DNA from: Prostheceraeus crozeri
Lineage: Eukaryota > Platyhelminthes > Polycladida > Euryleptidae
NCBI GenBank assembly: GCA_907163375.1
Contig: CAJQUW010005784.1
Location: 186,001 to 250,000 of the forward strand
Direction of reading: 5' to 3'
Length of the DNA stretch: 64,000 nt
A program made the translations under genes and the position numbers. The notes beneath the pieces were generated by a model. That model did not search any database, was not told the DNA's origin, and saw nothing but the letters and a program-made list of their open reading frames with translations. Shown here in pieces: positions 1-64,000 of this stretch. Numbering within the stretch: the stretch's first letter is position 1; the number at the start of each line of letters is the position of its first letter.

Positions 1-622
1 AGCGTTCAGAATTCATGGTTCCTTGCTGTATGTGAAGTTCAGAGCGGCCATTGGTCCAAATGCCAGCCCAAATCAGTAGAGTCGCACCACCTTGTACCCG
101 GGGACGATGTAAATGTCTCTGAATTTCCTGATCAGATTTGATCCATAATCTCAATCGACCATCACTATCCTTCAGACGGACTGATGCCTCATCAGACCAG
201 ACAACCCGATCCCATTGATTTCGCCAGTGACAATGACTCCTTGCCCATCTGAGACGTCTTTTTGTATGCTGATCTGATAATTCGATCTGAGAGGGCCTCT
301 TACAGCTCTTGAAATTCGACTCAATAAGTCTTCTACGAATAGTGGACTTAGAAATAGACGAGTCTAGTGCAGCCATCTCAGTTAACGAGAGACTTGGATC
401 AACTTTAGCAAATCTCAAAATTAGGCGGTCTCTACGTTTGGATGTTTTGCGTGGACGGCCACAGCCCTCTTTACGACAGAGAAGAAAATCATCATTATGC
501 CATCGATGCACATTTGTGTAAGGGACATTTAGTCGCTTGCTTGTAGCTCGCAAAGAAGACCCTAGTTCTTTCTAGCAAGGCTGACAATTGCCTTTTGTGA
601 ATGCGATCTCGTTATTGTTCAT
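1..622 (-). pseudogene. Tc1/mariner-family transposase, 3'-truncated by window edge
   Basis: The minus strand reads as a Tc1-type transposase. A start codon at 622-620 is followed by a helix-turn-helix region, then a basic 'GCGRPRK' linker. The start of the DDE catalytic domain follows, with the first catalytic Asp in 'VVWSDEAS' and a 'LLIWAGIW' block matching the usual 'vmvWG' strand. The rest of the domain, with the other two acidic residues, lies beyond base 1. An in-frame TAG at 572-574 interrupts the N-terminal helix-turn-helix, so this copy cannot make a full protein. The family normally cuts and pastes DNA at TA sites. The family call rests on motif order; the clade is unknown. Confidence 0.75.
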
Positions 623-3015
623 TTGTGCTTTCTATTGTTTTCAACCGATAAGAGATAGATTTCCAGCTGAAAGCAGTCAGGAGTGCTGCCAACACCACCG
701 CAACGAAGTCAGGAAGCTATGGAACATGAAGTCCAGTTAATCACATGTAGCAGTTACATTATTGTTGATGAATAATGGTGCTATACTGGCTCTGATTGAC
801 CGATTTTCTTTATTTTTGTTTTGCTTGATAGCTTTTGGCTTGTAGAACAACATATTACATAACAAAGGAAACAAATGTAATTTCATAAGAGTGAGGTATG
901 ATTCTGTGTAACATTGCTAGATGAAGATTAAATTATCTACTACTTTTTTATCTATAGCAGAAAACAACTCAATATTCATGCTTGAAATTTCCAACAATAA
1001 TATTAGTAAACACAACTGACATACATGTATCTTCCAAATTTCAGAGAAATTCGTTCAAGTTTGGCGGAGTTAGACAAAGTTGAAGTTAAGGCGATGTTTA
1101 AGGGTGATCCATTTTTTATGAAACAATCTGTATGTAACCCAGTACTACCTGCCTCATACATATCTCTATTACCCATCTCCTATATCATCCCTTCCATGTC
1201 ATATTTTTATGATATCATTGTACAAAAAATTTTGAATCTTATGTATAAGTCAATGTTAAAATTCCTTTTCACCTGAAGATGATCACTGAGTAGTGATTGA
1301 AATTGATAGCTTTATGATATAAATAAAATAACATCAAATTATTCTTGACTCTTCCTTATCAACGAAAGGAGAGAAACTACTGCATTATCTGGACCGGTCT
1401 ATCGTCTTCCAAGTGGCAACATATTGCTAGACGTTTTGCTTCATATCTACAAGAAGAGATACACAGGCTAGCAAACGGAAAGGGAAGGCCTGATAATGCA
1501 AGGAGTGATTACCTTTGATCTTTGAATCTGTGATATTAACATGCGGCCGACTGTGGGCAAGAAACATCATAACATTGATGATGAATATTGGATTCATGAA
1601 TACACATGTAGAATTTCAAATATGCAGTTTATCTCTAGTTAAAAATTGTTGGACATGAAAGATGGGTAGAAAATGCAGTGTTAAAGGTTTCAAAACAAAC
1701 TGGGTAAAAAACAAAGGTACATTTTGTAGATTTCCGATCAAAGATGAAGAAGCAATGGAGTCATGGTTATCGAAAATGCCGAATATGATAAAGAAAGAAG
1801 ATATAACTCGCAAATAATCATGGAGTTAGTCATATTTATTCTCAATATGTGATTAAGTTTGGCATTCGTTACAGATGGATGTAAGCAAAAAAGTTTTGAA
1901 TTAGTAAATGAAACGAATAATGGCACGTGACGGCCTGAGCAAAACTTATACTAATCACAGTATTCGAACCGCAGTGTCCGAACTCGTATTTGAGGAATAT
2001 TCATTTCCTGAAATGAATATTCCTCAAACATGCGCAAACTCCGTGACACGACAGCAGCATCAATAATCGATCCAAAGGTGCGTAAAATGAATACCGAACT
2101 AAATAGTCAAAAAAACGACCTTGTTTACAACTACCTGAAACATCAAGTTTATCTTCTAATGTGCAGATTCTAGATGGTCGTCGACAGCAGAGTGAAGCAG
2201 ATTGAGTTTCAAAGTAAACAATTTAAAACAAGGGACTATTCCTCTGACTCAAGTGCATCAACTTGCTCAAAATCCTATGTTGAAGGCTGTACTTTAAAGA
2301 ATTGCTCTTGTATGAAGTTAGTCAATTTTTACCTTTTAACATTTCGACGTGTCCATGTAGATATCAGCGGTACCTAGATCTCTGCGAGTGCTCTTAAGTT
2401 TGTTATGTATAACACAAAGCATAGACTTCCATGTACAAGGTATAATTACTGGGCTTTAATGTCTTTTTCTTGATTATAGATGAGATATTTGTATGACAAA
2501 TAGCTGAAAACAGCTTTATAATACCATGGATAGAAGCACCATGTTACAGTGAATGCCGTAGTATTAAAGGTTATCTATGGAATCAGTCAATGCCATTTGA
2601 ACAATTTCCTCACTGATATTGCAAATTGTCAGATCAGAGATTTACATAGAACACTTCCCAAGGAGGTTGATAATGTTTCATGTGAAATGATCATTGAATC
2701 TACGAAGCAAGTTTCAAGCAAAAACAGCTGAAAATTACTTTCACAGTGAATAAGTGTAGCCCACGCCAAATTTCATAAGAGACATCTATGAATCACAGAT
2801 ATACCATTTACGTATCATGTCTATGATCTCAAGAATAATGCAGCTAAAAATATTAACGCTCAGTATTGAAAAAAATTTCTTAACAAATCTTGTTGATTTA
2901 TTTTTAGGTGATCCTTATCAAAAGTTGAGTACTATATTTATAAAACCATGTTTATATTGAATAACAAAACATCTAAGTCGTCATACTGTAATGAAGCTCG
3001 TTTCTATCCTCCTGC
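623..3015. other. Host intergenic DNA, no supported gene
   Basis: AT-rich sequence with only short, compositionally random ORFs and no convincing domain, splice structure or RNA gene. The only clear structures are a perfect hairpin at 1989-2028 and scattered A/T runs. It is probably old intergenic or intronic host DNA. Confidence 0.5.
1989..2028. repeat. Perfect 19-bp hairpin
   Basis: Bases 1989-2007 are the exact reverse complement of 2010-2028, with a 2-nt loop. It is isolated from any recognisable gene. It may be the core of a small fold-back element or MITE; no flanking duplication was identified. Confidence 0.7.
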
Positions 3016-3231
3016 TCATACCACTTCCTCAAGACGTCTCGGTATGCTGTCAATAAGGTGGAAGATTTCCGCTTGAGAAACTCTCCACATATTCATCACA
3101 ACCTGTCCTCCATATCCTTCAACGTTACGAAGTAGCTGTAGATGTTGCTGCACCGTTTGGTTAGTTGAACCGCTCAGATGTTCGATTGAGTCTAAGTCCG
3201 GACTTTTTGCAGCTGCCATGAGATGGATCAA
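3016..3231 (-). pseudogene. C-terminal fragment of a Tc1-like transposase
   Basis: This 71-codon reading frame contains 'AKSPDLDSIEHL', matching the 'PaqSPDLNPIEhlW' signature before the third catalytic residue of Tc1 transposases. It ends with 'LIDSIPRRLEEVV', matching the usual C-terminal 'li.SmprRl..Vi'. N-terminal domains are not found in frame upstream. It is probably a decayed copy distinct from the one at the window start. About 70 residues of a ~340-residue protein remain. Confidence 0.6.
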
Positions 3232-4067
3232 GACGGGAGAGAAGTAGGCAGATGCTAGTTGAATGCAAGCGATTGTAAAGTGTCTGACACGTCACTGCTT
3301 CATTCTAGACTGAATAAGTTGTCTTGACGTAAACAGTCGATCTGACTTTATAGACGCCAAAAAAAGATGGCGATCATTCCACTAAGAAGACTTTCGTGGG
3401 CGTCCACACATTTTCTAACTTCGCAAGGATCCATGTTGCGCAAATCTTTTCAACCAGGTGTTAATGGTGGATTGGGGAACAGTAACAAATATTTCGGCAA
3501 CATTGGTATGTTTCATGCAGGTTTCCCACATGCCGATGACACGGTAATTCAAAACCTCTCGACATGCTAACCATACTCAATCATAGGATTTGACAAGAAT
3601 AATTGATATCGAACACCACTCAGAATAGCCATAGACATCTGTGCAGTGACATTGATGTGTACAGGCATGGATTTCAATATAGTATTGTACAGGGTGTTTC
3701 ATATGTCTCTGTATCTGTTTCTTGTTGCTTCTGCCTTGTCTCCGTTTGCAGAAAGTTGCAACTATTCATGTGAAAGGAAAAATATTTTTAAATGGTGATT
3801 TTTTCTGAAGTCTCTCTTTTTTCAAATGATTAAAGAATTAGTACACGTATTACACCAAATCCTTTGCCTATTTTTAAAACTGTAAAAGATTTTAATGAAT
3901 GAAAAATTCTATTTATTTGGACAAGCATTGAAAAAATAAATGAATACACGTATTACACTTTGTGTTCAATATGACGTCCTTCTTCTTGGATGCACACCTC
4001 ACAGCGCCGCACGAATTCAGGATAACACTTTTTGATCATGTCATTTGGAATGTTTGTCAGTGTGCCC

Positions 4068-5018
4068 TCAATTGAAAGTCATTTCCTGTAATGAGGTTGG
4101 CCTGTTTCGGTAAACATTTTCTTTGACGTAAGACCACAACCAGAAGTTGCAAATAGTCAGGTCCGGAGATCTGGGCGGCCATTCGTGAAATCTACGTCTC
4201 CCAATCCAACGTCCATGAAGGTGCTCATTGAGCCAATTTCTTACAAGGAGACTGAAGTGAGGTGGTGCCCCATCCTGTTGGTAGATTTCATTCCGGCGAA
4301 TGAAAGGAGCGACTTTTGTGGACAGAATTTGCACGTATCTTTCAGAATTAACGGTTTGGTCCATGATGACGTAGGTTAGACCGTGATAATAAGAAACTGC
4401 TGCCCACACTGTAATTGCTTCATATTTTAGTGGACGGACGATGGTAAGATGTTCGTTTTCCTTTGAATAATAAAACATGCCGATTCACATTTCCGTTCAA
4501 ATGAAAGCTGCATTCATCCGAAAAAACATTTGTCTTTGTAAATCCAAGAGGATTGCTTCGGGTCAAAAGCCACTCAGCAAACTGTAATCGTCTATCAAAA
4601 TCTTCTTCGTTGATTTCATGGACAATCTAATATTTCCATGGACGAATTTTTTCGTCTCTCAAGACTCTGTTGACAGCTGAAAGGGAAGTTCCAACATTCA
4701 AATTTGTCTCTGACTTGTCCCTTCGATGTTTTCTAAAACATAATTGATCACTTGATTCTTCACATTTTCGTCTGATGGTCTTCCAGACTTCTTTCTTGGC
4801 AGTAAGCTTCCCTCTGTCCATAGTTGATCTTTCCAATACTGAAATGTTGTTCGACCAGGCGCTTTACGATGGAATCTTTCTTCGTACTCTTTTATCGCTC
4901 TGGTAGCACTGTCGTAAGTAATTGCTGCACTAGTCAGAAATACCTTTTCTTGCATTGTAATTTCGGAATCACCTGAAGCCATCAAGAGCGAAAAGTTCGT
5001 CCGATAACGAAAACACAT
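4068..5018 (-). pseudogene. Tc1/mariner-like transposase (DD41D-like spacing), inactivated
   Basis: The N-terminal part (5018 to ~4700) has the helix-turn-helix of SETMAR-like transposases, with 'TFQYWKDQ' and a 'KKSGRPSDENV' linker. The catalytic part contains the first Asp in 'FSDECSFHLNG' (about 4510-4540), the second in 'QQDGAPPH', and 'PPRSPDLTICNF'. The residue expected to be the third catalytic Asp is Asn here. From the second Asp to this Asn there are 41 intervening residues, as in DD41D-type elements. A frameshift separates the first-Asp block from the frame beginning at 4478, and another lies near 4627-4700. It should be inactive. Confidence 0.75.
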
Positions 5019-5268
5019 GGAAATGAAAAGTTTCGAAGATGAAATGTGGGTTAGCGCTATTCACCGCAATCGTGCAATCAATCACAATTGAACGTCGCTT
5101 TCGTCGTCACTAATATCGATTTCTTGACCTGGCCTGACTTAGATTTCTTTCTCTGGTTTGTTGAAGCAGGCCTGCATAATTGCAGCAAATTAGGTGCGCC
5201 GTCCCCACGAGTGCGCATGAGTGCTTCATGCGCTATTATGATACATGCATTTCATTTTGAAAAATGGA

Positions 5269-5395
5269 ACCGTAGGTAATAAACAGCGCAATATTGTTTT
5301 CTTAATCATCTAAAAAGAAAAATCTTCAGAAAAAAACCGTAGGTAATAAACAGCGCAATATTGTTTTCTTAATCATTTAAAAAGAAAAGTCTTCT
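5269..5395. repeat. Direct duplication, 67-bp period
   Basis: Two near-identical consecutive units begin 'ACCGTAGGTAATAAACAGCG' at 5269 and 5336. They lie inside the Tc1/mariner-like element between the transposase start and its right inverted repeat. This is a local tandem duplication with no predicted function. Confidence 0.8.
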
Positions 5396-5502
5396 TAAAA
5401 ATCATATTTGAAAGGTTTTTTACCTTTCATGTAAATAGGTGCAACATTCTACAAACGGAGACTAGACAAGAGATGCCAGAGACAGAGACATGTGAAACAC
5501 CC

Positions 5503-6239
5503 ATCGGGATGAGACACTACCGATATCTACATACATTAGTTGTCCGATTTTTGAACTAAGGATGAAATTTATTCAAAAGTGCAGTTGAGGATGTCAATGT
5601 ATTATGCACCACTATACGCAATTGACTGAAATTATACTTTTACGGATCCATTTTAATCGTTTTTAATAACTTTGCATAAATCGATCGTTTATGTCAAGAA
5701 ATAGACATGAGAGCTTGCTTCTTACTTGCTTAACAACTTCTGCACAGTTGTACTACGAACTTGGGCGGATAAACGTCCAGATTTCGATTCTGATATTTAT
5801 TTTTTCATCCAACAATTGAAGAATTTTTCAACACAGAAAATTGAAATGGATGTCCAATTTCACAGCATCGCGACATGAATTCTTGCTGACGAATGCGAAA
5901 AAGTTTTTCGAAAACATTTTGTTAGTTCTTATCAGATAGGATTTTTCGGACTTTCTCTATGCGGATTTTCAATAATTTCCACGCTTTTATCAACATGTCC
6001 ATCAAACACTTTGTTGGTACAATCAACACACCTCAAGAAAAATATAGCAAATAATACTGTGCCTCTTGAGTAAATCGAGGCATTGTCGGACGAAGTCTCT
6101 TCTCCCTTGATTTGAGTCAAATGACAGGAAGGACTGTTGGTTTTGCATAAATCCACTAATATATCCAAATTTTACTTACCAAAACTAAATAAACCCACTA
6201 ATTTTACACATAATGCATTCCTTTTTAAGTCCGAGTTTG
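5503..6239. other. Host DNA between two elements, no supported gene
   Basis: AT-rich flank between the mariner-like element and PalE. Short ORFs here show no recognisable domain. The first ~40 bp is a dispersed repeat also present, inverted, near 26080-26115. Confidence 0.5.
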
Positions 6240-6245
6240 TGTGTT
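6240..6245. repeat. Left 6-bp target duplication of PalE (TGTGTT)
   Basis: TGTGTT abuts the element end AGTAGTAAGTAAATC. The opposite flank at 25073-25078 is TGGGTT, one mismatch away. Six-base target duplications are the standard signature of Polinton/Maverick integration. Confidence 0.75.
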
Positions 6246-6560
6246 AGTAGTAAGTAAATCTACACCACTGGACCGCACAAGATGGCCGCCGTCCACCGAC
6301 CTCCCCCCTCCTGTCAGACTTAGGGCGTCGGCCCTAGTCCGCCACCGGGTTCCTTCGAGTCCGACTCCCCCCCTTTGGACCGACGGCGTAGCGAGAGGTT
6401 GTTCGTGGTGCGCTCTCCAGGTTGGCGTGGTGTGCCGGCCAGGTTGGCGTGGTGTGCCGCCCAGGTTGGCGTGGTGTGCCGGCCAGGTTGGAAGGGTGGA
6501 ATTTTGGTGCGAGACCCCTCCCATCGTGTTTCTCGTCAAAAGTTGGGTTAACAAAATTTT

Positions 6561-7420
6561 TCCACCTCCCCCCCCTCGGCAGCGATATTCTAATTTTGGT
6601 TCTAGTGGATGGATTTTGTCTTATAGATACTCATTTGAAAGAGGAGAAAACACTGCTCAATGACATTTTTGTTGCGAGTCAATCGGATCAGCCGTTCAAA
6701 TGTTAGAGCTGTTACAAGATTTCACGTCGGACCTCACCTGAAAAAATCCTAAGTGTCTGAGTGACTTTGTATGAGAAAAATTTTTTTTCCAAAGTGTCGA
6801 ACTTCGACCTGGGACCCTGACCAAAGTTTGTTTCATCAAATTTCACCGACCCCCCCTCGGCAGCGATCTTCTAATTTTGGTTCTAGTGGATGGATTTTGT
6901 CTTGCAGATACTCATTTGAAAGAGGAGAAAACACTGCTCAGTGACATTTTTGTTGCGAGTCAATCGGATCAGCCGTTCAAATGTTAGAGCTGTTACAAGA
7001 TTTCACGTCGGACCTCAGATTTGACGAAAAAATCCTAAGTGTCAGAGTGACTTTGTATGAGAAAAATTTTTTTCCAAAGTGTCGAATTTCGACCTGGGAC
7101 CCTGACCAAAGTTTGTTTCATCAAATTTCACCGACCCCCCCCCTCGGCAGCGATATTCTAATTTTGGTTCTAGTGGATGGATTTTGTCTTATAGATACTC
7201 ATTTGAAAGAGGAGAAAAAACTGCTCAGTGACATTGTTGTTGCGAGTCAATCGGATCAGCCGTTCAAAAGTTAGAGCTGTTACAAGATTTCACGTCGGAC
7301 TTCACCTGAAAAAATCCTAAGTGTCAGACTGACTTTGTATGGGAAAAATTTTTTCAAAGTGTCGAACTTCGACCTGGGACCCTGACCAAAGTTTGTTTCA
7401 TCAAATTTCTCCGAACGGTA
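6561..7420. repeat. Three ~285-bp tandem repeats near PalE left end
   Basis: Units start at the 'CTCGGCAGCGAT' positions near 6575, 6856 and 7142. Each ends in a stretch about a 'GACCTGGGACCCTGACC' block before a C-run. Some units keep short open frames but substitutions and length changes break them, so this looks like terminal structural sequence rather than a gene. The mirror set on the right has about two full units. Confidence 0.8.
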
Positions 7421-7718
7421 GGGGGGAGGGGGGTCAGTGAAAAGTGATGAAAAATGTTTTGGTAAGGGTCCCAGATTGAAATTCGGAAGTTTTAAATTTT
7501 TCAAAATTTTCACCACACTGGAGCTCCCACACTTAGGAATTTTTTCACTTGTGGCATGTTACATGGCCATGTGCTGACGGACCGACTTCCCGTGGTCATA
7601 TGAGAATGGTTTAGGTGTCATATGATAGAGAATGATGAGACGAATCGTTTGCAACAAACCGCATGTCGCTACGATGAATACTTTCGGAGATAGAGCCATT
7701 TTAAGTTTTATTCCGAGC

Positions 7719-7727
7719 ATATATAAA
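7719..7727 (+). promoter_or_regulatory. TATA box of the PalE coiled-coil gene (left arm)
   Basis: 'CATATATAAACCCC' lies about 45 bp before a GT donor in 'GACGAGGTAAGC'. It gives a compact Pol II promoter and a short non-coding first exon. The mirror copy is near 23925-23933 on the minus strand. Confidence 0.6.
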
Positions 7728-7770
7728 CCCCCGACAACGTAAGTCTGATCACTTCATCGAAAGACGAGGT

Positions 7771-8331
7771 AAGCGACGGTCGTCGCTCTGAGCTCCCGAT
7801 ATCGGGTGTTTCAAAGGACTCTATCTTTTGAAGTAGGCAAGCTATCTTCTTACTTCAAAGTTTGTGTGATAGAGTTTGATTATGTCTTTACTACTGATAA
7901 AATTTTTTAAAAGTAGTATGAGTAGTAAAATGCGGAATTTTTTTAAAATTCTTAATTTTCAGTTTTTTCAAAGTTTTAACATGTAGTCTAAAGTTTTTAA
8001 GTATGCTACATTCAAATCTGCTATCAGATTTGAAATTTAACTAAGTCTAAGGCAGCTTTGAGGGGTTAGATCCCAGCTACTGATCACTACCTTTGACTCG
8101 GCGTTGCTGTTACCACTTCGGGGCAGTGACAATGATGTCTTAAGCTGTAAATAGCGGGTATCGGGGAAGATATCTCACTTCCCTAGTGATCAGTACAAGG
8201 CCTTCGGGCTGTCAACGGGATCGAGTGCCACTCACTACACTCAAATCTATAATTCGTCACTAAGTGTAATGCTTTAGGAATATGACTGTACTACATGATT
8301 CCAAACTTATACAAATTTCATTATCTTACAG
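7771..8331 (+). other. 5'UTR intron of the PalE coiled-coil gene
   Basis: The donor is GAG|GTAAGC and the acceptor TTATCTTACAG|TTAGCC, six bases before the start codon at 8338. The intron holds a GC-richer, possibly structured segment (8070-8215). The same signals occur inverted in the right arm (23319 to ~23879). Confidence 0.6.
8078..8210 (+). ncRNA. Candidate structured RNA segment inside the 5'UTR intron
   Basis: TACTGATCACTA (8078-8089) is the exact complement of TAGTGATCAGTA (8184-8195), closing a ~95-nt domain. Inside is GGGAAG...CTTCCC, and just outside is GGCC-TTCG-GGCT, a UUCG-capped stem. The segment is preserved in the other arm. No known RNA family was recognised, and it could be only a splicing or regulatory fold. 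Confidence 0.35.
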
Positions 8332-8337
8332 TTAGCC

Positions 8338-9492
8338 ATGGCAAATGATAAGAATCGCAAATTCCATATGAAAATGTATACATGTGGGCGAATCAATCGC
8401 AGTGCGGACGCCAAGGCGCATGTTAAGAAGGCGGGCACTGACCACATGATCATCCTGAGTAGGGTTGCGTGTGTGAAGTGTGGGGTGTTGAAGGGAGTTG
8501 AGGATGAGGTGAAGTTTTACCGAGTGCATGCTGATTGTATTGGAGGTTTGATGAATGACCATCGATTCACCAAGTTGATTGTTGAAGAGAGGGAGCGAAT
8601 GTTGAAGATAGAGCGAGACGCCAAGGTGGAGAATGATGTGGAGAGTGATGAGGTGAAGAAAGCTGTTGCTTCGTTGGAGGCTGAGATTGAGCGAATGAGA
8701 GTGCTTGAGAGTGATGATGAGGATGATGTGGATTTAGATAGGGAGCGTGTGAGGAAGTTGAGCTCTTCTTCCTCGGAGGTGTCCAACATAGTTGTTGAGG
8801 ACCCCCCGCAGAGCTCATCTTCCCCAAAATTGAAGGGTGGTGGGATTTGCATGCAGTCGGCGAGGTGGATGAAGGATGTCGAAACAAAGCATGTGTCGCA
8901 GCAGATGGCACATGATTTGTTAGTAAATAAATATGAAAGTTTGAAGAAGGTTAAAGACGAAGTCGTGAAGGAGTTGGATGAGTTGAAAAAGAAGGATCTG
9001 AAGTCGAAGCAGGTAGCGGATGAGAATATCAAAATGAGGCGTAGTGTGACAGATTTGAAGATGAAGACGCGAGAGTTGGAAGAGAAGAATTATGACTGTG
9101 AGAAGAGGGCGAGTGCTGCAGAGAGAAGAATGAGACATGCAGAAGCGAAGTTCGAGGAGATGATGAAGGAGATGACTGTGTTGAGAGCGAGGAATGTTGA
9201 GTTGGAGAGGAATGTGGCTCGGCGGGGTGATGAGAGACAGGCGTTTGAGAAGTTGGAGCGCATGAGGGATGAGTGGAATCGTTTGAATGAGGATAGGTTG
9301 TTTGAGTTTCACATCCCTATTCGGGATAACCATTTGGACGGCCAGGTCATTGTGAATAAAGACCTTGATGACTCGATCATCTGTTATAACGGGCACCCCC
9401 AAAAGAAATGCCTACACGCCACACTCCGAATGCGTGGGCACTTGACTGCCTTTTCTGTTAGGAAGCGCGCGAGACTGCCCAAGGATGGCTAA
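8338..9492 (+). CDS. PalE coiled-coil protein with Cys-containing N-terminal domain (left arm)
   Basis: This is a 384-residue frame starting six bases after a splice acceptor. Residues ~1-80 are basic, with Cys residues in 'YTCGRI', 'CVKCGVLK' and 'RVHADCIG' that could bind zinc. Residues ~80-160 are acidic and Ser-rich. Residues ~185-330 form a long charged coiled coil. The C-terminus ends in a basic 'SVRKRARLPKDG'. The stop TAA (9490-9492) lies four bases before an intron donor. After splicing, the same frame stays open through the 138-bp module (9583-9720). It is nearly identical to the mirror gene at 22158-23312, with about five residue differences, which suggests selection or recent conversion. 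The family is not recognised; a DNA-binding or scaffold role is speculation. Confidence 0.75.
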   Translation: MANDKNRKFHMKMYTCGRINRSADAKAHVKKAGTDHMIILSRVACVKCGVLKGVEDEVKFYRVHADCIGGLMNDHRFTKLIVEERERMLKIERDAKVENDVESDEVKKAVASLEAEIERMRVLESDDEDDVDLDRERVRKLSSSSSEVSNIVVEDPPQSSSSPKLKGGGICMQSARWMKDVETKHVSQQMAHDLLVNKYESLKKVKDEVVKELDELKKKDLKSKQVADENIKMRRSVTDLKMKTRELEEKNYDCEKRASAAERRMRHAEAKFEEMMKEMTVLRARNVELERNVARRGDERQAFEKLERMRDEWNRLNEDRLFEFHIPIRDNHLDGQVIVNKDLDDSIICYNGHPQKKCLHATLRMRGHLTAFSVRKRARLPKDG

Positions 9493-9496
9493 CTTG

Positions 9497-9556
9497 GTAA
9501 GTGAAAAGCAAATAAGATAGTATATCCTATTCTAATACATATCATTTTCATTGCAG
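9497..9556 (+). other. 60-bp intron after the coiled-coil ORF
   Basis: Donor CTTG|GTAAGTG and acceptor TTTCATTGCAG|ATC. It lies just beyond the TAA stop. It joins the coiled-coil ORF to the first 138-bp module in the same frame, so it would lie in the 3'UTR unless the stop is read through or is a mutation. Confidence 0.6.
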
Positions 9557-9582
9557 ATCTTTTCCCTGCCTTCACCACTCCC

Positions 9583-9720
9583 GAGAACGAACCAACGGCT
9601 CTCATAAGGCCTACCATGGGGCAAGACATGATAGAACCTCCACGTGGTTTGCCCTGGGCAGTCTTCAGACTGGCGAATACTATCATTAAGTTGAATCTGC
9701 TATCAGTCAACTTGAACGTT
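9583..9720 (+). repeat. 138-bp PalE module, left copy 1
   Basis: First of three 138-bp copies in the left arm, running from GAGAACGAACC to AACTTGAACGTT. It contains a short hairpin (CAGTCT-TC-AGACTG) and a longer one (AAGTTGA...TCAACTT). It also holds an open frame including 'MGQDMIEPP' and 'GLPWAVFRLANTIIK'. A TATA box follows at 9738. Confidence 0.85.
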
Positions 9721-9737
9721 GCGTCGCGTTAGAGGGG

Positions 9738-9745
9738 TATATAAT
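9738..9745 (+). promoter_or_regulatory. TATA box upstream of the 130-codon PalE ORF
   Basis: TATATAAT lies 17 bp after the first 138-bp module and 32 bp before the ATG at 9777, implying a very short 5'UTR. The right-arm mirror is slightly changed (TATATAAA-type). Confidence 0.6.
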
Positions 9746-9776
9746 CCACTACCTCTCATTTCATTTCATTTCAATC

Positions 9777-10169
9777 ATGCAGACGCTGAACACTCAAGTC
9801 AGCTCTCCTCGCGGACCGCAGTTAAGACCGCGAAATTTATTTAATGAATTTGCTAGAATAGAGGAGCAAGACAGAGTCCACAACAATCTTGCTCGGATTG
9901 GCAATGCGATGACAGCAAGTGTTGCCAATCCAATGGAATGCGCTACATTCTACCCTCTACTCACATGCCAACTAGCATGGAAGTCGACACTGCTACCATG
10001 GAGAGAGTCAAAGACTCTCTCAGCAGAATCGGTATGGAGTAAGATGGCTGATGACGATCCCCGAGAACGAACCATCGGCCCTGATAAGGGCCACCATGGG
10101 GCAAGACATGATAGAACCTCCTCGCGGTTTGCCCTGGGCAGTCTTCAGACTGGCGAATACTATCATTAA
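9777..10169 (+). CDS. Small PalE protein, unknown; frame runs into the 138-bp module
   Basis: The 130-codon frame starts downstream of a TATA box with 'MQTLNTQVSSP'. The first ~60 residues are helical and charged. After that a second overlapping frame, ending 'VKDSLSRIGME', looks equally protein-like. A frameshift or a missed intron near 9930-9950 is therefore possible. The last ~35 codons of the listed frame cross the second 138-bp module in a different frame from the module's own open frame, so the true C-terminus is uncertain. The mirror copy is at 21482-21874. No family was recognised. Confidence 0.45.
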   Translation: MQTLNTQVSSPRGPQLRPRNLFNEFARIEEQDRVHNNLARIGNAMTASVANPMECATFYPLLTCQLAWKSTLLPWRESKTLSAESVWSKMADDDPRERTIGPDKGHHGARHDRTSSRFALGSLQTGEYYH

Positions 10170-10200
10170 GTTGAATCTGCTATCAGTCAACTTGAACGTT
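10063..10200 (+). repeat. 138-bp PalE module, left copy 2
   Basis: Second copy, same length and boundaries. It follows the 130-codon ORF region and precedes the TATA box at 10266. Confidence 0.85.
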
Positions 10201-10265
10201 GTGCAGTCGATTGCTATCCCTGAAGCATTCTGATTCGCTGTTGAGCAATTCATTGTTGAAAACCC

Positions 10266-10273
10266 TATATAAG
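10266..10273 (+). promoter_or_regulatory. TATA box upstream of the acidic 79-codon ORF
   Basis: TATATAAG lies 66 bp after module copy 2 and 41 bp before the ATG at 10314. The repeated order of module, TATA box and ORF supports a cassette organisation. Confidence 0.6.
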
Positions 10274-10313
10274 CCAGAAGATTGTAGCGCTTCTCATTCA
10301 ATTTTAAGTCACG

Positions 10314-10553
10314 ATGGAGGCAACATCTCCTACCAACACCATTCCCGACTTTATCATCCTCGACGAGTGGGATGAAGAGGATGAGAAGGAGTGTGAGAAG
10401 AAGGGGAAGATCAAGAGGATCGTTTGGACGGATGAGGTGTGGACTCCTAATACCACCCGCATCCGAAAGGTGCCAGATGCACCACCACGGCTTAGGCGGT
10501 ACAGGGTTTATGACAACCTAACTGTCATACCTTTTGACTTTTCAAATCAATAG
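10314..10553 (+). CDS. Small acidic/basic PalE protein, unknown
   Basis: A 79-codon frame with an acidic stretch ('DEWDEEDEKECEKKG') followed by a basic, proline-containing half ('PPRLRRYRVYDNL'). A TATA box is suitably placed and the sequence is kept in the right arm at 21116-21355. It ends at TAG 14 bp before the third 138-bp module, whose own frame is offset. No known family was recognised. The length and charge pattern suit a small regulatory or DNA-packaging protein, but that is a guess. Confidence 0.5.
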   Translation: MEATSPTNTIPDFIILDEWDEEDEKECEKKGKIKRIVWTDEVWTPNTTRIRKVPDAPPRLRRYRVYDNLTVIPFDFSNQ

Positions 10554-10566
10554 TCAACTTGTCGCC

Positions 10567-10704
10567 GAGAACGAACCAACGGCCCTGATAAGGCCTACCA
10601 TGGGGCAAGACATGATAGAACCTCCATGCGGTTTGCCCTGGGCAGTCTTCAGACTGGCGAATACTATCATTAAGTTGAATCTGCTATCAGTCAACTTGAA
10701 CGTT
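10567..10704 (+). repeat. 138-bp PalE module, left copy 3
   Basis: Third copy, again exactly 138 bp with the same boundaries. It follows the 79-codon ORF and precedes a segment from which 314 bp is missing relative to the right arm. Confidence 0.85.
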
Positions 10705-10849
10705 GCAAATGAAGTTCGGTGTAATACTTCCTTTCGACTGGCGTTCCTGTAAAAGGCGGCGGTGAAACCCGTAGCTATCCCAGAATCATGTAAGCTACCT
10801 TAATTTCATTTAACACTATTTCATCTACTATCATCACCCATATGAAGTG

Positions 10850-11535
10850 TTTTTAGATTTACAAGTTAGACTAAGCGTTCTACTATTTGTAAATGAAAGA
10901 TATAGTTTCAACAGTTTACAGATTAAAAATAAAGTTTCAACAGTGTGTACGTTAGAAATAAAGTTTTATCTGCTTGTTTGTTAAAAGAAAGTTTCATCAG
11001 TTAACAAGTTAAAAATAAAGTTTCACCAGTGTACAAGTTAGAAACAAAGTTTCAATAGTGTGTATGTTAGAAATAAGGCTTTATCTGTTTGTATGTTAGA
11101 AACAAAATAAATTTTCACCAGTTTACAGGTTAAAAATGAAGTTTCAATAGTGTGTACGTTAGAGATAAAGTTTTAGCGGTTTGCAAGTTAAAAATAAAGT
11201 TTCGATAGTGTGTACGTTAGAAATAAAGTTTTAGCTGTTTGCAAGATAAAAAATAAAGTTTCACCAGTTTACAAGTTAAAAATAAAGTTTCACCAGTGTA
11301 CAAGTTAGAAACAAAGTTTCAATAGTGTGTATGTTAGAAATAAGGCTTTATCTGTGTGTATGTTAGAAACAAAATGAAGTTTCAACAGTTTACAAGTTAG
11401 AAATAAAGTTTCAATAGTATGTATGTTAGAAATAAAGGTATAACTGTTTGCAAAATAAGATCGCAAGATTTACTAGTTTACAAGTTAGACTAAGTGTAAA
11501 TTAAAAATAAAATTATAACTGTTCACGAGTTAAAG
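10850..11535 (+). repeat. Minisatellite array 1 (left arm)
   Basis: About 30-bp degenerate units built on GTTAGAAATAAAGTTT alternating with CAACAGTGTGTAC or ATCTGTTTGTAT. It is strongly strand-biased and has no long ORF. The mirror array is at ~19840-20500. It separates the coiled-coil gene block from the exonuclease gene block. Confidence 0.85.
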
Positions 11536-11751
11536 CGTTGATGCAACGATGAACAATTAATAAGCTGAAAAGTTTTAGATTCACTTTAACATTACCATAT
11601 GTTTACAGATAGAAATGTATCACAGCAAAGCTACTTCATGAGTTAGTTTGCCAGGAGTGTATCATCTCAAACTTTTACTCCGTCGTTAAAATTTCATGAC
11701 GACTTTCTTGCTAAATGAAAGTTAACACCAGAGGAGCGTAGGGGTGGGTGG

Positions 11752-11758
11752 TATAAAA
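11752..11758 (+). promoter_or_regulatory. TATA box before the 11860 ORF
   Basis: TATAAAA in GGTGGTATAAAATACGC, about 100 bp before the ATG at 11860. The same element is in the right arm at 19597-19603 (complement). Confidence 0.55.
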
Positions 11759-11859
11759 TACGCCTACAGCACTGAGAGAGTTGGAGTGCATGAGCTATGT
11801 ACATTCTTTTGACGACGAGAGGAGCGATTCAGCCGATGGCGTAGGTAGTTTCCCAGAGC

Positions 11860-12105
11860 ATGGAGGACATTGTTTAGGTGACTCTAAGGACGTATGTCGA
11901 GCTGCCCTCAGTGATAGGCTTCCAACTCGTGATGAATGATGATATGCTTACGACCTACATTCAACCATTGGTGTATGCCCACACCCTTCCACACAACGAG
12001 CTTGTCTGCTACATTGTATTCATGAGTGTGGCTCAAAGTAGGAAATTGATTGATGAGACTTTGCTGAAATATCCAAGGCGCGCATTCAAGCATGAATCCC
12101 CGTGA
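11860..12105 (+). pseudogene. Truncated unknown PalE gene (left arm)
   Basis: The ATG at 11860 opens a frame that meets TAG after five codons (11875-11877), then continues in the same frame as a protein-like stretch with 'MNDDMLTTYIQPLVYAH'. The right-arm copy (19151-19495) runs about 40 residues further. Here a 658-bp deletion fuses the gene to the interior of the next one at about 12094. No family was recognised. Confidence 0.5.
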
Positions 12106-12554
12106 GTCCGTACATTCGCCACCAACTTGACATTATTGAAGAGTACGTGACATTAAATATGGACATTCCTACTCCTCTTACTCAAGAGTGGAAGGCGAGA
12201 GATGAAAAGGATACTCCCTATAGAAAGATTTGGGATGGCAATCAAATTTGTCTGCCATTATCACATTGATGTAGTTATTATAAAAAGGATGGAGATCAAT
12301 CAATACCCATCAGATGTGATGAGCTCGGAGAAGATACTTGTGATATCACATTCAAAGTGAATGGGCTATATTATGGTCAGCACAAGCATAACAAAATAGC
12401 CTCTCTCTCGATACACACTGAATCCATCCTATATATTCCAAAGCCACCCAGCGTAGATGACATTATTGACGATATCCTTAACGGGGGTGGTACGAAGCGC
12501 AAGTCGGACAAGAATGCTACCTCCAAACGCAAGTCAAAGAAAGAGAATTGCTAA
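12096..12554 (+). pseudogene. 5'-deleted copy of the unknown PalE gene (right-arm 18145-18914)
   Basis: Promoter, first exon and N-terminal codons are lost to the 658-bp deletion. The remaining frame runs to an in-frame TGA after 'ICLPLSH' (12268-12270), then continues in the same frame through 'FKVNGLYYGQHKHNKIASL' to a Lys-rich tail ending 'KRKSKKENC'. The TGA is also in the right arm. The family is unknown. Confidence 0.5.
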
Positions 12555-12588
12555 TCCTTTCCTAACTCTACCCTATGACAATTCGCTT

Positions 12589-12714
12589 ATGTGCTTTGAG
12601 TGTCGTGGACGTGGTCTTATTAGATACATTTTACTTCTTCGTTGCCATCATATCATTTGTGTATTTTGTCGTGAAAAACATCGATGTAATTCTTCATTTT
12701 GTGATATGTTATAG
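12589..12714 (+). CDS. Short RING-like Cys/His protein (left arm)
   Basis: The frame from ATG 12589 contains 'CFEC', then 'LRCHHIICVFC', then 'HRCNSSFC'. The Cys/His spacing resembles a RING finger except that the last pair is C-x4-C rather than C-x2-C. Only about 41 residues are visible from this ATG. The open frame extends further upstream, overlapping the preceding gene's Lys-rich end, so an upstream spliced exon is possible. If real, it would bind zinc and might act in ubiquitin transfer; that is inference. The mirror copy is at 17984-18109. Confidence 0.45.
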   Translation: MCFECRGRGLIRYILLLRCHHIICVFCREKHRCNSSFCDML

Positions 12715-12765
12715 AACGTTTCCTTAGATGTGTAATTTCCGTTTTAGGCTTCTATCATCATTTTT

Positions 12766-13296
12766 ATGGATTGTGAGGGTGAACCTGTACAGGAGCTCAG
12801 TGCTATTGCTATGAACAATTGGACATATCAGATTGTTAGTGTCTATCATCAACATGCCAACTGTGATCCCAATGTTGATCAATGGGCGAGAAAACACATT
12901 CATGGACTTAATCTGAAATATTTGCAAGACTATGGCTTTTCTTGTGAGACTGCTCTTCTTATTGACTTTAAACGATGGTTAGCTGCTTTCAATGTTATAC
13001 GCATCTTTTGTAATAATCCTGGTAAGGAGAGGAAAGTATTTCCCAATCTAGTCATTAATGATATTTTGCTCCCACCTTGGGATAGTAGAGTGAATCAACA
13101 CTATCATGAAGTCACGAAACGTTTTAAGGATCTGTGTGTTCCTATTTTGTCTGTTCGTTGTAGTAGCTACGTTCATAACCAATGCTTCTTTCCTCCTTAC
13201 CTCAACACTGCCAAAGTCCTGTATGGTTATCATTGCTCGCTATATGACAGTTACCAGCTGTATCTATTTTATCTGTTTCAAACCATTGATTTGTAA
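12766..13296 (+). CDS. DEDDh-type 3'-5' exonuclease-like protein (left arm)
   Basis: This 176-codon frame fits the DEDDh exonuclease pattern. Exo I is 'FMDCEGEPVQELSA', with Asp and Glu two apart. A central 'HIHGLNLKYL...' helix and an 'IFCNNPGKE' strand fit Exo II. Exo III is 'HCSLYD', matching H-x4-D. Upstream codons 'ASIII' in the same frame follow a possible acceptor (TTTTAG at ~12750), so a short upstream exon may exist. Such enzymes trim nucleic-acid 3' ends. The left copy is open; the right copy is frameshifted. It lies between the RING-like ORF and a minisatellite array. Assignment is by motif only. Confidence 0.55.
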   Translation: MDCEGEPVQELSAIAMNNWTYQIVSVYHQHANCDPNVDQWARKHIHGLNLKYLQDYGFSCETALLIDFKRWLAAFNVIRIFCNNPGKERKVFPNLVINDILLPPWDSRVNQHYHEVTKRFKDLCVPILSVRCSSYVHNQCFFPPYLNTAKVLYGYHCSLYDSYQLYLFYLFQTIDL

Positions 13297-13439
13297 TGCA
13301 TGCTTGCTACAGTTATTCAATAAATGTTATTATGCGAAGAGTTGTTGTTTTCATGCAACGGATGGGTTAGATGAAGGGTGATCATATCTTTTTCAAATGA
13401 CTGTGGAACATTGATTTCTATGATGAAGATTTAAACAGT

Positions 13440-15045
13440 TAGATTCGATGACGAACACGATTTACTAGTTTGCAAGTCAGACTAAGCGTTCTACTATTTG
13501 TAAATGAAATATATAGTTTCAACAGTTTACAGATTAAAAATAAAGTTTCAATAGTGTATGTGTTAGAAATTAAGTTTAAGCTGTTTGTATGTTAGAAATA
13601 AAATAAAGTTTCAAGAGTTTACAAGTTAAAAATAAAGTTTCAACAGTGTGTACGTTAGAAATAGAGTTTTATCTGTTTGTAAAATGAGACTGTAGGATTT
13701 ACTAGTTTGCAAGTTAGACTAAGCGTTCTACTATTTGTAAACGAAAGATATAGTTTCAACAGTTTACAGATTAAACATAAAGTTTCAACAGTGTGTACGT
13801 TAGAAATAAAGTTTTAGTCGTTTGCGCGTTAGAAATAAAATAAAGTTTCAACCATTTACAAGTTCAAAATAAAGTTTCAACAGTGTGTATGTTAGAAATA
13901 GACTTTCATCGGTTTGTAAATTAAGATCATGAGATTTACTAGTTTGCAAGTCAGACTAAGCGTTCTACTATTTGTAAATGAAATATATAGTTTCAACAAA
14001 TTACAGATTAAAAATAAATTTTCAATAGTGTATGTGTTAGAAATTAAGTTTAAGCTGTTTGTATGTTAGAAATAAAATAAAGTTTCAAGAGTTTACAAGT
14101 TAAAAATAAAGTTTCAACAGTGTGTACGTTAGAAATAAAGTTATATCTGTTTGTAAAAATAAGATCGCGGGATTTAATAGTTTGTAAGTTAGACTAAGCG
14201 TTCTACCATTTGTAAATGAAAGATATAGTTTACAGATTAAAAAATAAGGTTTCAATAGTAAGTATGTTAGAAATAAAGTTTAAGCTGACTGTGTGTTAGA
14301 AATAGAATAAAGTTTCAACAGTTTGCAGATTAAAAATAAAGTTTCAAAAGTGTGTACGTTAGAAATAAAATTTTAGCTGTTTGTATGTTAACAATAAAGT
14401 TTCAACAGTGTGTACGTTAGAAAAAGAGTTTTATCTGTTTGTAAAATGAGATTGTAGGATTTACTAGTTTGCAAGTTAGACTAAGCGTTCTACTATTTGT
14501 AAACGAAAGATATAGTTTCAACAGTTTACAGATTAAACATAAAGTTTCAACAGTGTGTACGTTAGAAATAAAGTTTTAGTCGTTTGCGCGTTAGAAATAA
14601 AATAAAGTTTCAACCATTTACAAGTTCAAAATAAAGTTTCAACAGTGTGTATGTTAGAAATAGACTTTCATCGGTTTGTAAATTAAGATCATGAGATTTA
14701 CTAGTTTGCAAGTTATACTAAGCGTTCTACTATTTGTAAATGAAAGATATAGTTTCAAAAGTTTACACATTAAAAATAAAGTTTCAATAGTGTGTACGCT
14801 AGAAATAAAGTTTTATCTGTTTACATGTTAGAAACAAAATGAAGTTTCAACGATGTGTACGTTAGAAATAAAGTTTTATCTGTTTGTATGTTAGAAATAG
14901 AGGTATAACAGTTTATGTGCTAGAAAGAAAGGTATAACTGTTTGTAAAATAAGATCATAAGATTTACTAGTTTGCAAGTTAGACTAAGCGTTCTACTATT
15001 TGTAAATTAAAAATAAAATTATAACTGTTTAGAAGTTAAAGCGTT
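13440..15045 (+). repeat. Minisatellite array 2 (left arm)
   Basis: About 1.6 kb of the same ~30-bp unit family as array 1, with a higher-order block of ~500 bp (starting 'GATTTACTAGTTTGCAAGT') repeated three times. The right-arm mirror is about 300 bp shorter. No coding potential was seen. Confidence 0.85.
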
Positions 15046-15410
15046 GATGCGATGATGAACAATTAATAAGCTGAGAAGCTTTAGATTCACTTTAACATTA
15101 CCACATGTTTATAGATAGAAATGTATCACAGCAAAGCTACTTCATGAGTTAGTTTGCCAGGAGTGTATCATCTCAAACTTTTACTCCGTTGTTGAAATTT
15201 CAGTTTTGTACATACTTGAAGTATCATCATTGCGGTTTGTTCTTAATGTGTTTGCGATGAACGCACACATGAGTCTTCTGACACTATGGTTGTATCTTAT
15301 ACGTTTCGACAAAGACTGAGCGAAGTAAATAAAAATCTAAGTTGAAAATCTCTTAGGTTGTATTATCAAATATCTTAGTAATATACAAAGTTGAGAATGT
15401 AAGTTGAACA

Positions 15411-15548
15411 TTCGCGTTTGTCAAGTTCATTTGATTCTATCAAGTCAGTACTATACACATTTGATTTACAAAACATGCTTTGAATATTCATACTTACTAT
15501 ATACTTACTTTTAGTTACTTTCATTTTAAAACAACATTCCGATAAAAT
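15411..15548. other. PalE central unique spacer (138 bp)
   Basis: The only part of PalE without an inverted partner. It is AT-rich and has no evident ORF or symmetry. It marks the turning point of the palindrome; both arms approach it through 'AAGTTGAACA' (15401-15410) and its complement (15549-15558). Confidence 0.85.
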
Positions 15549-15949
15549 GTTCAACTTACATTCTCAACTTTGTATAATACTAAGATATTTGACAATACAA
15601 CCTAAGAGATTTTCAACTTAGATTTTTATTTACTTCGCTCAGTCTTTGTGAAACGTATAAGATACAACCATAGTGTCAGAAGACTCATGTGTGCGTTCAT
15701 CGTAAACACATTAAGAACAAACCGCAATGATGATACTTCAAGTATGTACAAAACTGAAATTTCAACAACGGAGTAAAAGTTTGAGATGATACACTCCTGG
15801 CAAACTAACTCATGAAGTAGCTTTGCTGTGATACATTTCTATCTATAAACATGTGGTAATGTTAAAGTGAATCTAAAGCTTCTCAGCTTATTAATTGTTC
15901 ATCATCGCATCAACGCTTTAACTTCTAAACAGTTATAATTTTATTTTTA

Positions 15950-17245
15950 ATTTACAAATAGTAGAACGCTTAGTCTAACTTGCAAACTAGTAAATCTTAT
16001 GATCTTATTTTACAAACAGTTATACCTTTCTTTCTAGCATATAAACTGTTATACCTTTATTTCTAACATACAAGCAGCTAAAACTTTATTTCTAACATAC
16101 AAACTTTTGAAACTTTATTTCTAACGTACACACTGTTGAAACTTCATTTTGTTTCTAACATATAAACAGATAAAACTTTATTTCTAACGTACACACTATT
16201 GAAACTTTATTTTCAATCTGTAAACTGTTGAAACTATATCTTTCATTTACAAATAGTAGAACGCTTAGTCTAACTTACAAACTATTAAATCCCGCAATCT
16301 TATTTTTACAGACAGATATAACTTTATTTCTAACGTACACACTGTTGAAACCTTACTTTTAACTTGTGAACTCTTGAAACTTTATTTTATTTCCAACATA
16401 CAAACAGCTTAAACTTAATTTCTAACACATACACTATTGAAACTTTATTTTTAATCTGTAAACTGTTGAAGCTATAACTTTCATTTACAAATAGTAGAAC
16501 GCTTAGTATAACTTGCAAACTAGTAAATCTCATGATCTTAATTTACAAACCAATAAAACTCTATTTCTAACATACACACTGTTGAAACTTTATTTTTAAC
16601 TTGTAAACTCTTGAAACTTTATTTTATTTCTAACATACAAACAGTTTAAACTTAATTTCTAACACATACACTATTGAAAATTTATTTTTAATCTGTAATT
16701 TGTTGAAACTATATATTTCATTTACAAATAATAGAACGCTTAGTCTGACTTGCAAACTAGTAAATCTCATGATCTTAATTTACAAACCGATGAAAGTCTA
16801 TTTCTAACATACACACTGTTGAAACTTTATTTTGAACTTGTAAATGGTTAAAACTTTATTTTATTTCTAACGCGCAAACGACTAAAACTTTATTTCTAAC
16901 GTACACACTGTTGAAACTTTATGTTTAATCTGTAAACTGTTGAAACTATATCTTTCGTTTACAAATAGTAGAACGCTTAGTCTAACTTGCAAACTAGTAA
17001 ATCCTACAGTCTCATTTTACAAACAGATAAAACTCTATTTCTAACGTACACACTGTTGAAACTTTATTTTTAACTTGTAAACTCTTGAAACTTTATTTTA
17101 TTTCTAACATACAAACAGCTTAAACTTAATTTCTAACACATACACTATTGAAACTTTATTTTTAATCTGTAAACTGTTGAAACTATATATTTCATTTACA
17201 AATAGTAGAACGCTTAGTCTGACTTGCAAACTAGTAAATCGTGTT
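15950..17245 (-). repeat. Minisatellite array 2 (right arm)
   Basis: Inverted counterpart of 13440-15045 with fewer higher-order blocks. Array length differs between arms, as expected from slippage or unequal exchange. Confidence 0.85.
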
Positions 17246-17402
17246 CGTCATCGAATCTAACTGTTTAAATCTTCATCATAGAAATCAATGTTCCACAGTC
17301 ATTTGAAAAAGATATGATCACCCTTCATCTAACCCATCCGTTGCATGAAAACAACAACTCTTCGCATAATAACATTTATTGAATAACTGTAGCAAGCATG
17401 CA

Positions 17403-17932
17403 TTACAAATCAATGGTTTGAAACAGATAAAATAGATACAGCTGGTAACTGTCATATAGCGAGCAATGATAACCATACAGGACTTTGGCAGTGTTGAGGT
17501 AAGGAGGAAAGAAGCATTGGTTATGAACGTAGCTACTACAACGAACAGACAAAATAGGAACACACAGATCCTTAAAACGTTTCGTGACTTCATGATAGTG
17601 TTGATTCACTCTACTATCCCAAGGTGGGAGCAAAATATCATTAATGACTAGATTGGGAAATACTTTCCTCTCCTTACCAGGATTATTACAAAAGATGCGT
17701 ATAACATTGAAAGCAGCTAACCATCGTTTAAAGTCAATAAGAAGAGCAGTCTCACAAGAAAACCATAGTCTTGCAAATATTTCAGATTAAGTCCATGAAT
17801 GTGTTTTCTCGCCCATTGATCAACATTGGGATCACAGTTGGCATGTTGATGATAGACACTAACAATCTGATATGTCCAATTGTTCATAGCAATAGCACTG
17901 AGCTCCTGTACAGGTTCACCCTCACAATCCAT
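17403..17932 (-). pseudogene. DEDDh exonuclease-like gene, frameshifted (right arm)
   Basis: Mirror of 12766-13296. It starts with the same 'MDCEGEPVQELSA' Exo I motif. A one-base deletion after 'YLQDYGF' (near 17765) shifts the frame. The downstream segment with H-x4-D remains readable at 17403-17633. The arms have therefore decayed independently after duplication. Confidence 0.6.
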
Positions 17933-17983
17933 AAAAATGATGATAGAAGCCTAAAACGGAAATTACACATCTAAGGAAACGTT

Positions 17984-18109
17984 CTATAACATATCACAAA
18001 ATGAAGAATTACATCGATGTTTTTCACGACAAAATACACAAATGATATGATGGCAACGAAGAAGTAAAATGTATCTAATAAGACCACGTCCACGACACTC
18101 AAAGCACAT
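17984..18109 (-). CDS. Short RING-like Cys/His protein (right arm)
   Basis: Mirror of 12589-12714, with the same Cys/His pattern and no change in the motif. The same caveats apply: the start is uncertain and the last Cys pair is spaced four apart. Confidence 0.4.
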   Translation of the reverse strand: MCFECRGRGLIRYILLLRCHHIICVFCREKHRCNSSFCDML

Positions 18110-18144
18110 AAGCGAATTGTCATAGGGTAGAGTTAGGAAAGGAT

Positions 18145-18914
18145 TAGCAATTCTCTTTCTTTGACTTGCGTTTGGAGGTAGCATTCTTGTCCGACTTGCG
18201 CTTCGTACCACCCCCGTTAAGGATATCGTCAATAATGTCATCTACGCTGGGTGGCTTTGGAATATATAGGATGGATTCAGTGTGTATCGAGAGAGAGGCT
18301 ATTTTGTTATGCTTGTGCTGACCATAATATAGCCCATTCACTTTGAATGTGATATCACAAGTATCTTCTCCGAGCTCATCACATCTGATGGGTATTGATT
18401 GATCTCCATCCTTTTTATAATAACTACATCAATGTGATAATGGCAGACAAATTTGATTGCCATCCCAAATCTTTCTATAGGGAGTATCCTTTTCATCTCT
18501 CGCCTTCCACTCTTGAGTAAGAGGAGTAGGAATGTCCATATTTAATGTCACGTACTCTTCAATAATGTCAAGTTGGTGGCGAATGTACGGACTCACGGGG
18601 ATGAGTATGTAGTCCCCATACTGATTGCTCAATATCTTCACATCAGTGGAAGGGAGCATTCCCGTTTGCAGTACTACGCTGTGATCCTCATGACGCAAGA
18701 CTTGTTTAAATTTACGTGTAGCGGTGTAGGATTATGTACATTTGTTGTTTCTTCCACTGGTCTCAGCTGTAGATGATCTGATTGTAGCGAACCTTGTAAC
18801 GTCTGGCCACCATTTTGTCCTGTCAGTGTAGTAGATGTAGATGCCTGAAAATAAAAAAGATTCTATCAAGTTTACGTTCAAGGGAGGAGAAGGAGGAAAG
18901 TAGCGACTTACCAT
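18145..18914 (-). pseudogene. Unknown PalE gene with intron after the start codon and in-frame stop (right arm)
   Basis: ATG (18914-18912) is followed directly by a GTAAGT donor. The intron runs 18911-18845 and exon 2 begins with Ala-Ser-Thr codons. A frame change is needed near 18740 to join the exon-2 start to the long frame that begins near 'VLRHEDHSVVLQTG'. That frame meets TGA after 'ICLPLSH', then continues open through 'PSVDDIIDDILNGGG' to a Lys-rich tail. A TATA box (19027-19034) and a CT-rich leader precede it. Strong coding character plus at least one frame change and one stop suggest a decayed gene. A structural or clamp-like role cannot be decided. Confidence 0.5.
18845..18911 (-). 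other. 67-bp intron immediately after the start codon
   Basis: On the minus strand ATG|GTAAGT at the donor and TTTATTTTCAG|GCATC at the acceptor. Splicing places the start codon directly on the second exon. It is deleted in the left arm. Confidence 0.6.
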
Positions 18915-19026
18915 TTTAGTTGGATAATATAACAGGGATGTAGAGAGAGAGAGAGAGAGAGAGAAAATGTGCGTCCGTCACTTGTACGATTCAACGATGG
19001 AATGATTCTCACTGTGGAAGGCTCTC

Positions 19027-19034
19027 TATTTATA
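19027..19034 (-). promoter_or_regulatory. TATA box of the 18914 gene
   Basis: TATAAATA on the minus strand, about 115 bp before the ATG. Downstream the leader contains a CT dinucleotide run (complement of the GA run at 18942-18963). Confidence 0.55.
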
Positions 19035-19150
19035 AAGGAATGCTTGATTCTCATTAGACAACAATCCTCATTGGAGAATAGCATCAAGTGTATTCCCACT
19101 CTCACCGATGCTTCATTCGCCCGCTAGCGCTCATCGTCTCCTTTCACCCT

Positions 19151-19495
19151 CTAGACTAAAGCTCTATTGTATTCTTCCGTTGATAGGTGTGGTAAAACAC
19201 GGGTGGGCAAATGATGTGTGTCGTCGCGCCATTGATAATAATACTCCAACAGTAGGCGACCATGCTTGAATGCGCGCCTTGGATATTTCAGCAAAGTCTC
19301 ATCAATCAATTTCCTACTTTGAGCCACACTCATGAATACAATGTAGCAGACAAGCTCGTTGTGTGGAAGGGTGTGGGCATACACCAATGGTTGAATGTAG
19401 GTCGTAAGCATATCATCATTCATCACGAGTTGGAAGCCTATCACTGAGGGCAGCTCGACATACGTCCTTAGAGTCACCTAAACAATGTCCTCCAT
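19151..19495 (-). pseudogene. Unknown PalE gene with in-frame TAG at codon 6 (right arm)
   Basis: ATG at 19495, then TAG at 19480-19478, then a 108-codon open frame with 'TLRTYVELPSVIGFQ' and 'PRRAFKHGRLLLEYYYQW'. The same TAG is in the left arm. Either a nonsense mutation predates arm divergence, or initiation or readthrough is unusual. A TATA box lies at 19597-19603. No family was recognised. Confidence 0.5.
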
Positions 19496-19839
19496 GCTCT
19501 GGGAAACTACCTACGCCATCGGCTGAATCGCTCCTCTCGTCGTCAAAAGAATGTACATAGCTCATGCACTCCAACTCTCTCAGTGCTGTAGGCGTATTTT
19601 ATACCACCCACCCCTACGCTCCTCTGGTGTTAACTTTCATTTAGCAAGAAAGTCGTCATGAAATTTTAACGACGGAGTAAAAGTTTGAGATGATACACTC
19701 CTGGCAAACTAACTCATGAAGTAGCTTTGCTGTGATACATTTCTATCTGTAAACATATGGTAATGTTAAAGTGAATCTAAAACTTTTCAGCTTATTAATT
19801 GTTCATCGTTGCATCAACGCTTTAACTCGTGAACAGTTA

Positions 19840-20500
19840 TAATTTTATTTTTAATTTACACTTAGTCTAACTTGTAAACTAGTAAATCTTGCGATCTTAT
19901 TTTGCAAACAGTTATACCTTTATTTCTAACATACATACTATTGAAACTTTATTTCTAACTTGTAAACTGTTGAAACTTCATTTTGTTTCTAACATACACA
20001 CAGATAAAGCCTTATTTCTAACATACACACTATTGAAACTTTGTTTCTAACTTGTACACTGGTGAAACTTTATTTTTAACTTGTAAACTGGTGAAACTTT
20101 ATTTTTTATCTTGCAAACAGCTAAAACTTTATTTCTAACGTACACACTATCGAAACTTTATTTTTAACTTGCAAACCGCTAAAACTTTATCTCTAACGTA
20201 CACACTATTGAAACTTCATTTTTAACCTGTAAACTGGTGAAAATTTATTTTGTTTCTAACATACAAACAGATAAAGCCTTATTTCTAACATACACACTAT
20301 TGAAACTTTGTTTCTAACTTGTACACTGGTGAAACTTTATTTTTAACTTGTTAACTGATGAAACTTTCTTTTAACAAACAAGCAGATAAAACTTTATTTC
20401 TAACATACACACTGTTGAAACTTTATTTTTAATCTGTAAACTGTTGAAACTATATCTTTCATTTACAAATAGTAGAACGCTTAGTCTAACTTGTAAATCT
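19840..20500 (-). repeat. Minisatellite array 1 (right arm)
   Basis: Inverted counterpart of 10850-11535, same ~30-bp unit family. Confidence 0.85.
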
Positions 20501-20576
20501 TAAAACACTTCATATGGGTGATGATGGTAGCTGAAATAGTGTTAAATAAAATTAAGATAGCTTACATGATTCTGGG

Positions 20577-20895
20577 ATAGCAATCGACTGCGATTCATGT
20601 GTAAAGAGCTTGTTAGACTACGGAAGAGAGAAGTGTGTCATGTTGCGTATGGCGCGTGAATGTCCTCCCATTTCATTCCATTTATCAATTCGTCTCATTG
20701 ATAGAGACAGGTTGAACTCATGGTTCTCATAACGTATGCAATGGAAAGTTTATAAGGCAAACTTCGACAGTTGGCTAAATGTCACCCTGGCGCGAATGCA
20801 TACTACGTTGAGACAGAGGCAATCACTTGCAAACATGACGCAGAGAGGTTTAACAACATTGACCATTGCCGAATGTCCCTTGCGGTATACATAGC
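20577..20895 (-). other. Right-arm segment absent from the left arm
   Basis: 314 bp flanked by the 5-bp direct repeat ATAGC (20577-20581, 20891-20895). The left arm has one copy and lacks the intervening DNA, as expected for microhomology-mediated deletion. It contains a minus-strand CTTATAAA box (20749-20756) and short downstream frames broken by stops, so it probably held the promoter of a small gene. Confidence 0.7.
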
Positions 20896-20964
20896 CACGG
20901 GTTTCACCGCCGCCCTTTACAGGAACGCCAGTCGAAAGGAAGTATTACACCGAACTTCATTTGC

Positions 20965-21102
20965 AACGTTCAAGTTGATTGATAGCAGATTCAACTTAAT
21001 GATAGTATTCGCCAGTCTGAAGACTGCCCAGGGCAAACCGCGTGGAGGCTCTATCATGTCTTGCCCCATGGTAGCCCTTATCAGGGCCGTTGGTTCGTTC
21101 TC
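20965..21102 (-). repeat. 138-bp PalE module, right copy 3
   Basis: Mirror of 10567-10704, identical length. Confidence 0.85.
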
Positions 21103-21115
21103 GGCGACAAGTTGA

Positions 21116-21355
21116 CTATTGATTTGAAAAGTCAAAAGGTATGACAGTTAGGTTGTCATAAACCCTGTACCGCCTAAGCCGTGGTGGTGCATCTGGCACC
21201 TTTCGGATGCGGGTGGTATTAGGAGTCCACACCTCATCCGTCCAAACGATCCTCTTGATCTTCCCCTTCTTCTCACACTCCTTCTCATCCTCTTCATCCC
21301 ACTCGTCGAGGATGATGAAGTCGGGAATGGTGTTGGTAGGAGATGTTGCTTCCAT
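21116..21355 (-). CDS. Small acidic/basic PalE protein (right arm)
   Basis: Mirror of 10314-10553, with the predicted 79-residue protein unchanged. Complete conservation between arms, while nearby repeats differ, is consistent with either constraint or gene conversion. The function is unknown. Confidence 0.5.
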   Translation of the reverse strand: MEATSPTNTIPDFIILDEWDEEDEKECEKKGKIKRIVWTDEVWTPNTTRIRKVPDAPPRLRRYRVYDNLTVIPFDFSNQ

Positions 21356-21450
21356 CGTGACTTAAAATTGAATGAGAAGCGCTACAATCTTCTGGCTTAT
21401 ATAGGGTTTTCAACGAATCAGAATGCTTCAGGGATAGCAATCGACTGCAC

Positions 21451-21588
21451 AACGTTCAAGTTGACTGATAGCAGATTCAACTTAATGATAGTATTCGCCA
21501 GTCTGAAGACTGCCCAGGGCAAACCGCGAGGAGGTTCTATCATGTCTTGCCCCATGGTGGCCCTTATCAGGGCCGATGGTTCGTTCTC
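21451..21588 (-). repeat. 138-bp PalE module, right copy 2
   Basis: Mirror of 10063-10200, same length. Confidence 0.85.
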
Positions 21589-21874
21589 GGGGATCGTCAT
21601 CAGCCATCTTACTCCATACCGATTCTGCTGAGAGAGTCTTTGACTCTCTCCATGGTAGCAGTGTCGACTTCCATGCTAGTTGGCATGTGAGTAGAGGGTG
21701 GAATGTAGCGCATTCCATTGGATTGGCAACACTTGCTGTCATCGCATTGCCAATCCGAGCAAGATTGTTGTGGACTCTGTCTTGCTCCTCTATTCTAGCA
21801 AATTCATTAAATAAATTTCGCGGTCTTAACTGCGGTCCGCGAGGAGAGCTGACTTGAGTGTTCGGCGTCTGCAT
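21482..21874 (-). CDS. Small PalE protein, unknown (right arm)
   Basis: Mirror of 9777-10169 with two residue changes (Leu to Pro near residue 3, Tyr to His near residue 60). The same uncertainty applies to the C-terminal half, where a second overlapping frame also looks protein-like. Confidence 0.45.
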   Translation of the reverse strand: MQTPNTQVSSPRGPQLRPRNLFNEFARIEEQDRVHNNLARIGNAMTASVANPMECATFHPLLTCQLAWKSTLLPWRESKTLSAESVWSKMADDDPRERTIGPDKGHHGARHDRTSSRFALGSLQTGEYYH

Positions 21875-21930
21875 GATTGAAATGAAATGAAATGAGAGGT
21901 AGTGGTTTATATACCCCTCTAACGCGACGC

Positions 21931-22068
21931 AACGTTCAAGTTGACTGATAGCAGATTCAACTTAATGATAGTATTCGCCAGTCTGAAGACTGCCCAGGGC
22001 AAACCGCGTGGAGGTGCCATCATGTCTTGCCCCTTGGTGGCCCTTATGAGAGCCGTTGGTTCGTTCTC
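21931..22068 (-). repeat. 138-bp PalE module, right copy 1
   Basis: Mirror of 9583-9720. It differs by several substitutions, including loss of the 'CCATGGTAGG' core. Confidence 0.85.
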
Positions 22069-22157
22069 GGGAGTGGTGAAGGCAGGGAAAAGATCTGCAA
22101 TGAAAATGATATGTATTAGAATAGGATATACTATTTATTTGCTTTTCACTTACCAAG

Positions 22158-23312
22158 TTAGCCATCCTTGGGCAGTCTCGCGCGCTTCCTAACAGAAAAG
22201 GCAGTCAAGCGCCCACGCATTCGGAGTGTGGCGTGTAGGCATTTCTTTTGGGGGTGCCCGTTATAACAGATGATCGAGTCATCAAGGTCTTTATTCACAA
22301 TGACCTGGCCGTCCAAATGATTATCCCGAATAGGGATGTGAAACTCAAACAACCTATCCTCATTCAAACGATTCCACTCATCTCTCATGCGCTCCAACTT
22401 CTCAAACGCCTGTCTCTCATCACCCCGCCGAGCCACATTCCTCTCCAACTCAACATTCCTCGCTCTCAACACAGTCATCTCCTTCATCATCTCCTCGAAC
22501 TTCGCTTCTGCATGTCTCATTCTTCTCTCTGCAGCACTCGCCCTCTTCTCACAGTCATAATTCTTCTCTTCCAACTCTCGCGTCTTCATCTTCAAATCTG
22601 TCACACTACGCCTCATTCTGATATTCTCATCCGCTACCTGCTTCGACTTCAGATCCTTCTTTTTCAACTCATCCAACTCCTTCACGACTTCGTCTTTAAC
22701 CTTCTTCAAACTTTCATATTTATTTACTAACAAATCATGTGCCATCTGCTGCGACACATGCTTTGTTTCGACATCCTTCATCCACCTCGCCGACTGCATG
22801 CAAATCCCACCACCCTTCAATTTTGGGGAAGATGAGCTCTGCGGGGGGTCCTCAACAACTATGTTGGACACCTCCGAGGAAGAAGAGCTCAACTTCCTCA
22901 CACGCTCCCTATCTAAATCCACATCATCCTCATCATCACTCTCAAGCACTCTCTTTCGCTCAATCTCAGCCTCCAACGAAGCAACAGCTTTCTTCACCTC
23001 ATCACTCTCCACATCATTCTCCACCTTGGCGTCTCGCTCTATCTTCAACATTCGCTCCCTCTCTTCAACAATCAACTTGGTGAATCGATGGTCATTCACC
23101 AAACCTCCAATACAATCAGCATGCACTCGGTAAAACTTCACCTCATCCTCAACTCCCTTCAACACCCTACACTTCACACACGCAACCCTACTCAGGATGA
23201 TCATGTGGTCAGTGCCCGCCTTCTTAACATGCGCCTTGGCGTCCGCACTGCGATTGATTCGCCCACATGTATACATTTTCATATGGAATTTGCGATTCTT
23301 ATCATTTGCCAT
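22158..23312 (-). CDS. PalE coiled-coil protein (right arm)
   Basis: Mirror of 8338-9492: 384 codons with about five replacements (for example Gly to Arg in 'CVKCGV', Met to Val, Met to Lys, Lys to Arg, His to Arg). No frameshift or internal stop is present. Two full-length open copies, beside genes that carry stops, make this the best-preserved gene of PalE. The 5'UTR intron and the intron after the stop are also preserved. Confidence 0.7.
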   Translation of the reverse strand: MANDKNRKFHMKMYTCGRINRSADAKAHVKKAGTDHMIILSRVACVKCRVLKGVEDEVKFYRVHADCIGGLVNDHRFTKLIVEERERMLKIERDAKVENDVESDEVKKAVASLEAEIERKRVLESDDEDDVDLDRERVRKLSSSSSEVSNIVVEDPPQSSSSPKLKGGGICMQSARWMKDVETKHVSQQMAHDLLVNKYESLKKVKDEVVKELDELKKKDLKSKQVADENIRMRRSVTDLKMKTRELEEKNYDCEKRASAAERRMRHAEAKFEEMMKEMTVLRARNVELERNVARRGDERQAFEKLERMRDEWNRLNEDRLFEFHIPIRDNHLDGQVIVNKDLDDSIICYNGHPQKKCLHATLRMRGRLTAFSVRKRARLPKDG

Positions 23313-24185
23313 GGCTAACTGTAAGATAATGAAATTTGTATAAGTTTGGAATCATGTAGTACAGTCATATTCCTAAAGCATTACACTTAGTGACGAATTA
23401 TAGATTTGAGTGTAGTGAGTGGCACTCGATCCCGTTGACAGCCCGAAGGCCTTGTACTGATCACTAGGGAAGTGAGATATCTTCCCCGATACCCGCTATT
23501 TACAGCTTAAGACATCATTGTCACTGCCCCGAAGTGGTAACAGCAACGCCGAGTCAAAGGTAGTGATCAGTAGCTGGGATCTAACCCCTCAAAGCTGCCT
23601 TAGACTTAGTTAAATTTCAAATCTGATAGCAGATTTGAACTCAGCATACTTGAAAACCTTAGTCTACATGTTAAAACTTTGAAAAAACTGAAAATTAAGA
23701 ATTTTTAAAAAATTCCGCATTTTACTACTCATACTACTTTTAAAAAATTTTATCAGTAGTAAAGACATAATCAAACTCTATCACACAAACTTTGAAGTAA
23801 GAAGATAGCTTGCCTACTTCAAAAGATAGAGTCCTTTGAAACACCCGATATCGGGAGCTCAGAGCGACGACCGTCGCTTACCTCGTCTTTCGATGAAGTG
23901 ATCAGACTTACGTTGTCGGGGGTTTATATATGCTCGGAATAAAACTTAAAATGGCTCTATCTCCGAAAGTATTCATCGTAGCGACATGCGGTTTGTTGCA
24001 AACGATTCGTCTCATCATTCTCTATCATATGACACCTGAACCATTCTCATATGACCACGGGAAGTTGGTCCGTCAGCACATGTCCATGTAACATGCCACA
24101 AGTGAAAAAATTCCTAAGTGTGAGAGCTCCAGTGTGGTGAAAATTTTGAAAAATTTAAAACTTCCGAATTTCGACCTGGGACCTT

Positions 24186-24800
24186 CACCAAAACATTTTT
24201 CATCAAATTTCACTGACCTCCCCCCCTCGTTCGGAGAAATTTGATGAAACAAACTTTGGTCAGGGTCCCAGGTCGAAGTTCGACACTTTGAAAAAATTTT
24301 TTCCCATACAAAGTCACTCTGACACTTAGGATTTTTTCAGGTAAGGTCCGACGTGAAATCTTGTAACAGCTCTAACTTTTGAACGGCCGATCCGATTGAC
24401 TCGCAACAACAATGTCACTGAGCAGTTTTTTCTCCTCTTTCAAATGAGTATCTGCAAGACAAAATCCATCCACTAGAACCAAAATTAGAAGATCGCTGCC
24501 GAGGGGGGGTCGGTGAAATTTGATGAAACAAACTTTGGTCAGGGTCCCAGGTCGAAATTCGACACTTTGGAAAAAAAATTTTCCCATACAAAGTCACTCT
24601 GACATTTAGGATTTTTTCGTCAAATCTGAGGTCCGACGTGAAATCTTGTAACAGCTCTAACATTTGAACGGCTGATCCGATTGACTCGCAACAAAAATGT
24701 CATTGAGCAGTTTTTTGTCCTCTTTGAAATGAGTATCTATAAGACAAAATCCATCCACTTAGAACCAAAATTAGAAGATCGCTGCCGAGGGGGGGGTCGG
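24186..24800. repeat. ~285-bp tandem repeats near PalE right end
   Basis: Inverted counterpart of 6561-7420. 'ATCGCTGCCGAG' recurs at about 24493 and 24780, giving one fewer unit than the left end. The copy-number difference shows the two ends change independently. Confidence 0.75.
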
Positions 24801-25072
24801 AAAAATTTTGGTAACCCAACTTTTGACGAGAAACACGATGGGAGGGGTCTCGCACCGAAATTCCACCCTTCCAACCTGGCCGGCACACCACGCCAACCTG
24901 GAGAGCGAACCACGAACAACCTCTCGCTACGCCGTCGGTCCAGAGGGGGGGAGTCGCACTCGAAGCAACCCGGTGGCGGACTAGGGCCGACGCCCTAGTC
25001 TGACAGGAGGGTGGGAGGTCGGTCGACGGCGGCCATCTTGCGCGGTCCAGTGGTGTAGATTTACTTACTACT

Positions 25073-25078
25073 TGGGTT
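25073..25078. repeat. Right 6-bp target duplication of PalE (TGGGTT)
   Basis: Follows the element end TTACTTACTACT; pairs with TGTGTT at 6240-6245 with one mismatch. Confidence 0.75.
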
Positions 25079-26175
25079 GCGGCATGCTTGAAAAAAACTC
25101 GTGAAAATCCGAATCGATTGATTCTGAGCGATTGGCAGCAGCGTTCAAAGTTTTGCGACCCAATTCGGAATGCTTACAGAAGAAATTATTTTTTGTCTTT
25201 TTGTATCAATTACATCTTATTACGGATATCAAATATTTTGCACCCGAAGACTGTCGATACCAGCTGAAACGGCGCTCGAGTGGATCGGAGTGAATTTGTC
25301 CGAGGAGGACATGCTTGAAACCATAAGAAGATATTAGATACTAATTACACTCAAAGGGTGTTAGTGGACTGGATCATGGCGCAAAATAACTATCTAGTCA
25401 TGCTAGGAGATTCTGAGACCATCCATGCTTCTGGCATACCAACAAGGAACCGTTCTAAATAATCAAGTTTCCAATCAAAAATTGATTTTATAGGATCGGA
25501 ATGTTCATTTCGTTTACGAAGTCCTATCGTTGGAGTCTCTACATTAATCACGTCGATATAACAACGGTAAATTTGGAACGCTGCCGAAGTGTGAATAGCA
25601 GTGTCCAGAGCTTGAATAGCTAATTCGTGAAATCAAGAATGAGATAAAAGAGCTGTAGTTTTCTGTATTCCATTTGGAGTCAAAAAATTGTTATTCAGTT
25701 GACATTTTAAAAGACTTACCTTTTCGATATAGTAGAGTTCCTTGACATGGGACAACTTTCCTCGAATGGAATTGCAATTATTGATTAAATGGAGAGCAAA
25801 GGGAATAACATATTCACCGGATTATAAGAAGTTGTAATAGATGCTCTTGATATTATGTTTTAATTCTCTCATCAAATTATCGAATATTTTGCAGCCATTT
25901 TCTGAATATTTCAGCGTTTTTGGGAAGCACGGAAATGAAGTAGCATGAATTCGTTTACTCATTTGCTTAGATGTCCTTTGCAATTTGTGATACAACCATC
26001 GACTACCCATTTGAAAGTCATTTTGAGAATGCATAATCGTGACAGTTCAACTGTCTTCAAAATTTGCAGGACTACTAATATATGTAGATATCGGGAGTGT
26101 CTCATCCCGATATACAATCCTATAGGTTTTCCGACATTAATGTAGACACAATTAATGTAGACATTAATGTAGACA

Positions 26176-26277
26176 AAATATCACACGGAAATTTTCAAGA
26201 ATTCCTTGATATATACTTGATATATTTACTTGATATTTAGTCATCAAGGAATTCTTGAAAATTTCCGTGTGATATTT
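26176..26277. repeat. Palindromic element with 35-bp perfect arms
   Basis: Arms 26176-26210 and 26243-26277 are exact complements (AAATATCACACGGAAATTTT...). The loop is 32 bp of AT-rich DNA. A diverged related arm occurs at ~26343-26385. Probably a MITE. Confidence 0.75.
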
Positions 26278-27670
26278 CTTCATATAGTACACTGAGCTTA
26301 TTGGAAGACCAGAGATATCTGCACTTAACTATGCGTTATGAAAAAATATCAAGCGGACATTTTCATGAATTCCTTGATGACTAAATATCAAGTATACACA
26401 TAGTTTGAAGAGCTGGAGTTCAAAGGAAAAGTTCCGTTAGTATGTCGCCATAAGCACATGAAAGATTTGCTTCTTAGTTTTCGAAATAGAAGCTTGGATT
26501 GGAAGCTTATTTGTTTCTTATAAAAGGGTCCATTGAGGAATTCCATCTTAATTGAGCGCATGCTGTAATCTGCCACTGTCCATTGATGCTGATACCCCGC
26601 TTGGTGGTATGTTATGCTCCATAACCTGCAACAGCAAAATTTCACGACTTCGGTCTTGTGTATTGATTAAATGGCGCAGAATTTTCTTCTATCATTGAGC
26701 AACCCCAAAAGACATGTTTGATTCTTGATGCTGCTATAAGTTCACTCATTCTTAGTCATAAAATGCGCAATTTATGACTGACAAACTTTGAATGCCATCA
26801 GAGTTAGACGGACCATTGAATCATATATGCATTTTATCAAGCATTAGTCATGCTATCATGAATATGATATGTCATGCTATATTTCAAGAATGTCGAGATA
26901 CAAAATTTTCTTGCTTTCCATTCCCGTCATCGGAATCTGAGTAGTAAGTTAGAAAACAACAATTTGACACAATTAATGTACATGCAGTGGTAGACTATAA
27001 ACTGAATTGATGGAAATTCACGCCGTCTTCATGCGCTAAATGACTCGAATGGAAATTAATGGATTTGGATATTTCCATGGATTTCCGCAGCATCTAGAAA
27101 TCCATGGTTATTGCCTGATTTATTCCGTGTATTATGTACAAACGGAAACCATCAGATATCACACTCTGAATTAGGCTACAAGTAAAACTATGCGTTATGA
27201 TAGATATCATACGATATTTTCAAGCATTATCCTATACATATAATACAATGAGATCATTAGAGGACCAGAGATATCTGCATTTAACTATGCGTTATTTATT
27301 GACATCAATGGTACAGTGTCATAGTGCATTGTCAGTAGTTTCCATGTTTACATGCAAATACAATAATATCGATCGATGGTTTTAGATCTGCAAAATTGAT
27401 ACATAGACTCAAAAATGCCAAATTTGCGATTTTGTTTGCAAACTTGAAAATCCCAAAAAGTAACTGATTTTCTAATAACCTTGTTTCTGGACATTTCTTT
27501 ACCGTTTCTGCACCATCACATCATATAAGGCAAATCGTTATCTATCTCATAAGTATTTCAAAGTTTTGATGGTAAAGGAGGTCTAGTCAGGAGGGAGCTT
27601 AGAATAAGTGAGGGTAATTATGTGAGGGTAAATTACCTCAACATGAAAAATGTTGAAGGGCGATATAACA

Positions 27671-27763
27671 TTAACATGGATTTTTGAGGTCAACAATGTA
27701 GGACATTTGAGCATAAGCGCCTGAAAATGTCCTACATTGTTGCTCGAAAAAAGCCATGTTAAT
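27671..27763. repeat. Palindromic element, ~35-40-bp arms
   Basis: 'CAACAATGTAGGACATTT' pairs exactly with its complement across a short loop. Imperfect pairing continues outwards to TTAACATGG / CCATGTTAA. Probably a MITE. Confidence 0.7.
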
Positions 27764-28040
27764 AATATAGCGCGTAATTGAAATGAACTAGGCAGCTATG
27801 TAGGAAAAAAGAGGGCAGCAATGCTATGAATGCTCATGCAGATCATGTGCAGATACACGCTGATTGAGATTTCAAAAATGTCTTTCACATGCATAGATAG
27901 AGAAATCATCATTACGAGATACATTGTTGCCTTCCTTTTTCCACATTGTACCATAGCTCAATTACGCACAATATTTTTAATCTAGTCCTTCTGGGAGTTC
28001 AGGATGAATTTCATAGTAATATTCGTGTAATCACAATGTA

Positions 28041-28408
28041 ATATTGCAGTTCAGATATCTGAACCGCAATATGCTATAAGGCTGAGGGCCGTCAGGCACG
28101 AAGCCATAGCTTATTGCGGTTCTGAGATCTGAATTGCAATATCATTGTGTTGAGGTTATCTATGATTGAACCACAATATGCTAAACAGGTATATTGCCAT
28201 AGAAGTGGTACTTTCTGTGGCATTGTTAATTTCTATGTATATTGCGGTTCAATATTTTAACATTATAGCCATATAGCTATGAGATTCATACGACATCTCA
28301 AAATATAGCACGAGGCGCAGCCGAGTGCTATATCTTTGAAATGGAGTATGAATCGAATAGCTATATGGCTATTATTGAACCATAGACTTCTAAATTTAGA
28401 AGTCTATG
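28041..28408. repeat. Cluster of nested palindromes
   Basis: It contains two related ~32-bp palindromes built on 'GATATCTGAACCGCAATA', a pair of arms about 'ATAGCTATATGG', and a perfect 28-bp palindrome at 28381-28408. Such clusters are typical of decayed MITEs inserted into one another. Confidence 0.65.
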
Positions 28409-28654
28409 ATTGAACGCTCCATAGAAAGTGACTATACTGTTCATTTCTATGCATTAACATTTCTATGCAAATTCTATGCATTATTTCTATGCAAAGTCAT
28501 CTATGGACTATTATTTGGATCTGCCTAGATATCCAGCTAGAAAAATATGCCTTAACATGGAAATGACTGTTTTTTGGATTTTCAAATTTGATTCTGGATA
28601 GCTGCCGTAGAAAAGTTGATACTTTCATAGTTGATATTTGCAAAACTTCTTTTC

Positions 28655-29786
28655 ATGATGGCAAACAAACGACGCTTCCTGCTGGACACAAATACTCAAA
28701 AAGAAGATTTATTGTCAATAAAAGTTTCAAAGAAAACCGTATATGCCGAGAATTCTGCTGTAAATGCTTTACGTGAATATCTGGGGTTGCAAAGTCCATC
28801 ACTTACTTTGGAAGAACTTGAGCTACCTGAGTTAGATGATGTGCTAGCTAATTTTTTTTCCTCATTACGAAAAGGCGATGAATATTACAAGAGAAATACA
28901 TATCTCACTATACGACAGGGTCTCAATCGCTATTTTAAGAGAATTTATGGAGAAAGCAGGATCGATATAGTAAACGATTCAAGAACATTTCCAAAATCAA
29001 TTGAAATATTTTCATGTTTTTTAAAGAAGGTAAAAATGGAGGGATTTGGAAATACTGTACACTACAAAGAAATACCAATCGATGATCTGAAAAAAATTAC
29101 CGAAACGTTAGACTGCTTTGTTCCTCAACAACTACAATGGATGGTTTTCTTTTTAATTGGGATATTTTTTGCAAGGAGAGGGTGTGAAAATTTTGACAGT
29201 ATGCAGAAATCCAATATTGTCATACAAAAAGGTCAATCTGGCAAAAGATTTGTTTCACTTAAAAAAGATGAACTGACGAAGTGTCGCCGTGAAAATAATA
29301 CAGAAAGAGGAAATAATGGACGCATATATGAGACAGGGAGCACCAAATGTCCTGTAAATATAATAGAAACTTATTTAATTAAGTAAGCTTAACGATAAAA
29401 ATATCTTTTTGTGGCAGCGGCCAAGAATCTCATATAGAAGTGATGATGCGTGTTGGTTTGAAAACAAAAAGATCGGCATCAATACTTTTCAGAAATTCAT
29501 GGCTAACATCAGTCAATTTTGTCAATTATCTGATGCATATACCAACCATTCATTGAGGGTGACAACCTGTACAATACTTGGTGAAAATCATGATAAAAAT
29601 GACATCAAGGCGGTGTCCGGTCACCAATCAACATCATCTTTGGGCATTTATAAGAGAATCAAAGATTCCAGAAAGGAAGAAATGTCTCTTGATATAAGCA
29701 AGGAACTTGGATTGGCACCATCCAGTTCGAGTTATCAGAACTTGGATATTTCCGACAATTTTGGAGATGAAGTCTCAGACCAATGA
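28655..29786 (+). pseudogene. Crypton-type tyrosine recombinase (DUF3504-like), frameshifted
   Basis: The first part has the DUF3504-like N-terminal arm ('LTIRQGLNRYFKRIYG') and 'FFARRGCENF', which holds the first catalytic Arg. The second part has 'YTNHSLRVTT' (H-x-x-R), 'SGHQSTSSLGIY' (His and the Tyr nucleophile region) and an acidic tail. A 4-base insertion that doubles TTAA near 29379-29386 breaks the frame just before 'KLNDKNIFLWQRP'. The domain order matches animal Cryptons and the related domain of ZMYM-type proteins. Cryptons insert by site-specific recombination and leave no inverted repeats, so ends were not defined. Confidence 0.75.
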
Positions 29787-31801
29787 CTTCTCAATGAAGT
29801 TATCAACCTCGAAAAGAAAAATTCTGCAAAGGAAAAAGTCGTTAATCTGCAGTTCAGTAATTGTGTATTCAACAATTGTTCCTTTAATTGAACAGACATT
29901 CCATTCACCTTTATTGTTTGTTTTTTATTTCATTGTTTAGGCTTAGCCTAACATAAAGTAATTTACTTGTGTTGTTTACTGTATATTTAAACATCGTTTA
30001 CCATTACTATCTCCCGTTTACCATTACTGGTAATGGTAAACGATTTCTATATCTATGTTCAATGATATTCAATAGAGCAATCATTTAGCATTGCAAAATA
30101 AACACGAGTTCTACATAAGGAGGAATAGACTTAGCGTTCGATAATGTAAGATATACGAACCTAAACACAATGGCTGTGGGACATTTGCCACAGATTTCGA
30201 AGATAATCTATTCTATGAGATCAGCAAGGAGGTTAATCGTAGAAATCGGATGCCAGATTTTTACATTTTCTTGCCCTTCTAGCTTCTAACATGGAATACC
30301 TGTTTTCGATCTTTTACATAGAGCCAATTGATTTCCTTCCAGCACAGACGTCTGTTGCATCTTGCAATGAATGAAATTTGTAAAGCAACAAAATGCGTGC
30401 ACGCTTAGAAGAATGCACGACAGCTTTACAAGAGTATTTTTTAAGATAGTTCATATTCTTATGCACCTATACTTGGAACATTTTCTTGATTGAAATATGA
30501 CATTGATAAGGTTTAATGTTGATATTGATAAATTTGATATTGACAAACCTCAGCGACCTTTTCTGAAGCACGGGAGGCCATCAAGAATAAAATGTCAATC
30601 GCTTTGATGCGCCACAATGCCTGAGCACTTTTATCTTTGAATGTAGCGAGAATGGCAGGCATCAACTGGCTCTGGCTGGGGCACCGCGTTGCTTTCACTC
30701 TTGATTTCTTTTGGTTCTCTTTTATATTTTCTGCATCACATAGTTTTAGATATAGCATTTGTTATTCCAGGATTTATGTCTACAAAGATGCAATGTATTT
30801 TTTTAAGAAATTACATGTAGTTGTTTGTATTTGATTATATTTTAAATATACTAACATGTCGGACACTTCAGGAAAAAAGATAAGGTTTGAATTGTGAAAA
30901 TACAGGCCTAAATGTTTATCGAATGATGAAAAAGTAACATGAACTTATTGCGACTAGCGAAGTAAGGAGTGACGATGAGCCCTTAGTACCCATAAAACTT
31001 ATGTAGTAATGGTGGAAAAATAGTTTTAGCCAGTTTTTGCCAGTTTTAGTCGAAAAATGGTGACAAAAGCTGGCGGTTTTTACCAGGTGGTAAAAACCAG
31101 GGTGGTTTTTACCGGCCAACCCTGCATATAAACCTTCCTAGACAATGTTGATATTCTTAATGAAGGCTATTTAGCTACTCATCAGCATATGTCAATGACT
31201 TATTTGTTTCACAAGAAAGGCAAAACCATTATTCCATCAGAAAAAGTGAATTTAATTGTGTTTTTTTATTCGATCAACTCATTCAATGAATTCAGTCTCA
31301 TTTTGTCATATTTTGAAGTTGCAGCTGATTCCAATAAAAATAGCAAAATTTCAGAAAAAAGAGTTTTCTCATCTGTCCACTATTTTAAGATAGCTAGAAA
31401 GCACTGTAATATGTATTTGAGCTAAATAATGTAACTGAGCCAAGTGGCTATCCTAGTAGGTTGTTGATTGCATATATACGGCTTTTATTATGTCTGACTT
31501 CGATAACTCAGCTCTACAAACTTCATCATTATTGCCAGTGTATAAATATTTAGTTTATAAAGTGTCTACAAATTTTCTATCCAATCCGAAAGAGCTCTTT
31601 AAATATGACATTACTAAATGGCTTCGCACTTTTGTGTAAAACCAATTACATGGATAATGAATTCACAACAAATTTGCTCTTCTAATTTTGACTTAAGAGG
31701 TACTTCAATTAATCATATTCTGTGCTTAAACTCAGCAACCATACCAAAAGGACATTATTTGCTTGATAGCTCGCATCAAAGTTCACTAGAACAGCAAAAT
31801 C
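29787..31801. other. Host DNA, no supported gene
   Basis: Contains a perfect palindrome at 30015-30042 and short unrecognised ORFs. A 'GGTTTTTACC'-rich stretch at ~31070-31115 is low complexity. Confidence 0.5.
30015..30042. repeat. Perfect 13-bp-arm palindrome
   Basis: CGTTTACCATTAC, 2-nt loop, then its complement. A second direct copy of CGTTTACCATTACT lies just upstream at ~29995. Confidence 0.7.
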
Positions 31802-32794
31802 ATGGCAGCAAGATTGGTGATTTTATTCGCTGCATATTTTCTACACGCAGCATCCTCAGAAGTGAATTTGGCGCTTTCAAAAACAGCAACTCAAAGCACC
31901 ACAGACGGAGTTTATTATGCTAGCTCGGCGGTCGATAACAAGATTTCCACTTGTTCAAAAACTCAGCAGGTCTCTGACCAAACGTCATGGTGGCAAGTTG
32001 ATTTGGGTGAAATCTCTGATATTCGAAAGATTACCATAATCAACACAGTGACTGACCCACAACTGCTAAAAGATGTCGTTGTTAATGTTTACTTCAAAAA
32101 ATCAGATGGAACTCCCATCAAATGTGGAGAAGTAACACAGACCTTGACTGCAGGAGGACGGGTAACAATTCCTTGTCCTGAATATGCTCGTGTGGTGGAG
32201 CTGAAATCACCAAGCACCAATATTGCACTGTCTACTTGTGATGTTGAAGTTTGGGGAGAAAAAATTCCTTTCTTGGCATGCAATATGACCTTTCCTCCTA
32301 CAACGACGACTACCACGCCTACAACGACCACGACAGCTTCTACTACAACAACCACGACAACACCCACCACAACAACCACCACGACAACTCCCACTACAAC
32401 AACCACGACAACACCCACCACAACAACCACCACGACAACTCCCACTACAACAACCACGACAACACCCACCACAACAACCACGACAACACCCACTACAACA
32501 ACCACTACAACAACTACGACGAGTCCAACTACAACAACCACGACAACACCAAGTACGACTACCTCGACGACACCCAGCACAACAACCACGACAACACCTA
32601 GTACGACAACCACGACAACTCCCAGTACGACCACCGCAAACTCAACAACTAAACCTTCAGATATCAGCGCGCTTCTGTCTCCCTGTTCTGGGGCTGGGAG
32701 TGTCATGTGGAACCCCATCCATTGTGCCCAGATGTTAACTGTATATATTTTGACAATGCTATTTATCCAAATGAAAAGAAGTCGTAGTGATTGA
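31802..32794 (+). CDS. Secreted or membrane-tethered fucolectin-mucin protein
   Basis: A 330-residue single-exon gene. Residues 1-18 are a signal peptide ending near 'HAASSEV'. Residues ~20-160 form a fucolectin/F5-8C-type lectin domain. It opens 'VNLALSKTATQSTTDGVYY', contains 'SWWQVDLGEISDIRKITI', and closes 'LSTCDVEVWGE'. These fit the fucose-binding, Ca-dependent jelly roll with paired Cys. Residues ~165-285 are almost pure Thr/Pro/Ser, a heavily O-glycosylated stalk. The C-terminus has a short hydrophobic segment ('MLTVYILTMLFIQ') then 'KRSRSD', suggesting a membrane anchor. Such proteins bind fucosylated glycans in innate recognition or mucus. An AATAAA-type signal lies near 32952. The lack of introns could be real or reflect retroposition. 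Confidence 0.8.
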   Translation: MAARLVILFAAYFLHAASSEVNLALSKTATQSTTDGVYYASSAVDNKISTCSKTQQVSDQTSWWQVDLGEISDIRKITIINTVTDPQLLKDVVVNVYFKKSDGTPIKCGEVTQTLTAGGRVTIPCPEYARVVELKSPSTNIALSTCDVEVWGEKIPFLACNMTFPPTTTTTTPTTTTTASTTTTTTTPTTTTTTTTPTTTTTTTPTTTTTTTTPTTTTTTTPTTTTTTTPTTTTTTTTTTSPTTTTTTTPSTTTSTTPSTTTTTTPSTTTTTTPSTTTANSTTKPSDISALLSPCSGAGSVMWNPIHCAQMLTVYILTMLFIQMKRSRSD

Positions 32795-32889
32795 AATTCA
32801 TTGTGTAGCAATGTCGCCGATAACCACCTGATATGGTTGCTACTGATTATATTATATATTCTAAAACTATGTTGTAAAGTTTTAAATTA

Positions 32890-35800
32890 TTCTGTTTCGC
32901 TAACTGGTGAGCAGGCTCATTTGTTCATCTTTTTTTATACAAATTGAAAATTAATAAACTTTTTCAATATCTAGCCAATTTGAAATGTTATATGGATATA
33001 GCATAATCTGAAATTTTCAATTTCCTGAGAAAACTCAAAGTCAAAGGACTTTTGAAATTTACAACATGACCGCTCCAAGGTGCTTTGGTGAAGGGTTCGC
33101 TGGAAGCGCTAACTTTATCGGATAAATGGAGTTTAATGCTTTCAAGAGACATCATTCAGCATCAGAGTTGAAACTGGACAAGGCATCAGTCCTGAAATGT
33201 AGACCCAATTGCAATTCTGAGTAAGACACAGGGCGAATGTTGCCGTAAATGCGTCATATACAGCGGTACAACTAAAGGCGATTATATTGCAATTCCAGAT
33301 AATTGCCTCGGGAACAGGCCGGGACCAGGCCGGCTTATTTAAAACCGGCCGGTCGGGGATGGGACGGTGGCTGTCGTCACTGTATAGCGGTTGATCGGCC
33401 CCCAAGAAGGTGTAATGCCTGAGGGGGCAAAATAAATTTCAGTTAGCTATTGAGGTGTGTTCCCATTTTTTAACTGATGGTGCAACTCAATATTTAATTG
33501 TTCTATTTACACTGTGTTTGGAAAAAGCAGCATTTATTAATTATTGCAGGCGTGCTAACGTAGGCGATTTACCAGTAGTGTGTTTTCTTTGCGACTTTGT
33601 AGAGTTTGAGCCCAGATTCGTGATCAGGAGCCTGAAAAATTGATTAAGTAGAAGGTGTTTCGAATAGAATCACGGTGCAATGAAAGAAATGGTTCCGCTG
33701 GGTGGTCCCACATACCGGTATTTAACACACGTGTGAACTCAGCAGTGACTTTCAGGCTTACAATCAGATGAAAGACAACTGCACTATTTATAGCAGCACT
33801 GCAGTGCAAACTTAATTTGTCATTTCAAAACAGACAAAACATCGCAAGCCCAAGCACTTCTTGGTTTTACCATGAGGTGTACGCATGAAAGAAAAATCCT
33901 GACATAATTGACCACGTCGCAATAGATGCTACCCATTTTCCGAATGTGTTCAAAAGCATAATAAAAGATAAGTAAAGTCTCTCGCTATGAAAATTAATTC
34001 GTCCAAAAATGGAAGTTTTAAAGTTAAAGAGGTCTCTCGGAATCCATCGTTTTCTAAATGGTTACATTTAAATTGTTCAAAGTGATATTTAATGAATGCT
34101 CGTCGAAATTTCATTAACTTGCTAATTACAGTTTTCAAATTTACCCGGGCATGGCTGCAACTTTAAATAGAGAGTTGTGTCGATGTTGAGAGATGTGAAC
34201 TAGACATGCTGATGATTCCTGATATTGGATGAAATAGCAGATCTTCAGGCCTGTTCCCATTTTTAAATTGAGGATGCAACTCAATATTTGATTAATCTAT
34301 TTACATATGAGTTGTAGGCCTACTTGATAATTTTTGATAATGCACACTACACTTCTAAAGTCAATCAAACACAAGAAAATTGACAACAGATAATCAAAAT
34401 AATGACCCAAATGGGAATTGATGTCATAATAACATTGGTAAAATAATAATATATGCGCATATCTACCGGTATATCCCGTCTTCCCGTCTTAAATTCTAAG
34501 TTCCAATATAATAAAAGTTTTTCGAGCGATAGAAGTTCCGACATGAACAATTTGATCTCTGACTGAGTGCTGATATTACGAAATGTTTTGTCTGCGACGT
34601 GCAAACTTGATTTTAAAGTAATTTACTGAAGTAAGATTTACTTCTTCACTTGTGTGGGAATTCTAGTGATTTGCATCGTCAATTGAGAACTCTCTCCACC
34701 ACAATCTAAATTCAGATCTTTTGAGCTGACAGTGATGACCGCTACCTGACGATAGGAGTCTGGAACAATGACCTCGCCAAACTTTTCATTAAGTTTTCAT
34801 TTCTGTGAGTGTCCTAAGACGAAGCGGGAGTGTTGATGTACCTACGTTAATCAAAATTCATCACGTGCAGTTAGCTTATCATACAATTATCCACGATCAA
34901 CTGTCAAATGTTCGGGTAGTATGCCCTAGATTGCATTGAAATTCATTACTCATTGCATCTCTAAGCTTCACGTGTTATATAAACTATCCTATGTGGTGAA
35001 ATTATTCAACATTTGGAATAATTTTTGCAGTATCATATCATTGAAATTATTATATAATATATTTATCTAAAGAACAATTCGACGCGCGATTATAACGGAA
35101 TAAGAAAAATAATCGAAAGTTTTTATTTTTCTTATTCCGTTATAATAGCGCGTCGAATTGTTCTTTAGATAAATATATAATATAATAATATCAATGATAT
35201 GATTTCCAAACAATTCTCTAATAAAATTATTTATCTAACATGTAATTTTACAGTAGATAGATGGAAAAGCACGCAATGCTTCCAAAATTCATAAAGGCTA
35301 GAATATATAATTCTGGATACTTTATTTGAGACAAAGTGGGGTTAGAACTACGTATGTATAAGTTGTGGCAATCATTTTTCAACTGTCTGAAGAACCGTTG
35401 GCAATATCTACATTATATCACAAAACATGCATGTTGATACTCTCAAAATATGTTGCATTCACATGCTCTTAATGTGAAGCAATTTATTCTAGACTGAATG
35501 TTGACAACGGTCGACATTGGTCAATTAAATTAACCGGCCGGCCGACCGGGCCGGAACCTGTTCCAACCCTGATGCGAACAACGAAAACCTGAAGAATAAT
35601 GCAAGTGAAGATGCATCGCCTAACTTGTAGCACGTCTAGCAACCGAATGTAGAAATGCAACCGACGTCTGTACGCCATCAAAATCATTAAGAACCGCGGT
35701 GCGAAGCCTCAATCTGTCCATCAAGTTAACAATGCTCTTGTCCTCAATCGTCTCGTGTAGGCGATACCAAGTTGGTGGGGTTTCGCAAACCAAAATGACA

Positions 35801-36849
35801 ATAGTCGCCTTGCGAGTTACGTAAATAGAAGTATTGAATTCAAATACTACAAGGCGATCAACATTCAAGACACAATCGCAAAAATTGAAAACCGCTCGTT
35901 CGAGAAGGTCACTATACCAACGAAACGCATCCACTGTACAAGTTCCTTCCCCCTAAGATAAACCACGACCGGTATCCAAGAAGAAGACCGCATTCATTAC
36001 AGAGAACAATGAACAGCAACAACATCGGAAGCAACTTTTTCAACCGAATACTTCACGCTGACTTTATCATTTGACATTTCCGTCTTCAGTCTACCACTCG
36101 TTTAATCTGATGACTAAGTAACTTACGTAATTGCTTTCTTCATCTTATTGTAATCCGTCATGCGTTTGTCATATCTGAATAAAGCTTTTTATCATATTGT
36201 TATTATTTTAGCACATGATCTTTTACTGTCCTATCGATGCTGCCTTTAACGGGTCAGGACTCAGGAGTCCTGATGCAGTGTGAGGGCGAAGCCAGTCGAT
36301 GTTTGGCTTATAAACATCCGAATTAATCCTTCCGATCATTATTAAAAAAGCTAGCAGCCGCACAAAAAAGTTCACAAACTTCTCTGTGGAACTTGATATC
36401 GTCTGTGTCTCTTTGCTATGTGATCCGGTTGATAACAGTCACCTAAACTTCTAGTCCGAGAGCTACTGACATCCTCTTCCTAAACCCGCGCATGAGCCTC
36501 TTATAATTTTTAATTCGCAGATTGTCACCCAAAATCAGTAAAACGACAATTCTTAAGTTGTGATTCCACTCGTCTTGCAAGTTATAGAGGGTCAAAGATC
36601 ATTGGTTTGTGTACATGTAGATCCAGGTACTTCCGAATTTGATGCACTCAATAACGTAATGATCCGACATTCACTTAAAACTCAAAATGAGATTTGTCAT
36701 TTTTATGATTGTGATTCCACTTTTAGGGCAGCAATCTCCAACAGCAGGTGGAAATACGACATTCTTTGTACCCTGTAGCTTGGCCGAAATGCTGTTAAAG
36801 ATGATGAAAATGTCATGACAACCGATGTTTATCTGCAACAATATCATCT
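32890..36849. other. Host DNA with dispersed repeats, no firm gene
   Basis: Short ORFs (for example 35620-35934 minus, 36560-36778 plus) have some protein-like composition but match nothing recognisable. Repeats include a GC-rich 'GGCCGG' motif block at ~33310-33365 and ~35520-35560. A ~70-bp element around 'GCAACTCAATATTT' occurs at ~33440 and ~34250. A large palindrome sits at 35031-35204. Confidence 0.5.
35031..35204. repeat. MITE-like palindrome with ~82-bp arms
   Basis: Arms 35031-35112 and 35122-35204 are near-perfect complements. They include 'AAGAACAATTCGACGCG' and 'TTATAACGGAATAAGAAAAA', with a ~9-bp loop. It would form a long hairpin when single-stranded. No transposase; probably a non-autonomous fold-back element. 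Confidence 0.85.
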
Positions 36850-36855
36850 GTTGTC
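36850..36855. repeat. Left target duplication of P1 (GTTGTC)
   Basis: GTTGTC immediately precedes AGTAGTATAATATAGG and recurs exactly at 53666-53671. Confidence 0.9.
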
Positions 36856-37377
36856 AGTAGTATAATATAGGCCGTCCCAAAACACCCAATAATTTGAAGA
36901 AAATCCAAAATTAACATACCTGCAAAATCAGCCCCAAAATGCCCAAAATTAACTACCCTACCTGCAAAATCAGCCCCAAAATGCAAAAATAGGGACCTCT
37001 TGAAATTTAGCAAAACCAAATGCAAAATAGGGACCTCTTGAAATTTATAAAAAAAAACAGCTAAATTAGACCCCCTTGAAATTTAACAAATCCAAATGCA
37101 AAAATAGGGACCTCTTGAAATTTAGCAAATCAAAAATGCAAGTAGGGGCCTTCTGAAATTAGCAAAAACAAAAATGAATATGAACAAAAATATTCATTTA
37201 AAAATGGAAGATGTAAAAACAAAAGAACCATCAGCCCCCTTATATCCTTCATTATCATATGAAATGGATATAGCAAAACACAAAGATAGAGTCAGGTACA
37301 TGAAAGATAAGGAAGCGCAACTATTGTTAAGATTAGAACATTATAATAAATTAAGAAAGAGATGGACGATAGCTAAG
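36856..37377 (+). repeat. P1 left terminal inverted repeat (522 bp)
   Basis: Complement of 53145-53665. It contains short internal repeats around 'GGGACCTCTTGAAATTTA' and 'CAGCCCCAAAATGC'. It then includes the start and first 68 codons of the membrane-protein gene, so the right end carries a truncated copy of that gene. Confidence 0.9.
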
Positions 37378-37794
37378 AATGTGACACAAGGCGTTGGAGC
37401 ATTTTTAACAATTTCTTTAGGCGCTCTCACTATTGTCATTTCATCTGGCGTTCTTACAATTCCTGTTGCGGCTACTGCTTTAACAGGTACAGGTGTTTTT
37501 GCAACGTCACTTGCAACAGTGATAGATAAATCTGTAATGTCTAAGAAACGAAAATCCTTAAGTAAGAAACATGCCCATGTGAAAGAAGTATATGATAAAC
37601 TACATTACTACTGCCAGAGAGTGTGTGATGACAATGTTATTACGTTAGATGAGATTGAAAAATTTGACCAAATAGCTAGAGAAGCAACTAAAATTCCTGT
37701 TAAATCTCAAGACAAAGTAGACAATGCAGCTTTTTTAGAAGAAATAAGAACTTTATTAAAAACGTTAGAACAAAGCTCCATAGAACAAAAATAA
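37174..37794 (+). CDS. P1 hydrophobic membrane protein, unknown
   Basis: 206 residues. Residues 1-65 are charged with 'PSAPLYPSLSYEMD'. Residues ~72-115 are strongly hydrophobic and Gly/Ala-rich, enough for one or two membrane spans. The rest is helical, with an 'ITLDEIEKFDQI' segment. The first 68 codons lie inside the left terminal repeat. 'PSAPLYP' resembles late-domain-type proline motifs, but no function is established. A relic of the hydrophobic part occurs in P2 at ~55075-55165. Confidence 0.7.
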   Translation: MNMNKNIHLKMEDVKTKEPSAPLYPSLSYEMDIAKHKDRVRYMKDKEAQLLLRLEHYNKLRKRWTIAKNVTQGVGAFLTISLGALTIVISSGVLTIPVAATALTGTGVFATSLATVIDKSVMSKKRKSLSKKHAHVKEVYDKLHYYCQRVCDDNVITLDEIEKFDQIAREATKIPVKSQDKVDNAAFLEEIRTLLKTLEQSSIEQK

Positions 37795-37863
37795 GTTTTT
37801 CAGTAAAGTGTTTTTGCTGTGTATCAATGATACCACAAAATTCAAATATTATCTTATAAAATA

Positions 37864-38805
37864 ATGAATACAAATGACGTTAAAATAAAGCAACTAGAAG
37901 AATTAATAAAACAGAAAAATATTATGAAGAAAAGACATAGACAATATCGAATGCTACAAGCTGGCGTTCAATCTGATATGTTAGAAAAAATGCGCCTAAC
38001 TGAACAAGTGAAAACTGATTTTGAAAAAACCATTGCGCCACTCAAAATTCTTGAGAAAGAACTCGCAGTTCATGATAAACGAATTGATATAGCGGATCCA
38101 GTGCAGAAAACCATCATGGATGATTATGGTTTGTTAGAAGCAAACATAGACAAGAAATTACCAAAATCTATGCTGTTCGAACATTCTACTTCATTTATAG
38201 AGGGAAAGCCATTTCTTAGATTTTACTTAGGTGGTGAAGAATTATTTATAAATACTAAAGAAAGTTTAATTTTCACACCAGAGAAAACAGCTTTCAGTTT
38301 AGACAGAAATTTCGTGGATTTATTAAGAGGAGCGGATTTAGATAACTATCATACTGATGATCTACAGAAATACAAAACTATGTTAGACAAGGTTGGGACT
38401 GCAAAAACTCTTAAGCGTTATAAAAATTTGAATGGCTTATTATCCAAAACGTCTAGTACCAGTAAAACAAGATCAAAGATACCAATACTAACAGCTGCTT
38501 CGCCAGCAAGAACTGGTTATTCAACACCGCCTGGTTATTCAACACCAATGGCTGCTTCTCCAGCAAGAACTGGTTATTCAACACCGACTAGTTACCCAAA
38601 AACAGGAACAGGACTAAAAGAGACAACGGTTTTCCTGTCCGATGATCCGCAAGAATTAATAAACAGATTAGAGATTTTATTAGCTGCAACAAAAGAAGGA
38701 CATAACTCTAGTTTTAACGAAATACATGCAATCTTAAAAAGACTATCAGAAAAGAAAATTATTAGTGAAAAAGACTACAAAAGCTTATCTAAATTATTCA
38801 GTTAA
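37864..38805 (+). CDS. P1 coiled-coil protein with Ser/Pro-rich repeats
   Basis: 313 residues. An N-terminal coiled coil (1-90) is followed by a compact region with 'KPFLRFYLGGEELF' and 'LDNYHTDDLQKYKTML'. A linker with duplicated 'AASPARTGYSTP' blocks (~205-245) and a C-terminal helical domain complete it. Proteins with a comparable middle block are common, unnamed companions of invertebrate Polinton genes; this is from memory and weak. It ends 2 bp before the next gene, so the two may be co-expressed. A virion or scaffold role is possible. Confidence 0.6.
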   Translation: MNTNDVKIKQLEELIKQKNIMKKRHRQYRMLQAGVQSDMLEKMRLTEQVKTDFEKTIAPLKILEKELAVHDKRIDIADPVQKTIMDDYGLLEANIDKKLPKSMLFEHSTSFIEGKPFLRFYLGGEELFINTKESLIFTPEKTAFSLDRNFVDLLRGADLDNYHTDDLQKYKTMLDKVGTAKTLKRYKNLNGLLSKTSSTSKTRSKIPILTAASPARTGYSTPPGYSTPMAASPARTGYSTPTSYPKTGTGLKETTVFLSDDPQELINRLEILLAATKEGHNSSFNEIHAILKRLSEKKIISEKDYKSLSKLFS

Positions 38806-38807
38806 AA

Positions 38808-39503
38808 ATGTCTTCGGCAGAACTGGAAAAAATTAATAAACATTTAGAAAATTTAACCGAGATTTTGTCCTCATCAAAATTTTGTACGTCATTAAAATTT
38901 ATAGCAACTACGTCCTCGCATACTTGTAATTTAGACCCTATTATTCACTTAGAACAAGAAAAACATTATGAAGTAGCATTAACTAGTTTTTCAACATTTA
39001 ACACTATACAAAATATTATCAAAGATGTAAATGATCGATTTAAATATTCAAATGACAAAGGTAAAACTTGGAAAGAATTAACTTTTCTTCCCGGATCTTA
39101 TGAAGTTGAATCGATTTTCAATGAAATAAAAAGACATTTAGGCATTCAATTTAAAGACAAGAAACAATTACATTTCGCAGTTGAACCAGCAGTAAATAAA
39201 TTTTCTCTTACTTTAGATGAAAATCATCAAGTTGATTTTGATATTGACAAATCTTTATCGAGACTATTAGGATTTAAAAAGAAACTCTATGCACAAGGTT
39301 TTCATATCAGTGAAAATATACCTAAAATAACTGAAATAAATTCAATCAACGTTCAGTGTGATATTATAGAAGGTGGTTATGTTAATGGAAAGCTAACAAA
39401 TAATATCTTCAGTTATCCAGCATTTACAGTTCCGATTGGTTACAGTTTAAATGTAATCCCAAAATCATTAATATATTTTCCCGTGACACGAAAAAAAAAT
39501 TAA
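38808..39503 (+). CDS. Putative P1 minor capsid (penton-like) protein
   Basis: 231 residues with a pattern recurrent in Polinton structural proteins. It has a beta-rich 'HYEVALTSFSTFNTIQNI' start, 'LPGSYEVESIFNEIK', then 'LSRLLGFKKKLY'. The end is a conserved 'INSINVQCDIIEGGYVNG' strand pair followed by 'FTVPIGYSLNVIPKSLIY'. It sits between the coiled-coil protein and the packaging ATPase. A single jelly-roll vertex protein is the likeliest reading. The C-terminus looks slightly truncated: codons after the stop at ~39501 continue protein-like in another frame to ~39598, so a late frameshift is possible. Confidence 0.5.
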   Translation: MSSAELEKINKHLENLTEILSSSKFCTSLKFIATTSSHTCNLDPIIHLEQEKHYEVALTSFSTFNTIQNIIKDVNDRFKYSNDKGKTWKELTFLPGSYEVESIFNEIKRHLGIQFKDKKQLHFAVEPAVNKFSLTLDENHQVDFDIDKSLSRLLGFKKKLYAQGFHISENIPKITEINSINVQCDIIEGGYVNGKLTNNIFSYPAFTVPIGYSLNVIPKSLIYFPVTRKKN

Positions 39504-39617
39504 TTCAATTACTATTAGAATAACAGATGAGAAAGGAAAGGCAATAAATTTTGGCGGCGAAGAGATTATGATAGATCTATTATTACGAGAGGTGTAATTA
39601 AAAATATTGACTTAAAA

Positions 39618-40394
39618 ATGAGTGAAAGCAGTTCTGTAAATTCTCCACTAAACAGGAAAGTGAAATTCAATCATCACCCAAACCTATCCAATAAAGTTTT
39701 ATCAGTTATCTGTGGAAGATCAGGTTGTGGGAAAACGTATCTATTATTCAAAATTCTCACGACACCCAAATTTTTGGATTATAGCAATTTTATCATTTAT
39801 ACAACAACAGCAGAACAACCTATTTATCAATTTTTGAAATATGGTTTTGAAAATAATCTTACAAAATCAGCTATAGCTTCACTGTTTGAAGAATATGAAA
39901 AATCGGAGTATGAAGAAGAAATAAGTTCCTGGTGTGAAGAAGCAGCGAAAAATAAACAACTAGTAGAACCCAATAGAAATAAACAGATAACGATGCAATT
40001 AATAGATGATAGTGGCAATATGCAAGATCCTAGTAAACTAAATAAAACGAAAAAACATTGTGTGGTGTTTGATGATTGTGTTAATGATAGAAATCAGGCA
40101 GTTCAGAGAAATTATTTTACAAGAGGACGACACAATAACTGTAGTGTCTTTTATTTGACACAAAGTATGTATTCATTAGATGGAAGTGTTATTAGAAAGA
40201 ATGCTAATATTTTTATGCTTTTCGAAATCAACCAAAGAAACCTAAGTGATTCGTTAAGAGACTTATGTATAAGAGATAAAGATGAATTTAAACAATCGTG
40301 TAACAATTCTTGGGCAAACGACTATGGATTTATCACAATCAATATTGATAAAAAAGTACATGATAGAGTTATAGAAGATTTGTTCACTGACTAG
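39618..40394 (+). CDS. P1 A32/FtsK-type genome-packaging ATPase
   Basis: 258 residues. Walker A 'GRSGCGKT' lies at about residues 33-40 and Walker B 'CVVFDDC' near residue 150. A downstream 'YFTRGRHNNCSVFYLTQ' follows, matching the sensor strand of viral packaging ATPases. The motor would translocate the element's DNA into capsids. The gene is open with no lesion and converges on polymerase B, overlapping its 3' end by four bases (40391-40394). Confidence 0.85.
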   Translation: MSESSSVNSPLNRKVKFNHHPNLSNKVLSVICGRSGCGKTYLLFKILTTPKFLDYSNFIIYTTTAEQPIYQFLKYGFENNLTKSAIASLFEEYEKSEYEEEISSWCEEAAKNKQLVEPNRNKQITMQLIDDSGNMQDPSKLNKTKKHCVVFDDCVNDRNQAVQRNYFTRGRHNNCSVFYLTQSMYSLDGSVIRKNANIFMLFEINQRNLSDSLRDLCIRDKDEFKQSCNNSWANDYGFITINIDKKVHDRVIEDLFTD

Positions 40395-43300
40395 ATGTTA
40401 AAGAAATTAAAAAAAGGTAAAGTAGTGATTCCATCAGGTAAAATCTTTCTTTTATCATCAAATGGATCTAATGCTAATTTGTGTTCCTCCTTTAAATACA
40501 TTTTGTGGTTTTTTGAATTAAGTCTATAATTACATGCTGCTTTTATTTCATTATTAAATAATGCATTCTTATAATCTTGAAATGTTATTTGGTTAGCCAC
40601 TGATGCCTTTGAAATACCCTTTAATGTTTTGTAGGTTTTATTGTTTCTTGTTGTATCATAACAGTAACATTTAGATTTAAGAAATACAGCTTCTGTTATG
40701 TACTCCTCATTTCCTTCTAGTTCATCTTTTACTTTACATAAATCAGAAGGATGAATTATATCTTTTATTTTATCTATTTCTTTATCAAGTGATGAATTGT
40801 ATGGTACTGTTAATTCTAAGAAAACGGTATCCGTATCGCTGAAATGAAGTTTATAGTTTTCACCATAAGCAGGTGCTAAATGATCATATATAAAATTATA
40901 CATAAATAGTTTAGCTAGTTCTAATATAGTGAATACTATAAAATTAAACTTATCATGTTTCACAATGCTTCTTCTTAGATGAACAGCACATAGATTATCA
41001 CTAAATCTAGTAGTTCTTTTATACGTTGGTTTCCTAGTTAAATTTTGGAAACGATCTTTATTATAAACTATTTCTATGTTCTGTCTGTTACGTACATTCT
41101 CTAAAGTTTTACCATAAAATGCGTTATTCATTAATTTAAAGAATACGTTACCAAAGTCATCTTTATTTCTTTTAGCTATTTTACGTTTCTCTATATTAAA
41201 TTCTATATAATTTTTTAACCACTTAGATTTCTTATATATTAGTTTCCTATGAATCTTAATAAGTGACATTCCATGATCTAAATACCAATCTAACATCCTT
41301 CCTTCAATAACATATTTTTCTTTATTACTTTGTGTTAACATGAGTTTCTTGGTTGGTCTGTATTTTTTAGGTATTATGGAGTTTTGATAATCTGTAAAAT
41401 CGTCCATATTAGGCACTTTATTTTCAGGACAGAACGGGAAATACTTTGTCGTGTCTTTTAGTTCATCAGGGTACTTTAAGTCAACTTCATACACACATCC
41501 ATGTCCATCTTCAACAGTACGTTCATAAACTAATTTGTCACACCACTCCATCTCACCTGTAGGCAATTCTTGTATCATGCAAGAAGAATATAAACTATTA
41601 AAATCATAATATAACAAATAGTTCTCTCTCATAAACTCATCAATTGCATTTTCACGTTCTACTCCTTCTCGTTTCGTTCGAAAAATTTCTAATATCTTTT
41701 CTTTCTCCTCTGGTGATAAAGGTTTCATTATTCCATAAGTATCAGGATTCACTTTCTTATTGTAACATTTAACATATCTATTACCTAAGACAGATGATAC
41801 ACCGCCTCTAATTCCAGATTCAAAAAATAATAATTTATCATATGTATTTTCTTTATAATGTTTAAGTTTAACACCAGTATGTTTAAGTCCTGCTAACCAT
41901 GTTAAACCTGGTGTAGAATAGCAATAACATGGATCTATTCCGTAATATTCAATACACATGTCACGGAAGTTTTCAAATAGATCGGCTAGTATTAACACAT
42001 CTATCTGAAGATACTTCATTGTGTAATCGTACATAGTGGTGCAATTGAGTTCTGCCCAATTCTTCTGTGCTTCTGCATAATCTTCTTCTGATAGTTCTGA
42101 TTGTTTCAATGTTGTTTTAAATTTGTCACGTGGTGAAAGTTGTTGTTCTTGCATTATTTCATTTATCCTGTTTATGTCTCCAGTTAAATATTCATATGGA
42201 AATATGCCTTTAAGAGGACTCAAGTTATATTTGTTTAATATTTTACATTGTTCAGGTTTTAATGTTTTACCCATGGCTTCCAATGAATAAGGAGTAAAAA
42301 ATCTAAATGCATCTAATATTCTGATACAACCAAATTGCATAGAGAAGTATTCTTCTTCTGTTTTACATAGTATGTTTGTTCTTAATTGCTGTAATGTTTT
42401 CGAAGAGAATAACTCTTTTATTATTAGATGGAAATCATACTTAGAACCATTGTAGAAATATAAAGGAACAAAGTTATATCTAAATTTATTTGCATTAAGA
42501 TTACAAGAATTATGCACCGCACCTCTATATAAACCATTTAGATGATCATGATCCTTTACTTTATCTTTGTCTAACTCTTTACCACAGTAATAACAATTTT
42601 TTTCATTATTAAATTGTACTAATTGTTCAGACGTTAATGGAAGCATTGGTTTATTTGTTTTAAGCAATTGTGAAAAACGCCCCTGCAATTCTTCTATTGT
42701 GTTAACAAACTTTATAGCACTATCCTCACCATAGTACTGGTAATATTCTGATTGAAACAAATTGGGATAATTTGAATGAATGTACATTCCCCAACATAAT
42801 GGTTTTTGCTCAAACAAATTATTGTTACATTTGCCTGTGATTTTAACATTATATGCTTCGAAATCACAATATATTGTAAAGGGTACTTTATTTTTGTAAT
42901 ACCATTTATTATATTCTAAATAATCTCCTTTTGGAAACGTATTTTTGACTGCTTCATTTTGTTGACAATTTACCAAGTGATTATTTAATGCTTGTTCAGA
43001 CCTAAAACTTGTCATACATTGGAGACAGGGGAAATTAGTATGATCTGAAGTTCTTGTAAAAATAGAAACATCTTTACACAATATGTAATGACCTTGATAA
43101 TATAGTATATTTGCTTGTGCTGGTTGCATTAACATCTGTAACTGTTGTTGATACTCTTGTTCTAACATCTGTAACTGTTCTTGATACTGCTGTTGATACT
43201 GTTGTTGTAACATCTGTGACTGCTGTTGATTCTGTTGTTGTAACATCTGTGACTGCTGTTGATTCTGTTGTTGTAACATCTGTGACTGCTGTTGATATTG

Positions 43301-44491
43301 CTGCTGTAACATCTGTGACTTCTGTTGGTCTCCAGAAGTAATAGGACGACCTTTATAATTATTATGATTAACCATTATGGGTGTTAATGTCTTTTTAATT
43401 TCATATTTTTCAGTACATATAATAGTTCCTTGATAAATAATATTATGAAACATATAGTTATGTCGTTCATTATACCGTATTTCTGTTTGACATAATCTTT
43501 TGTTACTTAGGTAGAATTCTTTTACGTTAGAATAGATAGTGTCATTAATTGCAACATTACCAGTATATAAGGGGGTAATATTACCAACAGAAATATACTT
43601 CACGTTTAATTCAAACACATTCACTTCTATTATATGTTTGTTCTTTTTATGAAACTTTTGTAGTTTATTATAATCATATGGAAATTCATTTAGTCCATCA
43701 GAAAGATCAAACTCATTTATGTATTCTTCTTTATTATAATGACTTAGTCTTTCTTTAAAATGATGTGCAGGATGTAAATGAGCTACAACACTCCACAGAA
43801 AACAATACTGGTCATCATTTTGTATGTTAATTATTTGTGTTGAACTGAAAGGTAGGGGTATGTAACTACCACCTGTATTATTTTTATATTTGTCAATTAC
43901 TATTTTCTTAGATACTATTCTAACAAGCTTCCAACCAGATTCACGCAACTGTGCTTCAGTTATAGCATCTTTTAATTTATTAATCATTGTTTCAATTACA
44001 CGTTCTATATCCTCTACATTATGAATTTCTTGTGTTTTACTGAAATGGCCTTGTACTATTTCTTCAATATTCCCATCAGGTGCAGTCTTTGTGTAACGTA
44101 CTTCTACATTCATATAACATTTGAAAGATTTTCTAAATATGTTATAAAAGTTATATAGAATATCATAAAAGGTTTCATCGGTTTCTACAGATTCATCATA
44201 CTCATCATGTTCATCATTAAATAAAAACCTTACATCTACTTCAGGTTCATCTATTACACTAAAAACGTTTTTATATTCTGAATGTGAATAATCATTAAAT
44301 ACTCTGTTAACTTCTATATCAGTAGATAATGTTTTTAGATAGTTTATATATTCATTCATTCTCGTTATATTACTTGTATCATGTCGTTCTACATTCTGTA
44401 AATGCATACGACTCTTTAAATGAGATTTATAACCTCTAGGCGTCTGTAACTGTTTGTTACATATGTTGCAATATAGGTTACCCTCTTCCAT
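40391..44491 (-). CDS. P1 protein-primed DNA polymerase B
   Basis: 1366 residues, uninterrupted. It starts with a C2H2 finger ('YCNICNKQL', residues 8-30). A conserved block 'NDDQYCFLWSVVAHLHP' (~225-240) is typical of Polinton polymerases. A Gln-rich repeat lies at ~387-460 and a second finger near 485. Exonuclease motifs: 'YCDFEAY' (~541), 'YNGSKYDFHL' (~680), 'YLQIDVLILAD' (~825). Polymerase motifs: A 'DFNSLYSSCM' (~960), B 'KLMNNAFYGKT' (~1118), C 'SDTDTVFLE' (~1220). A 'DHDHLNGLYRG' Cys/His insert lies between Exo I and Exo II. It would replicate the linear element from its ends. An intact frame beside broken genes is notable. Confidence 0.95.
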   Translation of the reverse strand: MEEGNLYCNICNKQLQTPRGYKSHLKSRMHLQNVERHDTSNITRMNEYINYLKTLSTDIEVNRVFNDYSHSEYKNVFSVIDEPEVDVRFLFNDEHDEYDESVETDETFYDILYNFYNIFRKSFKCYMNVEVRYTKTAPDGNIEEIVQGHFSKTQEIHNVEDIERVIETMINKLKDAITEAQLRESGWKLVRIVSKKIVIDKYKNNTGGSYIPLPFSSTQIINIQNDDQYCFLWSVVAHLHPAHHFKERLSHYNKEEYINEFDLSDGLNEFPYDYNKLQKFHKKNKHIIEVNVFELNVKYISVGNITPLYTGNVAINDTIYSNVKEFYLSNKRLCQTEIRYNERHNYMFHNIIYQGTIICTEKYEIKKTLTPIMVNHNNYKGRPITSGDQQKSQMLQQQYQQQSQMLQQQNQQQSQMLQQQNQQQSQMLQQQYQQQYQEQLQMLEQEYQQQLQMLMQPAQANILYYQGHYILCKDVSIFTRTSDHTNFPCLQCMTSFRSEQALNNHLVNCQQNEAVKNTFPKGDYLEYNKWYYKNKVPFTIYCDFEAYNVKITGKCNNNLFEQKPLCWGMYIHSNYPNLFQSEYYQYYGEDSAIKFVNTIEELQGRFSQLLKTNKPMLPLTSEQLVQFNNEKNCYYCGKELDKDKVKDHDHLNGLYRGAVHNSCNLNANKFRYNFVPLYFYNGSKYDFHLIIKELFSSKTLQQLRTNILCKTEEEYFSMQFGCIRILDAFRFFTPYSLEAMGKTLKPEQCKILNKYNLSPLKGIFPYEYLTGDINRINEIMQEQQLSPRDKFKTTLKQSELSEEDYAEAQKNWAELNCTTMYDYTMKYLQIDVLILADLFENFRDMCIEYYGIDPCYCYSTPGLTWLAGLKHTGVKLKHYKENTYDKLLFFESGIRGGVSSVLGNRYVKCYNKKVNPDTYGIMKPLSPEEKEKILEIFRTKREGVERENAIDEFMRENYLLYYDFNSLYSSCMIQELPTGEMEWCDKLVYERTVEDGHGCVYEVDLKYPDELKDTTKYFPFCPENKVPNMDDFTDYQNSIIPKKYRPTKKLMLTQSNKEKYVIEGRMLDWYLDHGMSLIKIHRKLIYKKSKWLKNYIEFNIEKRKIAKRNKDDFGNVFFKLMNNAFYGKTLENVRNRQNIEIVYNKDRFQNLTRKPTYKRTTRFSDNLCAVHLRRSIVKHDKFNFIVFTILELAKLFMYNFIYDHLAPAYGENYKLHFSDTDTVFLELTVPYNSSLDKEIDKIKDIIHPSDLCKVKDELEGNEEYITEAVFLKSKCYCYDTTRNNKTYKTLKGISKASVANQITFQDYKNALFNNEIKAACNYRLNSKNHKMYLKEEHKLALDPFDDKRKILPDGITTLPFFNFFNI
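43111..43335 (-). repeat. In-frame Gln-rich 36-bp repeat inside polymerase B
   Basis: About six copies encode variants of 'QQQSQMLQQQNQ'. The array is fully in frame and so expands without breaking the gene. It separates the N-terminal finger region from the exonuclease. Confidence 0.85.
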
Positions 44492-44541
44492 TTTACTTTT
44501 TTTTAATAAAAAATTTATGTTTTACTTTTTAATAAAAAAAT

Positions 44542-44910
44542 TTATGTTTTTACATAGAACCTCGGTTCCGCCAACTTCGTTGGATATACAGGAATATTTA
44601 ATTCATTTAATGTCTCTAGATCGTAAGCTGTTAAATGTTCTTTCTTAACCAACCACCATAAATTATTATAAGCTAAAAATACTCTGAAACTTCGCAGACA
44701 CGGTGGTAAGTATCCATTTTTAATATGTGGTTTTAAACCGTGTTTTATTTTATAGTCTTCAACGAACTCTATGTATTTATGATGGTAATGAAATTTAACT
44801 TCTTTCTTTGAATTTACAGGGTTTGTAGGATGACGATAGTTTTTTAAAACTGGTACGTGTTCTATTTTATGGGCCTTTGTCTTCTGAGTTTCACTCACCT
44901 CGTTAATCAT
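44542..44910 (-). CDS. P1 small protein, unknown
   Basis: 122 residues, basic in the first half ('KFHYHHKYIEFVEDYKIKHG'), then 'SFRVFLAYNNLWWLVKK'. It lies between polymerase B and the membrane ATPase in the same direction, so it may belong to one transcription unit. The C-terminal codons cross a miniature hairpin pair (44558-44583), giving an 'AEPRFYVKT' end that may be recently added. No family was recognised. Confidence 0.5.
   Translation of the reverse strand: MINEVSETQKTKAHKIEHVPVLKNYRHPTNPVNSKKEVKFHYHHKYIEFVEDYKIKHGLKPHIKNGYLPPCLRSFRVFLAYNNLWWLVKKEHLTAYDLETLNELNIPVYPTKLAEPRFYVKT
44553..44583. repeat. Miniature hairpin pair, P1
   Basis: ATAGAACCTCGGTTCC then CCAACTTCGTTGG: two adjacent stems. 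A diverged copy of the whole 31-bp unit lies at 47094-47124. Confidence 0.75.
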
Positions 44911-44924
44911 TTTTAAAACAAAAA

Positions 44925-46161
44925 TTACATTTTATTCACTTCCTCTATTATTGGACGCATAGCACTTAATGTATTTTTGGCATCAGAGACTAACGGTTGT
45001 ACATTTTTTAGTACATCACGGAGATCATTAATTCCTGTTCTAATAACATCTAGAGTATCTCTACTCTCTAATTGTTTCGGGGTTGGTATCTTTAGTACAT
45101 TATTTAGATAATGATCAAAATAGAAATAAAATGTCTCAGGTATGATAGTTAGTGGCTCAAGTGATTCGTTCTCTAGAAAGATAGTTATTTCTTCTATGTT
45201 ATGCGGTGATAAATTCTTAGCTCCTACGTATGTAGTTATATTAAAATCAGAAGAATTATTATATAAGTCATGTTCGGTGTCTAATAGAATATTAAGTTCT
45301 TTATCATATACTTGCATTTTATTCAAAATTGTATCAACACGTATTATACCGTACTTAACATGAGCATATTTTGCTAAAGGTAACGTGAGTTTATAATTTT
45401 TCTTGATGTCCTCAAAGAATGCAGTATTATTTTGTGTAGTTGTATAAAATGTTTCTACGTTCTCTCGTATCTTATTATCTACATCACAAGCTTTATGAGC
45501 TAATACTATTATTTGTATATTATGGTGTCGTCCTTTTGTAAATATTTCTGATATGTCTTTTTGTTTCACTAAACTAGCTACATCATAAAAATACTAGTAA
45601 AGACTTTTGTGTATATGTTCCAGCAAAAGTTTCCATATCTTCTAACATACATAAATCGTCTGGTGAATAAACATTAGAAAACTCTGGCCATTCATCTTCC
45701 TGTAGACAAAACACATGTACGTTTGTTTCATCAGGATAATGTTCATTTATATACTTTCTAAGAAACGTAGTCTTTCCACTTGCAGTCTTGCCATATACTA
45801 TAAAATGTAAGTTTTCTTGTGTAGTAAGTCCTTTCTGTTTATTCATTTGACGCCCAGGTGATTTCCAACCTTTAAAAGTTTTAGTTTGGTCTTTATAGAA
45901 CGCAACCTTCATTTGGTCTGATGTTTGTAAGAACCCTAACCAATTTACAAATCTATAAGTAAGATAAATAAGAACACATATGATAATAATTTTAACACAA
46001 TGAAATTTTAGAAACCCAAAGAATTTTCCAAGATCTGAATTCTCTGAAAATAAAGTTTTTTCATTAGATGGGCGGTACTGATTAACTAAAGGCAGTGGCT
46101 TGGGCAACACAGTGTACACATTGTCTCGAAGGTCCATATAATTTAACGGCGGATTTTCCAT
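44925..46161 (-). pseudogene. P1 second P-loop ATPase, membrane-anchored, frameshifted
   Basis: The first part (46161-45583) has a basic/proline N-terminus and a transmembrane helix at ~50-70 ('VKIIIICVLIYLTYRF'). Walker A 'VYGKTASGKTTF' follows near residue 125, then a 'KSLLVF' strand entering Walker B. A single-base length change in a T-run near 45590 breaks the frame there. The second part (45569-44925) continues in another frame with 'FTKGRHHNIQIIVLAHKA', a sensor strand like that of the packaging ATPase. It then runs about 150 residues to a helical tail. It is distinct from the ATPase at 39618-40394. A membrane-linked ATPase resembles filamentous-phage Zot/pI-type assembly motors, but that link is inference. 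Confidence 0.7.
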
Positions 46162-46400
46162 TTTTTAAAGTGAGAAAAGTACTTCGGACACCGTGCACCC
46201 CTCCACTCCTTTGGGCGTTTAATGCCTCTCTTGGAGCTCTAGACCCACACGGACACCCACGTCCGGGGGTCAAAACGAAGGCGTATCCACTCACCCGGGC
46301 TTATGGAGGGCTCTAAACTAGTACAGACGCAAAGTTACTTTCCCACACCCAAAGTTAATTTCCCGCACCCAAAGTTACTTTTCCCGCACAAGTGAGTGAA
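46160..46400. other. GC-rich intergenic insert in P1
   Basis: Unlike the surrounding AT-rich DNA, 46180-46320 is GC-rich with several short stems (for example CGGAC-ACCCAC-GTCCG). Three copies of 'CACCCAAAGTTACTTTCCCGC'-like ~22-bp direct repeats follow at 46325-46388. ORFs on either strand look random. It could be a structured RNA, a promoter or a foreign insertion. Confidence 0.4.
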
Positions 46401-46843
46401 TGTCGTTGGTAGCTTTTCTTCAATAAAACTGTGTTACAGTTGGGGCATCTTACTTGTACCTTTAAACAATCTTTACATTGGTACTTACTTGCATAAAATT
46501 CTGATTTCAGTTTGATCTCCCCACACTTATTACACTTTCGTGTGTTAACAGAACATGCATTGTAATGATTTTTAAACCCCTGACTAGTGAAAAAGTTATT
46601 ACAACACGTGCATTGTCTATCTTTTATTATAGCCCGTGGCGGTAATTGACATGTCCTTAGGTGACGAGCGAAATTCTTCGAGGTTATACTTTTTCCACAG
46701 TCATTACATGTCTTTCTCTTCTTGGCTTGTGTTACATTCTGTTGTACTGGCTCTCCATGTAGGGGGTGTGCTTGCTGGCCATGTGGGGGGTGCACTGGCT
46801 GGCCATGTGGGGGGTGCACTGGCTGGCCATGTAGGGGGTGCAC
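46355..46843 (-). CDS. P1 Cys/His zinc-finger protein with His/Pro repeats
   Basis: 162 residues. The first ~35 are tandem 'PVHPPHGQ' units encoded by a 24-bp minisatellite. Then come Cys/His fingers: 'CNDCGKSITSKNFARHLRTC', 'CTCCNNFFTSQGFKNHYNAC', 'CNKCGEIKLKSEFY...CKDC' and 'CPNCNTVLLKKSYQRHSLTC'. Nucleic-acid binding is likely. It is divergent from the fibre gene. In P2 the same position holds a different gene (62861 onward), so this is a variable slot. Confidence 0.65.
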   Translation of the reverse strand: MHPLHGQPVHPPHGQPVHPPHGQQAHPLHGEPVQQNVTQAKKRKTCNDCGKSITSKNFARHLRTCQLPPRAIIKDRQCTCCNNFFTSQGFKNHYNACSVNTRKCNKCGEIKLKSEFYASKYQCKDCLKVQVRCPNCNTVLLKKSYQRHSLTCAGKVTLGAGN

Positions 46844-47030
46844 TGGCTCTCCATGTAGGGGGTGTACTGGGTATACTTGCTGTACTGAGTGTACTGCCTG
46901 TTCATGCCCCTGTTCATGGACTGGGTGTGCTTGCTGTACTGAGTGTACTGCCTGTTCATACCCCAGCTGTTCATGGACTGGGTGTGCTTGCTGTACTGAT
47001 TATAGTGGCTGTACTGGGTGCACTGTCGCA
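46740..47030. repeat. Minisatellite in P1 (24-30-bp units)
   Basis: It begins with copies of 'GGCCATGTGGGGGGTGCACT', then degenerate 'TGTACTGAGTGTACTGCC' units. It encodes the His/Pro repeat of the zinc-finger gene. Beyond 46843 it leaves that frame, so repeat expansion may have shifted the true start. Confidence 0.8.
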
Positions 47031-47093
47031 TGAACTACTTTCATATGTTTATTTAATAATGGTTTATTACGAAAAGATAAATTACAGATTTCG

Positions 47094-47124
47094 CATAGAA
47101 CCTTGGCTCCGCCAACTTTGTTGG
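47094..47124. repeat. Miniature hairpin pair, P1 second copy
   Basis: ATAGAACCTTGGCTCC then CCAACTTTGTTGG, the same arrangement as 44553-44583, upstream of the fibre gene. Confidence 0.7.
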
Positions 47125-47163
47125 TTAACATATTTTTTAGCAGAAAAAAATAATCTAGAAAAA

Positions 47164-48000
47164 ATGATGCTAACAAATGTTGGTGGGTGTGCTTACATTC
47201 CGAATAATCAAGAATCAGAAATAGAACTAGACAACTATATCATGAAAACTGGAGACGTTTTAACAGGACCGTTACATCTTTCTATTCTTCCACAACAAAG
47301 TACTGAGTTAGCAAATAAAGAATATGTTGATAAACAGTTCGATAGAATTGTGGCACTGCTGTCTCCACTAATGAAAGAAACCAAGCTTCTAAAGCAGAAT
47401 GATGAAAGGCTGCAAGAAAAGCTAACAGACCTAAGTAGCAAACATGGAAATATAGAAGCAGATATATCAAAACTTCATAAAAAAATAACAGAACATTCAA
47501 AACTTGTAATCCTGTTATCACTAAATTTAAAGTCTGCCATTGCAAAGAATACAAATCAAAATAAACAACTAAAAGAAGAGTTAGAAAAAGTTAGCGAAAA
47601 GAATCGAAAATTATTACAACACTTTCAACAGCTGCAAACCACATTCCAAAAAAGTGTTGATGAATTAAGTAGCCGAATCACACAACAAGCAAAGCACATA
47701 AACAGAATGATAAATGAAGTTAAAGCACTTAAACAAAAGGTTAGTGAATTGAAGACCCTTAAAACGAATTTAGAACATGAAGTAAAGAAAAATTCTAAAG
47801 GAAATAAGAAACAGTTGAATGCTATTAAAGTTCAATTGGCTGCTCTTAAAACAGAAGTAAAGAAAAGTGAGAAAAAATTAGAAGTAAATGAAAAAGAAAT
47901 TAAAGTACATCACACGCTGCTTGACGCAATAGATAACGTGCAGCGGAAAATTAATAAAGTTATCGCGAAGCTGTTGTCCATTCACAAACGTAAATCTTAA
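47164..48000 (+). CDS. P1 fibre-like coiled-coil protein
   Basis: 278 residues from the ATG at 47164, matched by P2's start; the longer upstream frame is minisatellite. The N-terminus has 'GCAYIPNNQESEIE', then 'YIMKTGDVLTGPLHLS' and 'ELANKEYVDKQ'. This resembles the phage tail-fibre signature 'M.G.l.g...p....dA.nK.YVD'. The remainder (~60-255) is a long coiled coil ending in a basic 'LLSIHKRKS'. A trimeric spike or fibre is the best guess. The P2 copy is 61863-62750. Confidence 0.65.
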   Translation: MMLTNVGGCAYIPNNQESEIELDNYIMKTGDVLTGPLHLSILPQQSTELANKEYVDKQFDRIVALLSPLMKETKLLKQNDERLQEKLTDLSSKHGNIEADISKLHKKITEHSKLVILLSLNLKSAIAKNTNQNKQLKEELEKVSEKNRKLLQHFQQLQTTFQKSVDELSSRITQQAKHINRMINEVKALKQKVSELKTLKTNLEHEVKKNSKGNKKQLNAIKVQLAALKTEVKKSEKKLEVNEKEIKVHHTLLDAIDNVQRKINKVIAKLLSIHKRKS

Positions 48001-48092
48001 TAGAATTTAGCCGATCGGCCCAAAGGTCCTCAGGTTACTAACCAACCACAAACGTAAATATTTTTCACAAAAGTCAAATTTAAGCTTAAAAA

Positions 48093-48480
48093 ATGCCTAT
48101 AATTTATAAACACAATCTTAAACATTTTGCTTCAAATAATAAAATTGCTCATTAACCATCTCTGAAACCTGTGTACCATTATGATAGTGTAGAAACTGTT
48201 CAAACAGAAGGAGCTGGCATCTTTTCTGGTATCGGCAGTATCGTTAACTTGATGAAAAATAATAAAGATTTGATTTCATCTGCTGCTAAAGGAGCAGCTG
48301 CTATAGGTAGTACAGCTAGTGCAATATCGAATGCTGTTAAGTCACAAAACGAATTAAAACAACTAGAAGCTATTCGCAAACTTAGAAATGATGCAAAAGA
48401 AATGCAAAAAGACAAAAAGCTCTCAGAGGAAACAAAAAACAAAATTGCTAAATTAGCGAAGATGGAAAGTAAACATGATT
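48093..48480 (+). pseudogene. P1 small hydrophobic core-like protein, nonsense-interrupted
   Basis: Homologous to P2's 61230-61820. The start at 48093 ('MPIIYKHNLKHFAS') is followed by TAA where P2 has Glu (about codon 21). The frame then continues through an amphipathic 'GIFSGIGSIVNLM' and the Ala-rich 'SAAKGAAAIGSTASAIS'. The P1 copy ends ~65 residues earlier than P2's, whose extra tail includes miniature hairpin insertions. Small amphipathic virion proteins of Polinton/adenovirus-type viruses have comparable helices, but homology is not proven. Confidence 0.6.
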
Positions 48481-48573
48481 AAAAAACAATTGCAGAAATG
48501 AGAGGAAATGGTCTAGCAAAATTCTAGTAGCAAAATTCTAGTACCAAACTGATTTTTTCTAATAAAAAATATA

Positions 48574-49907
48574 ATGGCAACTCTGATTGAAAGTAAATTT
48601 AGATTAGACGATCCCCCGTTCGTTAGTTACAATCAAAAAAAGAATGACTATATAAGAATTGCTATGAACCCCGGTTCTTCAGGTAGAGTGAATACTGGAG
48701 GTGATTTAATTTTTGAAGTTGACAATCAACAAAGTTATTTATATTTACCCGATTCATTTTTACACTGTGAATATTCTCTATATTCTGATGATGATTTTAC
48801 AACACCATTACCTGCTACGGATAATATTACATTAGAAAACAATTTCTTCCCAAGACTATTCACACAAATGCGTTTAGATGTTGCAACACAAAATATAGAA
48901 ACCATAAGTGATTCACCTGGCATTAATGATTCGATGCTTTGATTTGTTACAATAGGTGAAAATACTAAAATACATGAAATCGAAGGTTGGTTTCCTGATA
49001 ACCATACCGGCATACTTAAAGATGATTTAACTCACACTGGAACAGATGCAGTAGGAATTGCGAAAGATGTAGAAAACATAGTGAAACAGTTAAACAGTAC
49101 ACAAAATAGCTCATACCAGAAAAGACGCAATTTTAATAATAAAAGTAAACAAACTGTTGATTGGTCATTGTCTCCATTATTCGGGTATTTAGATTACAAT
49201 AAAATATCATGTCAATTAAAATTCAAACTCATAGTTCATCGCACTTTAAATAATGAATCAATATTTTATGGAAAGGCTGGGAAGAAAGCATACCTAAAAA
49301 TTGATAGACTTGAATGGTGGGTAAAACATATTACTCCTAGTTTAGAGGTTGAAACAACTATTACGAAAAGATTAAATACGAACAAACCAATTCCAGTAAG
49401 TTTTATGAAGCGTACTGCGAGCTCTGTCACTTTTACTGAACAAAGATTTAACTGGCATTTCACAAGGACATCAAATACTCCAAGATATTTTTTACTCACT
49501 TTTCAAAAGAATGAAACACCTAGTTTTGATAAGAACAATAGTCTTTTCCATATTAATTCAATTCGAAGTTTACAAGTTTCATTAAATCAAACACGTTATC
49601 CTATTGATCCATTGAGATTTGATAACACCAATAATCAATTTATGGAAGGATATGACGCTTATAGAAATCTATGCCGAGAATTTGGAGTTGAAGCACAATT
49701 AAATCCTGTAGATTGGAAGAATTTATATCCTGTCTTATGCTTTGATTTAAGCGCACAATCGGAATATATTATCAAGAATGGCTGTGATGTGACAATTAAT
49801 ATTGAAAAGACAAATTCCACAACCTCATTGATGGCTTATGGTTTATTGCTAGAAGACGCTAGAATTCTATTGAAATTCTTAATGGAAAGATGGTTAGGAT
49901 CGGCTAA
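48574..49907 (+). pseudogene. P1 major capsid protein (double jelly roll), interrupted
   Basis: Aligns along its length with the intact P2 capsid gene (59729-61063). TGA at 48940-48942 replaces an Arg codon of P2. A one-base deletion near 49860 shifts the last ~15 codons, so the expected end is 49907. Recognisable features are 'DDPPFVSYNQKKNDYIRIAM' at the N-terminus and a central 'RFNWHFTRTSNTPRYFLLTF' strand. The latter matches the 'PR(W/Y)...FQ' block of Polinton double-jelly-roll capsids, and 'LQVSLNQTRYPIDP' follows. Confidence 0.8.
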
Positions 49908-49998
49908 AGTCAGAGGAACTTCGCTCCGATATGTTAGTAACCTTAGGTCCGATAGGCTAAAGCCTCTGAACAAAAGTGATCGGCTAAGCCCAAGACTA
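49905..49998. repeat. Miniature hairpin cluster, P1
   Basis: Contains GGAACTTCGCTCC, GGCTAAAGCC-type and 'GATCGGCTAA' units between capsid and small Gly/Ala gene. It resembles P2 clusters at 58957-59025 and 59705-59740. Confidence 0.7.
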
Positions 49999-50016
49999 TA
50001 AATTTTTTATTAAAAA

Positions 50017-50490
50017 ATGGCGCAAGTGAATAATATAACGGTTGAATTAAAACTACGTAACATCATTGACAAAAATACCCCTAAAACTATTACGATTGAC
50101 AAAAAGAAGTATTACATAAGTAAACCAATGATAGAGAATATCAAATTACAAGAAGAAAAGAATGGAGGGATTCTCCCATTAATACCACTAATCATAGGTG
50201 GCATAGCAGCGGCAGGAAGTGTTGCAGGTGGAACGGCTGGTATTGTCTAGGCAGTAAATAAAAATAAATCAGAGAAGGCAGCATTAGAAGAACAAAAACG
50301 CCATAATAGGGAGTTAGAGAAAGCTGCTAGAGGTGAGGGAATAGTAGACAATTTTATTAGTAAATTAAATTTAGTTGATGAAGGGAAACGAGTTCTTACA
50401 AATGTACTACACAATATTGATGATTTAATTGAAATAAAAGAAACAAAAGATGGATCTGGCATATATCTAAATCCTAGTATGGTGCGATAA
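50017..50490 (+). pseudogene. P1 small Gly/Ala hydrophobic protein, nonsense-interrupted
   Basis: Homologue of P2's 59015-59497. It begins 'MAQVNNITVELKLRN' and carries the hydrophobic 'GGILPLIPLIIGGIAAAGS' stretch. It meets TAG at 50248-50250 where P2 has Gln, then remains open to 50490. Similar 'lPLiPll.g..a.g' proteins accompany many Polintons and adenovirus-like elements and may be minor core or membrane-active proteins. Confidence 0.65.
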
Positions 50491-50506
50491 GAATTTATCT
50501 TTAAAA

Positions 50507-51778
50507 ATGAATTTGAATAACTTAAGAATAACAAATCTAGATCTAATGTATTATCTCTTAAAAGTACATAGAACCTCAAATTGTCACCATAGCGGAGGCG
50601 ACATACAAAAAGCATTAGAAAACTTTCCTGGCTTTATTTGGAGTAAATATTCGAAAGAGGAACATTTACCTGGGCATAATTTTACTGGCCCCGGCACAAG
50701 ATTAGATTTAAGATTAAACGATGATAATACACCTAGAGAAAATAGTAAACCAATAAATAGAGTAGATGCCGCCGCTTATAAACATGATTTAGCTTATCGA
50801 AATCATGACCTAAGTTTTCGACATGAAGCAGATAAGAAAATGATTCAAGAATTAGATAGTATTCAGAATCCTTCCTTTAGAGAAAGAATTGAAAGAATGT
50901 TTGTTAAGAAAGCTTTCCAAGCAAAATTGCTTTTTGGCCAGGGGATAGATGAAACGACAGCAAAGCTGTCTGAGAGCAACGCTCGAACCTACGCGTCCGA
51001 AATTCACAAGGAATACAGAAAGCCGAAATATCTATTGAAGGTAAAAGTATTTAATAAAGATGATATTTGGAGTGCAGATCTAATTAATATGCCTAATGAA
51101 AGAGGGTTTAAGTACGCATTGACCGTTATAGATTTATATACACGATACGCTTGGGCAAAGCCTTTAAAAAACAAAAGTGGTCTGTCAGTTATATATGCGT
51201 TTGAAGAAATCTTTAAAGAAAGTTTTAGAAAGCCAAAAAAGCTATTCGTTGATAAAGGGTCGGAATTTTATAACAGAAATGTAAAGCCTCTATTTGAAAC
51301 TGTTTATTCAACCGAAAATGCAGGAAAGGCTGTAGTAATACAGCGTTTCAATAGATCATTGAAAAATAAAATTTTTAAGAAATTTACTGAGCAAAGAAAT
51401 CAGAAATGGTTGAAGATATTACCAGGAATTGTAGAAGAGTATAACAATAAGATTCATTCAGGTATTGAAGAAACTCCAAAGAATGCTTCTAACGACCCCG
51501 ATTTGATACGAAAGAAAATATTCGAAAATAATTATTCGAATGAGAATAATCCGAATTTACAGAAACGTAAGCCGAAATTTAAAATTGGGGATAGAGTGCG
51601 AATATTCAAGTATAAGAATAAATTTGAAAAAGGTTTTGTTGGATACTGGACTAAGGAGATATTTGAAGTTTGTAAAATAAACGAAACTTATCCGATTACT
51701 TATGAAATTAAAGAATTAGATAATGAGGATATCAGAGGCAGATTTTATGAAAACGAATTACAGAAAACAGAGCTTTAG
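50507..51778 (+). CDS. P1 PLA2-integrase fusion, catalytically altered
   Basis: 423 residues, open. The N-terminal part has the phospholipase A2 calcium loop 'FTGPGTRLDL' and catalytic 'HDLAY', as in parvovirus VP1-type domains. The C-terminal part is a retroviral-type integrase with Asp in 'WSADL' and Asp in 'LFVDKGSEF'. The third catalytic residue is Gln ('VVIQRFNRSLK') where P2 has Glu. Eight residues found in P2 just before this segment are missing. The SH3-like C-terminal domain ('KFKIGDRVRIFKYKNKFEKG') is preserved. The Glu-to-Gln change should abolish strand transfer. It converges on the protease gene with an 11-bp gap. Confidence 0.9.
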   Translation: MNLNNLRITNLDLMYYLLKVHRTSNCHHSGGDIQKALENFPGFIWSKYSKEEHLPGHNFTGPGTRLDLRLNDDNTPRENSKPINRVDAAAYKHDLAYRNHDLSFRHEADKKMIQELDSIQNPSFRERIERMFVKKAFQAKLLFGQGIDETTAKLSESNARTYASEIHKEYRKPKYLLKVKVFNKDDIWSADLINMPNERGFKYALTVIDLYTRYAWAKPLKNKSGLSVIYAFEEIFKESFRKPKKLFVDKGSEFYNRNVKPLFETVYSTENAGKAVVIQRFNRSLKNKIFKKFTEQRNQKWLKILPGIVEEYNNKIHSGIEETPKNASNDPDLIRKKIFENNYSNENNPNLQKRKPKFKIGDRVRIFKYKNKFEKGFVGYWTKEIFEVCKINETYPITYEIKELDNEDIRGRFYENELQKTEL

Positions 51779-51789
51779 CTTTGCTTGAG

Positions 51790-52216
51790 TTATAGATTGT
51801 TTAACTCTAACATAATATCTAGAAATGGTACTCCTTTTTGTAATTTGTACAAAAACGTATAAACATAATTGTCCACAATAGGTAGTGCCTGGTGTTTGAA
51901 TTTGAAACGTATTGTATGTTCCCGTTCCAAGTAATTCTTTTACTTCATTTGTAGGGGGCAAACCGTATGAATCAAAATAATAGTTCTGCTGATGATTTTT
52001 AACGCCTGCTGACCAATGTACACCTTTTTCATCTGACGTATGAAGATTTGTTATGAAATTTACAGTTATTGATGGCCTATTTTTTAGGAATTGTAATTCG
52101 TTTCTCATTAGGACATGAAAATTCTTTATTCCTAATCGATCAGCGATCTTATTTAAATCGAAATTTGTCGTGGTTTGTTTGCCGTATTGTTTTAGAAACT
52201 CTTTTATGTTTTTCAT
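51790..52216 (-). pseudogene. P1 adenain-type cysteine protease, 3' frameshift
   Basis: The start at 52216 matches P2's. Catalytic His ('KGVHWSAG'), Asp ('YYFDSYG') and Cys ('YCGQLC') are present. One extra T in a run after 'CLYV' shifts the last ~20 codons; P2 has four Ts there and an intact end. Adenain-type enzymes mature capsid proteins. The N-terminal extension in the longer frame (to 52270) is not shared with P2 and is ignored. Confidence 0.85.
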
Positions 52217-52478
52217 TTTATAATAAAAGAATTTCTTATAAGGGCCCCCTAGATTTAAAAACTGCCTCATAATGATGGCTTTCCTTACTACTTATTCGAT
52301 TTTGAAATGATTTAATTTAATCTAATTAAAAAGTTACATTGCTTAACAGAATTCCTTTTTCATGAACTTCTCAAAATGATTTAGAAAAAACTGAGTTTTA
52401 GATAGTTCTTGAATCACTGCTTGCTTGCTTGCTTGCTTTTCAGATGTAGTTGTCAACCATCATCTACTAACTATAATA

Positions 52479-52943
52479 TTACAAATTTCTGTCCACGCGA
52501 GGACGAGGTTTCATTGGCTGAGAGAAAAATGACGTCATATAACAGCATAATGAAAATGATTGATAACAAAAACTTTCATATTTCCGAAGACAATCTTCTA
52601 ACAATGAGTCTTTTGAGGAAACCACAAATTCATGTCGGGTAGATAAACACGTCGGTAATTGATGATGAAGGTTGTCAATCTTTTCGCCCGTTTCTCTTTC
52701 TTTCGTTTCTTCCACGAGTAAGCGTTTGCCTTTTCTTCTCCGTTTTCTCTCCTTCTCAGAAAATGCAGGGTCAAAAATAATAGGAAATTTACCCATTTGT
52801 TCAATGATAAAAGTGTTATATTCTGCCTTCCTCTCATTGGAAATATATCGTTTTGAAATTTCTGCAAATAACTCCGGAAACATAGCAATAATGTTTGACT
52901 GCTCTTCGATAACTTCTTGTGTCATGACTGAACACAGCGGCAC
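52479..52943 (-). CDS. P1 unknown ORF near right end
   Basis: 154 codons. The first ~90 are helical and strongly charged ('SEKERKRRRKGKRLLVEETK'); the last part overlaps AT-rich DNA shared with P2 and may be noise. It lies between the protease and the right terminal repeat, transcribed inwards. No homologous ORF is obvious in P2. Regulatory or accessory function is possible but unsupported. Confidence 0.35.
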   Translation of the reverse strand: MPLCSVMTQEVIEEQSNIIAMFPELFAEISKRYISNERKAEYNTFIIEQMGKFPIIFDPAFSEKERKRRRKGKRLLVEETKERETGEKIDNLHHQLPTCLSTRHEFVVSSKDSLLEDCLRKYESFCYQSFSLCCYMTSFFSQPMKPRPRVDRNL

Positions 52944-53144
52944 ACACGATACAATGACAGAAGAGAGAGAAATGTAACAATACAGCTGCCAGATGCTTTG
53001 ACGTCATGTGGTTGTGCTGACGCGCTGGTAAGAATTAAAACAACTTGCCTAACGTACAACTAAAATCTAATTGTATCACAATAGCTGTAGCGACAAAAGG
53101 AATTGTAAGAACGGCAGATGAAATGACAATAGTGTGAGCGGCTA

Positions 53145-53665
53145 CTTAGCTATCGTCCATCTCTTTCTTAATTTATTATAATGTTCTAATCTTAACAATA
53201 GTTGCGCTTCCTTATCTTTCATGTACCTGACTCTATCTTTGTGTCTTGCTATATCCATTTCATATGATAATGAAGGATATAAGGGGGCTGATGGTTCTTT
53301 TGTTTTTACATCTTCCATTTTTAAATGAATATCTTTGTTCATATTCATTTTTGTTTTTGCTAATTTCAGAAGGCCCCTACTTGCATTTTTGATATGCTAA
53401 ATTTCAAGAGGTCCCTATTTTTGCATTTGGATTTGTTAAATTTCAAGGGGGTCTAATTTAGCTGTTTTTTTTATAAATTTCAAGAGGTCCCTATTTTGCA
53501 TTTGGTCTTGCTAAATTTCAAGAGGTCCCTATTTTTGCATTTTGGGGCTGATTTTGCAGGTAGGGTAGTTAATTTTGGGCATTTTGGGGCTGATTTTGAA
53601 GGTATGTTAATTCTGGATTTTTTTCAAATTATTGGGTGTTTTGGGACGGCCTATATTATACTACT
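53145..53665 (-). repeat. P1 right terminal inverted repeat (521 bp)
   Basis: Complement of 36856-37377, ending ...TATACTACT. It contains a 68-codon stub of the membrane-protein gene on the minus strand (53348 to 53142). The stub differs from the left copy at two residues (Lys to Arg, Asn to Asp type changes). Confidence 0.9.
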
Positions 53666-53671
53666 GTTGTC
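53666..53671. repeat. Right target duplication of P1 (GTTGTC)
   Basis: Exact copy of 36850-36855. Confidence 0.9.
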
Positions 53672-53702
53672 ATGACGTTTCTTTGAGAGTTTCTTTTAGA
53701 GT

Positions 53703-54299
53703 CAACGTTTGGTACAGGATCTACTAGGAGTTATCGAGCATTTTGACGACATTTTGATTTTTTGGCAATACCAAGGACGAGCATGATTCCAGTTTACACA
53801 TAATCCTGAGCAGACTAAAAGAGATAAGTCTGAAATTGAACCGCGATAAATGTCAGTTTTTCCCGGAAGAAATTGAATTCATAGGTCTCATGTTGTCGTC
53901 TCAAGAAGTCAAATCACTTGATAGCAAAAATAAACGCGATTTTGAATTCAGAATTGCGATCGTTTATAGGTTTATCTGAGTACGTGACACATAGATTTGC
54001 TTCAATTTTTTTTCAGTTTTGCATCTCCGTTGTATGAGCTGTCGAAACAGAAAGAATTTGTATGGTTTGGTGAATGCAATACAACTTTTCATCAGATGAA
54101 GAAAGTCGTTAAAGAAATTCGGCCTTTGAAATTTTTTGATTTACGTGGACATTCTGTATTCAAAACAGATGCGTCCGGTGTAGCTTTAGGTGCTGTCCTG
54201 ATTCATAACAACAAGCCTATTCTTTTTTCATCAAGAAAATTGACTGATGTTGAAGCAAGGTATTCGCAGTTAGAACGTGAAGTTTTAGGCATTCTGTGA
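53703..54299 (+). pseudogene. Ty3/Gypsy retrotransposon RT-RNase H relic
   Basis: It begins inside the palm with 'QRLVQDLLGVIEHFDDILIF', the [Y/F]xDD catalytic block with Phe in place of Tyr. After a one-base frame change comes 'RDKCQFFPEEIEFIG', the usual thumb motif. A further break is followed by RNase H ('FKTDASGVALGAVL', 'SQLEREVLGIL') in 53997-54299. No integrase or LTR was found. It lies between P1 and P2; whether one Polinton split it could not be shown from the left flank of P1. Confidence 0.8.
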
Positions 54300-54499
54300 A
54301 ATGTAATTATTCTTAAGCAGCATAATTTAAATGATAAAGTAAAATGAATTAAGCCAAGCTGCTGTTTATATTTTATTATGATTCATAAATTTTCGCCGGT
54401 ATAACGGCCTGTTCACATATCAAATAATCTAGGACACAAATTTCAAATATCATCAAAATATGAAGTTATCAAAGATATCAAAATTATCAAAAATTGGCA

Positions 54500-54505
54500 C
54501 TAAAG
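54500..54505. repeat. Predicted left target duplication of P2 (CTAAAG)
   Basis: The six bases preceding AGTAGTATATAGTG. The partner copy should follow the far end of P2, outside the window. Position is inferred from the P1 arrangement. Confidence 0.55.
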
Positions 54506-54515
54506 AGTAGTATAT

Positions 54516-54581
54516 AGTGTGACATCCGGCGCGACGCTTCGCTTCGCTTTGCTTCGCTTCGCTTGCGCCGGATGTCACACT
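54516..54581. repeat. Terminal hairpin of P2 (17-bp arms)
   Basis: AGTGTGACATCCGGCGC (54516-54532) pairs perfectly with 54565-54581. The loop is 32 nt of TTCGC-type repeats. Ten bases from the element tip, it may be a terminal replication or packaging signal, or simply a GC-rich palindrome. Confidence 0.8.
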
Positions 54582-54689
54582 TTTGCGGGTTTTTCAAAAA
54601 ATCAAAATTTCAAAAATTTCAAAAATTTAGGTAGACTTCAAATTTCACGTGGCCGAAGACCGAAGGGCGAAAATTTAAGCGTTTTTAAA

Positions 54690-55025
54690 AATACCCAATT
54701 TTCAAATTTTTCAAAATCTCAAAATTTGAGAATTACAATTTTCACCCTTAAAATCATGACCGTTGCAGGACACCGAAAAAATCATAAAAGTTAAGAATCT
54801 CAAATTTGAGATTAAGATCATTTTTTACTTTGAAAATCATGACCGTTGCAGGACACTGAAAAAATCATAAAAGTTAAGAATCTCAAAATTTGAGAATTAC
54901 AATTTTCACCCTCGCTTAAATCATGACCGTTGCAGGACACCGAAAAAATCATAAAAGTTAAGAATCTCAAAATTTGAGAATTACAATTTTCACCCCCGCC
55001 AAAATCATGACCGTTCTAGAACACC
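54690..55025. repeat. ~80-bp tandem repeats in P2 end
   Basis: Four units, each containing 'AATCATGACCGTTGCAGGACA' variants (without the last base) then 'AAAAAATCATAAAAGTTAAG' and 'TTTGAGAATTACAATTTTCA'. They lie in the terminal region like the repeat blocks at the P1 and PalE ends. Confidence 0.8.
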
Positions 55026-55074
55026 GAAAATTAGTATTTTTAAAAACGTCTTTTAAATCCATTTTTCAGGTTTT

Positions 55075-55165
55075 TAAAATATATCATGTGACTAAAAATA
55101 TTTGAAGGAATTGACATATTCTTAACAATAAGTTTAGGTACTTTTACAATTGTCATTCAATTGTA
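55075..55165 (+). pseudogene. Relic of the P1-type membrane-protein gene in P2
   Basis: DNA around 'TTCTTAACAATAAGTTTAGG' aligns with P1 37380-37450, giving a broken frame with 'FLTISLGTFTIVI'. The orientation (outer to inner) is what an inverted P1-like terminal repeat would show. Only the hydrophobic portion remains. Confidence 0.5.
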
Positions 55166-55589
55166 GAGAACATCTGCTTCTCGCATTTATGAATAAAATG
55201 CATTTCAGTGCAAGGAGCTGTGTCCTCCAACTCAAACATTTGAAAGGAAACAATGTATGAAAGAACAAACAGCTGCTACACCCACTTAGACATTTGTAAG
55301 ACGTGAAATATATAACCAGCAAATCCTGCTCCGGCTGCAATGCCGTGAAATAATACACAACAACAATAATCGACATGGCTATTTCAAACAATTGTGCTGA
55401 AGACTTATTTAATTTAACAGTGTTTCTTGTCAGTGAAGGTTGTGTCAAAACGCTCTCGTCATATATTTCTCAAAATGAGACAAGATTAATTTGAAGATAG
55501 AAGAAAACAATCTTTGCCAGGGAGGATGAAAAAATTACGGGAGGAATTCAAGAGGAATATATTTTGAGAGGTATGAATTTACAGATACT

Positions 55590-55880
55590 TTGAGTGATTT
55601 CATAGAGCCAAATGGTGGAGAGAATAATACAATTGTAAACTTACACAAATTCTTGTTGCATGAAAAAAGAAACAATTCACTCAGTGTTATGTGTAAAATT
55701 TTTATCGGTAAGCACTATCTGCTCTCTGTTTGTGATAATGACAAGTCTTATTTTTATAGTCTCTTGAAGCAAAATCATATCAATTATTCACGCACCGAAG
55801 TTTCATTTGTTATGAAATTAGGTAAATTAGCAGACAAATTTCCTACGCTTTGTTGGGTGTCTGTTTCTCTTGTACTTTAA
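55590..55880 (+). CDS. P2 unknown small ORF
   Basis: 96 codons starting 'MSDFIEPNGGENNTIV'. The middle, 'IFIGKHYLLSVCDNDKSYFY', is protein-like, but there is no P1 counterpart or known motif. Marginal support. Confidence 0.3.
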   Translation: MSDFIEPNGGENNTIVNLHKFLLHEKRNNSLSVMCKIFIGKHYLLSVCDNDKSYFYSLLKQNHINYSRTEVSFVMKLGKLADKFPTLCWVSVSLVL

Positions 55881-56319
55881 AAGTCACGACCTAATGTTAT
55901 CGGAAGATTGACTTCATTGTGTAAAGCAATTATGTGTCATTCCAAATGATTCCATTCTTCTCCCAAACAATGGTGCGTCATTTAGCGATAATACCGCGCT
56001 GACATATTCAATGGAATTTGGATGTTAAACTCCGCTATTGTTATTGCGATACGGCCGCAAGACACTTTATTTTCAATTTTAGACCTATGCTATTTCATTT
56101 TAATTTTCTTAACAATGGTGCGCCATTCAGCTAAAATACTGCGCCATTCAACTAATCAAATGAACGCGTTGACATTAGACGCGCTGTGAAGAAAATTTAT
56201 CATTCTTGAAACCCCTCTGTTTTATATGCAATGTAAATACAATAGAGTGTTTCAACCAATGAAACCTTGTCCACTCGTGGACAGAAATCCTATTGTTTAG
56301 AAAACTTGTATCTTATATG

Positions 56320-56535
56320 CAATGCTATTTCCTGTTTTATATGCAATGTTATTTCCTGTTTTATATGCAATGTTATTTCCTGTTTTATATGCAATGCTAT
56401 TTCCTGTTTTATATGCAATGTTATTTCCTGTTTTATATGCAATGCTATTTCCTGTTTTATATGCAATGCTATTTTCTGTTTTATATGCAATGTTATTTCC
56501 TGTTTTATATGCAATGCTATTTCCTGTTTTCAATC
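56320..56535. repeat. 24-bp minisatellite, ~9 units
   Basis: The unit is TTATATGCAATGYTATTTCCTG plus TT. Because 24 is a multiple of three, every frame is open in both directions, producing many artefactual ORFs. It is absent from P1 at the matching position (~52,500), so it expanded in P2. Confidence 0.9.
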
Positions 56536-56774
56536 ATTTTCATTATGTTGTTATATGACGTCATTTTTCTCTCATCCAATGAAACCTTGTCCACACGTGG
56601 ACAAATTTACATGTATTTCAATGTATCCAAATTGAATGTATGCAAAGTGGATGTAACCAAATTGAAATATCCATGTGTTGTTTTTAATTTCTCATTTACG
56701 GGAATATAATAGAAACATTGTATCTTCTATAAAAATGAGAAACATCAGGGACTTCCAAAAAATATACAGCAAAC

Positions 56775-56900
56775 AAAACCACGTCAAATTTCGATTTAAA
56801 TGAGATTGCTAAGCAATTGGGAATAAAGAATTTTCACATATTGATGAGTAATGAATTACTATTGATAAAAGATGTGCGAAACACTAACTCTACTAATACA
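56775..56900 (+). pseudogene. Partial duplicate of the protease N-terminus in P2
   Basis: The frame around 'TTSNFDLNEIAKQLGIKNF' then 'HILMSNELLLIKD' matches residues ~15-46 of the protease, but the rest is missing. It sits ~300 bp before the intact protease, so an older copy or a tandem duplication was lost. Confidence 0.7.
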
Positions 56901-56954
56901 ATGCAACAATGTAACGTTTAAATTAAGATTAAATTAAATCAATTCAAAATTGAA

Positions 56955-57130
56955 TAAGTAGTAAAGAAAGACATCATTAGAGACCAGTTTTAAATCCATA
57001 CCCCCCCAAGCAGTAAGGAAAGTCATCATTATAAAAATGTTTTAAATCAATACCCCCTTCTGACTAAGTAGTAAGGAAAGACATCATTAGAGAACAGTTT
57101 TAAATCAATACCCCCCCTTCTGACTTCTAG
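56955..57130. repeat. Three ~60-bp direct repeats before the P2 protease
   Basis: Units contain 'AGTAGTAAGGAAAGACATCA' and 'TTTTAAATCAATACCCCCC'. The first and third are nearly identical. P1 has one recognisable unit near 52260-52300 (complement). Confidence 0.75.
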
Positions 57131-57159
57131 GGGTCCCTTAAGAAATTTTTTATTATAAA

Positions 57160-57585
57160 ATGAACAACATAAATGAGTTTTTGAAATTATATGGAACACA
57201 AACGACAACGAATTTCGACCTAAAGAAAATCGCTAATCGATTAGGAACAAAGAATTTTCATGTTCTAATGAGAAACGAATTACAATTCCTAAAAAATAGG
57301 CCATCAATAACTGTAAATTTCATAACAAATCTTCATACGTCAGATGAAAAAGGTGTACATTGGTCAGCAGGCGTTAAAAATCATCAGCAGAACTATTATT
57401 TTGATTCATACGGTTTGCCCCCTACAAATGAAGTAAAAGAATTACTTGGAACGGGAACATACAATACGTTTCAAATTCAAACACCAGGCACTACCTATTG
57501 TGGACAATTATGTTTATACGTTTTGTACAAATTACAAAAAGGAGTATCATTTCTAGATATTATGTTAGAGTTAAACAATCTATAA
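57160..57585 (+). CDS. P2 adenain-type cysteine protease, intact
   Basis: 141 residues. The triad is His67 ('KGVHWSAG'), Asp82 ('YYFDSYG') and Cys114 ('YCGQLC'), with Gln107 ('IQTPG') seven residues before the Cys, as the adenovirus protease has its oxyanion Gln. The compact length is shorter than adenain (~204). The start follows 'TTTTTTATTATAAA', the A/T-rich leader seen before many P1/P2 genes. It would process capsid precursors. It converges with the integrase gene, 11 bp away. Confidence 0.9.
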   Translation: MNNINEFLKLYGTQTTTNFDLKKIANRLGTKNFHVLMRNELQFLKNRPSITVNFITNLHTSDEKGVHWSAGVKNHQQNYYFDSYGLPPTNEVKELLGTGTYNTFQIQTPGTTYCGQLCLYVLYKLQKGVSFLDIMLELNNL

Positions 57586-57596
57586 CTCAAGCAAAG

Positions 57597-58910
57597 CTAA
57601 AGCTCTGTTTTCTGTAATTCGTTTTCATAAAATCTGCCTCTGATATCCTCATTATCTAATTCTTTAATTTCATAAGTAATCGGATAAGTTTCGTTTATTT
57701 TACAAACTTCAAATATCTCCTTAGTCCAGTATCCAACAAAACCTTTTTCAAATTTATTCTTATACTTGAATATTCGCACTCTATCCCCAATTTTAAATTT
57801 CGGCTTACGTTTCTGTAAATTCGGATTATTCTCATTCGAATAATTATTTTCGAATATTTTCTTTCGTATCAAATCGGGGTCGTTAGAAGCATTCTTTGTA
57901 GTTTCTTCAATACCAGAATGAACTTTATTATTGTACTCTTCTACAACTCCTGGTAATATCTTCAACCATTTCTGATTTCTTTGCTCAGTAAATTTCTTGA
58001 ATAATTTATTTTTTAACGTCCGATTGAATCTTTCTATCACTACGGCCTTCCCTGCATTTTCAGTTGAATAAACTGAGCCTTGGCGATGACTTTCGTCTGT
58101 TTCAAATAGTGGCTGAACGTTTCGGTTATAAAATTCCGACCCTTTATCAACAAACAATTTTTTTGGCTTTCTCTTACTTTCTTTAAAGATTATTTCAAAC
58201 GCATATTTAACTGATAGACCACTTTTATTTTTTAAAGGTTTTACCCAAGCGTATCGTGTATATAAATCTATAACGGTCAATGCGTATTTATAATCTTTTT
58301 CATTCGGCATATGAATAAGATCAGCACTCCAAATATCATCTTTATTAAATACTTTTACTTTCAATAAATATTTAGGCCTTCTATATTCCTTGTGGATTTC
58401 GGACGCGTAGGTTCGAGCGTTGCTCTCAGACAGCTTTGCTGTCGATTCATTTAAACCCTGGCCGAATAATATTTTAGCTTGTAAAGCTTTCTTAACAAAC
58501 ATTCTTTCAATTTTTTCTCTAAATGTAGGATTTTGAATACTATCTAATTCTTGAATCATCTTCTTATCAGCTGCATGTCGAGAACTTAGATCATGATTTC
58601 GATAAGCTAAATCATGTCTATAAGCGGCGGCATCTACTCTATTTATTGGTTCTTCACCTGGTTTCGGATTATTATTCTCATCTAGTCTTATATCTAATCG
58701 AGTTCCTGGACCGGTATATGAATGACCAGGAAGATGTTTTTCTTTCGAATATTTACTCCAAATAAATCCAGGAAAGTTTTCTAATGTTTTTTGTATGTCA
58801 CCTCCAATATGCTGACAATTTGAGTTTTTATGTACTTTTAAGAGATAATTCAATAAATCTAAATTAGAAATTTTTAATTCAATTAAATTTTCGGAATTTG
58901 TAAAATTCAT
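57597..58910 (-). CDS. P2 PLA2-integrase fusion, intact
   Basis: 437 residues. Residues ~45-125: PLA2-like domain with calcium loop 'YTGPGTRLDI' (65-74) and catalytic 'HDLAY' (99-103), as in parvovirus VP1 unique regions. Residues ~160-310: rve integrase with Asp197, Asp255 and Glu293 ('VVIERFNRTLK'). Residues ~350-435: SH3-like 'KPKFKIGDRVRIFKYK' domain ending 'GRFYENELQKTEL', typical of Polinton integrases. No zinc-binding HHCC domain is visible N-terminally; the PLA2 domain takes that place. No stop or splice signal was seen between the two halves. One polypeptide would link membrane breach with chromosomal integration, unless cleaved by the protease. Confidence 0.95.
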   Translation of the reverse strand: MNFTNSENLIELKISNLDLLNYLLKVHKNSNCQHIGGDIQKTLENFPGFIWSKYSKEKHLPGHSYTGPGTRLDIRLDENNNPKPGEEPINRVDAAAYRHDLAYRNHDLSSRHAADKKMIQELDSIQNPTFREKIERMFVKKALQAKILFGQGLNESTAKLSESNARTYASEIHKEYRRPKYLLKVKVFNKDDIWSADLIHMPNEKDYKYALTVIDLYTRYAWVKPLKNKSGLSVKYAFEIIFKESKRKPKKLFVDKGSEFYNRNVQPLFETDESHRQGSVYSTENAGKAVVIERFNRTLKNKLFKKFTEQRNQKWLKILPGVVEEYNNKVHSGIEETTKNASNDPDLIRKKIFENNYSNENNPNLQKRKPKFKIGDRVRIFKYKNKFEKGFVGYWTKEIFEVCKINETYPITYEIKELDNEDIRGRFYENELQKTEL

Positions 58911-58956
58911 TTTAAAAGATAAAAAAAAATTAAAAGATAAAATAAAATGAATGTTT

Positions 58957-59025
58957 TACCGAATCGAACTTTGTTCAGAGGCTTTAGCCGATCGGACCAA
59001 AGGTCCTGAGGTTATTACCGAATCA
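58957..59025. repeat. Miniature GC-rich hairpin cluster, P2 intergenic
   Basis: Three consecutive short stems (GAACTTTGTTC, GGCTTTAGCC-type, GGACCAAAGGTCC) lie between the integrase and the small Gly/Ala gene. A matching cluster in P1 lies between a different pair of genes (~49905-49998), so these units move independently of the genes. Confidence 0.75.
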
Positions 59026-59497
59026 TACTAGGACTTAGATATATTCCAGAACCATCTTTAGTTTCTTTAATTTCAATTAAATCATCAACATTGTGGAGAA
59101 TATTTTTAAGAACTCGTTTTCCTTCATCAACTAATTTTAATTTACTAATAAAATTATCTACTATTCCGTCACCCCTAGCAACTTTCTCTAACTCTCTGTT
59201 ATGACGTTTTTGTTCTTCTAATGCTGCCTTCTCTGATTTATTTTTATTTACTGCTTGGACAATACCAGCTGTCCCACCTGCAACACTTCCTGCAGCTGCT
59301 ATGCCACCTATTATTAGGGGAATTAATGGGAGAATCCCGCCATTCTTTTCTTCTTGTAATTGAATATTCTCTATCATTGGTTTACTTATGTAATACTTTT
59401 TTTTGTCAATCGTAATAGTTTTAGGGGTATTTTTGTCAACAATATTACGTAATTTTAATTCAACAGTTTTATTATTATTACTTTTCGCTTGCGACAT
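59015..59497 (-). CDS. P2 small Gly/Ala hydrophobic protein, intact
   Basis: 160 residues. The basic start 'MSQAKSNNNKTVELKLRN' leads to 'KKYYISKPMIENIQL'. The hydrophobic 'GGILPLIPLIIGGIAAAGS' (~55-75) follows, then an Ala/Lys-rich helix and a C-terminal 'YLSPSMIR'. The pattern recurs in Polinton/adenovirus-like small virion proteins and may be core- or membrane-active. The P1 copy has a stop. Confidence 0.7.
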   Translation of the reverse strand: MSQAKSNNNKTVELKLRNIVDKNTPKTITIDKKKYYISKPMIENIQLQEEKNGGILPLIPLIIGGIAAAGSVAGGTAGIVQAVNKNKSEKAALEEQKRHNRELEKVARGDGIVDNFISKLKLVDEGKRVLKNILHNVDDLIEIKETKDGSGIYLSPSMIR

Positions 59498-59509
59498 TTT
59501 TAATAAAAA

Positions 59510-59700
59510 AATTTTAAGTTATCAAAAATTTTAAGTTACGAAAAATTTTTAAGATATCAAAATTTTAATCTATTCTAGTTACGAAAAATTTTTAAGTTAA
59601 GAATTTTTTAATCTATTCTAGTTATGAAAAAATTTTTAAGTTAAGAATTTTTAAGTTAACAAAAATTTTAATCTATTCTAGTTATGAAAAAAATTTAATT
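59510..59700. repeat. AT-rich ~50-bp repeats between P2 capsid and small gene
   Basis: Units around 'AATTTTAATCTATTCTAGTT' and 'AAATTTTTAAGTTA'. Similar AT-rich repeats lie at 61075-61230 and 62755-62860, always before a start codon, so they may act as promoters. Confidence 0.6.
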
Positions 59701-59728
59701 AATTTATCGGAGCGAAGCTCCTCTGGCT

Positions 59729-61063
59729 TTAGCCTATCCTAGCCATCTTCCCATTAAGAACTTCAATAGAATATTTTACATCTTCTAGCAATAAACCATA
59801 AGCCATCAATGAAGTTGTGGAATCTTTTTTTTCAATATTAATTGTTACATCACAACCATTTTTAATAATATCTTCAGATTGTGCACTTAAATCGAAACAG
59901 AAAATTGGATATAAATGTCTCCAATCTCCAGGAGTTAATTGTGGTTCAACTCCAAATTCTATACAAAGATTTCTATAAGCATCATATCCTTCCATAAATT
60001 GATTATTGGTATCATCGAATCTTAATGGATCAATTGGATACCGGGTTTGATTTAATGAAACTTGTAAACTTCGAATTGTATTAATATGGAAGAGATTATT
60101 GTTCTTATCAAAACTTGGAGAATTATTTCTTTGAAAAGTTAGCAATAAATATCTTGGTGTATTCGCAGTTCTAGTAAAATGCCAGTTAAATCTTTGTTCG
60201 GAAAAAGTTACTGAACTAGCAGTACGCTTTAGAAAATTTACTGGAATTGGTTTGTTAGTATTTAATCTTTTTGCAATAGCTGTTTCAATCTCTAAACTAG
60301 GAGTAATATGCTTAATCCACCATTCAAGTCTATCAATTTTTAAATATGCTTTTTTTCCAGTCTTACCAAAAAAGATTAATTCATTATTTGCTGTACGATG
60401 AATTATTAATTTAAATTTTAATTGATATGATATTTTGTCATAATCTAAATATCCGAATAATGGAGACAATGACCAATTTACTGTCTGTTTACTTTTCTTG
60501 TTAAATTCACGTCTTTCTTTATATGCATCATTATTTGTTTTATTTAAATGTTTTGCAATATTTTCTACATCTTTCGCAATTCCTGCTGCATCTGTTCCAG
60601 CGTGAGTTAAATCATCAACAATTATACCATCATTAGTATCAGGAAACCAACCTTCGATTTCATGCTTTTTATTATTTTCACCAATTGTTACAAATCTAAG
60701 CATTGAATCAATTACACCTGGAGAATCACTTATTGTTTCTATATTTTGAGTTGCAACATCTAAACGCAATTGTGTAAATAATCTTGGAAAGAAATTATTC
60801 TCTAGTGCAATATTATCGGTTTCTGGTAATGGTGTTGTAAAATTGGCATCACTATATAAAGAATATTCACAATGTAAAAACGAATCAGGTAAATATATAT
60901 AACTCTGCTGATTATCAACTTCAAAAATTAAATCACCTCCAGTATTTATTCTACTGGAAGATCCGGGATTCATAGCAATTCTTATATAGTCATTCTTTTT
61001 TTGATTATTACTGACGAACGGAGGATCGTCTAATCTAAATTTATTTTCGATAAGCGAAGACAT
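59729..61063 (-). CDS. P2 major capsid protein (double jelly roll), intact
   Basis: 444 residues from the ATG at 61063, the start conserved with P1; an in-frame ATG at 61123 only adds AT-rich leader. N-terminus 'LDDPPFVSNNQKKNDYIRI'. First jelly roll ~20-210 ('SYIYLPDSFLHCEYSLY'). Second ~215-440 with 'FNWHFTRTANTPRYLLLTF', the PR-aromatic block typical of Polinton capsids. It would form the pseudo-hexameric capsomers of an icosahedral shell. Assignment is by pattern; no structure was computed. Confidence 0.85.
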   Translation of the reverse strand: MSSLIENKFRLDDPPFVSNNQKKNDYIRIAMNPGSSSRINTGGDLIFEVDNQQSYIYLPDSFLHCEYSLYSDANFTTPLPETDNIALENNFFPRLFTQLRLDVATQNIETISDSPGVIDSMLRFVTIGENNKKHEIEGWFPDTNDGIIVDDLTHAGTDAAGIAKDVENIAKHLNKTNNDAYKERREFNKKSKQTVNWSLSPLFGYLDYDKISYQLKFKLIIHRTANNELIFFGKTGKKAYLKIDRLEWWIKHITPSLEIETAIAKRLNTNKPIPVNFLKRTASSVTFSEQRFNWHFTRTANTPRYLLLTFQRNNSPSFDKNNNLFHINTIRSLQVSLNQTRYPIDPLRFDDTNNQFMEGYDAYRNLCIEFGVEPQLTPGDWRHLYPIFCFDLSAQSEDIIKNGCDVTINIEKKDSTTSLMAYGLLLEDVKYSIEVLNGKMARIG

Positions 61064-61229
61064 TTTTATAAAAAATAATTTGACTTTTTGTTTTTTCTCA
61101 CAGACAGAAAAAAATTTTACCAAAATATAATTTTAGCATTTCACCAAAAAAATTTTACTAAAATAATTTTGCTAAAAAATTTTTGCTAAAATAATTTTAC
61201 TAAAAAAATTTTACTAAAAAAACATAATT

Positions 61230-61820
61230 TTAGAATTTTGCTAGACCAGCTCCGCTACAGCTTTGCTGGTTAGACCGAAGGTTGCTATTAATACCATTAC
61301 CTCTTATTTCTTCAATTGAACGAACCGTAGGTTCAATTGAACGTTTTATGGCAACGCCTGATTTCTTCTTATGTTTACTATCAGACGGAGCTCCGCTCCT
61401 CAAGGTTTCACCCCCTACAGCTATGTTAGCAATTTTATTTTTTGTTTCCTCTGAAAGTTTTTTTAAATTTTTTAGTTCTTCGGAATCATTCCTAAGTTTA
61501 CGAATAGCTTCTAGTTGTTTTAATTCGTTTTGAGACTTAACAGCATTTGATATTGCACTAGCTGTACTACCTATAGCAGCTGCTCCTTTTGCAGCAGATG
61601 TAATCAAATCTTTATTATTTTTAATTAAGTTAACGATACTTCCAATACCAGAGAAGATCCCAGCTCCTTCCGTGTGAACGGCACCTGCGGTGCCTAGGAA
61701 CTTTTGTGTTCCGACTGTTTCTCTATTATCATAATGGTAAACAGATTTCATAGATGGTTCATGAGCAATTTTTTGATTTGAAGCAAAATGTTTAAGATTG
61801 TGTTTATAAATTATAGGCAT
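61230..61820 (-). CDS. P2 small hydrophobic core-like protein
   Basis: 196 residues. N-terminal 'MPIIYKHNLKHFASNQK' and an amphipathic/Gly segment 'GIFSGIGSIVNLI' are followed by Ala-rich 'SAAKGAAAIGSTASAIS' and a charged coiled coil. The C-terminal ~60 residues are basic and encoded partly by miniature hairpins (at 61240-61275, 61315-61345, 61381-61402), which therefore insert in frame. P1 lacks this tail. Minor core or membrane-active virion protein is the best guess. Confidence 0.65.
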   Translation of the reverse strand: MPIIYKHNLKHFASNQKIAHEPSMKSVYHYDNRETVGTQKFLGTAGAVHTEGAGIFSGIGSIVNLIKNNKDLITSAAKGAAAIGSTASAISNAVKSQNELKQLEAIRKLRNDSEELKNLKKLSEETKNKIANIAVGGETLRSGAPSDSKHKKKSGVAIKRSIEPTVRSIEEIRGNGINSNLRSNQQSCSGAGLAKF

Positions 61821-61862
61821 TTTTTAGGATTAAATTTGACTTTTGGGAAAAATATCTACGTG

Positions 61863-62750
61863 TTAAGATTTACGTTTGTGAATGGACAACAACTTCGAGA
61901 TAACTTTATTAATTGACTGTTGCACTTTATCTATTGCGTCAAGCAGCGTGTGATGTACTTTAATTTCTTTTCTATTAACTTGCATTTTCTCCTGATTCAT
62001 CTTCAACGCCGTTTTAAGTGCATTTAACTTAATTTTAAGAACATCTAATTGTCTTTTAACAGCATCTAACTGTTCTTTATTTTCTTTAGAGTTTTCTTGT
62101 ACATTTTTCTTTAATTCATTTTCTAAATTGATTTTAAGAGTTTTCATTTTATCAACTTTTTGATTAAGCGAGTTTACTTCATTTATTATTCTATTCATCT
62201 TTTTCATTTGTTGAGTAATTTTAGAACTTAATTCATCAACACTTTTTTGGAATGTAGCTTGTAACTGTTTTAAATTTTTTTTAATTCTTTCAGGTAGTTT
62301 TTCTATTTCATCTTCTAATTGTTTTTTCAATAGTTGTATCTGATGTTTATTTTTAATGACTGCAGATTTTAACTTTATAGAAAGTAATATCAAAATTTTT
62401 GATTGTTCTGAAATCTTTTTAAAAAGTTTTGCTATATCTGCTTCTAGCTCTCTATCCTTTTTATCAAGTTTTAATAATTTTTCGTTTAATGATTTGTCAT
62501 TAAGTTTTAGCAACTTTAATTCATTCATCAGTGGAACCAAAACATCGTTTATATATTTTTCCTTTAAATCATTGATTTGTGTATCAACATATTGTTTATT
62601 TGTCAACTCTGTATTTTGTTGCGGAAGAATAGAAAGATGCAATGGACCAGATAAAACGTCTCCAGTTTTCATGATATAATTTTCTATCTCTATTTCTAAT
62701 TCACGATGATTCGGGATATATGCACCTCCACTAACATTTGGTAACATCAT
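61863..62750 (-). CDS. P2 fibre-like coiled-coil protein, intact
   Basis: 295 residues. The N-terminal 'MMLPNVSGGAYIPNHRE', then 'YIMKTGDVLSGPLHLS' and 'TNKQYVD', share the phage-fibre-like motif with P1. A long coiled coil (~60-270) ends with basic 'LLSIHKRKS'. The first and last ~50 residues are the most conserved between P1 and P2, suggesting capsid anchoring and an oligomer cap or receptor end. Function inferred. Confidence 0.65.
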   Translation of the reverse strand: MMLPNVSGGAYIPNHRELEIEIENYIMKTGDVLSGPLHLSILPQQNTELTNKQYVDTQINDLKEKYINDVLVPLMNELKLLKLNDKSLNEKLLKLDKKDRELEADIAKLFKKISEQSKILILLSIKLKSAVIKNKHQIQLLKKQLEDEIEKLPERIKKNLKQLQATFQKSVDELSSKITQQMKKMNRIINEVNSLNQKVDKMKTLKINLENELKKNVQENSKENKEQLDAVKRQLDVLKIKLNALKTALKMNQEKMQVNRKEIKVHHTLLDAIDKVQQSINKVISKLLSIHKRKS

Positions 62751-62860
62751 CTTTTAACAATAAAAAAATAAAATTTTTTCTAATAAAAATAAAATTTTTT
62801 CTAATAAAATTTTTTCTAATAAAAATAAAAAATAAAATTTTTTCTAATAAAAATAAAAAA

Positions 62861-64000
62861 ATGGATAAAGCAAATTTAAAAAAATTATATTCGCCCGCAT
62901 CATCCTGTTCTTCTTATTCGACGAGATCAACGGGATTTGAAAACAAATGTTTTGATAATAATAATAATAATAATCCATGTATAGATGTTAATATTTTATT
63001 TCAATTACAAGCCGAAATATTTAGAGAACAGACTAAAGGTTTACCTTCTATAGAAACTAATTATTGTTTATTTCCGGGGGATCCATTTATTAAATTTATG
63101 GATATTGTAAGTAAATATAATGATGTAGCTTATGTGGAATTAAATAAAGAAAATATGGTTATAATAGGTCATAATAATGTTTATGGATTTATTAGAGCAG
63201 TTTTGCCGATTAGTAATACTGATTGGATAGAAACTAAAATTATTAATTATATCAATATTAAAGAATTAGTTAAAAAATTAAAATCTTTTTCCAAAGAAAA
63301 AATTAGATTATTTGTTGATGAACAAAATCAATATAACATTCACATAGAGAGTAAAAAACATAATGAAGAATTATTATGTCAAGTTTATTATAGAGACACA
63401 ATTTATAAACAAGAAACATTAGAAATGCCGCAAAGATATGATGATGATACTTATATAGGTTTATATTCAAACTTAAATATTAATTTATTAAAATCTTATA
63501 TAAATGGTTTAGCTCAACAAGAGAAAATTTATATGTGGACAACACCTTATACTATTAACAATGACCATAATCATAATCATAATAAACGAACCGAAGGTTC
63601 TAGGGCTTTGCCCGATCTTAAAGAATCTTATGATAATAATGATGATAATATAGATGATAATAATATAGATGATGATAATATAAATGATGATTCTGCAACA
63701 TCTGAAAAAGGTGTAAATGGTAAAAAAGATTATAAAAATATAAGTAATTATAAAAATTTATCTAAATTTCATTTTCTTACAATTGAAAATAATAATGATG
63801 GCATAGTTGAAGATACTGTTAGACAACTATGTGTCGGGTCTACAGAATTTAAATTAGGATTTACATCTAATCAATTTAAAATTTTATCATCTTTAATAAA
63901 AACTAAAAGTGATTCAGATTATGGTGGTGTTATTAAATTTTCCAAAAGAGATCAAAGACCAATATTTTTCTCTATTATATTATTATCAGATAAAAGATGT
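62861..64000 (+). CDS. P2-specific unknown protein, runs off window end
   Basis: At least 380 codons, open to the last base. N-terminus 'MDKANLKKLYSPASSCSS' then Asn-rich. Two similar-looking alpha/beta halves are separated by an Asp/Asn-rich low-complexity linker (~235-285). That linker includes codons from two miniature hairpins ('KRTEGSRALPD'). The first half has 'YNDVAYVELNKENMVIIGH' and 'YINIKELVKKLKSF', reminiscent of sliding-clamp folds, but not convincingly. It is divergent from the fibre gene where P1 has its zinc-finger gene. No family was recognised. Confidence 0.6.
   Translation, partial: MDKANLKKLYSPASSCSSYSTRSTGFENKCFDNNNNNNPCIDVNILFQLQAEIFREQTKGLPSIETNYCLFPGDPFIKFMDIVSKYNDVAYVELNKENMVIIGHNNVYGFIRAVLPISNTDWIETKIINYINIKELVKKLKSFSKEKIRLFVDEQNQYNIHIESKKHNEELLCQVYYRDTIYKQETLEMPQRYDDDTYIGLYSNLNINLLKSYINGLAQQEKIYMWTTPYTINNDHNHNHNKRTEGSRALPDLKESYDNNDDNIDDNNIDDDNINDDSATSEKGVNGKKDYKNISNYKNLSKFHFLTIENNNDGIVEDTVRQLCVGSTEFKLGFTSNQFKILSSLIKTKSDSDYGGVIKFSKRDQRPIFFSIILLSDKRC

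Follow-up and report, generated by a model that had tools for sequence, protein, structure and literature searches.

PalE, a palindromic element with Polinton-type ends, and its multi-copy family in the genome of Prostheceraeus crozeri

An element with the ends of a Polinton that consists almost entirely of one inverted repeat raises the question of what kind of genome it represents. For the element described here, PalE, an earlier note on this DNA had offered two options: an inverted-duplication genome fixed in the chromosome, or a satellite with its own genes. PalE spans 18.8 kb of a window of 64,000 nucleotides, the whole stretch of DNA that was analysed and to which all positions refer. 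Its components are as follows.

6246..25072, no strand: PalE, the whole palindromic element, with AGTAGTAAGTAAATC at both ends and inverted arms
6240..6245, + strand: left target-site hexamer TGTGTT, 5/6 match to the right hexamer
25073..25078, + strand: right target-site hexamer TGGGTT, read from the sequence
6246..10778, + strand: left A-end segment (terminal inverted repeat, 384-aa gene, tail), common to full Polintons
20451..25072, - strand: right A-end segment, 94.3% identical to L017 across 4.68 kb
10896..11458, + strand: left tandem array R1, 29-bp unit (repeat search)
19905..20455, - strand: right tandem array R1, 29-bp unit (repeat search)
11450..12095, + strand: left private segment U, absent from full-Polinton pieces
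19261..19905, - strand: right private segment U (self-BLAST and genome search)
12096..13412, + strand: left inverted B-end segment, 92.8-93.6% identical to the B ends of seven full relatives
17287..19102, - strand: right inverted B-end segment, 91-92% identical to B ends of full relatives
13459..15015, + strand: left tandem array R2, 29/237-bp units (repeat search)
16011..17240, - strand: right tandem array R2, 29/237-bp units (repeat search)
15413..15545, no strand: unpaired centre, probably the right-arm side of a symmetric core with its dyad at 15414/15415

The ends are of the Polinton (AGT)n type with terminal inverted repeats, as had been noticed: they start AGTAGTAAG..., and AGTAGTAAGTAAATC is read at 6246 on the forward and at 25072 on the reverse strand. 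The flanking hexamers, described before as 6-bp duplications, are present but match only nearly perfectly (5/6, TGTGTT versus TGGGTT), a similarity with a computed chance of about 0.5%. Self-BLAST gave inverted matches across nearly the whole element (6838-10778/24808-20891 with 97.7%, 10774-12094/20581-19261 with 99.5% and 12096-14749/18602-15942 with 94.2% identity). The near-total inverted repeat thus stands, while the spacer, given previously as 138 bp, is 133 bp long (15413-15545), flanked by arms of 9167 and 9527 bp. The arms differ by 76 substitutions per 4646 aligned bases in 6246-11245 and by a single one per 2499 bases in 11246-13745, and they diverge more again in the near-centre tandem arrays (2-12% per 500-bp block); one-sided gaps measure 283, 314 and 657 bp. 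These substitutions and gaps show that the symmetry arose neither by chance nor from the copying of a single read, and since the two arms differ in sequence and border on different flanks, with a near-duplication of the target site, PalE is not one mis-joined copy either. The palindrome is real.

The source genome (2.05 Gb) contains seven Polintons of 19-24 kb with the ends of PalE. They were obtained with a PalE end query, for which 40 matches were scored among 1587 first-look candidates (not a copy count), and which yielded seven head-to-head pairs besides PalE, all of them non-palindromic Polintons. Matches to pPolB, PRO, MCP and TBP occur in all seven (the MCP match of C11196 covers only 51 residues) and to INT in six; five have a perfect 6-bp target duplication. 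The protease was found by tblastn and by a weak Pfam match (E 0.001, below the cut-off), the capsid by fold and by tblastn. Their terminal inverted repeats of about 0.55-0.65 kb, longer if repeat units of about 280 bp are included, agree with the usual hundreds of bases; shifted ~280-bp repeats depress the arm-pair identities, and the first 200 bp of each element's own pair are 96.5-100% identical. A full Polinton sharing the terminal ~1 kb of PalE had been proposed as a search target, and the sharing in fact extends over much of the terminal 4.6 kb. One of the seven, C5707, has identical inverted flanks on both sides. The Polinton at 36855-53666 of the window was rejected as a parent of PalE: compared with the actual relatives, its pPolB reaches 27-29% identity and its integrase 34%.

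Each PalE arm is composite, running from the A-end through repeats and the private segment U to an inverted B-end segment. The left A-end segment is 81-97% identical, in pieces, to the A ends of the seven full relatives (94.5% across 3.99 kb for L017), and C5707 (L013) lacks the part with the 384-aa gene. The left inverted B-end segment lacks 657 bp that the right arm has. Among the 14 full-Polinton pieces there is neither an array of the 29-bp R1 unit nor a match to U. PalE is therefore not a plain duplicate of one Polinton end, as its arms join A-end, private and inverted B-end segments; simple expansion of the terminal repeat of one Polinton was likewise rejected, given the inverted B-end piece and the private sequence inside the arm.

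Two genes were recognized in the arms:

8338..9492, + strand: gene for a 384-aa coiled-coil protein, left arm, open, two homologues
22158..23312, - strand: 384-aa protein gene, right arm, open (ORF)
12766..13296, + strand: DEDDh 3'-5' exonuclease-like gene (176 aa), left arm, open (homologues, motif, fold)
17406..17950, - strand: exonuclease gene, right arm, frameshifted (ORF comparison)

The coiled coil of the 384-aa protein is a prediction from its sequence. The exonuclease-like protein has 31 homologues with conserved D/E...H-x4-D, and its predicted fold (pLDDT 93) has exonuclease folds as top structure matches (E 0.004-0.07). Both genes are also present in full Polintons. INT, pPolB (pieces, by tblastn), MCP, PRO and TBP of the relatives have no match in 6246-25072; PalE thus lacks pPolB, rve integrase, DJR major capsid protein and protease, the hallmarks of an autonomous Polinton/Maverick. 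No PalE ORF matched Pfam above a cut-off, and the PDB sequence search, Rfam and a tRNA scan gave nothing useful. In IMG/VR, from which records of the source genome may be absent, scans for the 384-aa protein, for the integrase and with an alignment of the exonuclease returned no relatives.

PalE is not alone. Segment U occurs at at least 28 loci of the genome: among 1124 first-look candidates, again not a copy count, 40 were scored, all with 97-100% identity, and 22 of these form 11 inverted pairs, PalE's own among them. The other ten head-to-head pairs lie on other contigs, each with its own spacing. In all eight non-self U loci that were fetched, U lies between a tandem repeat/A-tail and B', and where read the loci follow the PalE plan: a 4.6-kb A-end with the 384-aa gene, U, an inverted opposite-end piece carrying the exonuclease gene, and 29-bp repeats. 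Of 20 unpaired ends that were sampled, three have the PalE-specific junction. Another complete palindrome, C7310, has arms 99.7-99.8% identical over 5.0 kb and a perfect target duplication, CTTAAG (6/6); at C4236 and C6185 the duplication is 5/6, as in PalE. Host flanks differ among PalE, C7310 and C4236, and in a B' phylogeny these three form one clade (support 0.999), separate from seven full elements. The family thus has Polinton ends of the A type on both sides, flanked by 6-bp target duplications that are perfect or nearly so, and no core genes; ends shared with a full family, missing core genes and occurrence at several loci characterize a non-autonomous Polinton derivative. The search for further copies of the ends and genes, suggested by the earlier note, has uncovered a family with many members in this genome. 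That one defective genome was fixed a single time is contradicted by the other loci with the same U and, where read, the same plan, and a one-off rearrangement was rejected for the same composite structure at further loci. Each option offered at the outset fits in part; the two genes of PalE also belong to the full Polintons. In C4236 the 384-aa gene has nine stops and the exonuclease gene one, so that the genes are not kept uniformly across copies. Contig C368 has four U copies in mixed orientation.

While the composite arms recur at other loci, the centres are variable and meet one common edge. One arm reaches the common dyad, CTTGACAAACG^CGTTTGTCAAG, and the other mostly restarts 0.1-5 kb along the mirror arm; 23 of 24 junctions that keep the dyad side are distinct. 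Centres of 20 further copies gave 19 distinct junctions, but as these are the best matches of a query containing dyad-side sequence, the intactness of one side in them is in part a product of how they were chosen. Among three informative centres selected by U, one retains the dyad side and two have lost 27 and 100 bp. The mirror is followed exactly for at least 2 nt beyond the dyad in 16 of the 20 centres, and the 2-5 bases that are typically shared (CGTTT) may belong to the native sequence past the edge; only three follow it for at least 9 nt, two exactly for 9-10 nt (L071, L081) and one for 17 nt with one mismatch (L080). In C11461 and C1069 the sequence is present to either side of the dyad. 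The common edge probably marks the dyad of a palindrome that was perfect in its ancestral state. In PalE, with the putative dyad at 15414/15415, a mirror of about 131 bp seems to be missing from the left arm, and the spacer is most readily explained as the scar of a deletion at the centre.

We consider it probable that PalE is a member of a multi-copy family of palindromic, non-autonomous derivatives of Polintons that are moved by a helper and whose centres are revised by deletion. The mobile form would be the perfect palindrome or its hairpin half, replicated from the A ends by pPolB; a single strand could snap back into a hairpin, its open end already providing a double-stranded origin. The shared ends and target duplications suggest mobilization in trans, for which the abundant full Polintons would provide the integrase. 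After chromosomal insertion the symmetric centre would be unstable, and a break at the dyad would be rejoined to the opposite arm some distance from the centre, at a position that mostly differs between copies, leaving a scar such as the 133-bp spacer; revision may also precede integration. No episomal or particle form of PalE was seen. More tentatively, at somewhat less than an even chance, we propose a satellite lineage of Polinton viruses with a perfect ~20-kb palindrome as genome, which keeps two genes of its own (for a coiled-coil protein and a DEDDh exonuclease), depends on a helper for nothing but polymerase and integrase, and undergoes centre-break revision upon integration, so that the host genome would contain hundreds of natural palindrome repairs, each different from the others.

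It is unlikely, but conceivable, that each insertion is an independent fold-back. The starting molecule would be a half-element that carries a single A end and whose free 3′ end is fixed near ...ACAAACGCG. In the course of protein-primed replication it would prime itself at upstream sites that vary, each time with its own loop, and the perfect palindrome would never integrate. One fixed edge with variable partners is what this predicts, loops of about 0.13, 0.42 and 4.8 kb would account for PalE, C7310 and C4236, snapback genomes of AAV offer a precedent (PMC8235507), and PalE does mirror a single type of genome end (A) around a short unpaired centre. However, its arm is composite rather than simply colinear with the helper's end; the junctions of L071, L081 and L080 track the mirror past the edge, as a symmetric core predicts; C11461 and C1069 extend to both sides of the dyad; the edge is lost in two of three centres not selected by it; and the half-element was not found. 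In addition, the B' copies split well before the arms of C7310 did, which calls for a transmissible form. Very improbable is a chromosomal inverted duplication, or the joining of two Polinton ends after insertion, spread by segmental duplication: composite arms, the U copies of C368 and the flanks of C5707 would suit it, but not the perfect target duplication of C7310, the near-duplications at PalE and C4236, their different host flanks and the many dispersed inverted pairs. Least credible is an arm joined to its own reverse complement during assembly, for although palindromes are difficult to assemble and a single base differs within 2.5 kb of the inner arms, the arms elsewhere carry 76 substitutions and 283-657 bp gaps, the centre is unique, the flanks differ with a near-duplication, and ten inverted pairs with contig-specific spacing exist.

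Vertebrate Mavericks have (AGT)2 ends and 6-bp target duplications (PMC8097293). PalE has ends of this type and a near-matching (5/6) target duplication, and derives its A- and B-end sequences from such a local family, but it lacks integrase, pPolB, protease and a capsid match, both its ends are the same end, and it is entirely an inverted repeat. Foldback transposons (FB, Galileo) also have very long, tandem-repeat-rich inverted repeats with little between them, but their ends and target duplication length differ, those of PalE and its sequence being Polinton's. Palindromic adenovirus deletion mutants resemble PalE as protein-primed linear replicons with a duplicated end and lost core genes; they are not known to be integrated or to form a transmissible lineage. 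AAV is a parvovirus and not protein-primed. Its snapback (defective interfering) genomes are self-complementary and made from one genome end (PMC8235507), whereas PalE-type products are chromosomally fixed in many copies with private sequence. In mouse, a 15.4-kb perfect palindrome was rearranged in about 35% of offspring, and asymmetric deletions broke its central symmetry (PMC8701086), as is proposed for PalE; that palindrome was an accident of transgenesis, while PalE belongs to a natural mobile family.

A literature search for palindromic or fold-back Polintons found none in the titles and opening lines of abstracts of the papers listed. Large perfect palindromes are normally unstable, and the PalE family appears to use one as a genome that has spread to many loci. 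If so, a palindromic satellite class is added to the Polinton world, a heritable lineage can arise from the defective snap-back form of a protein-primed replicator, and an unmanipulated genome offers a natural set of independent palindrome-centre repair junctions.

Two observations on the centres may be added. C9962 matches almost all of the PalE centre (query 3-201) and may share its junction. The 22-bp dyad occurs with at most one mismatch at 594 places in the genome, and among the 50 places listed none overlaps contigs matched in the other copy searches; such places may be unrevised centres or another repeat, and some are revised copies (L071, L080).

The palindromic element PalE carries AGTAGTAAGTAAATC at both termini, as read directly from the sequence, and a palindromic element with Polinton-type ends, as proposed in the earlier note, is indeed present. 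The window contains the following features of this kind.

6246-25072, PalE, palindromic element with arms of 9167 and 9527 bp and 133 bp of unpaired centre
36855-53666, second, distantly related Polinton with TIRs of 523 bp (98.5%) and ends AGTAGTATAATATAGG
39618-40394, ATPase of this second Polinton
40391-44491, its pPolB
49405-50001, its capsid-domain ORF

The unpaired centre is slightly shorter than the 138 bp initially reported, and the flanking hexamers described as duplications (TGTGTT and TGGGTT) are both found but agree at only five of six positions. Divergence between the arms is uneven: the outer part (6246-11245) has 76 substitutions over 4646 aligned bases, the inner part (11246-13745) a single one over 2499 (Fisher 2e-13). 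From 13746 to the centre, the tandem arrays differ by 2-12% per 500-bp block, and there are one-sided gaps of 283, 314 and 657 bp. PalE is real; the near-identical inner stretch suggests exchange between the arms or late copying, while an assembly collapse may apply to that part only.

The source genome assembly (2.05 Gb, 14165 contigs) was searched with the first 202 bases of PalE, and 40 of 1587 first-look candidates were scored. Other copies with the same ends, which the earlier note had proposed to look for, were found: 16 of the 40 ends form eight head-to-head pairs with a spacing of 18.8-24.1 kb, PalE being one of them. For the other seven, about 10 kb were fetched per side, leaving up to 4.4 kb in the middle unread, and these seven are not palindromic, inverted similarity in the pieces being confined to TIRs of ca. 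0.55-0.65 kb, in the range of hundreds of bases expected for Polintons, and repeat units of ca. 280 bp. The exception is C6185, with one extra 187-bp inverted match outside of these. Perfect 6-bp duplications were identified by eye in five of the seven (GATGGA, CACAGT, GAGTCT, ACTTTC, GCTGCA), and one with a 5/6 match in C6185. In C5707 (L013/L014) the host sequence on one side recurs identically, in inverted orientation, on the other side over at least 99 bp, so that the target duplication cannot be read. Both ends of this element carry a like mutation, AGCAGT.

The seven full relatives are Polintons. Pfam matches above the cut-offs are an rve integrase core with chromodomain, endonuclease VII and a TATA-binding protein, while DNA polymerase B and a Ulp1-like protease match below the cut-offs. 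The TATA-binding-protein homologue (PF00352, E 1e-18 in L011) is located at L011:9016-9732 (-). By tblastn, pPolB, protease, major capsid protein (MCP) and TBP were detected in all seven fetched sets, some of them partially (the MCP match in C11196 covers 51 residues), and integrase in six. Their pPolB is 27-29% identical to that of the second Polinton in the window. The integrase of this family gave 2168 first-look candidates in the assembly, of which the best 40 were scored (98-100%). The capsid protein (428 aa, L019:7794-9077) has 711 homologues in public contigs (E 0.001), one of them 98% identical among the 120 matches listed, so that free or environmental forms are possible. Its model (pLDDT 88) matches the double-jelly-roll capsid proteins of PBCV-1, Sputnik and mavirus.

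None of eight proteins from the full relatives has a tblastn match within PalE, which agrees with the idea of a genome that lacks core genes; elsewhere in the window only integrase and pPolB were hit, in the other Polintons (40.8-43.1, 50.7-51.8 and 57.6-58.5 kb). As the core genes were searched for and not found, PalE itself is not an autonomous Polinton.

Each full element has an A end, which carries a gene for a 384-aa protein (absent in C5707), and a B end with a gene for a DEDDh-type exonuclease. From the tip inward, a PalE arm consists of the A end, repeats with 29-bp units, a private segment (U), an inverted B-end segment that lacks the B TIR (B'), further repeats and the private centre. 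The A end extends over 4.6 kb with 94.3% identity to L017; a full Polinton sharing the terminal ca. 1 kb of PalE does exist. The sequence fetched for the seven full elements contains neither U nor the repeat arrays nor the centre, apart from a single unit-like match each in L011 and L021 and a 115-bp match between the start of the array and the A-end tail.

It had been suggested that PalE might be a satellite with its own genes. Open genes do occur, but both are also present on the ends of full elements. The 384-aa gene, for whose product just two homologues came from the database at E 0.01, has an open frame in the left and the right arm alike; dN/dS is 0.32 against L009, and 0.44 (left) and 0.35 (right) against the first 220 codons of L017. 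The exonuclease-like gene has an open frame in the left arm and a frameshift in the right one, and dN/dS against the copies of four full elements is 0.18-0.38. Its product has 31 homologues with conserved D-x-E and H-x4-D motifs, which we read as DEDDh type. The structure model is confident, its top fold matches being arenavirus exonuclease, exonuclease X and ERI nucleases (E 0.004-0.07, none below 0.001). A second B-end gene (173 aa) is shortened in the left arm, and no ORF of 100 aa was listed for it in the right arm.

PalE is a member of a multi-copy family of palindromic, non-autonomous Polinton derivatives. From 20 of the 24 unpaired ends, 1.5 kb were sampled 4.4-5.9 kb inward (one piece of 791 bp), and the PalE-specific junction is present in three. 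A second complete palindrome, built on the plan of PalE and flanked by a perfect duplication (CTTAAG), lies at C7310:80155-96783; its arms match their mirrors at 99.7% over 80710-84213 and 99.8% over 84555-86055, and at 93-95% in tips and arrays. Its two exonuclease copies remain open for 176 codons, and each 384-aa copy has one stop. C4236:233162-247030 retains the left arm and the centre, which joins A-end sequence directly on the right; it has the duplication TTAACG/TTAACC, a left tip with a one-base change, nine stops in each 384-aa copy and one in the exonuclease. C3145 has only part of one arm in common with PalE, and its 384-aa copy has two stops.

When U was used as query, all 40 scored places (the best of 1124 first-look candidates) showed 97-100% identity. 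Of these, 22 form 11 inverted pairs 6.1-12.9 kb apart, including that of PalE, and 14 are single, among them C7310, whose partner is outside the scored set. At C368:9883-25279, four copies in mixed orientation lie within ca. 15 kb, which is a complex or amplified palindrome. The flanks of U are as in PalE at all eight non-self loci fetched. At least 26 loci carry U according to the scored places, and at least 28 with C4236 and C3145. The reading of PalE as a defective genome is partly supported, as regards the palindrome without core genes, but not as regards a single fixation. For a stretch of 752 bp in B', the tree places PalE, C7310 and C4236 together in a clade of their own (0.999), separate from the seven full elements, with arms clustering by element. 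In the A-end tree (the C4236 left copy was dropped, its match being too short), PalE-type copies are intermixed with full elements, and A ends thus appear to be exchanged between them.

PalE, C7310 and C4236 share a sequence edge at their centres, ...TTGACAAACGCG, joined to three different partners. With a centre query of 201 bases, 40 of 984 first-look candidates were scored; among the first 40 rows, 34 align only from query position 33-37 onward, i.e. from the edge; C9962 aligns from position 3 and may share the junction of PalE. The 20 edge-type copies read, a selection favouring centres with the dyad side intact, have 19 distinct junctions (L074 and L083 share one); including PalE, C7310, C4236 and C7555 (L064), 23 of 24 are distinct. 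Past the dyad, the mirror of the incoming arm is followed exactly for 0-10 bases, with at least 2 bases in 16 of the 20. Just three follow it for 9 bases or more, one of them being L080, with 17 bases and one mismatch. Beyond that, the junctions mostly resume 0.1 to ca. 5 kb along the mirrored arm, some positions being approximate due to repeats. L082 resumes in unmatched sequence and CGCG is lost in L087. As varied junctions meet one edge and continue into the mirror, the edge is best seen as the dyad CTTGACAAACG^CGTTTGTCAAG of an ancestrally symmetric family. Against this, the CGTTT found in many copies may simply be native to the region past the edge. The smallest asymmetry observed is about 100 bp (L070). 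Six centres were picked by U pairs; in three the centre is outside the fetched piece, and of the three informative ones, one keeps its side up to the dyad and two lack 27 and 100 bp.

Two of the scored copies, C11461 and C1069, carry the dyad-side sequence to the left and to the right of the dyad. The 22-base dyad occurs at 594 places in the assembly with at most one mismatch (reversed control: 0). It is present in L071 and L080 from the set of 20 revised copies, and was not found in the fetched full-Polinton pieces or in the window. Among the 50 places listed (C5 to C1385), no contig is common with the end, U, centre or integrase hits; these places may be unrevised palindromes or another repeat. 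L086 (C1957:119968-120137) joins a PalE-type centre to the pPolB-like region of a full Polinton, and hybrid molecules thus exist.

Family members have shared ends, duplications, gene loss and a multi-copy palindromic plan with variable centres, and PalE functions like a Polinton satellite or snap-back genome. A helper pPolB would replicate PalE-type DNA in trans from two identical A origins; displaced strands would fold into hairpins, restoring an origin without need of a second end, and a helper integrase would insert the product. The break at the centre would then occur in the chromosome. Palindromes as large as PalE tend to lose symmetry if perfect. For a 15.4-kb transgene palindrome, one study describes rearrangement in about 35% of mouse offspring; of 118 rearrangements that it analysed in cell culture, 93% were deletions, and spacers of 35-52 bp had a stabilising effect (PMC8701086).

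As to the remainder of the window, the second Polinton has a perfect duplication (GTTGTC). A further Polinton copy at 57126-62755 is inverted and partial, with 74-91% identity to parts of 47159-52253. The ORFs at 50507-51778 and 57597-58910 code for a phospholipase A2-like domain (PF08398) fused to an rve integrase core. An ORF at 28655-29386 has a weak DUF3504 match, and that at 31802-32794 has ACA-rich repeats besides a galactose-binding domain of the F5/8 type.
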